From assembly GCA_017562135.1 (NCBI GenBank), contig QEYB01000629.1:682001-746000 (forward strand): 64,000 nucleotides of DNA. Reading direction: 5' to 3'. The position numbers and the translations under genes were made by a program. The notes beneath the pieces were generated by a model. That model was not told the DNA's origin. It did no database searches and was given only the letters and a program-made list of their open reading frames with translations. The stretch's first letter is position 1, and every line of letters begins with the position of its first letter. Positions 1-64,000 of the stretch are shown here, piece by piece. This stretch comes from Dipylidium caninum (lineage: Eukaryota; Platyhelminthes; Cestoda; Cyclophyllidea; Dipylidiidae).

Positions 1-493
1 TTTGTTACTGCAATTTCGTTACCAAATCTAGAATCTGTTGGGCGAATGAAAACCCGGCATAAATTGCTGGTTTTAGAGATATTCACCGGCCATATCAGTG
101 CCTAGTTTTAAAAGATTCACGCATAAGATGTTAACAAAATACTGAGGCTGAAAATTGGAAAGAGCAGATATCCTTGGAGTGTATCCCCAAAAACCGACAA
201 AATTATCAATGGGTACTAAGTTACCAATATGTGAAAAATTTCTCGATAGGCTGTTAGCATCCATGACGGAGTCAAACTTCTATAGATTCATAGTGCTGTA
301 TACCAACAATAACTGACTCATGGAACACGCCATTATGATTTGAGCAATTTCTGTTCGAAAAACAACAAATGAGAATTCAGAAATTTCAAGAAATAGTTAA
401 AACGCACATTCCAAAACAAAAATTTCACTTAAGACTGCCTGCAATTATTCAATCATACGAATTCAAATATTTGACATAAAACATTGTAAGTAC
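1..493. other. Left edge, presumed Furry intron
   Basis: This AT-rich stretch lies downstream, in transcription sense, of the last Furry exon I can place. A 63-codon minus-strand reading frame at 73-264 shows no resemblance to the next conserved Furry block, so I leave it out. I see no other feature here. It is probably intron sequence of the Furry gene, which must continue beyond the left edge. Confidence 0.5.
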
Positions 494-3400
494 TTGGGAT
501 CAATGAGAGAGAAGACTTGCACCAGTCTCGGGAAGACTGTATTCCATGCATAGAGCACTGCGGGGTGGAGCCTAAGGGCATTAGAGGTGGAGAGAGGGAC
601 GGAAAGGGCGGTGGCCCATACGTCAGTGAGTTGAGTACGATCCAGCTGAGGCTGCAAGAGGTACGGGGAGAGGAGACACTGGCAGAAAGTTGAGGGTCTC
701 GAGGCGGTAGGGTCTGCATTTGGAGTCGCATTTGAAACGACTGGCGACTTGCGTCCAGTTCGGTCCGGCGAGGTCTTCAAGCCCGATTTTCCAGTGATAG
801 TTGTGGATAAAGGCACCTTGTTGCCATGCCCTTGATCTGATCATGATAGATGAACAAATACAAGGATTGACAGTGGAACTATGCCATTCTCATAATAAGG
901 ACACTAGCTTGCGTAGCAAATATGCAGGAAAGTTGGAGATTTGAGAGATGGTTATTAAAAGTATTCGAGTTATAGACATCCGAAAATATAAGTAATGCCA
1001 CCTCAGATAAGTCCATGAAGCATGAAAAAGAAGCAATTATGTTATACCATGATCCATCGCATCCTGCAACAACTCGTATTTCAAATAACACGTCTTTAAG
1101 GTCAAAGAATGACAGGAAGAAAGTGTCAAGACTCTAAAGTGTACGAAATTTCGGCTGCTTTTAGTCTCCACATCAGTTAAAATGCGTTCACAACAAATTT
1201 ATGCACGTATGTTTTGATTATTGCGACTTCGAAGTTAACCATGAAAATACGCTAACGGAGAGGTGCCTTTTGAAGCCACTCCAATGCTGTAACGAGATAG
1301 GCACAATTTATAATTCCTTATTAATAACGAAGCGGAATGAGTGAAAAATAAAATTCATAAACACCAGTAGTGTCTACAACAACCTGGAGAGCGCTCGCGG
1401 TTATGAATTTGAAATAAAAAACTGTAACAAGAAGGAAAACGTACCGGTTACCGGTTTGGCACTTTCCAAATCACCGTTACTGAATCGGTGCACGTACGAA
1501 GACAAAGCAGAAGTGGTGAGGTTCGTTGCACCGAGCACAGGTTTGTGGCTCAATGTGGATGGTTGTCGTGGCCCGCAGAGCCATGGCGGACTGGAGCGCT
1601 CTGCTAGTGACTTGAAGTCTACTGTCGGGAGACTTGTCAAGTCATGCTAGGGGAGATATTTAAAATTATATACTTTTTTGGCTTACTTGCGGTAATCCTA
1701 ATTTCAATGTAAGTCATGCGCGATTTTTTCCCAATGATTAAAAGGTAGGAGGGATATTTGTAAAAATACTAGAGGGAAAAACGACTGAGGTAGGCCGTTA
1801 TAAGGCCCAAGACCAGTATACCTCTATTCGAACAATTCAAATACATAAATGGGCTCATGTTTTTACTAAAATTTTGTGCGTCGGCTTAATTTGCCATTAA
1901 GTAACCTGTTCCTCATTCACCTACGTACTTGTTCAACCATTTTACCGATAAGAGGAAAATGATAGATACTAGACTAAAGAAATCCTACCGTTTTAGTTCA
2001 AAATCTCCACAGATTGCCTTTTTGTGGAAAAAGGAAAGTAAATGACTAGAAGCACAAATCAATGCGCCTATTCAAAACCCCCAAATTGCTTAGCCCAAGA
2101 CTATCGATGGGGTTAAGTTAAGAAATACCGACTTATAAGGAAATATCTGAGTCCATTTCGATTTTCTCATTCATTGGATGAAAGAATGAATAACGGTAAT
2201 ACTGGCGTGGAAAAAACACCTTTCAATAAACATACTCGAATATCTGGGTATTAAAAAGTAGCGATTTTGTCGTTTCGTTCACTTTCCACTAAGTCACTAA
2301 TTACACAATTCATTCGTTCCTTTATTAAATGGAAAGAAAATCCGCCCTACACAGTGAAGAGGACATGAGATACAGAATTTATGGCGCGTTACCTGTAGGG
2401 TTCAAATATATTACACAATAATTGCGTTGCTATACAGACTGGCCGAGTGGAAATGAAGCATACTTCGTAGCCAGAATGTTGCCAAAAGAGAAAATGTCGT
2501 ACGGGTAAATTTTCAAGCGTTAAATCAGTGATTCGAATGGTTTATTTCCACCTAAAGACTTGATAAACCACTCTTACATAAAAACAGAACAAAAGCGATA
2601 TACGTGCTCATCATAAACATGCTGTTTAGAGAACGAACCCACCCGTTCATTAGGAGGCAAGAGTGGTAGAATTCGTTCGAGGATTGCCGGTGCCAGATTA
2701 TCCAAAATATCGATAACCGGATAGGTGGAGGCGGCTGCCACACTGGCCGGAGCGGATGAACCGATATTCTGGGTCAACTGCTCATGTACTTGTTGTTGTT
2801 GCTGTTGCGTAACGGCTGCGTGATTGATAAGATGCAAGACAGCCCGAGACTCCCGTAGAATGTTGACTGCTATACGTCGGGAAAGGGGACGACATTGGCA
2901 GAGCATCACAAGGGCAAATCCCTCTGCCTCAACGAGAGCCGATTTCTCCACCAGACCAGTTGTTACCGTCGTATCCTGAATGTTGAAAAGTCAATTGCGT
3001 TAGTCAAGTAATTTGATGATAAGTGCAATATACATTTAATATTACCTGTTGAGCGCAACCCAATGAATGCATCTCTTTATTAAAATTTTCCTGCGGGGAA
3101 GGTAGCTACACGTATCAAACCCTAAAGGGGTACGAAATTATTGGTGGAATTGAAAGCCTCCCAATCTTCCTAGAAAATTATATGAGAGCGACCGAGTAAA
3201 GCGAATAATCGCCAAGATACAGGAAACCAGTTAACAAACTCGTGCTTTTCAAACATAATGCCATTATTGAGAGTCAAGTGTTTTCTTGGGTGATTCATTT
3301 GAAAAATCAGAGAAAAATACAAGAACTTCCTACGACATTAATCTTCTGTATCCGGATAAAAGTCATAAACGAAGAGCATAAGGATATAAAAAATTGAACA

Positions 3401-6400
3401 CGTTGATATAAGCATTACATAGTCCTCGAATATGAAGTGTATTGATGAGACTAAGGGAGGATTGGTCATTCAGATCCTAACATTAACCAAGTTCTAATGT
3501 TATAGAAACGTAATGATACACTTCGAATAAACAGAATCATTTAAGGTCAGACGAGTCCTGGAGGGGCTGGCACTATAGCATTACCACAAATAGCAACTAA
3601 AAATGAGAGTGGAATACAACAGATGCCTAGAATATACGTATATTGTATACTATGGCTAGCAAATTTAACCTTCGATTTGTCACTTAATTTGGATGGTTTT
3701 CATTAAGTTAAAGGAGTAAACCAACTCTTTGAAGAGCAATTTTCCAGTTGACCAATAATGTGTGTAGAGTCTTGAGGCAACTGTCTAACTGATGAGGCGA
3801 AGTGTCCGGCACGTACTTCTGGATGAATTGGATAAAGGCTAAAATAATGAAAAGGATATGAAAATAATTGTTATCCTAACAAGTTGATCCAATTTTCAGG
3901 ACTGTCCCGCCTTTGACGATTGACTTGGCATTTAAGTCAACAGAATTATACACATATGAGCAAAAAAAGGAATTAAAGTGGTGTGAAATTTGGAAGTTAT
4001 TGTCAAATGAGTATTGTTACATTTGGGCATTTCAGACGGAGAGTACCGACGATGACGAAGTATTTTTAGGCAATTATTTAGCGTTACAGGTACGACAATA
4101 AGAGACAAAGCTATCATTAAATTGCCAATGCGCAAAGTGAAGTCTGAACTTAAACACTCAAAAAGCACCACATTATAACCTACTTCGTAGAAATAAATCT
4201 ATTCGAAATGCAGAATCACCAAATGAAATAATACCCTATTATATAGTCGCTACCTTTGGAAGGCAGAGGAAAAATTTGATTCTGATGACTTTGTAAAGTT
4301 ATCAGCAGTGAGTGAGAAAAGCGCCAACGAGGAGTTTTAACGACGCTAATACAACTATATATAACTAGGCAGTAAAGAAGAGGTATTTAAATTATGTAAG
4401 AATGAACTGGTTCCGCGGATTATCGTCAGTATTGCAAAAAAGAGAAAATGATGGTCTTTTGACTACTCTGAATAATTAAAGGCGGTTTTATTAAAGAATT
4501 GCATGCTTTGAAGCGACAGTTCTATTGACGGCTTATAATTCGAGGTCATTCTGTTCCAAAATTAATCGGCGATAGCTCAACCGTTAAGAAATATTAGTAG
4601 GTGGACGAAAAAGTGAAACTGACCCTGGATAGTGCGTTGTCGATAGGCTGGCGATTCTATAATGAGATTAACCATTGTCTGCTGAGCCATCATGCGTATC
4701 TCCTCGTCCACATTTAACGAGACACGTGCTAACAACTCGATCAACTCGGTGCGCGACATCTCGTATGGCAACAAACGAGGAATGCAGTTTATACAAGTCT
4801 TCAGTAAATCTATCTTTGGCTTGCGATCACCGCTATGGGAAAAGGAAAGAGGTTTATACACATTCCGAACGTATGAAACGTGTCTTCGGTGGAAAAGGTA
4901 GGTTCTTTTTGTAAATTTGTACTTACACAGTCCTTTATGCTTATTAAAACTTAAAATGTCTTTATGAAGAATGGAAGTATCTTCAACAAACATTTGAAAA
5001 AACCTTATCGAACGTTGGTTTATACATGGAAAGTGATTTGAGAACTAAGAAGTCGATAGCACCACGCGTCTGTTTGGCATTTTCCCTTAGCAAAAATCCA
5101 GACACACGGTCGGTAAAGTAAGTGAAAGCAAATAGTCTATTAACAGAAAAAACAGCAAACTATTGGAACATATAATAGAAAATTTAAAAAACCCCTGATT
5201 ATTTGATAAAGCATCTCAAAAAGCTTCCCTTACTGAGGGCAGATTCCAAAGTATTCTAGAACGAAGCGGTCATGTTAAACTCACAGTGTCACATCTTCAC
5301 CATCTTTGAGAGGGGCGCCTTGTTTCGGTGGCATCATACTACGACAGATCTGAGGTTCTAACAGCCGTAAAATGGCCTCAAAAGCCTTTCGTACCGGCAC
5401 GAGGTAAGGTCGGATGCCAAGCCGTTCACACAACGCGTCGTCCAGCGTCGTACCGTGGAAGGAGCGGCGAACAACTACAGGAGCCCTAGCATATACCGAG
5501 GGACAAACACCACCCCCAACAGCATAAGCAGCAAGAGGCTGGTTCTGCGGCATTGGTGGCTCTCCGTCTTTCTGCTGAAGACCGTGAGCAATTAGAAGGA
5601 AGGCTCTAAGGCCGATGTTCATACGCTGTAAGGGGAGAAGAGTAAGAGAATTGGAGTGGGAGAAAAAAAGACTCACTTCTGGCGTTAAAACCAACTTCTG
5701 TAGCCGGTTTGCGCCCAACAGATCGAAGATAATCTCCGTCATAGCAAAGTCTAATTTTTCCTATAAAAAGGAATAACAAAAAAACGTATAAAGAACTTGA
5801 AGAATAGTTCATACGACAATTTTGTGACCAATTGTGAAAACGAGGAGTCCTTTTTAGGTTAATAATATGAAGCTACAATTTTTCAGAAAAGTTATTAATG
5901 GTCCAAGGTAGGATAAGAGGAAAGGGTTCATGAAAATAGCGCATTGCAAACAGTGGTATTTAAATTATTAACCAAAACAAATGACATTTTTATATAACCC
6001 TAAAAGACGACGTAATGAAAAGTAGGCCTAAGACAACACAATGAAAATATTGGCCCGTTAACAGACATAGTGACGAGATTTAAACGCTAAAAGCTAAAAA
6101 AGGTAGCAACAAAACTATTTTCAATTCATGTACACGGAATCCGTACTAGAGTATGCCGAAGAGCTCACTAAAGAGACGAAATTATGACGGCACTTAAATA
6201 ATTAACTGCTCGAAAACATATTTTTAAAAAAATGTGTAAGGAAAGAACAGAGGGTTTAATTGCGAAGAGATAATTAGATGATTGTGAAAATTAAAGAGGT
6301 TGCCGTAGCGTAATGTAGACGAAGGAAGTAGACTGTACCTGTGCAATGAAGTGGATTATTTTGACAAAGACCGTACTAGAGACGTTCTTTGGCAGAACAG

Positions 6401-9400
6401 ACTTGGAGCCCTTGGGAAAGAGGCCATTGACAATGCTCACCAGCTTGTTTTGCGTGTCTGCGTGCTTCTCGCACTTGATTCGCACCACGTACACCCTGTA
6501 GAAATACAAGTGTGGAAGCTAGGCCACCGACAAAATGCAGTTCACTTTAGTTGGTCTTACCAACATAAGATACAAAAGAGTCTTACTGAATTCTAAGAGT
6601 TGTCATTTTACCAAACATAATCATTGCACGCTCAGAAGAAATCGAACAGCATGGGTCTAAGTCAACTGTTGATTTATAAGTCAAGAACATGCGGAAATCA
6701 TCCTATCTTAGAGGGATAAAAAAAGTTGCCCAATGGCCTCAGGATAGCCCGAACTGATTTACAAATTGCAGATTATCGCAAATTTTTGTATGCATCGGCG
6801 CTGTATCTATGAGTTCATAACGAAAAATTCATCAATCTTGATCGATATTCACCATAGAATGATTCTGTCATTTTCCTCTAAAGCATGGTCTATTAAGATG
6901 CCTCCAAACTTTCACCATTTGACCTGTACTATTAGATTACCATACTTAAAAAATTGTAAAATTTGATAGTAAATATAAACGTGACCTCTACTACCGATGC
7001 TTGGAAGAGTACAGTTTTTGCCGGTTGGATGTCCCTTAAGACATCTCCAGTGAACGGCTTATTCGGTTACGTATATTATATCACAGAGGCGGACATTATC
7101 GAAACGATTCGACGTTACTATACCTAACTCCATACGCGGCTAAGTATACTTCTCAAATTCTGCAATCCAGTAATGTTTAGAACTAATCACAAGTCATAAG
7201 CTGAAGCATCTTAATTTGGAGCTCCGCAGCGTGGCAAATTAAAAATTGAGAAAAGCAAATTTGCGATTAAACCACCCAATCAAACAAAACAGTAAACTCG
7301 ATACCTTCTATGCAATAAAGGTTTAAGAACAAGTCGGAGTGAATGTCACAAAGGCGTTAAATTGCGTCTCCATATGATAGCGAAAAAGTAAATTTTGAAG
7401 GAAATGTTTTGAGGAAAAATGACTGTTGCACGAAGTGTCCAATGGCAAAAAAGGTTGTGCAATTAAATTATGACCGGCCGAATTAATCGCCTTATTTGAC
7501 TACTTTAAATACAAACATAGGCTTTAAACGAAAGACTCAATGCAAATGCTTGATTTAAAAAAATAACATATCTGGAGTTAAATGGAATCAAAATGCACAC
7601 CAAAAAAAAACAAGAGTGAAACACGAAAGATGCATCACGCTTTAGGAAATAAATCATACATAACCCTATGTTACGAATTTCAAGTGGTTTTTAAAACGAA
7701 GCACGAAACAATTCGTTAGCCTACATCCACTGAACAGGTGTAAATCATTCAAATTCGACTTCGTGACTTCCAAAAGTGTACGTACAAAACGATTTTTTAA
7801 TTCACAGAGGGTGGGGAATAGCAGTAGCAGCCCTCATATGAGCCCATACCAGCAGACCGACTCTCCAACGAATTGCCCGTCGGAGTGGCTGGATGTCAAA
7901 TGCTCAAAAGGAAGAGCTAAGAGCCATCCGAAAAATCTCAAATATGTGACACGAAATAACACCTTACTATGAATATTGGAAGTTTGCCGCCACTTTTCTC
8001 TTCATCGTTATTTCTACATATATTTTATTTCCTAGAAAGTCGACGGAATGTCTTACAAAATTTGAATTAATCACGGCTCTTAAGACAGCTTAAGGAGGGA
8101 TCAGATTTCCTTTTGCTGTCGGCAATGGTTTATTATTGAATCCACAATAACTCATTTAATCAATGTTAAAAGGTACAAAGTTACAATTAGGTGTTACGGA
8201 GGTGGCCCGTTAGCAACTAAAGGTTTTTGTTAAGATGTCAGGCTAAAATCACTTTATCACTCCTGATAGATGCAGTAATCACTGAGCTGGCAAATTAAGA
8301 TGAGACTAATGTCTTTGCTTCATGGACGAATAGACTCAATCCTTCAATGTTATTATCGTTTTCGGAAGTAACTTAGAGATGACATTTTAACGCAACTACA
8401 CTATGGATTTTTGCGTATTTGGCTTCATCCTACACTAGACTACTGGAGGTGAAATTAAAATGCAGGAACATCAAAGTCGAAAAATTGAAGAGGAGAGAGA
8501 GCACTCACCAGAGTAGACGAAAGAGGGATTCGATGCTGACCTGTCCTAGGTCACGGTTTTTCAATTGGCTCAAGCATAATGACATGAAAGGAGGCCAGTT
8601 GCTGAGAAAAAAAGCCTTTGTCCCCACGCACAGGAGACATGTCACCATAGGAAAGAGGGACTACAAAGTAAAGAGAAGCCAGGTTCGTAATCGCGTTGAG
8701 AAACAGAAGTTAGTTAAAACTGGTAAATTAAAATTGTATTGGAACGGTATAATACATTCAACGTAGAAAAGAGTAGGATATACTTTAGAAAATCTAAATA
8801 CTATTCCAGCCAGATTTATCGAAATATTAATACAAATTAATATCCAATTAAAAACGAAGTTGCACAGTCGCGCATACTACCAACCATAAGAGTAGACTCG
8901 CAACAAAATTTAACAACTACATGCGTTGGAAGAAAATTATTTAGCCACTAAGCAAGAATCCGAATAGAGCTTTAGTTCAAGAAACTGATATATTGGAGTA
9001 AAAAAAGTAAAACAGCGCAATTCATCGGCACCTGTGAGTCCCAACAAAATATGCGGAATTGCGATAAAGATACACCTTCACACCAAATTGGGGAAATCTG
9101 AGTTGGTCAAAACTCCAATCCTTTCACTCCAACTAGCAAAGCCATAAAATAATTAGGTCAAGTGTTAGTAGAAACCGCGAGAACTTGGGAACGCTATAAT
9201 CGCCGCAGAAAGTTTCACTTTTGTATGAAGCTATCAACTTTCCTGCTTTAGAATATAGGCCGTAAAAATGGGTATATTTACAGAGTCAATCAAATATTTT
9301 TTGTTTATTGCCCATTTCAAATCCAAAAACTCCACCCTAATCGTTATGATTAGACTTATTTCGCTGAGGGTCGGATACAAAAAGATTTATAACTCACCAG

Positions 9401-12400
9401 AGCATGCTTCTTTTTATTGGCTAATTCGAAGGCAGGACTGTAAAGCAGGTCGACAAAGTTCTTCAATGCTGGAATATTTACTTCGTGACGGACTACAGCG
9501 GCAACGGGTAAGAGGATTTCCACAAAAAGACATGTCATCGCGTGGCGAATTTCTTTCTCTTTTACTTCGAGGAAGTACTGGCCCAACTCGTGAAGAAAAG
9601 TGAAATAGCTAACGAATTCCTCGATCGGATGCATCTATTTCGAAATAACAAAAGGCAACCCGTCAAATAGCAAGGAATGTAGCAACCCTAAATCACTAAG
9701 GAAAATCACATTCGTCCTTTAAGAGGAAATTTCACTCATTATGGTGATTTGTTTATACACAATTTTGATAAAAACATCACCTCGATTACTGATGAGCAGA
9801 TAAGAAAAGAGCTACAGAACCCGTCTTCGCACAGTCTGTGTCTAATTACACCTACCTATGATATTTTTTACAATTTAAGTAGCATCAATGAGAAAAAGGA
9901 ATTTGGGCAAACAGACAAAATGAAGTAACTCACTAATGGAAGCTACTGCCACCACTGTGCTCTAGATCGGTTTTTAAGGTCAAGCTCAGATGATTAAACC
10001 ATTCACTAGCATTATTTCTGTAAATACTCTTGGTACGTTATGTTAAAACTATGATTTTACTATATCAAAGCCTATCTTTAAGAAAAGCTAACTACGAATG
10101 GACAAATCAGTCATAAGGTTTTTTTATTAGAAATGTCTACTTATACCATATTGCAAAAGTTCCTTCAGGTCAAAGGTTGAATAAGGCGTTTGAAAAGAAT
10201 TTGAGATACATGGAGTCTGTCGCCTTGTCAGTAGAATAGTTGATTATCCCCAATAAGAAGCGAATTCATGACATACAAGACACTTGAGCTTTGGATAAGC
10301 TTGAGGCGACTGATGAACCAAACTATAAATATGCTCAAGCTAGGTAGGTTCTTCTGGGTCACTGATTTCGCAAGTCCTCTCAAGACCCGAGCTTTATCAA
10401 CTTTTAACAAGATCCCGGGCGTCGATAAGCGCTTAATAACTTGAAATCACAGATTCATTGATATTTCGAAATAATCAGATCGGTAACTCATGGCGTTTAA
10501 GTGAGAATCAAGTTACAAATTGTAAGGAAAGACAACAAAAGATTATATTTAAGAGATTTAACACTGTTAGATTTCATCCACCTTATAGGAAATAAACAGT
10601 CGGAAAAGGAGGCCAAAAGTAACCACTTTGTATGAGCCAAATTCAAAGAGGTAGAAAAATCTCGGAGATATCTATCAAAGTAATTTATTGTCACGAACTT
10701 CATGTCCGTTGGACTTTTCTACATTACCCAATCTTCAAATAAAAAAAATGTAAGCTCATACCTAAGGACAAGATATACAACTTCAGGAACTATGTACTGG
10801 ACCAGAAAGTTAATCAAAATGTCTTAACTCTAAGCTTTCTCCAATGCGACCTCTAAAGTGAAGGCCAAAAATAAGCGACAAAAGACCCAGGTATAGGGCC
10901 AGGTGAGATGTACAGCCGCTGATGAAGGGTCGAGGGAGGGAGTATGCAATAAGTGGGAGAAAAGGTCCATCCCTAGAATTTGCTACATCTTTTTTAACAT
11001 TTGCAATTAGATACATGAGTAGGTAGTGAGGAAATTAAATCTCGAAGATACGTTTTCTGGAGTAAGCACAAAAGTTAAGGAATTCTGAGACAGAATGCAC
11101 CTGGATATTCGCTATTTGAGAAAAAGAAGAAAAAATGCAAAACTGAGAAAAAGAGTTAAATTAAGTAAAAAATATAGTGAATCAAACAATTTTTAAATGT
11201 TAATTCAACCCATGTCCCAGTGGTTTATGAATCATTTGGAGATGATTGCGTTTTCCCATGATGCGCAATAGGAGCCGAAAGGCTTTACGCCTACGTGGGG
11301 TACGATCCACGTCTGACGCAATTACTGAATGATTAACTCAAGACAGGAAGGTCGGAATGGCAGTTACTAATCAAATTTTGTACCACGCTCTATGTACAAA
11401 CAGTAAATAGATTTAGGGTAAATGATAATTTTTTAAATCAAGTTTTGTGGCAGTAGTAAAAAAAATTTTGATCGGATCATGAAGAAGATTAAAACAAGTC
11501 AGCTCCGAGTGAAACAAAAGACCAATTTCAGGACACGAGTCTTGAGCAAATTTGGCATCTAAAGATAAAAAGAGCAAAATATTCCGACAAGGTTACTATT
11601 GGGAAAATGCGACCACAGTAAGTCACAAACTCATTTGCCCTAATAACATCAGTCTCTGCTAACCATACACTAAATCTTACGACGCGAGTGAATTGATACC
11701 ATTCAAAATAAAAAACAAACCACTACCATTTTTAATATCTCGGAAAGTAGGAAAAAGTAAGGTTATAATATAAACTCAGAATCGATGATTGTGGCGCCTT
11801 AATAATCCTCGCACCCATTTGGCAAGTATGGCAACAATCTTCATGAGTTACGAAGGAGAGCTATTGTGAGAAAATGCAAGCATCCGAACCCTACCTAAGT
11901 TCCGCCACACGGTAGCTTTCAGGAGTAAAACTCGGGGACTAATATTATTCCAACTCAAAAGCAGGCCCAAAGTTATTTGATAAGAGCGCAAATTTCACAG
12001 ATGGGTCTCAGAATCAATCGTGTTAAGAAGAAAAGAGAAGCATGAGAACATGTACTCCCAATGTATTCATACGTACCTTAACCCGGAAAAATTTCATGCC
12101 CATAAGAAGGGATATGATACTATGCATCGTGTGCGGGCTGCTATCCTTCGCACGCAGATGGTCCAGCCGTGTGGAGAAATGGTGGCGCACGAGGTTAAAC
12201 CTAGAGAAAGTCTTTCAAATTAATTTTATGAAGTGAGCCAATATGATGACATTACTCCTAACGGCAGGTAACAAGTGTAAACTAATAAGGGCTGGAAATA
12301 GGAGGTCATGCCAAAGTTCAACTTAGGCATCGTTCATTAAGGGGTCGGGCAACATTGATAATGTCTGCGTGACAATATATGATGATGAATAGACCTATTA

Positions 12401-14196
12401 AAAGATGTAAAAAGTAAACTAGGAATCTATATTCCATAAAGTAATAGGGGGACACAAAATAGTAGCTGGACACTTGAAAAATGGAAAGTCTATGAGTTTC
12501 AATCCTAGTCGTAATAATTATTTCCTGCCCATAATCTTTGCAAAAAAATTTTGTTGGCCAGGAAGCCGAAACTTCAATTAAAATTGACTACTAAACTCTT
12601 TAGGAAATAATTTTCGGTTCTTTTTAGGCCGTTTGACATATTTACAAAGCCTGGACACCCTACTTTAAAGGCGAATAAAAAAGGGCATTCTAGTAATGAT
12701 AGCATGTAAAATTACTAATACTTCAGCACAGCGAGAGACAAGAAACGGCTATGAGCTCTGACCTGTAGCACCATATATCTAAAGCTTAATAAGTACGACA
12801 AGAAATAATACAAGTTAAAATAATTTTTTTCCTTTAAGTGTGCTGCTAGCTTGTCAAAATGTGGAAATTAAATCAATGAATTGCATTTAATTAATCGAGC
12901 AAACCACATATGCAAAAGAAGACAACAGGCAAATATGCAAATATGAGACGGAACGAAGTATAACTGACCTCGTCTGCGAAAGTTCGCCAACTACCTTGGC
13001 GTACATATCCGCCACAGTATTTATGTTCTCCGCTTTTGATTTCACCTGCACACTGTCGAATAGGTCCAAATAAAGGGAAAGAATTAAAGAAAAGAGGAAA
13101 ATTACCTATGTATCAAGGACTCACTTCTCCTTATATTCAAAGTGTCTGAAAGCCTGGTCGAGGATCTTATTAATCATACTGTCGTGGCCTGGATGATAGG
13201 CCAATTGTTTTAACACAGAGATAAGCGCCTGACAGTAGAGAATGTCGATACACAACTGCTTGAACAAAAGACAAATGTCATTAGATGATAACCCGACAAG
13301 TTATTTTGATGTAATAGCTGAGATAATGCTGAGGAAAAAATGAATTAACTTCTGACCAAACAATATCCCCAATATTGAAACAATATTTATTATTTGGCAC
13401 TTTACTTAATGTACCCATAATGCTTTTCATGGCTGACTGGTGATTTAACAAACGATTAAGAATTCAAGATGACAATAACTAAGAAAATGACACAATGGAA
13501 TTAAGATTAGAATAACCCTCAGATATACATATCATCGAGTCAACCTACGTCACGCCTCTCAGCCATATTCTCGCGTGCGGAGGTAGACATCGTTTGCCAT
13601 GAAGTCAAAGCAGCACGTTCTGGAGGAGCAACAGAAGTTGCAGATGGAAGATACACACCATTCCCCACCTCTCCTACCCCAGCTGAACTAACGACGGAAG
13701 GAATACCAAATGCAGAGGGGGGACTTCCACTAGACCCCTCAACATGCATAGAACGGATTAGCAGGTCACGTCCGCCGACGAAAGCTGGAGTCTGACCCGT
13801 AGCTGCCGAGAGGGTCTGACTTCGAGCTCCGACGGTCTTAGAAGTTGTTCGACGGAAAGGATAGAGGGCTCCACTGGAATGCTGCGTGTCGTACCATTTA
13901 CTGATTGTTTGTAAGAGACAGGGAAGTGCGTGTTCTGCGCATGCAAACAGAGCATTCAAAAGTTGTTGGAAACCCGTATCCTCTTGCAACCTCATGCATT
14001 TGATTAATTCATTCTCCTAGTACAATAAAGGTAAGAGACAAGTCTTAGTAAGGGTTTGAAGTAGTATTACAAAATTTACACAATATATGCTTACTGCCTT
14101 TTCATCGAGGGCGCTTTCTACTTTGGATTGGCTGACAGAGGCGAACTGCTTCAAAAGAGAATGAAGGACTAGTTCCCCTGGATTCGTACCGATCAT
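494..14196 (-). CDS. fry: Furry homologue (FRY/FRYL), 5' two-thirds, 3' end off window
   Basis: Furry is a giant HEAT/Armadillo-like scaffold that activates NDR/LATS kinases and controls cell shape and dendrite patterning. I assign minus-strand exons 14095-14196, 13549-14016, 13125-13255, 12969-13052, 12077-12200, 9398-9634, 8509-8660, 6339-6495, 5677-5760, 5285-5625, 4624-4832, 3726-3838, 2643-2975, 1445-1646 and about 494-816. Splice phases agree across the first 14, giving about 912 codons without a stop. Matches to the Furry N-terminal domain include [98 protein letters not shown] and [10 protein letters not shown]. The start ATG at 14196 has an in-frame TAA two codons upstream; extra 5' exons are still possible. 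A Gln run and Ala/Ser-rich insert lie in 2643-2975. The start of the last exon is uncertain, but it contains [18 protein letters not shown] in the place of the conserved YAWPYAF block. The family identification is very secure. Confidence 0.93.
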
Positions 14197-16366
14197 TATT
14201 TACACCTGGTGCATTCTGCGTGTCAAAGTAAACAATAGCAAAATTAAAACGCCTTCTAGCAGAAAACGAAAAATAATTTGTGAACTCACATGACAGCTAG
14301 GAAAAAAGGCCATTGAGCGTAAAATATCAAAATCCCGCAAAAATTTCAAGAAAAGTTTAGGCAGAAAGGACAAATCATGGGGTAAGTGGGATAAGGAAAG
14401 TGATCTTGGATTAAAAAAATTCCATCTATAGAAAAAGTAATTAGACGGCATATAATAATGTAAAGGTCGTTAAGCCTTTAGCTTCTACAAATATTCGCTG
14501 AGAGAAAAGACAGCGAAAGCAAAAGAGCGCCGAACCTAACTTGAGGTCTTCTAAATATCTGATAGCTATTTTGACTTTAGCAGCCAACGCAAATCAAGAT
14601 AGGAGAAAATAGGTTTAGAGATGCGAAATTTCCCACAGCCAAATATGGGGTTTGAGATATACGACGCTTTGGTTACATCACAAACATGAGTTACAATATT
14701 TTCGAATTCATCATTCATCAATAACAGCAAAAGGTGATGTGGATGAACGTCAAGTGCCTAACATACAACACAACCAACCATAAGCACAGAACTTAAATGT
14801 GTGCCAAATTTTCATTCGTTGGCCGATATGTTTCGAATAACAGCCGCTTTGCGGGTACTCAGCAGTAGACTTTGCTCTTGAAGTACAATGCCGAACAGGA
14901 CTTAAACATATAAACTTAACTTAATTATACTTGTTTAAATCGGCTCTTTGCTATGGGAGGCATTTTTGTTATTTATGGATCTAACTTGAATGATGTTTAA
15001 CAAGTTGTTTTCTAATAATTTTAGATTGTTCTTTACAGTAATAAGGAAAAATGAAACGTCTCATTAAGTTTTTATACGTGACACATCTTTGTGCCTCTAC
15101 TAGTGCCATTGAAGTAGTATAATCCGTTATTTTGCCACTGAACGACGGGCCTTATAATTTTATGGTGATGCACTTTCCAGCGCACTGCTTATTCACCATC
15201 TCTGACGGCCTTCAGCAACGGACGACAGCCTCATTTTAGTTTACGGAGCGGCGTTAAATTGGTGGTGTATTACACACAGCGCACCTAAAGAGAAGCGAAT
15301 TTTTTAAACATAATGTACAAGCGTGGTCGGGGGTATCGCATCAGACCAAACACGCCATAATTACAATGCAAGACGTAAAAAAATGGGAAGAATGTCAGAA
15401 CAGTCTTCAATACCTCAGGTGGACATCCAATTTGAAATATTAACGAAAATTTCTGAAATGTACAGGGCTATATTTACATTAGGAACTGACAGAGACTGTA
15501 GACTTGATTTTATCTTAGTATATATGTAGTAAAAGATTACGAATAGACATACGCACCAACTGCGATCAAGAGTATGGCGAAAGTTGTTTTGGTATTAGAT
15601 CTGCTCCTTCGTATGCATCTGCCACCAAAGGAGAGTGAAAACCTCAAACTTATGAGTTGGTGAGGACTTGATTTCACAAAAGCCGATTCAGAATTTTGAT
15701 TTTCTGATGGTATTGATTGTGGTCTTTATGCTACGACGTAAATTATAGAATTGAAAAGGCGTGCTACTCGTTACTTAGAGGTGAGTTTGAAAATGATTTG
15801 TTATGGTCATTACGAACGAGGTTTCCTGGTGAATTGATACGAAAGTCCGATTTATGCGCGTCTAGCTCACAGTATTACGAAAGCTACCACACTTGCACGA
15901 TTCACCCTGAAATAGCCTGCGTTGAAGTCTCCATTTTTGAAAAAAAGCGAAAAATTGAATTTTGTAACAAATAACCTAGTTAAGAGAACCAGAGTGTTGC
16001 ATAATGTAAGGCAAAAAACAAATATAGAAAATTCAGACAAAGAGCCATATTGAAAAAAGATTGACTTTGCGTATTCAGACACAAGAGGAATGTATTTACT
16101 GCCAAATTACTGGACAAACAGACGTGATTAATTAAAGTTATAGAAAGTAAGGTAGACGGTCGTTTTCAAGGAAGAAAAATGATATTTGACTTAAGTGCAC
16201 TCATAGAAGATGCTGGAGAGCCAGCGACTAAGGAGAAATCAACAGACACTTGAGAAAGTAACTGACGGAAACTATATAATGACACAGCACAAATCGCATC
16301 GCAAAATAGACACGAGGATATTTCCCACATCCACTGTCTATTAGATATGGTGTCCAACTTGACTTC
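14197..16366. other. Intergenic, upstream of Furry
   Basis: This region is AT-rich, with short open frames only. The longest is an 85-codon plus-strand frame at 15717-15974; it has no recognisable motif and no splice context. The stretch should hold the Furry promoter and 5' untranslated sequence next to 14.2 kb, but I cannot point to a specific site. Confidence 0.5.
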
Positions 16367-16555
16367 TCAGTCTTTACTCGAATCTTCTTCTACTGGTCTC
16401 GCCCACACCTGCCTTTTCTCTCCATTCATTTCGCCATCGGACTTGCACCATGTTGCAATTGCGTTGTCTGGACAGAGCAAAGCATCCCAATCCACCAATC
16501 CACCACCAGGTACCATATCCTCGTACGCATTCAAAACATCGTGCGGCGCATGTTG
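16367..16555 (-). CDS. Unrecognised terminal exon-like ORF
   Basis: Reading on the minus strand from an acceptor-like AG just before 16555 gives 62 codons ending in TGA at 16367-16369. It begins QHAPHDVLNAYEDMVPGGG and contains LVDWDALLCPDNAIATW and GEKRQVWARPVEED. The amino-acid composition is balanced and protein-like, and this patch is richer in GC than its flanks. An in-frame TGA lies just upstream, so it can only be a spliced exon. Any 5' exons would have to come from arm A of the inverted duplication or beyond, and I cannot identify them. It may be the 3' exon of an unrecognised gene, a leftover of one truncated by the duplication, or chance. Confidence 0.3.
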   Translation of the reverse strand, partial: QHAPHDVLNAYEDMVPGGGLVDWDALLCPDNAIATWCKSDGEMNGEKRQVWARPVEEDSSKD

Positions 16556-17620
16556 CTTTCAATCGGTCCATGCAACCTCCCTATTGGGAGAGCGCAATGT
16601 GCAAATCTCCCATACCCAATTTAGGCTTTAACAAAGGTCTGGGGATTTATCTGACTCTCCCATCCGCTGCATTCCAGCCAAACGTTTACCTACGTGATAT
16701 CTTAGGAATTTAGCAGTAAATTTAAATCTACCAAATATAAAAAGGTTGGCACTACTATTCACCGATAATAGGATCATTCCTAAGGACAAAAGGCTCAGAA
16801 AAACGGGTGAGTTAAAATTGGACAGGCAGAGAAATACACTTATTTTACAACCCACATTTGTTGTCAAAATTGAGGAAGTTTCACGTAGTATTCTAGAATA
16901 TGTCCGAAAGTTCACGGCCAATTCATCACTTCTACGTGTCGTGGTGAGAGTGTGTGTGTGTGTGTAATTTAATAGACGAAGGGGATCAAAATGACACGCT
17001 GATTGCTGCCTGCACAAGAGCAGCTTTGTTACAATGTAGTAACTCTTCGAGTTTCACTATTCGTGAATTCCGTCGTCAAAACAACACTCCACTCTCATGC
17101 CATCTTTGTCGTTTGCGTGCACACGCGCACAAAAAGCAGGTTTTCCGTCGTGGTAGGCGAAATGACTTGGGCACATCGCACTCTACGTCCACTACACTTG
17201 CGTCTGCACTAGCACACAGCATGTCAACGGGCGGTGGCCCTCATGGAGAGCGCTTTAAATGCCACCCGTAACATAGACGCGCGTTGGAAAAGAGGCCTTG
17301 GAACACAAATGGAAGTGGGCATTCCAAGGCAGTTGGGAGGCGGCACTCCCCACTCCGCACTCCATCCACTGACGCACTCCTCCCCCTCGCCCCACCTCCA
17401 TCCCCCCTACCCCCAATCGCGGCCCCACAACGCGGTCTCCAGCCCGAGGAAAGGCTGCCCCATGTCCCTCACGGTGGCAAGTGGAGACGATCGCTCCACC
17501 CACTGCAAGACACACGCTTCGAGGCAATGTGGTGAGAAGATTTGCACTCACACAGTCGCCCGACATCAGTGTGCAGTGTCTTGTTCCGTGGCTGATTGGG
17601 TGGGGGTAAGAAGGACTCTG

Positions 17621-17680
17621 TGAGTGAGTGAGTGAGTGAGTGAGTGAGTGAGTGAGTGAGTGAGTGAGTGAGTGAGTGAG
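17621..17680. repeat. (TGAG)15 tetranucleotide microsatellite
   Basis: Fifteen uninterrupted TGAG units lie in the intron just 5' of the arm A exon at 17765. On the opposite strand it produces apparent Thr-His-Ser-Leu repeat ORFs, which are artefacts. The matching place in arm B (33965-34023) has an interrupted (CTCA)n of similar length. Confidence 0.97.
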
Positions 17681-17764
17681 TAGACGAGGAAGGGAGTGAT
17701 TGTGGTGGTTGAGTAATGACTGCAGGCGATGTTTCTTCTTCCTCCTCCTCTTCCTTCCCATCAG

Positions 17765-20700
17765 GAACCAGTGAGTTCTCGTTGGAGGGGACATTCAACG
17801 GCACCGACATAACGCGCATCGTCTTCTCCGACGGCATGCAACAGGCCACGCTCTTCGTCAGAAACGCCACTGATGGTGCGGTACACTTGCCAGTCTCAAT
17901 GCACATGCCTTTTCATGCATGGCCAGAAACTGCATTTCACTTCAGCACAACCGATAATCCTTAGGCATGATTAATGGCCGTCGTCCCGGTTGCAGGAAAC
18001 GCTGTAATAAGGAACTCCCATAGGAGCCCCACACCCCTCCCGCCGAAACACACAAGTCGCTTTCACACTGCCAATATCCACCGTTTGATTGGCCTGTGTT
18101 GCGATCAGACGACTTCTGTCATTGAAACGTCAGTCGAGGTGGGCATCTCATCTGGCTCCGATGTTACCCCGCCTAGAGCCAGTCCTCACCACTAGGGGCC
18201 AAATGAGATACGCGGCACTTTTTCACTCGACCACAACTACGCCTCTACGTATCCACATCTCCACATCTCCACATCACCACATCCCATGACTCCCTAAGTC
18301 TCTACCACATGCTCTTCACTTGCTACCACTCTCCCACCACGTCAACGGAGGCGCCCACCTTTGTGAAAGGCGCACATCCAGATTTCATCCACCAAAGACC
18401 ATATAGGACAGCGGAGGACCACCACCCTGTGTTCATCCATCTGCCGACTGTCCCCCTTCTCCTCATCCTCCTCCTCTTCCTCCTCCTCCTCCTCCTCGAA
18501 CTCGGTCTTATCGCTTGCGTCGCTGCAGTTGGTGGTTGGGGTGATGAGGCAGTCATGGCCATCTTCACGACATGCCTCTCAATTGCCCGCGGTCGCGAGT
18601 GGCCGCTCAACGCACACTTCTTCTTCCATCGTTTTGCCTTTCGTAGGTCAGCCTCCGCCAACGCCAGGAGTGAACGTGACAGAGCCGGCGGTGTTGAAAA
18701 TCAACAACTATACAATCGAGGCTCTGACACCTGTCTCGCTGCCCTTCATCACTAAGGTGAGCCACTTGTCCCTTACTCCAGACAATCAGACGATCACACT
18801 ACTAAACGAAAAACTCACTCTGCCACACGTCCACGTCCATCAGCAAAAGTGTGGCACAGTTTAGCCAGAGTGAAAAACTTGGGTGCAGCAAAGGTCGTGC
18901 ATCCCACATCTCACCACCCACGGTCCCTGATCGAGTCCAGAGACCTTGTCCGTTGGCGACCAGTGGACTGATGGTGGGGTGGTGGTCATTCTCGAAGTCT
19001 TCCTTCATCGGACACATCCGAGACAGTATATCGGTGGAGTTGCCCACGTGGGAAGAGGGTGGGCAGCAAGCACGGTGTGCATACTTGTGGTCTTCATCAG
19101 TCGTGGCACAAGGAACTTGGTTCGAGTAGGGGCGAGTCAGTCACTCCCACGGATGCCATGGTTCTGACGACTCCAATCACCTTGTAAGTGTTTGCCCAAA
19201 CACCCGTTATGGCGGCTCGGGGCGAGGAGGGGGCGCCGGCGGGGGCGGGTGTGAGGGGAGGGGGAGGTGAGAGTGGACAATCAGGACTGAGCTGTACACC
19301 ATTGTCTTGCATGCCTGAGCCCTCACCTCTCTCCCTCCCATCCACCTCTAGACAGGCTACTTTCCTTCACGGTCAAGCGTTGTCTGTCTTTCCGCACTCT
19401 GACCGTCTTCCGTCGTGGCTACTGTTCCGCAAAGGTTTCGGGGAAGGGGGGGGGGGCAGTTGCACAACTCATGTCGCACAAACATCCCCAACACGAGACA
19501 CCACCGGTGCGGTGTTGACCAAATCCTGTGACAGCTTGCCCGAGTGTCAGATGGGCAGGTGCATTCATCTCACACAATCCCGTCGCCCCCCATCCCACTG
19601 TCATGGGAGCAATGCGCAACGCTAAGGCAGTCAACACTTCTGCGTGTGGCGCGCGTGATACGTCTGGGCTGCGTCCTTCTCGTCCTACTGAATGCCGCCG
19701 TCCTCTCGACCAATTCGTCACCACTCACCTGGTGCACCACAAGCACTGGGCCACTTTGTCGTCAGGTGTGTCGTCGCATTCATGGTGCACCTGCACTGCC
19801 TACATGTTAGTGCACGTTGTCAGGAGTCAGTACCGCTTCACGCCATGCGCAGGTGGCATTTGCCAAGGCCGTACTGTCCTCCTTCAAAAGCCCTCTGCCC
19901 TCCACCCTCCAGCCCCGCTCCACCCCTCCAACCTCGCACCCTCGCCTCTCCAGCCTCCCTCCACCATTTCGCTATGCACACCCACCACACCCACCGTCAC
20001 TTACCCACTGTCCTGTTCAATTCTTTCTTGTCCACTTCTCCCACTGGCAAGAAACCCACAATTTGCAAGTGTGGTGAAAGTTGGTGGAAGGCGGTAAAAC
20101 GTATCAAAGGATTGTCGAAGCTGATGAAAGGTTCACAATGATGATGGATGAGATTTTGCAATTTTGCATCTGGAGTCATTCAACACTGCACATTGCGGGG
20201 TGGACTGAGGGGATCAACACAGCAACCCGTGACACCTACAAAATGCATCCCCATGACCGCTCCGGTAGAGCGCCACAGCCGCCAGGCCGAGATGGACGCG
20301 AACGAAGGTGCCGCAACCACATCAAAGCTAAGACCTGGATTGAGAGAGGCGAGAGAAAAGAATACAAGGCTGCCTACGTGGCACACCGAAGGCTACACCA
20401 CACATGTCACTGCAACTCACGGAAGCCCATGTCGTTGGATCGGTAAATCCTTTCGTCTTTGCTCCGTCGGACACACTTCTACCCACCCTATTTCGTCTCA
20501 TCATTCTCGTCTCAACTTAACGCCCCAACCCTCGGCTGCACCCTCACCTCCTCCCCCCTCACTCCCTCATTCCCTCGCGTTTTCGCTTCTCCCGCCCCCC
20601 TCCCCCCCCCTACACCGTCCTCCACGGCATCGTTCACTCAGCACTTCGCTCATCTCTCCATCCGCCTTCTCTTGCTTTCTCCTTCTCTCCTTCTCTTCTT

Positions 20701-22685
20701 TGTCTCCTTGTCTCCACTTCTTTCAGAATCCCACTGCCACCGCCTACGAGGTTGACAGGGCCGTTGCCAGTGTCTTTGGTCTGCCCACTTACAAGGACTG
20801 CAAGTACAACTATGTCTGCGTCACGAAAACCGGTGGTAAGTGGAAATGTACGTGAGTTTGCCTCTCGCCTCTCCTCCTCCCTCCTCCCTCCTCCCTCCTC
20901 TTTCCTCTCTCCTCTCGGGTTCCCGCCTACAACCCTCTCCTTCTGCATTTTTCAATTTGTGCCCTTTTCTCTTCGTGCGGGTGCATGGTGCGTGTCGTGC
21001 GACGCGCTTCTCGCACTCCATTTCGACGTCACGCGTTACTTCGACACGCATCATAGCGCTGAGTGTTGAACCACTCTGACGGAACGGCCTCCATGCTGCT
21101 CTGAGCGCATATCGCAGTTTTAGTGACCACCGCCTCATGGTGCGTCGCTCCTACACACTCCCACCATGGCCTGATGTCCTCACTTGACCCCTCCCTTTTC
21201 TCCACGCATACCCCTCATCAATGTCCACAATGCACTTGAGGTCGCAGTCACCTCATTCGAGTGTGTGGAAGTGCGTCTCCCATTGCCTCACACATCCCTC
21301 CTCCCTCCTCCTGCCTCCTTCCTTCCTCCCTCCTGTCTCCTCCCTCCCTCCTTCATATTGCCACGCGCTCGTCCCCGTCTCGTGCGTAACCCGTCTCCCA
21401 CGGCTTTTGCTACCTCACAGCCATTCCGTAATCATCATGCAACAGCAATCACACATCCACTCTCTGTCAACACTCCACCCACTCACTCTACTCACTCCAC
21501 TCACTCCACTCATCACCGTCCCAGCTTCAGCTGATGTGCATTGTTGTCACAGTGGAATTCCTCTCTCCTCCACCAGGAGCAACAGACAAAAGTTAGCAAA
21601 CAATGCCAATGTCACATCTGTGGCGAGTGTGACGATGGTAACGAATACAGCATGCTTGGTGAGGAGAAAGGAGAAAGGAGAGACCACACCATTGAGCACA
21701 TCACTCCCTCGTTCGTCTCACCACGAGACGTTCACGCCTCTCGCTCTCGTCTTTCGGTGTACGTTATTCAATTGACAACGTCCACCCACTGACTACATGC
21801 CGTCAATGCCTCCTTGTGGCGAAGCTTGTGTCCGCTCCGCCTCCGACTCTCTCTCACACATAGTCAACTCCCTTCCTCTTTCCCCCACTGCAAGTACACG
21901 CGATATCAGTCGAGGGATTACCGTTTGGGCGACATCTGCATGGCTACTGCCACACTACAGACTGGTGGTGGAAGACGGAAAGACCTCTTCGCAGTCATGG
22001 TTCCACTCATCCCAATTGCCTGCACTTCCACTCCCTCCGTTCCTCCTAATCTCGTTCCCCCTCCTCTCTCTCTCTCTCTCCCTCTCTCTCTCTCTCTTCG
22101 CCGCCTACGCTGCACACAGTCTCTTCTTATTATTCACTCCTAACATGCGACACAATTGTCTCGGTCGCAGGAGTGGTTGGATGTAGCGGTGATGTCGAGA
22201 GTGCCAAAGACGACGGAAGCTGTCACTCTCGCGACAACATCGTGAGAAGAGCCGCAGCATGTGCGAGTGGACGAGGAAGCGGAGGTCTATGTGGAGGCAA
22301 GGGTCGCGGTGAATGTGGTGAATGTGGTGGAGGCGGTTGGGGAGGTGGCGGGGTGGTGGGGGTGGCGGGGGTGGTGGGGGTGGTGGAGGTGGTAGTAGAA
22401 GTGGCAGTGGGGGGAGACGCCTTGACAATAACTACGTCTCACATGCATTCTGGCTACAAGACTCCTCTTCACGTCTTGACGCCTTGACGACGCACACCTC
22501 GTGCATGCAACTTACCTATTCGTGGGGCAGCTCGGTCCCGTAGGCGAGATAGAGTGGGGGAGCTACAAACCCCGTTATGTTGGACAACAGTCGCCTTCCA
22601 ATCGTCCTCTCGTCAACATGCAGACGCACATTTGTGTCATCGTGCCTGCGGCACCGCCCTACCTCCCGACACAAGTAGTCAACAG
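17765..22685 (+). pseudogene. Receptor-ectodomain gene copy in arm A, 5'-truncated
   Basis: Exon-like segments with good splice sites are 17765-17875 (LEGTFNGTDITRIVFS, QQATLFVRNATDG), 18647-18756 (VNVTEPAVLKINNYTIEAL), 19627-19765 (ACGARD... LDQFVTTHL), 20223-20442 (GYTTHVTATHGSPCRW in one frame), 20727-20835 (RAVASVFGLPTYKDCKYNYV) and 22531-22685 (GEIEWGSYKPRYVGQQ). The first two join in phase (G|GT). Several N-glycosylation sequons and paired cysteines suggest an extracellular protein. The cysteine-rich 5' exons kept upstream of arm B are missing here, because homology stops a few bases inside the preceding exon. I see no transmembrane or kinase exon downstream before the spacer. The exon order matches the tyrosine-kinase gene at 39.3-41.6 kb. 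It may be a 5'-truncated pseudogene, or part of a gene with unrecognised ends. Confidence 0.5.
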
Positions 22686-22740
22686 GTGACTTCGTTGAAG
22701 GTAGGTGGAGAGGATTGGAATGGCGCATCAGGTGTGAATT

Positions 22741-22766
22741 GAAGTGAAGTGAAGTGAAGTGAAGTG
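22741..22766. repeat. (GAAGT)n microsatellite, arm A only
   Basis: About five GAAGT units are followed by degenerate GACGC units. The corresponding position in arm B is shorter and lacks the pure array, so this arose or was lost after the duplication. Confidence 0.85.
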
Positions 22767-23127
22767 ACGCGACGTGACGAGACATGAGGGAGAGGAGAGG
22801 AGAGGAGAGGAGAGGAGATGAGAGGAAGGGACTTTGGAATTGCGAATGACACGTGGGGACACAACCTTTTGGCCACTTTTTAATGTGCAAGGCTTAAGGA
22901 CATCAGCACACACTATAACACAAGCGCAACGAGGGCATTCGGAGATCGAGACAAAGGGCCAGCACCTCTTGCACCCCAAAATAGACACGAACTTCACTTC
23001 TTGCCGCCAGCGTCTTCCCCAGGTGATGTTTCATCTGACCTCCCCCCTTTACATGTCTCCTTCTCCCCCAACCTCCGCCGTCTCCTCCTGTCCTCTCCAC
23101 CCTTTCACCGGCCCCCTCCTCTCAGCT

Positions 23128-23178
23128 CTCCTCTCCTCTCAGCTCTCCTCTCCTCTCCTCTCCTCTCCTCTCCTCTCC
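23128..23178. repeat. (CTCTC)n pentanucleotide tract, arm A
   Basis: CTCTC/CCTCT units form a pyrimidine tract in arm A. The equivalent in arm B, on the complementary strand, is much longer (about 28360-28560). Confidence 0.9.
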
Positions 23179-23596
23179 TTGCCTATCCCTTTCTTTCCTA
23201 TCATTCCGCAATCGCATTTGCGACATCGTCCTAATCACTTGTTGGGACGCGCCGCAGCACCCCAGTCTACCACCACACGCCATCAAATCATCGGACACTT
23301 TCGCTTCATCGTGGTGTGCATGTTACGACTAATCGCACATGCATCTTCCTTAGCGGAGAGCGCGCAGTGTGCCCATCTCCCCTGCCCAGCCTTGCCTTCA
23401 ACAACGGTTCGCTGTGGTGTGACATTCTGTCCTCGCCCATGGATTTTAAGTCGTTTCCCATTCCGTTCATTCCACCCCAACGCACACTCTTCTGAGACAT
23501 CTCAGCCTTACCGAAACGAGTGAGCCCCCAGGCTCGGGTGACTAGATGCTCACGTATTGTGCGAAACCGTTCGCGATGTTTTTCGATGACTTTGAT

Positions 23597-26500
23597 ATAA
23601 CCTTCTATATTTTTTCCCTTGAATCTGTATCATTTGTTGATCATTATCCGCTTTGAGATAAATATAATATATTCCAGGGCTTTTGACTAACCTACGCCAA
23701 TTATGTTGAATTTTATGGCTCCCCTCCAAAAGCCACGGCGCAATAGGGAGAAATACCGTCTCTCTTATGCGCAGGCAACACTTTATGTAGAGTGGTGTGG
23801 TAATGAGGTTGTTCTCCCATGACCCCTTTTGCCATAAATCCAGTCACAAGTTGTGCATCCTTAGGTCACAATATTCCCTCTCTCCTCCCTTTTAGTGTCA
23901 ATTTTAAACTCCCTGGTTCATCACTTTCTTATTATATGCACTTGTTCAGAGTTACGAACCAATTTACTCGATATCAAAGCAGAGTTGTGATAAAATATGT
24001 AGTTGTCACCTTTTCGTCTATCGCCCAGGTCCCATCGGTAAATACTGCAAACGTCAAAGTTATTGTGTAAAATGAAGCTAGAGTATTTTTGGCCGAACAC
24101 GTCTTCACGAGGGGCAAATTAGTCTGTTGCTTTTCAGCTAGCCTCAGCATTTCTCGGTCAGTTCTGATGCTAGTAATGCCAATGATTTATTTGAAGCCGA
24201 GGAAGTGAAGGTGGTTGCATTTACCATCCAACAGGGTCGCGTTGCTGGGACGGAAACTACATTAACATTTACGATTATGATTAAATGAATGTATTCCCCC
24301 TTTCATGCAGTCCTAACTGCTCATGTTGCGGGGAATGAAATTAAGGTAGGAGAAAGTCTGATTAAAATTGTCAATGAATAAATGTTGTCCCATGTAGGAA
24401 ATTAAGATTCCCTTGAAGTTAACGTGTAGCGCTTGTTTCGAGATTAACGAATATTCGACGTTGAAGCCAATTCCACCATTATTATGAAAATAGGAAGGCT
24501 TTACAGTGAAAGTCAGTAGTTTTTAAATCAACCTACACCCCAATTGATGGCTCATATTTAATTAATTCTTCACGTAACTTGTCTCCTTTCAGGATTCATT
24601 TGGAGTCTATGTTTTCTCGAGGTAATATTACGAAATAGTCGTGAACAGAGAACACACGTGAGGCGGTTAGTTGGGACTCGAAGTGAGTGTGTCACTTAAA
24701 ATGCACAAAAATAGGGGGTGTCACATGTTAAATAGCTGCAGTACAAGTCGAAAATTAAACAAGGAAAGAAACTTTCCGTATAACTTTTTAAACACTGGCA
24801 CTTTATCTGGTAACAGGCAACAAGGGGTCTTGACATCAAATGCACTTGACATAGCCTTAAATCCTGCTTTTGGAATCCACGAGCGGTCTGTGTCAGTTGC
24901 TATTTTAAACACACAAATACCATAAATTTCCCATCCTCCAACACTAATGTAGCGTGTAAATATGTTTGGCCATATTTAGGTCAGAATCTCGGCCATTGCA
25001 CAGTTCATCCCAAAAGACGATTTTTTGAAATAATTTCCTAATACTTAGTTCCTTAAATAGAGATTTGCCTGGGCTTAGAATCCTTCAAATTGTGTCCCCT
25101 GAAGGCCGTCACTGCACTCGCCTTACCAATGTTTTTTTCCACCTACTACTGGCCAAGGGGAAGAGAAGAGGATATTGGAATCATAATTTTTAAATAGCAC
25201 TTTTACTTTTTTCTCCTCTTCTTAAAAAAATGCTGACGTGAAGGGATGTGATCCCTTCGAAGTGAATTTCGAATCCCTTTTTCGTCATTCTTAATTTGCT
25301 GTTGATAACAGAAGTAAATTTATGCTGAGGTGTTCATTAAATTGATTCCATTGTGACTGCTAATGACTAACATGAGGGAAGTCAAACTAGAAGTCAGTCA
25401 CTTTAATACGATAACGACTGTTGTATGCTAAATTGTGAGCAAACAGAGCAAACAGATCAGTGACAGCGACTAATTAAGGGAAGACTAACTGTTACTCTGA
25501 ATATTCGAATATTTAATAGGATTATTAAAGTACATGGAGACATTGGCATTTTCTTCTCCAGTATCATGCCAGGAGGGATTTATTTACCTATTTATGTATA
25601 CACACACGGACAGCGGTTATGTGGAGGAGAATCAGTCGAGCACAGCACAAAATGGAGGGTGGAGAGGCGATCACGATGCTGGAAGTACCGCAAGCGTCAA
25701 CACAAGAAGGATGTGCAATGGGATCGTTATTCTCGCCACTGCATTGAAAACGAACAGCACGGCTTGACGTTTCCCCATAGCGATGGCTTCAAAGGTGGTG
25801 GGGAATTTGGTCACAACCCCTTCAAGTTGAATTGTACTGTTTCCTTTAAGTAAATAAAGAAATACCAGAGGCGACATTGTCAAGGATGATAGAGGACTCA
25901 AATTAAATTGGTGTGATAATGTTGGCTACTGCGTATTGTCAAACAGTATATTGTCTCGCCTTTAATCTCTCGTGGATATTAAACTCAACAGGGCCGGAGT
26001 AAATCTACAGCTCCTATGTCAAACTGGCACCCAATAGTTAATTTAAATTTTAAAGTACTTTCTTACTCTATTTATAGTCATGTATAAAGTTTAATTCTCT
26101 GTAACAGTTATTTCGTGTGCTATTATGGGAAGGATGCCTTTCTGCAGACATGTCTAGTTTTTTAGATTGAACCACCCTCGAGTTTAATGCATTTACCACA
26201 GACTAATAGACGTTTGTGCTGCTGCTCGAAGACTGGAGGATTAATCTTGTAGTGCTTTACCGCTCGGTTTCAATGGCCTATACGGCTATGTTCATGGGGA
26301 TGTCCCCTCGAGGCTAGGAGGGAGGTGAACAGGCAGAGGACCGTTTTGACCCTCCTTATGATCCACTTAATTCTGAGGTAACCACTAATGGGCGAGAGTT
26401 TTACTGCCACCCCAGCGACTTTTAAGATGCTAACTCCTACCAATTTTCTCCTATTTTTATTCTTCTATCTTATTGCCATCTTGTCTAAGTAACACCGACT

Positions 26501-27937
26501 GCTTAATTTGCTATGGCAACCGAGTGGCAAGTGGACAACTACTTGACGCTCAATTGCTCAACAGGGAAAGGAGGAATCAACAATAAATCGGTCCCACTGT
26601 CACCGACTCTGGACGTCTAGTCCTCTCAGGCAACTAATTCCAACTGGTATGGCAGTAGACTGGGGTGCATATGCGGAGACGACAGGGCTGAAGGTATCAA
26701 CGGGTGCCACAGTGTCCGGACATCACTGAAAGATGAGGCAAATGAGCCCAATGCTCAAGGTATGTAGTGCAGAAATAATATCATACTGGGAAGATACGAT
26801 TTCTGTGGTATACTACGTCATGTCTACTTACAGACCTGTTAAAATATCGTTGCTACCCACTACCCGAAAGAAGGGGGAAAATGGGAAGACCTACAATCAC
26901 CATGACGACTGCGCTGCATTCCTCAGCAGCAACGACAGGATTTGGTAAGACCAGAGTAAAAGGGGTGAACAGTAAGATGACATTTGAAAAAACGTCTGAA
27001 TCTACGAAAGTGAAAGCAAACATTCACATACATTCCGCACAACTTTTATGATTGGAAGTATAACTGAGAATAATTGACATAATATTCTTTCCTCCACATC
27101 GCAGATGTCAGTCAATGCGAGTCATGGCAAAACATGCGGTCTCAATAATTCGGGAAGTATGTCTGACTTGAAAGTGCTGTATTTAGTGGTTTGAAGTGCA
27201 CACGGTGAAGGTAGATGCAATACTTACCCAGAAGGTTGCGTTTTTGCACACCTCAGAAACCCAAAATTCTAAGAAACTCATTGCCGAAATATTCCGAAAA
27301 TGATCTGTTTCGCCCTGTAAATTTAAAATAACAGAACGGAAATGGTGCCATTTTGGTTAAGCTGGCCTAAGGTTGTAAAAACATCGTAAACTTGGACTAG
27401 ATCAACAGCATGGAGACAGTGATTGGTGCGACTCGATGAAGCAACGAAGGAAAGATGAGGAAAACAAGACATTTAAGCTCGCTAATTTCCCTTCCAAATA
27501 TTATTTGTTTTGGCTGTGGAATAAGTTAAACTAGGAAAGACGATATTCTTCGCGAGCTGAAAGAGTACGGACGCACAAATCGGACGCAGAAGTGAGTGAT
27601 TTTTATCTTGACTGTGACAAGGTTTTTTGAGAAGGAACAGTTTGTGATCGAAGAAAATGTTGATTATCCATTAAAACAATGTCCCCTCTATTACACCATC
27701 AAAGACAATCACAGACCATCGCTAAAATAGGCTAATGCAGAACAGGTACACCAGAATAGAAATAGAGAGGTATGGTGAGGAGGTAAAAATACGTTCCTCA
27801 ATAGTTAAATTGGTTTCCCAACATTTTCCTCATCCAATCTAAAATCCTTCTAGATTTTTCCACTCGTATTCACAGGTTTCCTCTGCATTGTAACAAACAA
27901 ACATATCTATGGCACGAGACAAAGCAACATGAATTCA
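23597..27937. other. Spacer between the inverted arms
   Basis: This is about 4.3 kb of AT-rich, single-copy-looking sequence between the two arms. Apart from the diverged ectodomain segments on the minus strand (see the 24811-25843 entry), I see no long ORF, RNA gene or simple repeat array. The left half is visibly richer in T and the right half richer in A on the plus strand. Confidence 0.7.
24811..25843 (-). pseudogene. Diverged third copy of the ectodomain exons in the spacer
   Basis: The minus-strand segment around 25733-25843 follows an AAAG acceptor in the same phase as the arm exons. It reads GNSTIQLEGVV... and then KRQAVLFVFNA. Aligned without gaps to the arm exon (GTSEFSLEGTF... QQATLFVRNA) it shares the G-x-S-x3-LEG start and the QAxLFVxNA core. 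Downstream on the same strand, about 25200-25300 reads KGFEIHFEGITSLHVSIF, resembling the second arm exon. About 24811-24905 reads GFKAMSSAFDVKTPCC, resembling RAVASVFGLPTYKDCK of a later arm exon. The order is collinear with the arms. The donor of the first segment is not clear. No transmembrane or kinase region follows. It is probably a decayed or partial paralogue; the second and third segments are tentative. Confidence 0.45.
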
Positions 27938-28134
27938 AAGTCATCGAAAAACATCGCGAACGGTTTCGCACAATACGTGAGCATCTAGTCACCCGAGCCT
28001 GGGGGCTCACTCGTTTCGGTAAGGCTGAGATGTCTCAGAAGAGTGTGCGTTGGGGTGGAATGAACGGAATGGGAAACGACTTAAAATCCATGGGCGAGGA
28101 CAGAATGTCACACCACAGCGACCGTTGGTTGAAG

Positions 28135-28166
28135 GCTGGGCTGGGCTGGGCTGGGCTGGGCTGGGC
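28135..28166. repeat. (GGCTG)n pentanucleotide, arm B only
   Basis: Six tandem GCTGG-type units lie close to the inner end of arm B. Arm A has one unit at the matching site, so this is an expansion private to arm B. Confidence 0.9.
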
Positions 28167-28359
28167 AAGGGAGATGGACACGCTGCGCGCTCTCCGATAA
28201 GGAGGATGCATGTGCGATTAGTGGTAACATGCACACCACGATGAAGTGAAAGTGTCCGATGATTTGATGGCGTGGTGGTAGACTAGGGTGCTGCGGCGCG
28301 TCCCAACAACTGATTAGGACGATGTCGCAAATGCGATTGCGGAATGATAGAAAAGGATG

Positions 28360-28560
28360 GGATAGGCAAGGAGAGGAGAGGAGAGGAGAGCTGAGGGGAG
28401 AGGAGAGGAGAGGAGAGGAGAGGAGAGGAGGGGAGAGAGTAGGAGAGGAGAGGGAAGGGGAGAGGAAGGAGAGGGAAGGGGAGAGGAGAGGAGAGAAGGG
28501 GAGAGGAGAGGAGAGGGAAGGGGAGACGGGAAGGGAGGGGAGGGGGGAGGGAGGAGGGGC
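28360..28560. repeat. Long GAGAGG-type purine tract, arm B
   Basis: About 200 bp of almost pure A/G in GGAGA/AGAGG units, with interruptions. It translates into a spurious Arg/Glu-rich ORF on the plus strand. It is a counterpart, several times expanded, of the 23128-23178 tract in arm A. Confidence 0.93.
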
Positions 28561-31500
28561 GGAAGGGGCCGGCGAAAGGTGGAGAGGACAGGAGGAGACG
28601 AGGGAGGTTGGGGGAGAAGGAGACTCAGATGAAACATCACTGGGGAAGACGCTGTTGGCACGAAGCGAAGTCGTGTCTATTTTGGGGTGCAAGAGGTGCT
28701 GGCCCTTTGTCTCGATCTCCGAATGCCCTCGTTGCGCTTGTGTTATAGTGTGTGCTGATGTCCTTAAGCCTTGCACATTAAAAAGTGGCCAAAAGGTTGT
28801 GTCCCCACGTGTCATTCGCAATTCCAAAGTCCCTTCCTCTCATCTCCTCTCCTCTCCTCTCCTCTCCTCTCCCCCCACGTCACGTCACTTCACACCTGAT
28901 GCGCCATTCCAATCCTCTCCACCTACCTTCAACGAAGTCACCTGTTGACTACTTGTGTCGGGAGGTAGGGCGGTGCCGCAGGCACGATGACACAAATGTG
29001 CGTCTGCATGTTGACGAGAGGACGATTGGAAGGCGACTGTTGTCCAACATAACGGGGTTTGTAGCTCCCCCACTCTATCTCGCCTACGGGACCGAGCTGC
29101 CCCACGAATAGGTAAGTTGCATGCACGAGGTGTGCGTCGTCAAGGCGTCAAGACGTGAAGAGGAGTCTTGTAGCCAGAATGCATGTGAGACGTAGTTATT
29201 GTCAAGGCGTCTCCCCCCACTACCACATCCACCACATCCACCCCCACCACCACATCCACCACCCCCACCGCCTCCACCACATTCACCACATTCACCGCGA
29301 CCCTTGCCTCCACATAGACCTCCGCTTCCTCGTCCACTCGCACATGCTGCGGCTCTTCTCACGATTTTGTCTCGAGAGTGACAGCTTCCGTCGCCTTTGG
29401 CACTCTCGACGTCAGCGCTACATCCAACCACTCCTGCGACCGAGACAAATGTTTCGCATGTTAGGCGTGAATAAGAGGAGACTGTGTGCAGCGTAGGCGG
29501 CGAGGGGAGAGAGAGGAGAGGGAACGAGGGGAGAAGGAACGGAGGGAGTAGAAGTGCAGGCAATTTGGATGAGTGGAAGCATGACTGCGAAGAGGTCTAT
29601 CCGTCTTCCACCGCCAGTCTGTAGAATGGCAGTAGCCATCCAGGTGTCACCCGAACGGTGATCCCTCGACTGATATCGAGTGTACTTGCAGTGGGGGAAA
29701 GAGGAAGGGAGTTGACTATGTGTGAGAGCGAGTCGGAGGCGGAGCGGACACGAGCTTCGCCACAAGGGGCATTGAGGGCATGCAGTCAGTGGGTGGGCGT
29801 TGTCAATTGAGTAACGTACGCCCAAAAGACGAGAGCGGGAGGCGTGAATGTCTCGTGGTGAGATGAACGAAGGAGTGATGTGCTCAATAGTGTGGTCTCT
29901 CCTTTCACCTCACCAAAGATGCTGTATTCGTTACCACCGTCACACTCGCCACAGATGTGACTTTGTCATTGTTTGTTTAGCTTTCGTTTGTTGTCATGGT
30001 GGAGGAGAGAGAAATTCCACTGTGACAACAATGTATATCAGCTGGAGGTGGGACGGTGATGAGTGGAGTGGGTGAGTGGAGTAGGTGGAGTGTTGACAGA
30101 GAGGGGATGTGTGAATGCTGTTGCGTGGTGATTACGGAATGGCTGTGAGGTAGCCGAAGTCGTGGGAGACGGGTTACTCGCGAGGCGGGGACGAACGCGT
30201 GGCAATATGGAGGAAGGAGAGGAGGAGAGGAAGGAGAGCAGGAGGATGGAGGATGGAGGAGGAGGAGGGGGCGGAGGGCGGAGGGAGGAGGGGTGTGTGA
30301 GGCAATGGGAGACGCTCTTCCACACACTCGAATGCGCTGACTGCGACCTCAAGTGCATCGTGGACATTGATGGAGGGGTATGCGTGGAGAAAAGGGACAG
30401 GTCAAGGGAGGCCATCAGTGCCATGGTGGGAGTGTGTAGGAGCGAAGCACCATGAAGCGGTGGTCACTAAAACTGCGATATGCTCTCGTAGCAGCATGGA
30501 GGCCGTTGCATCAGAGTGGTTCAACACTCAGCACCATAATGCGTGTTGAAGTAACGCGTGACGTCGAAATGGAGCGCGAGAAGGACGTCGCACGACACGC
30601 ACCAGGCCACCATACGAAGAGAAAGGGGTGCAAATTGACGAATGCTGGAGGAGAGGGTTATGGGCGGGAAGGCGTGAGGAGAGAGGAGAAATGAGAGAGG
30701 AGAGAGGCAAACACACGCACATCTCCACTTACCACCGGTTTTCGTGACGCAGACATAGTTGTACTTGCAGTCCTTGTAGGTGGGCAGACCAAAGACACTG
30801 GCAACGGCCCTGTCAACCTCGTAGGCGGTGGCAGTGGGATTCTGAAAGAAGTGGAGAGGTGGAGAGATGGAGAGAAGGAGAGAAGGAGAGAAGGAGAGAA
30901 GGAGAGGAGTGGAGGAGGAAGCAGGCGATAGCGGATGCAGAGATGAGCGAAGTGCTGAGAAACGATGTCGTGGTGGATGTTGTAAGGGGGGGTGGGGCGT
31001 GGGGAGGAGCGAAAGCTCGAGGGAATGAGGGAAGTGAGGGAATGAGGGAGGAGGTGGGGGTGCAGCCGACGGGTTGGAGCGTTACGTTGAAAAGAGAATG
31101 ATGCGACGAAAGAGGGTGGGTAGAGTTGTTTCCCACGGAGCAAAGACGAAAGGATCTGCCGTTCCAACGACATGGGCTTCCGTGAGTTGCAGTGACAGGC
31201 GTGGTGTAGCCTTTGGTGTGCCACATAGGCAGCGTTTTATTCTTTTCGCTCGCCTCTCCCAATCCAGGCCTAAGCTTTGATGTGGTTGCGGCATCTTCGT
31301 TAGCGTCCATGTCTGCCTGGCGGCAGTGGGGCTCGACAGAAGCGGTCATGGGGATGCATTTTGTAGGTGTCACGGATCACTATGTTGATCCCCTCAGTCC
31401 ACCCTGCAATCTGCAGTGTTGAATGACGCCAGATGCAAAATTGCAAAATCGCACTCATCATCATTGCGGAACTTTCATTAGCTTCGACAATCCTTGATAC

Positions 31501-31640
31501 GTTTTACCTCCTTCCACTAACTTTCACTAAACTTTGCAGATTTGGGTTTTCTTGCCAGTGGGAGAAGTGGACAAGAAAGAAGGTGAAGAGGACAGTGGGT
31601 AAGTGAGTGGGTGGGTGGGTGCATAGCGGATGGTGGAGGG

Positions 31641-31700
31641 AGGCTGGAGGTTGGAGGGTGGAGGTTGGAGGGTGGAGGTTGGAGGGTGGAGGGTGGAGAG
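31641..31700. repeat. GGTTGGAGGGTGGA minisatellite-like tract
   Basis: Imperfect repeats of about 14 bp made of GGAGG and TTGGAGGG blocks lie within an arm B intron. They correspond to a pyrimidine-rich tract around 19900-19960 in arm A. Confidence 0.75.
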
Positions 31701-33964
31701 CAGAGGGACTTTGAAGAAAGACAGTAGGGCCTTGGCAAATGCCACCTGCACATGGCGTGAAGCGGGACTGACTCCCGACAATGTGCACTAACATGTAGAC
31801 AGTGCAGGTGCACCCATTCTCCTCGTGTTTCTTTGTGCTGAGCTCACTCTCTGCCCATGAATTCGACGACACTCCTGACGACAAAGTGGCCCAATGCTTG
31901 TAGTGCACCAGGTGAGTGGTGACGAATTGGTCGAGGGGACGGCGGCATTCAGGAGGACGAGGAGGACGCAGCCCAGACGTATCACGGGCGCCACACGCAG
32001 AAGTGTTGACTGTCTTAGCGTTGCGCGTCGCTCCAATGGCAGCGTGGTGGAGGGCGAGAGGACCGTGTGGAGTTGAATGCACCTGCCCATCGGACACTCG
32101 GGCACGCTGTCACAGGATTTGGTCAACACCGCACCAATTGTGCCTCGTGTTGTGATGGTGGTGCGACATGAGTTGTGCAACTGCCCCACCCCTCCCCCCT
32201 CCCCCCAAACCTTTGTGGAAACAGCAGCCGCGACCGAAGACAGTCAGAGCGCGGAAAGACAGACAACGCTTGACCGTGGAGAAAAACCGACTTGTCTGGA
32301 GGTGGATGGGAGGGAGAGAGGTGAGGGCGCAGGCAGGCAAGAAAGCGGTGTACAGCTCGGTCCTGATTGTCCACTCTCACTTCCCCCTCCCCTCACACCC
32401 GCCCCCGCCGGCGCCCCCTCCCTCGTCCCGAGCCCCCGTAACGGGTGTTTGGGCAAACGCTTACAATGTGATTGGAGTCGTCAGAACCATGGCATCCGTG
32501 GAAGCGACTGACTGGACCCTGCTCGTCCCAAGTTCCTTGTGTCACGACTGGTGAAGACCACGAGTATGCACACCGTGCTTGCTGCCCACCCCCTCCCCAC
32601 GTGAACAACTCCACCGATAGACTGTCTCGGATATGTGTCCGATGAAGGAAGCCTTTGAGGGTGACCACCACCCCGCCATCAGTCCACTGGTCGCAAATGG
32701 ACAAGGTCTCTGGACCCGATCAGAGACCGTGGGCGGTGAGATGTGGGATGGACGCCCTTTGCTGCAACCAAGTTTCTCACCCTGGCTGAACTGTGCCACA
32801 TTTTTGCTGATGGACGTGGACGTGTGACGGAGTGAGGTTTTCGCTTAGTAGTGCAATGGTCTGGCTGTCTGGAGTAAGGGACAAGTGGCTCACCTTAGTG
32901 ATGAAGGGCAGCGAGACAGGTGTCAGAGCCTCGATTGTGTAGTTTTTTGATTTTCAACACGGCCGGGTCTGTCACGTTCACTCCCGTCGTTGGCGGAGGC
33001 TGATCTACGAAGAGAAAAACGGTGGAAGAAGAAGTGTGCATTGAGGTGCCACTCATGCTCGCGGGCAATTGAGGGGCATGTCGTCAAGATGGCCATGACT
33101 GCCTCATCACCCCAACCACCGACTGCAGCGGCACAAGCGATAAGACCGAGGAGGAGGAGGAGGAGGAGGAGGAGGATGAGGAGAAGGGGGACAGTCGGCA
33201 GATGGATGAACACAGGGTGGTGGTCCTCCGCTGTCCTATATGGTCTTTGGTGCATGAAATCTGATGTGCGCTTTCGCAAAGGTGTGCGCCTCCGTGGACG
33301 TGGTGGGAGAGTGTGTAGCAAGTGAGGAGCATGTGGTAGAGACTTAGGGAGTCATGGGATGTGGTGATGTGGAGATGTGGAGATGTGGATACGTAGAGGC
33401 GTAGTTGTGGTCGAGTGAAAATGTGCCGCGTATCTCATTTGGCCCCTAGTGGTGAGGACTGGCTCTAGGCGGGGTAACATCGGAGCCAGATGAGATGCCC
33501 ACCTCGACTGACGTTTCAATGACAGAAGTCGTCTGATCGCAACACAGGCCAATCAAACGGTGGATATTGGCAGTGTGAAAGCGACTTGTGTGTTTCGGCG
33601 GGAGGGGTTTGGGAGCCCTATGGGAGTTTCTTATTACAGCGTTTCCTGCAACCGGGACGACGGCCATTAATCATGCCTAAGGATTATCGCTTGTGCTGAA
33701 GTGAAATGCAGTTTGTGGCCATGCATGAAAAGGCATGTTCATTTGAGACTGGCAAGTGGACCGCACCATCAGTGGCGTTTCTGACGAAGAGTGTGGCCTG
33801 TTGCACTCCGTCGGAGAAGACGATGCGCGTTATGTCGGTGCCGTTGAATGTCCCTTCCAACGAGAACTCACTGGTTCCTGATGGGAAGGAAGAGGCGGAG
33901 GAAGAAGAAGCATTGTTTGCAGTCACAACTCAACCACCACAATCACTCCCTTCCTCGGCTGTTC

Positions 33965-34023
33965 CCTCACTCACTCACTCACTCACTCACTCACTCACTC
34001 TCTCTCACTCACTCACTCACTCA
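33965..34023. repeat. (CTCA)n microsatellite in arm B
   Basis: This is the counterpart of the (TGAG)15 array in arm A, on the opposite strand. It is broken by a short CTCTCT interruption and runs on into a (CCAC)n stretch. Confidence 0.95.
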
Positions 34024-35356
34024 CCCACCCACCCACCCGCAGAGTCCTTCTTACCCCCCAACCAATCAGCCACGCAACAAGACACTGCACACTGATGTCG
34101 GGTGCCTGTGCGAGTGCAAATTTTCACTCCACATTGCCTCGATTCGTGTGTCTTGCAGTGGGTCGAACGGTCGTCTACACTTGCCACCGTGAGGGACATG
34201 GAGCAGCCCTTTCTTCGGGCTGGAGACCGCGTTGTGGGGCCGCGTTGGGGGGTAGGGGGGATGGAGGTGGGCGAGGGGGAGGAGTGCGTCAGTGGATGGG
34301 AGTGCGGCGTGGATTGGAGTGCCGACTCCCAAATGCCCCGGAATGCCCACTTCCATTTGTGTTCCAAGGCCTCTTTTCCAACGCGCGTCTATGTTACGGG
34401 TGGCATTTAAAGCGCTCTCCATGAGGGCCACCGCCCGTTGACATGCTGTGTGCTAGTGCAGACGCAAGTGTAGTGGACGTAGAGTGCGATGTGCCCAAGT
34501 CATTTCGCCTACCACGACGGAAAACCTAATTTTTGTGCGCGTGTGCACGCAAACGACAAAGATGGCATGAGAGTGGAGTGTTGTTTTGACGACGGAATTC
34601 ACGAATAGTGAAACTCGAAGAGTTACTACATTGTAACAAAGCTGCTCTTGTGCAGGCAGCAATCAGCGTGTCATTTTGATCCCCTTCGTCTATTAAATTA
34701 CACACACACACACACTCTCACCACGACACGTAGAAGTGATGAATTGGCCGTGAACTTTCGGACATATTCTAGAATACTACGTGAAACTTCCTCAATTTTG
34801 ACAACAAATGTGGATTGTAAAATAAGTGTATTTCTCTGCCTGTCAAATTTTAACTCACCCGTTTCTTTTGCACACAACTCGTAGGAGGGGTCGCATCGTG
34901 AAAGCATTTCTGGAACTGTTTGCTGAAAATAGACACACCAATCATATAAATCATTTTAATTTTCTCTATTTCACTGCATGACTCCATGTACTGCCGTTAT
35001 ATTTCGATTATCGTACGAAATTCCAAAATAAAAAATATGGACTAATCAAATAATTATTGTATTCCCCTGGCGAACCAGTCTCCCAGCTGTTTTACATGCG
35101 GGCCATCGTTACCGTGGATAGCTATCTTTCTCGCAATTCTAAACGTCACCAAATAAAGTGGAACACGGAAAGGGCCTGCAGACCATGTGCACTTTTCGGT
35201 CAGGATACCAACACTTGTGAAGTGATATTGTCTCATCTTACCTCAATAGCAAATCCCAGATGGTAGGTGATGTTGATAAAATCGTCTGCCTCCATCTTGA
35301 AGGTGCAAATTGTCTTGCGGGGATTTCGACCGTCGCACAAAGTGCTTTTGTACATT

Positions 35357-38300
35357 CTATTAACCGAAACAAAGTAACACCTTGATTTGGATACATTTCA
35401 CTTTGGGAGTCAGTAAACACGAGAGTTGGTGATTAAGAGGGGAAGAACACAGTTGCTCGGATGGTCTTAACTCAAACACACTTCATGGCAACCCCTGACA
35501 TTTTCAGGTAAAGACCACTGTTCGACACTTTTAAGTCACAATTTTGGCGTATAGCGCTGATTGCTGCCTGGCGTTATTCACACCTCCATGACATACGACG
35601 AAACGGAATGGGGTAGGGCAATGCGCAAATAAATGCCATTTTGCTTACATCATCTTTGATTGAAGACATTGACAAAGTAGGAGCATTTCTGAAGGAGAAT
35701 GAAAGAGAGAAGGTGAGATGCGGACAAAATCGCTTAGGTCGGATAAAAAATAGGATGGAGCAATACGTGGAGAGATGTTATGAGCACGCATGATTAAGAC
35801 GTTGGACCCACTAAGAGAGAGGAGGATTAAGAAGGAGGACATCGGGAAAGAAGATCGTTCTCTCAAAGGATTGAAATAAATTTTAATACCTGACCGGGGC
35901 AAACGTCAGTTCGCAAGTGTGCATAAAGGTCTCGTTCCCATTGGTTCATTCCGGATTGGGATGGACGAACTGGCCGAACGTCCTGTCTTGGTATGCAATA
36001 AGGAATAGGCACCAGTTTTCTTTCGTTCCCCATTTATCATAGTTTTTAATTATCTTTCACATCCACAGTTAACCACAGACTAGCGTGATGTCGATTGATA
36101 CAATCCAAAATGCCCTCCTAGCTTCTACCAACGATGCGTATGGTGTAGCATCAGAGGCGTTAATGGGGGCCTAAAGGGGTCGGTGGGTAGGTGAATACGT
36201 TGTTTAACGTTTCGATGTAAAAAAAAGATTGGATTGCACAGTCCGCCTTCGACAATTAATTATGGGTGTATAGCTACAGCTTTGGTGCCAAAAAGAATGA
36301 GCAGCCTCGACGCGCCTTTACACCCAGTCTGCGTTAACACATTTTAACAATCTTGCCGTGCTATAAAAAACAAGTCCGAGAAGAATTTCGTTCCAATTTT
36401 TCAGTTGCAAATCTCTCAGTCGAAGGAGCAAGTGGAGATTGCAAGTGAAATGTTATCCTACAGGCACATAACTTGCCAATAAGTTGTCTGTGTGAGGCGA
36501 GATGACAACCAAGGAATGGGAGTGAAGCGTGTCAAAAGGGTAAAGAATTCGCATAATGGTGGGAATGCATTCATCGTAAGGAAATCTGGAGTGTGAAGGG
36601 GGATCTATCATTGGTGTAGTCTTCAACAGGAGGGGAGGCGGTTGTAGTAACGAAGACAGATACTAGGAAGATTAGTAAAAATCTTACTATAAATATGGAA
36701 GTAACACGATATTTGACAATAGGAAACGCCGACAACATAAGATGAGGCAGACGAATTTCGGAAAACAGCACAAAATCGGAACAAACACGATGCTAGTTCA
36801 CCAACGAAACGTCATTTTACTTCCGAGATTTCGTAGTTAAAAGCTGAAATTCAGTGAAATAGTGAAGTTATTTAGCACCGTACACCGAAAGGAAATGTAG
36901 AATGTGCACACGACAATGTACGGGTCCAGGTGCGGCGGCTACTTGAGACAGAAAAAATTGTGGATATGAGAATTTCGAGTGAAATTACGGTGTGTATCTC
37001 TCTCGCCCAATTTTTCGGAACGTGTGTGTCTATATGTATTGCCGTTCATGCATTTCGTTTCTCCGTTGTCCACCGTGTCAAGAAGTTCCAATGGAGCCAA
37101 AAGGTCGATCTTGTTCTCTCCATACGGCCTTCATGCTCGAAAAAAAGCATCTTTCCAATGCTCTCTCAGCTCTTCTTCCAAGGACTCACAAAGCCCATGT
37201 CTCTCGAATGAGTGGCTTTTGCACAACCCACCACGGCGTGAGGAGAGGGAAGCTCAATTTTTCTTACAATTAACTCTAATTAACAACAACTAACAGTACC
37301 TTAAAGCTAATGCTGTAGTCACTTTTCCTATTCAGTCATTTATTTGACTTTAGTGATTTCGTGCGCACAAATGAGGTTCGCACCAAAGGAGCTGCTTTTC
37401 ACCTAGATTGCGACGTGTCATAATTGAAGCACTCATTATTTGTGAGTTAGGAAATTTGATTGGGGAATTCATTCGCGGTTTTTACCGCCAGTAAGGACCT
37501 ACAATCGGAGCCGGAATGTAAAATCGTCCCACCTGGATTAGTTTACAGTTCTTCTACCACTGTGTTCCTCTATCTTCCCCATAATTCATTGGGCAGCTGA
37601 TTGTCTCAAGTCCAGTATCCTGTTTGACCTCCAATTTAGTGTTTGATGTTCTGCCATCGATGTTGTATTTTATAGCACTGTCAAAAATGCAAGATACGAG
37701 AGCATTTGTGTTTGTGGTAGAAGCTGGCACGTGTCTTCTTAGTTCTGACTCTAAGGTGGCACTCGACAGAAGCCACTTCTTCTCAAACCCTTCGCAAATA
37801 GAGCGCCAGGAACTAATCAGATAAGTGGTCATTTCTACCTACCATTTGTTGTCTTATTGAGTGAGTAAAGCGGGTGAATGAGGCCGCAGACTTGATGGCA
37901 GTGATTTCTGACTTCACAGTCACGTCGTTGCTGCCAATACGAAAGAAGCGATAGAGCCTTTCTTAGCTGATTGGCAACTGTCGTGAATGCGATTGTGAAA
38001 TTCCCTAACTCGTAGCGGCGTCAGTGCAAGTTTGCACTTGATGTGACACGTAGCATGGGGCAGTCAGGGGATTTTTATAACGGTGAGTTCTATCTTCATT
38101 GTGCACTCTGCACACCAAGGTGCACCATTTACTGCGTCCACCTCTGAGCCTCCTTCCGGACTTACTCGCGCCATATTACCGACAACGAGTACTCTCAGCT
38201 CCAACAATAAGGGTTTCTTTCCCACCTGTTAGTACCGCAATTATCTAACTTATTTATTCTATGATTTTTGTTACTAAAATTTTCGCACAGTGAATAGGGA

Positions 38301-39284
38301 TACAGGGATTATGGTGTAGAAGAAACCTTGACAGAGGCAGTTGGCACCACCTTCCCTCTTTCCCTCGTTATCTCTCCCCAAATTTGGTCAATTATTTCAT
38401 TGCTCCACATGCGAGCAGTAAACACTTAAGACAGACCGCTAATAACTGACCTTATCCTGTAGACAAGTACGTCACTGCGGTGGAATCGCCTTCCCAGCAA
38501 GAAAACTCAAAGGAAGAGGGTAAGCAATCACAATAACCCCTCGCCATAGGAGAAATATTAAGATGCTACTGCACAGACTGGCGTCCAACTTGCAGACAAG
38601 CTGTGAAACCACCGCGGTGGGGTAACTTGCGCCATGTGGGGAGTGTGGAGCACGTACGAGCAGATGGAGGATGAATTACATCGCTCGCCCCGCCATCCCA
38701 TCTTCACTACACGTCCTAGAAGTACTCCCATCGGCTGACTAAAATATGCTCCTTGAGTGGCGCATAAGTAGTAATTCTACGATCGCGGCATAGTTGTCAA
38801 TATGCAGAACGGAGTAAAAGGGATGAGTGGTTTGAGTGGAATGACGCAAACGTTCTCCCTTAAATAGAGAGTACGTTCATTGTGTGGAAATTGTTAATGG
38901 TCGAGGAATAAAACAAACCTTCTCATGCTTATCTGAAGCCTCAGAAGTGGCCGTCGTCAATGGGTTAAAACAGACACACATGGATTCTCAGTATGTACGT
39001 AAAGGGACAAATTGGATTGGAAAAGCGATTGTAAAAGAGCAAGAATCAAAAATGCATATGGTAACTAGGAGATTAAAGCCTAAAATGAGGTTGTAAGTGC
39101 AGAAGAATCGGTAAACGTAGGACAAAAAATGTGAATCATTAAAGAACCGATAAATCATAACCAGGACACAAGAAAAAGGGAATAAAATGAAGACGCCAGC
39201 TAGTGCAAAAAAGATCACCAAGGATAAAGCGTGCAAAGAATAAATAGTACCAATTTGGACCATTTAGTAAACAGAAAAAATAAG
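35357..39284. other. Region between arm B gene and kinase-like gene
   Basis: AT-rich with small open frames. Two minus-strand segments look exon-like: one at about 36600-36738 (separate entry), and one at about 37554-37832 containing NTNALVSCIFDSAIKYNI, which loosely resembles the RKTICTFKMEADDFINI exon at 35242-35356. Neither can be joined to a gene with confidence. I see nothing else I can support. Confidence 0.4.
36600..36738 (-). CDS. Possible signal-peptide first exon of the arm B receptor-like gene
   Basis: A minus-strand ATG at 36738 opens a frame with a short polar start and then a strongly hydrophobic stretch (IFIVRFLLIFLVSVFVTTTA) followed by SPPVEDYTND. This is the form of a secretory signal peptide with cleavage after TTTA. 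It lies about 1.2 kb upstream of, and on the same strand as, the first recognised cysteine-rich exon at 35242-35356, so it could encode the N-terminus of that gene. I cannot fix its donor site or show that the phases fit. AT-rich DNA makes hydrophobic ORFs by chance. Confidence 0.3.
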
Positions 39285-40194
39285 GCGCATTTTCGACGCC
39301 TCCAAACTTGACGACATTTGGACACCGGCATACTACGGCGAAGAGGCGAATGTGACACTAACAAGCAAGGATATCGATGAAAAATGGATTCTCTTCTCCT
39401 CCTCCGTTGACGGTCACATGGTACTGTGGAGAGCTTCCGGTGGCGCGACCTACGACTTGACTGACCATTACAAGGTCAGTATCAACGGTGACGTCTTCAG
39501 GGGAGAGACGCTCTCGCAGCTAATTATGGCGGTTTGTGAGGTAAGGCTGGCACAGAGTTGAGGAGACAGCGTACTTCAGTCCACGGACCCCTGCAATTAC
39601 CTTCAGTGCGCTGCAGGCTTGTGGTGGTGCCGGGGCAAGACGACGCAATCAACCCTCCCTCATTGACTACGGGGACCTGCGCCATTTGGCGTGGAGCAAA
39701 GAAATTAAGCCACTCTCGTATGCCGGGAATGCCACAATCATCGAGGAAGGCAGATTTAGTCAAACTGTAGTGACAACATGCGACGGCGACGTGAGTCAAC
39801 CAATTCTTAACCCATAGTCACTTTCATGTCACACCCAATACCCGTCTAGTCGGTTCGGTTCTATCTATCTATCTACCTCTTCATCTCTCTGTTTTACTCC
39901 CTTCCTCCTTCTACAACCTCTGACTTCTTTCACATCTATTACGAATGCACATACCTCGGTAAGTCTTCCTGCTCCACCGCCTTCGGATGACATTATCAAA
40001 CCATGACGGAAATCGAGTCGTGATTCGTGCACTAAGGCATTCGAGAATATTATTCTATCCGCCCCCACACCCCCCGGTCCCCCAACACCATCAACACTTC
40101 CACGATTACGTGAAAGGATTGTAGAAAGAAGGGCATCAAATCAGTGCTGCGAGCTAAATGGACATGGAGGGCGAACGAGAATAAGAGAAGAGAC

Positions 40195-40290
40195 AGCGGG
40201 AGAGAGAAGGAGAGAGAACGAGAGAGTTAGAGTTAAAGTTAGAGAGAAAGAGAAAGAGAAAGAGGGAGAGAGAGGAAGGGGGAGAGAGGA
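40195..40290. repeat. (GAGA)n purine tract
   Basis: AGAGAGAA and AAAGAG units lie in the interval where a glycine-loop exon of the kinase-like gene would be expected. No coding exon can be seen in it. Confidence 0.85.
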
Positions 40291-40935
40291 GGAAGTATGA
40301 GAACAGATTCAGTACGAGAGAAGGTGTCGAGCACAGCATTTTTGTTTGATCACAAAGATACACGGACTCAAACACACGAACACGAAAATGAACACGCAAT
40401 TACACGGAGTGTGACATATCGGCAGGTGGAGAGTGGGAGACATGGCGAGCAGGTGGCAGTGAAACGCATCAAGCAGACCTCCAAATACGCCCTCGAGGGA
40501 GTCATGGAAGTGGTCGTGATGTATTCTCTCTCCCGCCTACCCACCATCGACCGGCAACACCTGCTCTCCCTCATCGGTTGGTACGTGGACGCAGATCACC
40601 TCCGCATCGTCACCGAACACATGTCCGGTGGCACCTTGTTACAACACCTTTGATCTCTTGGCCTAAGCGGAACGGAGGGTAAAACTGCTCCTGTACGCAT
40701 TCGATTGCATCGTTTCGTGTGCGAAATCGCCAGTGGCATGCGTGTCCTCGCAGCCAACCACATCCAACATTGCAATTTGGGAGCCCGAAACATTCGCCTC
40801 ACCGACGATCTCCAAATTAAGGTAAATGTATACTTTTGCCACTTCTCAAAGCAGACTCACCCTTACTTCCTCTCCTTTGCAACCTCCTCATTTGCTTCAT
40901 TATCATCCCATTCTCCTCGCCCATTGCCATTCTAC

Positions 40936-40992
40936 CCTCCTCTCCTCTCCTCTCCTCTCCTCTCCTCTCCTCTCCTCTCTCCTCTCCTCTCC
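40936..40992. repeat. (CCTCT)n microsatellite in kinase intron
   Basis: About eleven CTCTC units lie in the intron between kinase exons 40426-40821 and 41240-41587. It is the same motif as the arm microsatellites, which links this gene compositionally with the inverted duplication. Confidence 0.93.
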
Positions 40993-41160
40993 TTGCTTTT
41001 CATATCCCTGCCGCTTCCCTGCTCCATTTTCCATCTCTGCTTATATCCACCCAGTGCATGGGCATATCAAACAAGTGACAGCTTCAGAACTAGGCCCCAT
41101 TTATGGGAAGCGGATACGCTCCAATTACTTTATATACCCACACTCCCACACCTCCGCCCA

Positions 41161-41206
41161 TACACATACACATACACACACGCGCACACGCGCACACGCG
41201 CGCACA
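41161..41206. repeat. (CA)n/(CGCACA)n repeat
   Basis: A short purine-pyrimidine alternating tract close to the 3' acceptor of the kinase intron. Confidence 0.85.
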
Positions 41207-41587
41207 TTGCCTAACACATGACTACTCTCCTTTTCATAGATCGCTGATTTCGGTTTGAGTTGTCTTGACGGCTCCAACTTCACCTACGGTCGCGTTGCAA
41301 CGAGGTGGGCGGCTCCGGAAGTATTCGTACACGAGGCCGACTCGAACCTACTCTCCGATGTTTGGTCCTTTGGCGTGGTCATTTGGGAAGTCTACAGTCT
41401 GGGCCAGCTCCCCTTTAGCGATGTGTCTAATTCGGAACTGTTGTCATACCTCCGCAAAGGTGGCAGATTGCAAGTACCAGTGGGAACACCCTCCAAAACT
41501 ACTGATCTCATGGCCAAGTGTTGGCAAATGGAGGCCTCCGCACGACCCACATTCGAAGAAATTGACAACTACCTCAATGTCCATTAA

Positions 41588-43941
41588 ATGCGCTCAATGT
41601 CAACCTCCCCTTCCACTCCTACAGTCAACCGCCACTATTGCCTGTCAAACCGCCGCGGTTGCCATCATTCGAACATTAGGCCAAGTTGTGATACAAGAGG
41701 GTGACCGAGACAGTGAGCCATCCGATCGTTGTCTCTTTTTCTCTCGCACACACACACACACGCACGCGCCCACAGCCCATTTCATACTGCTCACTCGCCA
41801 TTCCTCGCCCCTACTAATCATTCCACAACCTTCCTCTCAGTAAATGAGAAACCAGGTGTTGCCTTCCGTGGCTCATGTCTTCTTGCACATGAACTCGCGT
41901 AGAAGGAGAAGAATGACAACAACAGTGCTGGAGTTGCCACCATCTGCCAAGGGGACGGAGAGGCACCGTTTTAAGCACGGCCCTCCTAAAAACTCACCAC
42001 TACTGCCTGACGCCAGTCCCTGAATCAATCTGTAAATCGCTTTCCCTATAATGTCACCGAAACCTGCGGATCTGCCTCCACGGTTGGAGGGCACTAACTC
42101 TCGGTGGTTAAATGGGACTAACAACCGGCGCACATTTTTTCACCACTTCCTTCTCATCCTCACTCAATCGGATTCTCTGTTTTCTACGTCTTCCATTCAA
42201 CACCTTCTTGAATTTTCTTTCGCTACTGATCCATATCTTTCCCTTTGAAATGCTTTTTGATTAGCATTTTTTTTTGTTAGTTTCAGTGTAAGATAATACT
42301 TCCCGTCAATAGCCTCATTAAATTGCTTCGGTGATTTTATAGTTCCACACATGCACGTCAGTTTATACCGGCGTTAGTGGCTGATTCTTATATCTGCCAA
42401 TCCTCCTGATTTGTCGCCGTTTAAACTAATTTGTTAGATGGTGTATATCCATAAAATTCTGTTCTCAGATTTCCTTTTTACCATTCTTCTTGTATCGTTA
42501 GAAGTTCCCCTCAAGAGTAGGAATTTTTACGTTCCGATCGATTTTAAAATGATGGAACTTCTCCAATCTGGGTTTTTATTAAGTGGTGATATCAATTCCC
42601 CCCAAATAGGCAATGGTTACATATCAGGTTTCAAACACCTGATCGAGTATTCATTTTTGATTTCAGAGAATCTGCAGCTCAGCCCCGCCTCTCCCCCCCC
42701 CTCCCTGCCTTCCTCTAAAATACCGCAGAATTTAAGAGTGGGAACCCCGGTTCCTCAGACAGTTAATTAAAGTATCTAAGCTGCGACTAGTTGTAATCAT
42801 CTTTAAGGTAAAATATTACATACTCACCGGATGACAGTAATTAGTGGTGCTTTCAGTCGGTGCCACTGTTGTCACTCCAAGGGGTTTGGCAGCTTGCCGA
42901 TACACTTGTATATGGAGCGTCTTTTGTAGTGACTACGGGCTTTATCGTATTGCCTAGCTGAACAATAGCACAGAGCAGAGCCTTAGAACCTAATTTTACG
43001 GTAATGCATGTCACATTTGCTGTTTAACCTCTAATCTACTGTGATTTGGTAACTTCAAACTCTCGCAACGCCGCATAAAATGAGGCAATATAAAGCTTGG
43101 AACAGAATAATGCGAATTCCCTTTTCGACAAATGGGTTACAACTTTGAGCTTCACAAATATTAACATGAATATTGGGTAGAAAGTGACAGGACAGCGTAG
43201 CTCCTTAAAATGCCACATTAGTTAACATAGAGAACCGATGAAGGGAATAATTAGACGTGTTTATTTCATATCAAAGCAGTAACGGAGGAGTGAATGTAAA
43301 TTAACTTCACATCTTTTGACTGATATGCCCAATTCCTGGTCGGAAGGACACCGAAGAACAGAAATACGCAAACCTCTGTATGTGTTTCTCTCATCTCTTA
43401 ATACGTTCAGCAAAAAATTCTTTGTCAAGGCAACATTTGTCCCCATAGGCAAGTTCACTAGTAGATTGTTGGAAGTGACTAAGAAAGCGTCAAACTTTGT
43501 GAGTGACTCAGTCATCTCGAAACGGAAAATGGACAAAGACCAATTTATGGTTGGTTAAAATCCCTCATTTCTGATCAGTGATTCAGTGAAATCACTGACA
43601 ACCATTCTTCTTTCCCAGCCTGTATTTTAAATAAGAGATAGTCTCCTTTTATAAAGATCGTCCATAATATCCCCGTTCCCGCCTCCCGGCACACGCAAAA
43701 TTCGCGATTTCAGGACGTCGCCAGCTGACAAGATCATTGAAAATCGATGAATCCCTCCAAATCGATGACTATTTGAATGCTCAGAAATTGCAATAAGGCT
43801 TGTACGTCCAGGCGGACGTCACCTTTTGCTATCTCGAGGACATCAGCGGTGAAAGAGAATGGTTGGAAATTTTGGTTTCTCGTTGTCATTATTTTAACTA
43901 AAATCCAGAGAAGTTACTTGAATGGACTTTCATATCTGTAG
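41588..43941. other. Intergenic and alpha-tubulin 5' region
   Basis: T-rich sequence with a (CA)n near 41750 and only short ORFs without motifs. It should contain the alpha-tubulin promoter and its first exon, which as in other animals probably holds only the ATG. ATG-GT candidates occur at 43547 and 43859, and I cannot choose between them. Confidence 0.5.
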
Positions 43942-45356
43942 CGCGAAATCATCAGCATTCACATTGGCCAAGGTGGTGTTCAAACAGGCAATGCCTGTTG
44001 GGAACTTTATTGTCTAGAGCACGGAATTCAACCTGACGGACAGATGCCCAGCGATAAGACTATTGGAGGTGGCGACGACTCCTACATGACATTCTTCCTT
44101 GAAACAGGAGCCGGAAAACACGTTCCCCGAACCGTCATGGTGGATTTGGAGCCTACTGTAATCGGTAACTAGTAGGGTTTTCACGTGAACCTATGAGTTT
44201 TAAATGAATTGATGTTTTCAACCATTTAGATGAAGTACGAACCGGAACCTATCGGCAATTGTTCCACCCTGATCAGCTAATTACCGGGAAAGAAGACGCT
44301 GCTAACAATTACGCCAGAGGCCACTACACTGTAGGAAAGGAAATCGTCGATCTAGTCCTTGATAGAATACGTAAATTGGCTGACCAGTGCGCGGGAATGC
44401 AAGGTTTCATCATTTTCCACTCCTTTGGAGGAGGTACAGGATCGGGGTTTACTTCTCTTTTATTAGAACGATTGAGTGTCGACTATGGCAGAAAATCCAA
44501 GCTGGAGTACTCAATCTATCCCGCACCTCAGATCTCTACAGCCGTTGTGGAGCCGTACAACGCTATCCTCTGCACACACTCGACGATTGAACACTCGGAC
44601 TGCGCCTTTATGGTCGACAATGAAGCACTCTACGACGTTTGTCGACGTAATCTAGACATAGAACGACCTACGTACACCAATTTGAACCGTTTAGCTGCGC
44701 AAATTATCAGCTCTACAACAGCCTCTTTGCGCTTCGACGGGGCATTAAACGTAGACCTCATGGAATTTCAGACTAATCTCGTGCCATATCCTCGCATCCA
44801 TTTCCCATTAGTCACTTATGCCCCCACCGTCTCCGCGGAGAAGGCCTATCACGAGCGCCTCAGCGTGGCTGAATTAACCAACAGCGCTTTTGAGCCAGCC
44901 AACCAACTAGTGAAGTGTGATCCAAGGCATGGAAAGTACATGTCTTGCTGCATGCTCTACCGTGGCGATGTGGCACCCAAGGACGTCAATGCCTCTATTG
45001 CTACCATTAAGACGAAAAGAACAATCCAATTCGTGGACTGGTGTCCCACGGGGTTCAAGATCGGAATCAACTACCAACCGCCCACTGTAGTCCCTGGTGG
45101 TGACCTAGCCAAGGTACAACGCGCCCTCTGCATGATCGCCAACACAACGGCAATTGCAGAGGCCTGGGCACGTCTTGACCACAAATTCGATCTAATGTAC
45201 GCTAAACGTTGTTTCGTTCACTGGTACGTTGGCGAAGGGATGGAGGAGGGCGAATTTTCCGAGGCTCGAGAAGATTTAGCCGCCCTTGAAAAAGATTACG
45301 ACGAAGTCGGGGCTGACACGGTAGAAGGCGAAGGAGAGGAGGAAGAAGAATACTAG
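43942..45356 (+). CDS. Alpha-tubulin
   Basis: Subunit of microtubules; binds GTP at the non-exchangeable site between alpha and beta subunits. Exon 2 (43942-44164) starts after a TGTAG acceptor with [17 protein letters not shown]. Exon 3 (44230-45356) follows a 65 bp intron and ends at TAG. With an ATG-only first exon the protein is 450 residues, the usual length. Lys40 (PSDKTIGGG), the acetylation site, is present. So are the GGGTGSG phosphate loop, the H7-T7 region with catalytic Glu254, and the acidic tail ending EEEEEY with a C-terminal tyrosine for detyrosination. Two departures from most alpha-tubulins: residue 253 is Met rather than Thr, beside Glu254, and the N-terminus is M-REI rather than MREC. 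The family is certain; the exact isotype and the position of exon 1 are not. Confidence 0.97.
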
Positions 45357-45867
45357 TAACTCCTTTCGACTCCCTCAAGTTTGATTGAATCCTCATTCTC
45401 TTCATTTTTCTACTTCTTACGTAAATTTGTATATTACAATTGCTGCAAAACTTTTCAAGAATATCGAGGGAGGAGAGGGATTAGAACAAGAAGGAAGTTA
45501 AAACAGGAACTTATGTGCAGGGCTCTAAAATTGACTAGTACTGCGGTGACAATATACACAGTACGAGATTGTCTATTTTATTCTGGATAAATTTTCCAAG
45601 TACGCATTCACGCAATTAAGTGAAACAAGTCCTCAGAATGGAGCATTAAATTCTCTAAAAGAAGACCGGTGGAAAATCTAAACACCAATAACAACATATT
45701 CGAATCAGAGCGCACCATTCGCGTGAATAACCGGTCAGCACGTAGGAATCAGGGCCCAGCTCAAGTCTTAGTCTGGCGCTTTACGCAAACAAGAACATGG
45801 ACAAGGGCCTAAGGAAAATACCTTTTAGGGAAAATACCTTTTAGGCAAATAGAGCACTTCAATAAAT
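45357..45867. other. Convergent 3' region between alpha-tubulin and eIF2B delta
   Basis: About 0.5 kb between two stop codons facing each other. It holds both 3' untranslated regions and poly(A) signals. ATTAAA-like and AATAAA-like words occur, but I cannot assign them with confidence. Confidence 0.6.
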
Positions 45868-48800
45868 CTAGAAAAGCGACAGAGAGGAGACAAAAGAGTT
45901 AGACGCTTCAATGGACGCCTGTTTGACACGTAGAACAACAGGTACCGAGGTAGTTGGTAGAATGCCCAGCTCTGTGATCACTGCCGAGACGAGTTCAGGA
46001 TGAACGACATCGTAGACAAGGTTCAGAAGACGCAAGTTTTTAACTCCCTCGGTGCGTTGGGAGAGCTCACGCCAGGCTTCAGGTTGAGTTTCCGCGGCCA
46101 CTACGAAGTTTGGATCTTTGGGCACTCGCCAATCAGCGGTTGTACCGCGCGGTCCCCGCCATATCTCGTCGGGATCCCCTAGCTCGTTAAATTCGAAGGC
46201 GTCTGACTGAGCGCGCTCCCAGAACTTGTAGGTTTCTGCGCATACCATCACAGGAGTGCGTGCCACTGAAGCTACTATGTTAGCTACGTGGGCTGTCCCC
46301 ATAGTTGCAATCACGTAGCCATTACTAAGGAGACTGTGAGCTCCCAATAAAGTTAAAGATACCTATAAGTAAGGATTGAAATCACATCAGCTCCTAAAGG
46401 ATGTTAGTAAATAAGAATAAGATCTATACGTAACTTTTCCCAACGCTCTTAGTCGAGTTATTTAAAACGAGTCAATCATTAGCTCTAATTCAAAAGTCTA
46501 ACACGGTTTCTCAGAACAGAGGGGTAACCTTACGAAAATCAATGCAGTTGATTTGTTAAGTAAATCTTCTCTCAAATTAAATATGAAACTGTCACATAAT
46601 TTTTCTTTCACGCTTCCTTCCACAAAAGACAGTGGCTGCACACCCTAAGGAAAATGGGAGCGAAAGGTGAACGCTGGTCAAGATGGGATAAGAAATTATA
46701 GGTCTAATTTCTTGTCGATCCTCTTATTATCTTCTGTCACATAGCTACCATAAACGGTGGAAAAAAACAAGGAGTATTTAACTTAGAATGCTAGGTATTC
46801 AAAACTGAGTCAAAGCTGTACGAAAGTGGTAACCCACCTTGGGGGCAATCATGGGTAGTGCTGCAATATGGACGAGCTCGCAAGGAATACCAATTTTCCT
46901 CAAACGTTGGAACATACGCTGACCTTCACACCTTGGCCGACAGTCGACAACAAGGACAGTGAAGTTCCGATGACGTGTTTCCCACGTAGTTTGAAGAGCT
47001 CTGGCCACGACCGAAGACTCGCCAAATACACATACAACTCCACCCGAGGGCACCGACTCAGCCGCCAGGTTCGCGATTGCCCTATTTGCCAGGTGCACTC
47101 GTTCGTCCATAAAACTGTTTACTGCGTCCAATAACTGACTTTTCATCTACAATGTGTCAACATAAATCTTTTGGTTACGTCGAAGCACCTAATGAAGGGC
47201 AAATATGAATAAGACAACTCAACAAATAGTGTTAGGTCAATAGTATAAATTAGTGAGAACCCACGGTGCCCATAGTCTGATCAATCGAAATGTCTATGGA
47301 CAATAAATAGAGTTTTCAATTCAGGTCCAAATGAAAAAAGTAATGTTAACACGCTAAAGTGTGTTCAAACTATTGGTAAAAAAGGTCAGTAACATTTCAA
47401 GTGGAATCAGACTAAAGAGTGCACATGTTAGTCCTGACATATTTTCTGCGAAAAATGAGGAGACATAACATCAAATAACTAGACGTGAGAAGTATTCGGC
47501 AAATAACATGACGATTAAAGTGTGAAGAATCAATGAAAAGTGCAGAGACGTGTCAGGGCTAATTCCAATGCGGAAGACAACTTATGTTTATTTTTGGCAA
47601 AATGACAGGAGAATAACATCGCGTAAGCGCGCGTATAACGAATACCCAGCAATTCCTCCTTCAAAGTTGCTTCTCAACTGAATTGAAGCAACTAGAAGAT
47701 TGAATCATCTCTATAAAATGAAGTAATAAACCAGACGAATCAATGCTATTATGTAAATTAGGATCTGAAAATTCTAACCCACTATATTGAATCTCGCAAC
47801 TACAATACAATAAACGAAGTAAGGTTCCCAGTGAAGATATAAGACAACCAACCTCATCAGGAGAAGTGACTTCGTCCAGGCGATGCAGGACAATCTTAAT
47901 GTACTGTACTGCACTCCGAACAGTAACAGGTAGGGGTCGACACTGATCTAAGAAGGTGACATGACGATCCAAACAAGTGTGAAACGCCCTGGCCAGACCT
48001 CCACCAATTCCAGGGCTCTCATCCCATTCAAAATTGAGAATCAACGCCGATGTAGCTCGCAAAAACTCTAGACACCGCCTGTTAGAGCCTGTTACTCGAC
48101 CCTCATCCAGCTCCAGACCCAATCGCAGGAAAAAGGGATGAATCGAAGAGTTTTTTCCCAACCTATTTAGAGGTAAAGGTTAAATTTGCATAAAGAGAAT
48201 GTGGTCTTTTTGAAAAAACATACTTATGTTGACCGAGTACATTAACTCTTTTATCGGGCTGACTGAGGTGGCAGAAGAAGTTAACCCTCACCGGCTCTTG
48301 TGGTCTTGGTTGAAGCATCTTCTTATGAAGTTGACGGATAGACTTTTTGAAGTGCGCAGGATCGTCCATCCGCATAACACCAAGGGCTTGTTGACCGCCA
48401 CTAACTACACTAGAGCTCGAAGTCACTTGAGATTTAGTTGGTGTGTTAGGTTGGCCGGTAGTGAAATGTTGGCCGTCGGAGACAGTTTCCTCGGAAATCA
48501 AAATTGTCTGTAGGTTAGACGGATTTGGTGGTCTAACGTTAACCTCCTTTTGCTGCTGTTTGCGCAGTTGTTGTATCGGTTTCTCACTTTGTTTAGTCGG
48601 AAACACATCCGTTTTCGATTTTGAAGTGCTCATTTGTGACGATGAATCAGCTGCATGCTTCGCATCTCTTGCAGCTAGTTTTGCTGCACGCTGTGCCTCC
48701 TGAAAGGTGAGAACGTAGGAATAACTGTACACTATCCAAATGTACGATGTTTGAAACAATTTGTCGGTGTATGATGACGTAACGGGCGTTAAAATAGTAG

Positions 48801-48947
48801 TGGTGCTAAAGAAATAAAACACCCTGCTTAAAAATAAAGGGTCAAGATCAAAATCAATGAAAAGGGAACAACCTGGCGTTCACGACGTTGGCGCCTCAGT
48901 TCGGACCTCGAGCTGGCGACGGCAGACGGTTCGGTGGGGTCATGCAT
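45868..48947 (-). CDS. EIF2B4: Translation initiation factor eIF2B subunit delta
   Basis: Regulatory subunit of the eIF2B guanine-nucleotide exchange factor, which recharges eIF2 with GTP in the cytoplasm and senses phosphorylated eIF2-alpha. Five minus-strand exons, 48873-48947, 48224-48699, 47853-48162, 46838-47146 and 45868-46362, join in phase to 554 codons plus TAG, close to the family length. A charged N-terminus (SRSELRRQRRERQ followed by EAQRAAKLAARDAKHA) leads to a low-complexity linker. The Rossmann-like eIF-2B domain follows, with IHPFFLRLGLEL, TFLDQCRPLPVTVRSA, VLVVDCRPRCEGQR, LLGAHSLLSNG, VMVCAETYKFWERAQSDAF and LRLLNLVYDVVHPELV, ending near PTTSVPVVLRVK as in other delta subunits. 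The start at 48947 is the first ATG of the frame; an earlier 5' exon is not excluded. It is convergent with alpha-tubulin and divergent from the RPP38-like gene. Confidence 0.95.
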
Positions 48948-50771
48948 AACTGGCGCAATCAGATAGTGCAGCATACCAAGGGATAAAGGCATAAATATCA
49001 AAAGAATAAAATTTCTATGTTGATGGAATTCATAGGAAACAGTTCAGCTTAAAGCCCAAATGTGGCACAAGACAAACAACTTGCATTAGTGATTTGTCGA
49101 ATTAGGCAGCACCTTTCATAAAATTACATGGAAGTCTGGGATTGAATCACAAACAGTGAGCCGTAATACAAACAAAATTGGGCTAATACGCGATTCTAGA
49201 AGCAGTCACCAACGCACCTTGCAGACCCGAGTACAATATATGAAAAGGCAGGCTAAAACTAAACCAATGATTTTAAAACAGGTGTATCAGAAGATTCGAA
49301 GTGGCCGCATTACAGATAGGAGATAGTAGGGGTATGGGATACCTAGAAATAGCGTCGCAAATAAGCAAATGAAGACTGCACTGTTTGGGCCAAATCATCG
49401 AGAAAATTATAAATCGAGTTAATATAAATTATCGTCATATGTTCTAAATATGTTTCAAAATTTTTACTCCTAATGGGCCGTTAAAAAATTTTCACGCACA
49501 AAGGTAGCTGTTGATGCCTCTTTACATATTCAGAACCACAATTACTCGATGGCCGATCGTTATGCAGATCCCGGATGTGCGCGGACAAACTTTTCTTACA
49601 CTATACGTCAGAGCAATTTTTGATGGGAACTAATTTGTCGCTACCTGTTAATGAAGTAAACTCCATCCAATGGTAAGAAATGCCTCGTAGCAGCTTAGGT
49701 TATGCCATAAAGCGAAAGCAAAATAATATAGCAGCATTGTAAATTCTTCCCGCAGCTACTGCTTGTAGCACGCACATTTTCAGTAACTCGACTCGACTTT
49801 TGCGGCAAAAATTGATAGGCCGACTTAGAGGTCTGATTTTTTAGGCTCCGCCTGCGTTATAAAAAGATCTCATTATAATATTATAAGGGCTACAAAAGTT
49901 AGAGCACAAGTGTGCGCAGCATGAAATAGATGGCTCCTTCACAAGATACTTAATCGCCCTAAGATTATACTGCATAGGCAATCGCATAAGATGCAAGTCA
50001 GAATAACAACCTACACATTTCTAAGTCCATCCGCGATATCGCAATTATTTTCAAAGTGATGACAATGTGCTATAATGCTCCTCATTAGTTGCCTAATCAA
50101 ATAATGTCTTCAAATATGTGTTCAGGTGTAGTTGTACCGAAGAGAAACAATTAAAACATAACCATGACGAAAGTGATTTAATGAGGTGCTCAATGGAAGC
50201 GCGGGCAATCTACGGAATTTTTCCGGTCCAATTGCGCTACGGGTTATTTCGGACTTTTGAATACACGTAGGCTATTTTCGTTTCCGTCCCTATATTTTTC
50301 GCGTATAGTATTGTGTGACGATTTTATGTTGAATGTTAGATTTTTAAAGTCTGTAGCGCAGCAATTGGTCATGGGCTTAGCTTATTGCAACGCTTCATTG
50401 CCAACTTGACACAAGTAGACATCTTTTTTTTCACCCCGTAGAGCGTTCCTCTTGTTTTCGAGGCCGCTTTTCTTAGTACGGTTCTTGAAACGTCTTGTGA
50501 CCCCTTCTGTTTCGAATATTTTGTAGACTGCCTCTGGAACCTCTGCCTTCTCCTTTTTCCTCAAAATTTCTTATCACATTCCATTATATGCTAGACGAGG
50601 GTTATTTCTGTTGTGTATTTGTTGCCCTCATTTGAAATTTGGTTAGTGATGCCAACATATCCAGATTTTGCTAACTCATTCAGATTCTGGATGCAATAGT
50701 AATCTTTAGGCTGTCGCATAAAGTTATTTTTCGTCATAGGTCAATCCATTTTTGAAAGCGTCTTCCGGAGT
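48948..50771. other. Divergent intergenic region, eIF2B delta / RPP38-like
   Basis: About 1.8 kb between two outward-facing start codons, so it must contain both promoters. It is AT-rich with no ORF of interest (a 60-codon frame at 50382-50564 is unremarkable) and no RNA gene that I can see. Confidence 0.55.
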
Positions 50772-53700
50772 ATGGCTGCTGACTGCGCTCAGGTAGTGTC
50801 GCTTGCTGATAAGCAAAAATCTTCGGGTAAATCAGCTCCGCCTACGAAGAACATTTGTCAACCCTTTACGTTGCGACTGGTTTTGGGGTACACCTCTCTT
50901 GTTTTTTTTCATTCTCTTTAAATAGGGTTCCTATTATCAAAGAAGAAAACAAGATATTTGGTGAATTAGAAGGTCTGTTTACTAAATATGCACGCAACGA
51001 AGCCCTTTCCAGCAATCAGCCTCCCGGCAAGATGGACGTTGACATTTTTTGGTATTTTGGTGCAATAGAATTAGAACGTGGTTTTGTAGGAATCATCTGC
51101 AAATCGGTGTAAACTCAATCGTGAAACACTTAGAGGAAGCTGTACGTGATACTTCAGCGACGAAATCCCAAGACCCCTTTGCGGTTGTTTTGCTTGACTT
51201 TGCCTGGCTCAATTCCCAACTGGGTCATCATTTGGCCCACCTTTGTTCCGGTACCCCCCACACTAGCCTCTTGGCTGTTAGTCCTCCAGGAAAATTGGGG
51301 AAGATGGTGAACTCCTCCACCAAGGTTTGTGTTTTTTTTGAGATATTGGCTTCTTTGATTCATTTTTTTACAGGGGGTAAGTATCACGCATACAATACTG
51401 CATGTGAGATATGTTGCTTGATATGAAATTTTGGTTTTGGTAATGTTTTGACATCTAATCCCAGTTATTAGTAGAATACAACTTTACGTGAGTCGGTTGA
51501 AGCGCCGCTACATGTTTCGTTATAAACTATCGATCTCATCAAATGTAAATTTGAAGAGGTCTAGTCCTAACTTCCTGATGATTAATCGGACACCCAGTTG
51601 CCAAATATCGTTCATTTCCAAGGTTTGCACTATTTCATTTTGGTTTTCCTCGCGGAGTAGACGAATCATTCCTCTAGTGGACATATCAGCATTATTTTAA
51701 GGCACACAGGTCTAAGTTTTTATGATCCAGTTTCCTGTATTTCTGGTTACCTTGTCTTTGGAAACCATCTTTATGTGTCACGGCGCTGTAATAGAGCTTT
51801 CAACTGGGTTAATAGTCCCTTTGCATTATCAGCTCTTTTTGTATAATAATAGCCTTACTTTGGTCCTGAAAACATTGATCGGACTTTGCGCCTGCCACGA
51901 TTGTTATTCTCATTTTTGTATCGGTATCTGATCTAAATAATTCTGACAATAAGCATTTAGTTTCTTTTTCAGTGACATTTTGCAAAATCTCATCGCATTG
52001 ATCTACGAATTTGTACCGTCTGGGTCTTTAAAGGCCTCACCTGCATTCGTCAAAGATTTCGACCTTTAGCAATGCCTCATAGGTACTCTTAGATATTATA
52101 GAGTACTGCTCCGTCACCACGATGGCTTTACACTTTTGTAGTCACCAGATCAGTTAAAATATTTTTTGGTACAGCCGCCAATATTACGACCGTAGTCTTA
52201 TGGTCTGCTCAAAGGGTAGCCACCTTACTACTTAATACCGGTTATGTGATTGTTATCCGCCTCTTGTCACAAACCCGTTACTGATTCCGGTAAACTTTGC
52301 GCTCGAATCTGAACGTTGCGAGTTTTAGTCCTTCTTGAATGATCGCTAAATGCGTAGTCTTATGAACGTTATAACCACTACTTGTTCTTACCGAAATTTT
52401 TGTAGGAATCATTGTATTTTACCGTGATCATTTTTCCATTAGTGTGCCAGAACGGGAAGGATATTTAGGAGCGGAGTGTTGCGACTTCTCGAAGCTCTTA
52501 ATAAACACTCAGCTAGATCTTATACTTAAAACGAGACTTGTGGGTTATTCGGTACCCGATTGGCCTTATCGATGAATTGACCTTTTTAGGTAGTCTGTGT
52601 GGGCATCCACCCGCTAATGAGTCCACAGAGTACACGCCTGCCGCAACTACGCGACTTCCTTCGAACTTGTGCCGCCCTAACCGGTAAACCACTGCCCCCT
52701 GATCCGACAGCCTCCACAACGGCATTAGCGTCGGCGGCAGTGGCTGCAGTTGGCGGTGGCGCTGGAGAGGGTGGAGGCTTACCAGGCGCTACTGTCGGCT
52801 CCACCCCCCAGTATGTCCCTATTCTGCCCAAACCGCCCACTACCGTACTGGTTTCTCCCCATGCAAATGTCGACATTACTCCATCCGCCTCCGCTGGCTA
52901 CGTGGTTGCTGCTGGTGGTGGGGGTACGACGGGTCTCCTCACTAACTCAGTTAGTACTACTACCCTCTTCGATGAAAACGCATTACATCCCTTTATCTCG
53001 TATTTTATTTTTCTGATTGGATGTTTTTGTGGAGGCGGCTGCGTGTCAAGGAATACGCCTTAATTTTTCATATTCTCTTTTCTACTATCGTCTTCTGCGT
53101 TTGCTTTGTATTGGTCTCCGTCGTTATTACATAAGAATAGGCCTTATTCTTCGAGTCCCCATTTTTTATGATTGTAGTTTCGAATGCTTAGAATACTGAC
53201 ATTTCTTGCGTCTTTCAGGCTCACGTTTGCATTTTCCCTTGACGAGATGGTTTTTTTATACCTAATCTTCAGTGATTTATGCATAGTCGTGTTTTTACCC
53301 GATATTTCCTTTTAATTCCCATCAGCAACTTAGTAAAACGTGCCGAATTCCCGCTTTTCTAATTTCGTTGATCCCATCTGATTCATTACTTCTTTTTCAA
53401 TTTTGATTCCCTGCCTTGGTTTTCTCGTCGTCTCTTCCAGTAATGACACTTCCTTTTAGTTACTATAAGTGTCCTCGTAGCATTTTTGCTTTATTCACGG
53501 TTTTAAGTGTCAATCTAACCAGGTGCTCGAAAATAGTTGGGTTCCTTATAACTCAGGTTTGAAGGCACGAAATTACTTGGATTGAACAATACAGTAAGAG
53601 TGGAATAAATTAACTTACTGAGAAAGTCTCAGATTTTTTTGATATTTAACTCTTGATTGTATCATTTTTTTAGTTGATGGGGCATCCGGGTTCCTCACAT

Positions 53701-54397
53701 GTGCCCCTCCAGAAAAGTCAAATACCTCCGAAGCCACCTATCCCGGTTAGTCTGGTTCCGCTTCTCCCCCCCTGAAAGCTTTTAACATCTAACAAACTTT
53801 TTTTCGTAGCGACCCGCCGTGCGACATATCCCGGCCGATGATTGGCTTACTTACAAATTGGATCACGGAAAGCTGTACAAATGCGGCGCAGATATTTCAA
53901 AGGAGTTGGAAAACCATAGCCTTTACATCCACGATGTGGCCGATATATGGGCTTTATATCCGCGACAGTTACAGAAGCCCGAATTGGGGATGCGACGTTC
54001 CGCACCTCCACCCACTAAAGCTCACAAGTCGCGTTCCTCAGCTCCACTTAGCAGACAGCGCCGAGGAAGTCATGCCGCGCCACCACCACCGCCTCCACCG
54101 GAATACTTTGATGAAGATGAGGAAGAAGGTCTGGCCGACGTGGACGAGGACGATGAAACGTACGATTACCATCCTGGTCCATCGGCCTACTTGGATTCCC
54201 CTCCTTCAAGACATCACCGCTACTCGCGTCACCATCAACAACCGACACCATCCCCGACCGGGACACGTAGCATGTACCATCGTAAGCAGCAGCATCCTGA
54301 GCCTAGTGGGCAGTACAGTGGATTAGGCAAGAGGCGCGCACATGGCGATACCGCTGGGAGTGGTTGTATTGCGCCTCGTCGCTCGCCTAGATGGTGA
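50772..54397 (+). CDS. RNase P/MRP subunit RPP38-like protein, possible frameshift
   Basis: RPP38 is an L7Ae-family RNA-binding subunit of nuclear RNase P/MRP, which matures tRNA and rRNA. Exons are 50772-50887, 50926-51324 (after a 38 bp intron), 52590-52949, 53674-53745 and 53810-54397. The frame runs MAADCAQVVSL..., then ELERGFVGIICKSV, resembling the RPP38 core LVCKSV. It then meets TAA at 51110-51112, while the next frame continues VNSIVKHLEEAVRD, PFAVVLLDF and VCVGIHPLMS. One missing base at about 51109 would rejoin them: either an assembly error or a real frameshift. Later exon phases all agree. The C-terminal 220 residues (RPAVRHIPADDWLTYKL, LYIHDVADIWALYPRQ, then a Pro run, an acidic run and a His/Ser/Arg tail) are not part of RPP38 in vertebrates and could belong to a different gene. 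Family call moderate. Confidence 0.55.
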
Positions 54398-54800
54398 TGA
54401 CATAATTAAGATTGTGTGGGCTTTTTGCAGGCTTTTATGTACATACCCTATCCTCAACTATTTTTTTCTGAGTGTATCTGTGTGTGTATTCGTTTGCGTG
54501 GTGTTGTCACCTGCATTTCCCTCTTGATAGGAAATCACCACCCTTGAAGTCGGTTTTGAGCGTAGGTTGTTGTAATTTCCGTTTTAACAAATTTGCACCA
54601 GCGTGCATTTAGAGTTCTAGTGATTCGTATCCCTTGATCTTTCACATTTTTGCCAATTTGACACTGTTGCCCGATGCAACAGCCTAGTTCCTTAGGTAAG
54701 TGGGTATGATGAGCGCTTTCCTCAGTTGAGAACGTTCAAATGAAGTCTTGTTTTTTTCGGATTAACCCACCACGGTAATGTTTCTTCCGGGTTTTACAGT

Positions 54801-55316
54801 ACGACGAAGTGGAAAGGTGGGTTGATTAGGAGTGGAGTGCGTCTCTTCGGTTGTGCCCAATATGACTTCAGTTTATCCGTTTGGGATCTTGCTTATGTTG
54901 GATCTGAAGGTTTTCGGTACGGGGGCGGAAATCATTTGTGTCGTGCTTTGGCTGCATCTGCGTTGGATGAGGGTAGTAGAGCTTGCCGTGCCTGCCGCCT
55001 TTTTGGACACATTTGGGATGCTCTGGTATTTGCCGGAAGCCTCGGGATTGACTACACACCCGCCGTCCGAGACAACGCGCTCCAGGGCACGCGTCGGACC
55101 ACACGCTTCGTGGTCACAGCCGTGGAGCGTACAGTAAGGCCCCCAACCCCCGTCCCCAGTACAAGTTGGGCTTCTAGCCAACCACAACCTCGGCGGCGGT
55201 ATCGGGGATCTGGCTGCCGGCTGAGCTTCCGCAAACTCGTCCCATTATACATACTTGGTTCAACCATTTTACAATCACAGAATAAGACGTTTACAGGTAT
55301 TGATCGGTTTCTTTAA
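54801..55316 (+). CDS. Unrecognised open frame after a strong acceptor
   Basis: After a pyrimidine-rich acceptor (GGGTTTTACAG) the plus strand stays open for about 170 codons to a stop at 55316. It includes FSLSVWDLAYVGSEGFRYGG and RALAASALDEGSRACRAC. This patch is clearly more GC-rich than its neighbours, as exons here usually are. A second frame in the same stretch is also open, so the reading frame is uncertain. It may be a 3' exon of the gene ending at 54397 or of a separate gene. I recognise no domain. Confidence 0.25.
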   Translation, partial: TTKWKGGLIRSGVRLFGCAQYDFSLSVWDLAYVGSEGFRYGGGNHLCRALAASALDEGSRACRACRLFGHIWDALVFAGSLGIDYTPAVRDNALQGTRRTTRFVVTAVERTVRPPTPVPSTSWASSQPQPRRRYRGSGCRLSFRKLVPLYILGSTILQSQNKTFTGIDRFL

Positions 55317-55638
55317 TGCACAGTAAAAAATAATGTCCGTGTTCAATAACGTGTTTGTCGTGAGTTATACCCGGAGCGCCATCGCGTGAAGGAGCCGGTG
55401 ACACCTCTCCCGGTGCGGCTATTACTGGCGAGGAATCCCGGGGTGTCCATGCCATGCGATCGCGACATCTGCCAGGTAGAGACGGATTTGGAAGTGCCTA
55501 GAACGAGGTGAAATAGTAAACACCTCGCATGTGTTTCTAAAACCTTCATCCGGAGTCTACCTAGATCCTTGAAACGACTTGATTTACCCTTACCACAAGG
55601 TATAGAATAACTGGAAAAGACCGAAAGATACTTAAGCA

Positions 55639-55978
55639 CTATAGTAAGCGAGAAAGCATACTGAGTCTGTGTCCGTAGTCAATGATGCGTGAGACCTTTT
55701 GGGGATTCCTGGAGGAAGGCGCTGAGATTTCAGGGATGTCAGAGAGGCCCTGAGGATAGGCGTTAGCAAGTGCGGTGCTGGCGGAAGGAGGGGTGTCATA
55801 ATCAGAACGACGTTTGTGGAGGCCGATGGAAGAAGGGGAAGGTGAGGGCCGACGGGTATAGCGAACGGGCGGTGGCGGGCGTGATCTCGACCAGCCCGTT
55901 TCGCTGCGATGACCTGGCGGAGATCGTGACCTATCTCTCGAGTGATGTCTATGAGACGCAGCAGGACCGACCACCTTC
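55639..55978 (-). CDS. RS-rich exon-like ORF, possible alternative SAFB 3' exon
   Basis: Minus-strand frame from a TTCTTCTCATAG acceptor at 55978 to a stop at 55639. It reads HHSRDRSRSPPGHRSE, then SRSRPPPPVRYTRRPSPSPS and a Ser/Ala tail. Arg-Ser dipeptides of this sort occur in splicing and nuclear-matrix proteins, and it lies on the same strand just downstream of the SAFB-like gene. The SAFB-like frame, however, already closes cleanly at 56179. It may be an alternative terminal exon or the tail of another transcript. Confidence 0.35.
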
Positions 55979-56178
55979 CTATGAGAAGAAACAGTATAGA
56001 TGATAGGTCCGAACAGACGCTAATAGTGAAAATCAAATGTAAAAGGATTTTAGGCAAGGGAAATTATGGAACTGGGTCTAACACTCGACTGAATAACGGA
56101 GAATTCAATCCTGGGAGGCATCCGCCCTGATTAGTGTTTGGGTTAACCATTCTGTCTAAGTAGGGAGGCTTAGGCACT

Positions 56179-58723
56179 TTATAACGGAAGCTCGTCCTTT
56201 GTAATTACTGAAATGGCATTGCGAGAGACGACTTGCCAGTCGGATTCTTGTTCGTCTGAGCGCCTACCAGAACGAATGAAGTGGTTATCTTTGCTATTTC
56301 CGTCGGGATTTTGGTAAGATTTTCCTTGACCCCCACGGATCTGGAAGTGTTGCTTGTAATCCGTGTTAAAAGAGCGAAAATGAGTGTTATCGGCATTGCC
56401 AACTCCACCGCTGGAATCATAATGGTATCGTATCCTATGTACGTATAAAGGGTTGCTGATGCCGTCTTCTTCCGCGTAATTCGTGGACACGTCAAGTCGA
56501 TCAGTCTGGGGACGTCTGTAGACAACGGGCCGCGGGTATTGACGAACGTGCGAATCTTCGTGGGATGAAGAAAATCGCGATTCGCGTCGATAATAGCTGT
56601 CCACAGGGGTGACAGAATATGGTTCATTTCTGTGCTTTCGAACAGTGAAGGAGTACTTCAGTCCCCTATAGCGATCGTAAAATGCTTCCCTCCCCAAGCG
56701 CGCATCACAACGGGCTCTAAACCGTGTATTTAGGAAGCGACCGGTTTACCTCGATGACTCGTACTGAGTGAGGGGCAGATGGTTCTCGTGATAAGGATCT
56801 CTTGAATACGACTGAAGGCAAAAACACGTTAAATGCGTAAGTAAACAAATATAACAATGAAGTGAGCGTTTAAGAGGCATTTTCCTCTCAGCAGATTCGC
56901 AGCCCCTTATGTTAAGGTTCCCAGTCAATAAACGGTATACTGATCGCTGAGCTAACTTCAAAATTTCTCGACTTGAGACTTTTCACTGCACTGCGGACCC
57001 CTCAGCTTCAATAAAGCGAAGACGACGGAAATGTCAGTCACTCACTATTTTGAAACGGGATCTTTTTGCATCACCACCTCCAACAACTTCATCATCAGAA
57101 ACGCGCCGTCGACTTTGTCGAAATCGAGGCGTTCGAGCGGAAAGTAATGCACTGCTTGCAGCAGGATATATGAAATTTTGCGCTCTTCGGAAAGTACGTG
57201 CGAGATGGGAAGTGACTAGTGAGGATTTGCGATAGCGTCCCAGTGCATTCCTGGTGCTGTCACGACGAAGACGCTCGCTTGGGGAAACAGAACATATACC
57301 ACTGCCGGAATCAGTGTGGCGTGAGCTAGCAACGGCTCGGTTACCTAATAATGCAGGGTAGGGTGAAGAGTCACACACCGCAGAGGGCACACATACCTAC
57401 TTCTCCACGGTAACGTCTCGTTCTAGGTGATATTGCCGTCCCTGTCGACTTGACTTTATCATGAGTAGACGAGGACCCATTCTTGGGCGTTTTGGAAATA
57501 GATGAGGGAACCTTGTCGGTGGCTTCAATTTTTATGATGTTGCCGTTAAATTCAGTCCCATCTAACTTTTTAATACATGCAGCAGCATCTTCCGAGGAAG
57601 CCATTTTCAAAAAACCGACGCAGCCACCGGGAACTCGTCTACTCGCTAAAATCTTTGCTGAAATAACCCTCCCATAAGTGCTGAAGAGTTGCTTCAAGTC
57701 GACAGCTCTCGTGGGCATCTTCAAATTGTTCACACGCAGGTAGGCTTGCTCAGACACCGCTGAATTCTTGCTCGACAGTGATTTACCAACTTGTTTTTCT
57801 GGACACAGCTGTTTTGCTATACTAGCTTCGCTGAAACGAAAAGGAAGTCGAATGAACCAGATAAGCCTAGCGCGGTGGTCGAGGTTTCAGGTAGACCAAC
57901 CTGCCCACGTTTTTATCGATGGATGTTGATTTCGCATCCTTTGAGCGTTCTTCGGCAGAGGTTGCCGTACCCTTAATATCATAGTCCAAATCATCTTCAT
58001 TTTCACCAACTCTCACTATAAAGGTCGCGGTTTCCTCCGACTGTTCTATCACATCTTCCTTTGCTCTATCTTCGAGTTCAGATATCTCCGCAGCACCGAT
58101 TGACCCTTCTGACACGGATGTCAAGTGAGATTCTGGACGTCCTGAATTATCCAATTCCGCTTGAACATATCAAATCAGCGCGTGGGTTAGAATGTGAGGG
58201 GTCAGTAACCGAATACATGTTGCAAGCTTTGATTACATTGGACACTTTATCAATAGGGTCCAATTCATATCGTGATTGCGGTTGAATTATCCTCATTAAC
58301 AGTCGGAACCAGTAGCGCTTATATAATATTGCAAAAGCATTCAATTAGAGGGTTTGTAAAAAAGAACTGTGATTATAGAAGGACCAAAACTTAAAAAGCG
58401 AAGTCAATGAAGCTTACCAGAGCCCATTATGCCATCAGAGGCCTCGACCTATAGATAGTTACTTAAAATGAAATGTTCACTTGCCTTAACGCTCAGAGTC
58501 TCATTGAGTAGAGTGACTGCTGAGTTGTCGTTTCTCTTGAAATTAAAGGTTGATGGATCAAAACCCTCTTTCAAGATAATCTGAAATAAAATGACCTACG
58601 CATCCATACCTCTTTTAGTCTTTCCATTAGAACTGGTTTTACACCACTTTTGTCCACCCCACGCTTCTCCAACTCGTCGCGTAACTCACTTACCCTCAGA
58701 TCACAGAGAAAACGTCGGGCCAT
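56179..58723 (-). CDS. SAFB-like scaffold attachment factor (SAP + RRM)
   Basis: Nuclear protein that binds AT-rich DNA through its SAP domain and RNA through its RRM, linking chromatin with RNA processing. Eight minus-strand exons, 58610-58723, 58485-58580, 58418-58448, 57901-58141, 57397-57830, 57046-57344, 56750-56811 and 56179-56716, join in phase to 604 codons. SAP lies at residues 3-38 (LRVSELRDELEKRGVDKSG, PVLMERLKE). An acidic region follows (AEISELEDRAKED, GENEDDLDYD). The RRM carries YLRVNNLKMPTRAVDLKQLF, YGRVISAKI, GCVGFLKM and NGNIIKIEA. The C-terminus is rich in Arg, Ser and Tyr (RREAFYDRY-like blocks), as in SAFB. The ATG at 58723 opens directly before the SAP. Notable gene structure: a 29 bp and a 33 bp intron, a 36 bp GC-AG intron (58449-58484) and a 31 nt microexon. 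Confidence 0.87.
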
Positions 58724-60088
58724 CACTGGGACTTGAAACCCTGGTGCGCTCAAACAAAGATCGTTTGCAATCCCGTGTATAAATGCACAAGGGTAATATT
58801 TTGGCCCCAAAAGTTTCTCTTTTAAAACCCTTCCTTTTTATAACTATTGTCTAACTTAATAATTTGGATATTTTTATTACTGATAAGGGTTTTAAAATCC
58901 CTGTATATACTTTAAACAAGTTCACAAATTTTGCCAAATGGAAAAGTAATAATATTACGAGGATTAAATTTGTGGCGCGATATCTATAGAGGCTTGTCAT
59001 GGAGGCCCTTCAACCTCGTTGCTAAACCCTGTGAGCGCCACTTGCAGGGTTCTACCTTATAAGCAATGGGGGATGGTAACCCACTTCCCCGCATATTTGG
59101 GTTACCTGTCCGCATTGTATCTATACTATAAGGGAATGCATAGGAAGATGATGAAGAAGTGTTAGTGCGTGAGGAATACACATGTATCTTAAGAACAATT
59201 TTTTGCGCTTGGAATTTATATATAGTACTTTGCATGAATGTACGTAAGGGAAAATATACGACAGATCTCTCCTGTTGTTTCAAGTGCTGAATTGGAACCC
59301 ACTTTGGATAATGTGACGCGAACTCTATTGGTGAAGCAATGCCATGGTAGTGCAGAATTTTACTGTGGCCTTAATCAAGGTTTACTATGTGAAGCCATTA
59401 CGCTTACCCTTCTAAAATGCGTTTAACTCCGTTGAGGTCTGACCTGCCTCCCCGAAGACATTTAGGCCTCCTGAATGAGGACCTGAAGGACCTATAAATT
59501 CTAGCTCAGTCTATTACGAAATCATTCACTAATCAACTCCACAACCATTAGATGACCTGGGATCTACCATCCGCACTAGCCCCCCTCTCTATCCGTCTAT
59601 TCGCTTTGAATTTTCATGATATTTCTGCGCGGTTTACCATTATTTATGTCATCAAATCTCCTTTCCTATTTCAGCCAGTACACACTGAGAAGACAGACAC
59701 CCAAGACATCAATTTAGCAATAGCGACGCTATTGGCGGCATTTTTAAATTATAACACGACGCGAGTGCAGTAGCACAAGATATCGGCATGAGCAGCAATA
59801 CGATGCGATGAGAGACAGAAAAAGGGTCAGTAAGAGAATGAACAAGTCGAATCGAATGGTAGAAGATAGCGGCGCAAAGTATACACAATTACACATCTTG
59901 ACGCAGACATACATACGTTCGTTAAGAATTAAGGGGAAAAGTGCCGCACAGATGACTCACGCAATGGGTATTGATAGAACAGAAGAGATGAGGAAAGGTC
60001 AGAAGAGTTAGGAGCTGTGTCGACAGGTGCAACGTCAAAAAAGAAAAAGGAAATGGTGAATCACATCGGTGATTCCGATATCTGTGGT
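58724..60088. other. Intergenic between SAFB-like start and GRB2 stop
   Basis: About 1.4 kb. It should contain the SAFB-like promoter and the GRB2 3' untranslated region. It has short ORFs only. A GGGTTCTACC word near 59050 looks like a tRNA B box but has no matching cloverleaf. Confidence 0.55.
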
Positions 60089-62900
60089 CTAGTTGGCAGA
60101 GCGGCGTGCATTGCTGGGCATAATGGGCGGCAAGGTGTCAACGTAGTTGGCAGGAAAAAGGCCGGTGGAGCCAGTACTAGAAATGCGACCGCGCCACCAA
60201 TTTTCGTCCTCTTGACCCAATACCTCAATTACATCGCCCCGACGGAATGACAATTCCTCCTGCTCCGAGGCGTTGAAATCAAAGCGTGCAATAACTCGTT
60301 GCACCATTTGTGACTGCTGATCCCCACCTCCCATATTCAACGTCTGAAAGTAGAAACACACCTTCACGTATTTGAATGTACAGGATTTTGTGACGGCTTT
60401 CTAAATGCAAGCCCTTAGTTAACGCGTTGCCGGGTTTGACTCTAGTCCGTTTCTTAAACGTGGAAGGGAAATATTACAACCATTCAGAACTGAGTTTTTT
60501 TACGTCCTCAAAAATTCAAAAAACAGAGACACAAAATAACCGGTGACGACATAATATCGATGCGCGATGAAGATGCGAAGCCGACAAAAATAAAAGGGAG
60601 GGAATTGACATGCCCACAATAGGTCGCGAGTGGTAACTTTCCAAACTGTATCTCATTCCCGTCAACACTCTCCTTCCTTCTGTCCCCTAGCTGCCCACTT
60701 CTAAGTCCTCTTCCTGCCCCACCTTCGAGGCTCGAGCAGATCACACGCTCCAGCTCTTTATAATAACTACACCATGACAAAGTCGTTCCTTCTTCCTCTT
60801 CGCCTTCCCCGACAAGGATGGGTTTTCAGTAGGAAATTTTAGGGTCATCCGGTTGTTCAGAGGAGTCATCAGGGGAGTTAACTCGCCTTGTCGACTTCAC
60901 TTTTTTTCTGCTCCGTCCCTCTTCACTCTTTTGACGATGTAACTAGATTTCGACGCTTTCATGGGGCGGACAGTGGAAAGAGGGTTGGAATGGAGAAAAG
61001 AGACATTGTTTTTAAGTAAACTTATATCGACACATTCACTCGAGTATACTAGGAAAAGTTACTCTACTGTGGTTTTCGAAGACCGTCTATCCGATACCTT
61101 TTTTGACGTCACAGCAAAAATTTGTTTTTTTTTACTACATCATGATTGTAAAGCGGAATTGCATTAAAGAATTTAGGGGAACGTTTTAATGAAAAACTTT
61201 GAAATTTATAGGTAGATTAGAACAGATAATTCCCCACACAATGAAGTATCTAAGATTTGATCAGTTTTTCCTCCGATTTGCAATCTAGGGCTTCACGTCT
61301 CACGACTATTTCTTTTACGAAAACAAACAGAGAAAAATTGGTGGAACTCGGAAAAATGCGATGCAAAGCTACAAAACGGCTAAAACAATGAAGGAATCGA
61401 CTAGAGTAACAAATTATAATCCTATAATCTGCACTTATGTGGTCTTAATTATCAAGCTACTTTCAAAGATTCTTTCCCAATGTTCAACCTACTATTCGTT
61501 CAGCGATACTTTGAGGGACAACAATCAGACACGAGAAAAGTATGTAAGGTGGCAAGGTCTGGAAAATACGACGTCAGGTAATGGTATTCCTGTACTAGTT
61601 GAAATTAAAACAGAAATGGAACAAAGGAATTAAATGTAATGATGGACCTGTTTCACCAAGGGTTAAGAATAATTCATCCCTTTAAACTCATTGCGAAGAC
61701 TACTTTGACGCAGGTAAAGCATAATGACATCTACGAATTCATACACATACGAGAGATTAATCCAGGTTAAGAGAACAACAAAGATGATGATTGCCTAAAA
61801 TTACTAGTGGTCTATCACTATAGTAAGAAGAAATATCTCGGGTGCACTAAAGGGAGAAAAATTTCAAGCATTCGCCAACAAATAAGCAACTCGCAAAGTG
61901 AAATCGTGACAACGCAACTCCAATATCTAAATCAGTGAGGCTAGTTAATCAGAGAAAGATTACGTGAGTTGAGGACCAGAGAAGTAATTGATCAGAAATA
62001 TTTGGGTTCACTTCAAGATTTGGCAAGTTTCCTATCTATGCGAAATCGCTAAAATTTCGGTGATCAGTAGAAAAAAATTGACGCATACAATATTAGCGAC
62101 GGCAGAAAGATAAAAAACAGGCAAATATATGATTTAATCGTTACCTGCGGCTTTAAATTCGCTTTAATGAGATGGGAAACGAAAATATCAGTTGTCAATA
62201 TTGCCGGTTTTGTGTTACTTGCGTGAAGTAAACTCACGTGGTTAGAATAAAAAAGAATCCAACAACTTTAATAAGAGTTGCCTCAGAGGCAAAAAAGGGT
62301 ATTCGAAGAGCAGCACAGGATAGTAGGAATAGATAAAATTCCCAAACCTCGACAAAAGGGGGAAGAAAGTGTGAGGAGAAATTCGACAATTATGAAGTAC
62401 TCAAGTCCATTTACTAAGACTGGAAATTCTAAATGAATCGGGTAATCTCGAGAAAAGTGAAATATTATTCAACAAAAATTTTCAATTACTGACGTAACTT
62501 CTTAGTAAAGTTGATAAGACGAAAAAATTGACTATTCAGTGGTGGACCCAAATTTTGTTAATAACTACAGTAAATACACCTGCCATTGTAATTTCGTTAG
62601 GGGTAAATGGTTGTTGGGACATACTCAGCAAGAATGACACAAACTGCGAATTTGTAATGTCTCCGGCAATTCACCTTAAATCTTTTTTGCGAACAGACTG
62701 TCATCAAAAAAGAAGACCTACGAGCAAAACATACCTTCGATGGCTGTCTGTCGACTAGGAGAAGGAAACTATCGCGGGAGATGCTAGTGCGTCGATGGTA
62801 GTCGATGAGCTGATTGATAGAATCAAATTTGCGCAACCACACGAAGTACTTGCCCATCTCATCTTGCAACACCTTAAAGTGCTGCACCTTTTGACCGTCC
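60089..62900 (-). CDS. GRB2: GRB2/Sem-5/Drk adaptor, 3' exons only
   Basis: Adaptor linking phosphotyrosine on receptors to the Ras exchange factor SOS. The exon at 62735-62900 encodes the C-terminal half of the SH2 domain (DGQKVQHFKVLQDEMGKYF, VWLRKFDSINQLIDYHRR). It keeps the Trp of the KYFVW loop that gives pYxN specificity. The exon at 60089-60343, after a 2.4 kb intron, encodes a short linker and the C-terminal SH3 domain: ARFDF, EELSFRRGD, ENWWRG and GLFPANYV, with the aromatic and ANY/PNY residues that bind proline motifs. Phases fit and the protein ends 84 residues into the last exon. The N-terminal SH3 and the first half of SH2 are not visible up to 64000 and must lie beyond the right edge. 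Family identification is firm. Confidence 0.95.
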
Positions 62901-64000
62901 CTAGAAGCAAATGAAAGTATATAGAACATTTCATTAACACTATCCGACACATTTCAGGTGAAACTGGGACACAAATAAGTCAATGGCACCTTGCAAAAAT
63001 GTGGGAATAACGGGAGTGACCTTCAAACCCAAGTTAACTGTTCCATTGGTGACAACGTTAAAGCCATAGCAAAAGAAGAAAGAGTGACCTTTTAACACCC
63101 GAAATAAAGGAACAAATTCACTGTATCAAGAATCCAAAAACACGTCAGCTTCCTAGATAAGATTTTGCGTCCAAATTATAGAGTAATCATTGTTAGGATG
63201 CACTGTTGATGACCCTCAAAAGAACTGTATCAACCTTTCACGTATTTAGGAAAGTCGGGTTTGAAAGTCCTCTCTTTAAGATGCATGTAAATCGCAAATC
63301 AACCCAATAAGGTCATTTTCAGATTTGGATAATTGGAGTCCGATATAAGAAGTGAGGTGTTAAAAGATAAATCACCTGGCGACTTCAAGATTTCCCGACC
63401 AGACCTGATGGCCTTAACTAGGAGTGTCCTATCGCTTTCACCAACCCGCGTGAATTAAAGTCCAGACATACGATTATTTTTCCCCATGTATGAAATCTTA
63501 GGACCTGAACGGATCGTTAGCACGGTAACTGATGCGTCATGGTGAAGAGGAGAAAGGGAAAACCGAGAAAGGATGAGAGACTAACCCGCGGTAGATCACG
63601 CCTAGGATAAACTATCAAAAATACAGCGAATTCAGAGAACGGTGTCCAGAGAATAAATACCATTCCAAATCAGCAGTGATACCGAACTTGCTTGTCAAGG
63701 AGTTAAAATTCCTACTGAAAAACCCAAAAGTACCAATCCAATGATGCGCTACTTTTGGGGTCTTGCCAGTGATAAGATCAGCGGAAGGGTTGGAAGGTGG
63801 TAGAGGATATCACAACAGCCCAAACTACTGTTCTCAAGGCGACAACTTGGCGTATCGATCGACGTTAACAGTATCACAATTAGGAAAGCAAAAGGTTCAA
63901 GTGAAAATTTCACCAGAAAAAACATGTTTATTTCATGTTCATATTCCAAAATCCATCGGTTCCTCATTTATTATATGCCACCGTTTTAGCCAATTAGCTA
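62901..64000. other. GRB2 intron to right edge
   Basis: A-rich plus strand without any SH2 or SH3 sequence. It is presumably the intron upstream of the 62735-62900 exon. A 72-codon frame at 63749-63967 on the minus strand is hydrophobic and unremarkable. Confidence 0.6.

What the first reader, a model, noticed from the sequence alone, without database searches (positions are those of the whole stretch)
16798..41587. Cluster of at least four copies of one unnamed receptor ectodomain
Arm A, arm B, the spacer (25843 leftwards, minus) and the kinase-like gene (39285, plus) all contain related exon segments in the same order. The core is G-x-S-x3-LEG followed by QAxLFVxNA. Arms and spacer share the same acceptor phase. 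I know no named extracellular domain with this pattern, and it is linked to a tyrosine kinase. This may be an undescribed flatworm receptor family expanding in place.
Basis: partly seen in the sequence, partly recalled or inferred. Interest (0 to 1): 0.8.

Follow-up and report, generated by a model that had tools for sequence, protein, structure and literature searches.

The report
One tapeworm gene, partly duplicated inverted
What looked like four copies of a new receptor is one tapeworm surface-protein gene plus an inverted partial copy of its middle exons, lying next to the remains of an unrelated kinase gene; it is mostly ordinary, although the protein's repeated module has no name yet.

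The parts
35649..35688 (-). tentative exon for the C-terminal part of the signal peptide ([E]MLLLCQCLQSKM[I]); first coding exon not found
   Evidence: AG...GT borders; lines up with EISLICQALEAKVI of P0103
35242..35356 (-). exon a, first third of repeat 1, phase 2-0
   Evidence: borders; alignment A3; P0103 residues 25-70, 65%, a match that runs past the exon end over one TGA
34859..34922 (-). exon b, phase 0-1
   Evidence: alignment
33767..33877 (-). exon X of the gene (arm B), phase 1-1, GTSEFSLEG...QATLFVRNATD
32894..33004 (-). exon Y of the gene (arm B), phase 1-0; one-base indel against arm A puts it out of frame
30733..30841 (-). [not shown]
25671..25843 (-). last exon ('spacer copy'), GNSTIQLEG...QAVLFVFNA plus hydrophobic tail and stop
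   Evidence: P0103 residues 190-246, 65%; acceptor; hydropathy
27935..34864 (-). arm B of the inverted repeat
16801..23595 (+). [not shown]
17765..17875 (+). duplicate exon X (arm A)
18647..18756 (+). duplicate exon Y (arm A), open frame
20727..20835 (+). duplicate exon Z (arm A), 1 mismatch to arm B
39271..39535 (+).
   Evidence: aligns with P0001-P0005
39570..39792 (+). kinase pseudogene, linker and degenerate glycine loop (GKGEFG in P0001, IEEGRF here)
40408..40821 (+). kinase pseudogene, N-lobe and catalytic loop; in-frame TGA at 40651-40653; HCNLGARN
41240..41587 (+). kinase pseudogene, C-lobe
   Evidence: Pfam PF07714 1e-28

Best explanation
The finding is one cyclophyllidean-tapeworm gene on the minus strand (about 35.7 to 25.67 kb) for a roughly 250-residue protein. 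By its orthologues the protein has a signal peptide, two tandem copies of an unnamed three-exon module (a-b-X and Y-Z-last) and a hydrophobic C-terminal tail. A 6.8 kb stretch of the gene, running from intron b/X to intron Z/last and holding exons X, Y and Z, has been copied once in inverted orientation to the left (arm A). The arms have since diverged unevenly, with near-identical patches that point to gene conversion. The gene most likely makes a secreted, GPI-anchored surface protein of the worm (inferred from tail and signal peptide; function untested). Arm A lacks exons a, b and last, so it cannot make the protein alone. The neighbouring kinase is a separate, decayed non-receptor CSK-like gene. 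Shown: gene structure, orthology, duplication, kinase identity and decay. Inferred: GPI anchor, surface role, gene conversion.
For: Orthologues found with the spliced model at E 2e-131 to 2e-50: P0102-P0108, 61-75% identity. P0103, P0104, P0105 and P0107 end in the spacer exon's sequence. P0103 against the whole genome: 8 of 8 matches here, including the spacer at 65%. The exon borders read AG and GT, the last exon having an acceptor and a stop, with compatible phases (read). Repeat 1 against repeat 2: hhalign score 13.1 against a maximum of 9.55 in 100 column shuffles; X against last 18.9 against 11.0; E 1.2e-4, probability 55%, with more sequences. Arm A in the genome: besides the two arms, the matches are at most 95 query bases long, mostly at one TC-rich stretch (40 of 84 candidates scored). 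Mismatches 11 of 329 in exons against 492 of 6300 elsewhere. Uneven identity: chi2 163 on 25 df; longest identical run 333 against at most 150 in 300 permutations. Kinase: the best 8 of 101 hits are tapeworm proteins, 7 of them named CSK or STK; aligned over nearly the whole model with P0001-P0005 (97-99% covered); best 19-residue hydropathy 1.59 in these five and 1.17 in the window's kinase exons.
Against: Arm B's exon Y is out of frame against arm A and the orthologues, so the gene as assembled does not read through. The first coding exon was not found. No transcript was available. The structure model of P0103 was poor (pLDDT 36), so the module's fold is unknown. hhalign's own probabilities for the internal repeat are low (1.5% and 7.5%, E 0.014 and 0.0013); the shuffles and the intron phases carry that claim. 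The search model mixed exons a and b with arm A's X, Y, Z and a block (22.54-22.69 kb) that proved not to belong. Random triples of arm windows match the exons' low mismatch count in 8.5% of draws, 2.3% with gaps counted, so constraint on the exons is only suggested.
Confidence: 0.92

Rival explanations
1. One reading: four copies of one receptor ectodomain, one of them fused to a tyrosine kinase, expanding in place.
For: Shared motifs and acceptor phase in three places. One unspliced frame of the kinase gene's intron (about 39.85 kb) is hydrophobic enough for a membrane segment (1.75).
Against: Kinase segment at background and explained by kinase homologues; in P0001-P0005 the glycine loop and VAVK, which flank that intron, are 24-25 residues apart with no membrane segment; the spacer segment is the last exon of the orthologous gene.
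Confidence: 0.02
2. The whole locus is a pseudogene: arm B's frame-shifted exon Y is real and the protein is no longer made in this species.
For: One-base indel in Y of arm B; the neighbouring kinase is decayed too.
Against: The other exons found in arm B and its flanks are open with AG/GT borders, and the search model is 61-75% identical to orthologues; the indel lies in a run of A, where assemblies often err (general knowledge).
Confidence: 0.3
3. The inverted arms are an assembly artefact (fold-back or two haplotypes joined).
For: Another inverted repeat of 98.6% identity sits in C670; no reads could be inspected.
Against: 503 mismatches in 6631 aligned bases (7.6%) with a patchy pattern, far above a fold-back; only the middle of the gene is repeated.
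Confidence: 0.07
4. Arm A is a kept exon cassette that repairs or varies the gene by conversion or by flipping the spacer.
Against: Exon mismatches (11 of 329) are close to what one constrained and one free copy give (about 13, hand estimate); flipping would turn the last exon antisense; P0102 may be an assembly or gene-model artefact.
Confidence: 0.08

Closest known systems
Uncharacterised cyclophyllidean 249-aa protein (P0103 ECG_05231 E. granulosus, P0104 TcWFU_002740 T. crassiceps, P0105 M. corti; P0107 H. diminuta 236 aa)
   Same: Same exon modules, 61-73% identity to the search model, same tail
   Different: Window species has an inverted extra copy of X-Y-Z and an out-of-frame Y in arm B. 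UniRef calls P0105 'CUB domain-containing', but Pfam gives P0105 no match up to E 10
Tapeworm GP50 / DUF5727 (PF18997) GPI-anchored antigens
   Same: Signal peptide and GPI-like tail (GP50: passages in PMC5131396 and PMC4836691); UniRef names the cluster of P0106 'DUF5727 domain-containing'
   Different: No PF18997 match to the orthologues up to E 10; the 9 PF18997 hits in this genome lie on C795, C670, C618 and C486, not here; exon profiles do not align above shuffles
CSK-like non-receptor tyrosine kinase of tapeworms (P0001-P0008)
   Same: The 39.3-41.6 kb gene aligns with P0001-P0005 over 97-99% of the model
   Different: Window copy has a stop, HCN for HRD and no glycine loop

Membership tests
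Orthologue of the cyclophyllidean 249-aa protein | Sequence identity across both repeats and the tail | tested here: met
Orthologue of the cyclophyllidean 249-aa protein | Open reading frame through all exons | tested here: not met
   exon Y of arm B out of frame in this assembly; first exon not found
Receptor tyrosine kinase | Signal peptide and transmembrane segment N-terminal to the kinase | tested here: not met
   best 19-residue hydropathy 1.59 in P0001-P0005, inside the kinase domain, and 1.17 in the window's kinase exons; a hydrophobic intron frame at about 39.85 kb (1.75) has no counterpart in these relatives
Receptor tyrosine kinase | Ectodomain shared with the arms | tested here: not met
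   42 of 200 reshuffles reach the score
CSK family kinase | Kinase domain closest to CSK | tested here: met
   tested on relative P0002 and on the window's C-lobe: CSK entries come next after one 678-aa entry labelled EGFR that matches in two stretches; 7 of the 8 nearest relatives carry CSK or STK as name
CSK family kinase | SH2 domain | tested here: inconclusive
   no Pfam SH2 in P0001, P0005 or the window's first exon up to E 10; the low-confidence model of P0002 (mean pLDDT 47) has at 77-142 the order of elements that I recall for SH2; Foldseek's first hit is c-Src over 422 columns, TM 0.17
Active protein kinase (window copy) | HRD, glycine loop, uninterrupted frame | tested here: not met
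DUF5727 / GP50 | PF18997 match over cut-off | tested here: not met
DUF5727 / GP50 | Distant profile similarity | tested here: inconclusive
   hhalign within shuffles, few sequences; UniRef label for P0106
GPI-anchored protein | N-terminal signal peptide and C-terminal hydrophobic tail | tested here: met
   by hydropathy only: P0103, P0104 and P0105 show both ends; P0107 lacks the N-terminal part. Window: tail met, signal peptide only tentative
GPI-anchored protein | Anchor attachment shown | not testable with these tools
   needs biochemistry
WIF, kringle or Ig domain | Pfam match | tested here: not met
   no WIF or kringle in hmmscan up to E 10; Anth_Ig only below cut-off (E 0.064 in P0103). 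The genome search with WIF rang in no control and shows nothing

The most novel reading that the evidence does not exclude
The inverted X-Y-Z copy is a retained exon cassette: recombination between the arms converts or flips sequence and so repairs or diversifies a tapeworm surface protein, and the doubled X-Y-Z block of the E. granulosus model P0102 is the same system.
Probability: 0.07. Interest if true: 0.6.

Novelty: new member of a known kind. Interest (0 to 1): 0.28.

Why it matters
It removes a false receptor family from the list and explains why the exons look alike: tandem repeats within one protein. It also gives a gene structure and a two-repeat description for a tapeworm surface-type protein that the sources mostly name hypothetical or uncharacterised and that passes no Pfam cut-off. 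The locus is a clean case of an intragenic inverted duplication with conversion-like patches, useful for testing how such repeats evolve in flatworms.

Tried and rejected
Ryk/WIF reading of the kinase exons: I first saw a WIF-like pattern by eye; Pfam gave nothing, the genome search with PF02019 rang in no control, and the CSK-like homologues explained the exons.

Block 22.54-22.69 kb as a last exon: open in both arms with no mismatch, but absent from the orthologues aligned and lying in a patch with 4 mismatches in 500 aligned bases; dropped.

Exon a-like frame at C739:802.5-802.85 kb: looked similar by eye; hmmsearch E 17, and as a query it found only itself in the genome; dropped. C643 hit: E 1.3 in the genome, proline-rich; dropped. 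Spacer exon's second genome hit, on C170, E 0.003 with three stops: no support on closer look; dropped.

DUF5727/GP50 relation: not supported. Pfam's strongest sub-threshold match among the orthologues is MucB_RseB_C in P0102, E 6.6e-5, 23.4 bits against a cut-off of 30.1, over the doubled X stretch; a single X stretch gives E 0.07-0.2. I treat it as chance. Fold of the protein: model of P0103 too poor, so I ran no fold search with it. VIA-align on the kinase model mostly aligned the kinase domain (residues 165-303) and leaves the N-terminal module untested.

A scripted check of the kinase tail in P0102 failed (one letter returned); repeated it found 27 identical residues shared with P0007.

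Literature: searches in the held open-licence library. No paper there holds DUF5727 or the three locus tags EGR_10679, ECG_05231, TcWFU_002740. Papers seen: only passages found by term in PMC4836691 and PMC5131396; the others as search listings.

Full report
What was checked. The window lies at C44:682001-746000 of a 106.3 Mb genome in 920 contigs. The orthologues suggest a cyclophyllidean tapeworm (inference): the search model is 73% identical to E. granulosus, 72% to T. crassiceps, 67% to M. corti, 61% to H. diminuta. The species itself was not named.

The motifs. G.S...LEG and QA.LFV.NA each occur at exactly three places in six frames: arm A, arm B and the spacer. Spacer against arm scores 49 and 0 of 200 first-order reshuffles reach it. 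Kinase gene against arm scores 31 and 42 of 200 reach it. tblastn agrees: the spacer matches the arm exon at 40% over 35 aa, E 0.014, and the kinase gene's coding strand is not hit at E up to 5; two hits of E 4.7 and 4.8 lie there on the other strand.

The kinase gene. Its eight closest proteins are from tapeworms; seven are named CSK or STK and one is hypothetical. The 39.27-39.53 kb exon aligns with their N-terminal module (IWTPAYYG...), and the 39.57-39.79 kb exon with the linker and glycine loop (P0008 was not in that alignment). The relatives P0001-P0005 show no signal peptide or membrane segment (best 19-residue hydropathy 1.59, inside the kinase domain), nor do the window's kinase exons (1.17). 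One unspliced frame of the intron at about 39.85 kb is hydrophobic (1.75), but in P0001-P0005 the parts that flank this intron are 24-25 residues apart and hold no such segment. So I read it as a non-receptor kinase. The copy is decayed: an in-frame TGA at 40651-40653, HRDLAARN (in 6 of 7 relatives aligned; HLDLATRN in P0005) is HCNLGARN here, and the glycine loop is lost. The next match to its C-lobe in the genome is 40% identical, so I saw no second member of this family here. The N-terminal module may be a degenerate SH2: a low-confidence model has an order of elements that I recall for SH2 and Foldseek ranks c-Src first, over 422 columns at TM 0.17, but Pfam sees no SH2 in P0001 or P0005.

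The gene. A spliced model found seven proteins among 143 candidates, of which four cover the full length or nearly so: P0103, P0104 and P0105 at 249 aa, P0107 at 236 aa. Their alignment shows that the spacer exon is the last exon of this protein. P0103 against the whole genome gives 8 matches, all in this locus, the spacer exon at 65%. The exon borders carry AG and GT. Read, the phases run 2-0, 0-1, 1-1, 1-0, 0-1, 1-stop for a, b, X, Y, Z, last.

Why arm and spacer exons look alike. The protein has two tandem repeats. a-b-X aligns with Y-Z-last (hhalign score 13.1; 100 column shuffles reach 9.55 at most), and X with last (18.9 against 11.0). hhalign's own probabilities are low there (1.5% and 7.5%); with more sequences X against last gives 55% and E 1.2e-4. 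The inner introns have phase 0 then phase 1 in both halves.

State of the gene. Exon Y of arm B is out of frame by one base against arm A and the orthologues. It lies in a run of A, so a sequencing error and a real lesion are both possible. The first coding exon was not found; the 40-base exon at 35.65-35.69 kb is tentative.

Likely role. Hydrophobic N-terminal and C-terminal ends in P0103-P0105 (P0107 has the C-terminal one only) and the hydrophobic end of the window's last exon suggest a GPI-anchored surface protein; this is inference. PMC4836691 and PMC5131396 (passages) describe GP50, a tapeworm antigen family with signal peptides and, in part, GPI anchors. One UniRef name (P0106) points to DUF5727, but PF18997 does not match the orthologues, its nine hits in this genome are elsewhere, and the exon profiles do not align above shuffles. 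I do not file it there.

Relatives. One more locus, C739:796.43-796.54 kb, carries an X-like exon (hmmsearch E 1e-6 against frames of 20 kb; genome E 0.07) with the same phases, followed by a possible Y (E 1.1); exons a, b, Z and last were not found there. So one possible distant paralogue was seen, no expansion. In E. granulosus, P0102 starts with 27 residues also found at the C-terminus of kinase P0007 and holds X-Y-Z twice, identical over 109 aa. Gene and kinase thus look like neighbours there too, on one strand in that gene model, whereas here they diverge.

Verdict.

Noticed in passing
window 39271-41587 (+): Decayed CSK-like non-receptor kinase; next C-lobe match in the genome only 40%, so this species may have lost the family.
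   Followed up: partly
L057-L059 = C670:38000-61500: A second large inverted repeat (6.6 kb or more, 98.6% identical) holding DUF5727 (GP50-type) exons; real palindrome or assembly fold-back not settled.
   Followed up: partly
L033-L034, C739:796427-796546 (-): Possible distant paralogue of exon X with the same intron phases, possible Y downstream.
   Followed up: partly
window 16801-23595 and 27935-34864: Blocks inside the arms are rich in G+C (about 52-57%), against about 37-41% left of arm A and in the spacer, and hold TC-rich simple repeats.
   Followed up: no
window 22410-22943: Stretch of 500 aligned bases with 4 mismatches between arms that otherwise differ by 7.6%.
   Followed up: partly
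P0102 (E. granulosus contig of 55 kb): Gene model with a kinase tail, then a-b-X-Y-Z, then X-Y-Z again, identical over 109 aa.
   Followed up: partly
window 43942-45356 (+): Alpha-tubulin-like gene in two open stretches (tubulin domain in the first by Pfam; the rest by eye).
   Followed up: no
window 60089-62953 (-): Frames that look like an SH3 and an SH2 domain of a GRB2-type adaptor (by eye).
   Followed up: no
L047 C424:5305-5538 (-): DUF5726 (PF18996) match, E 1.4e-35 with one stop, found by a wrong accession guess.
   Followed up: no
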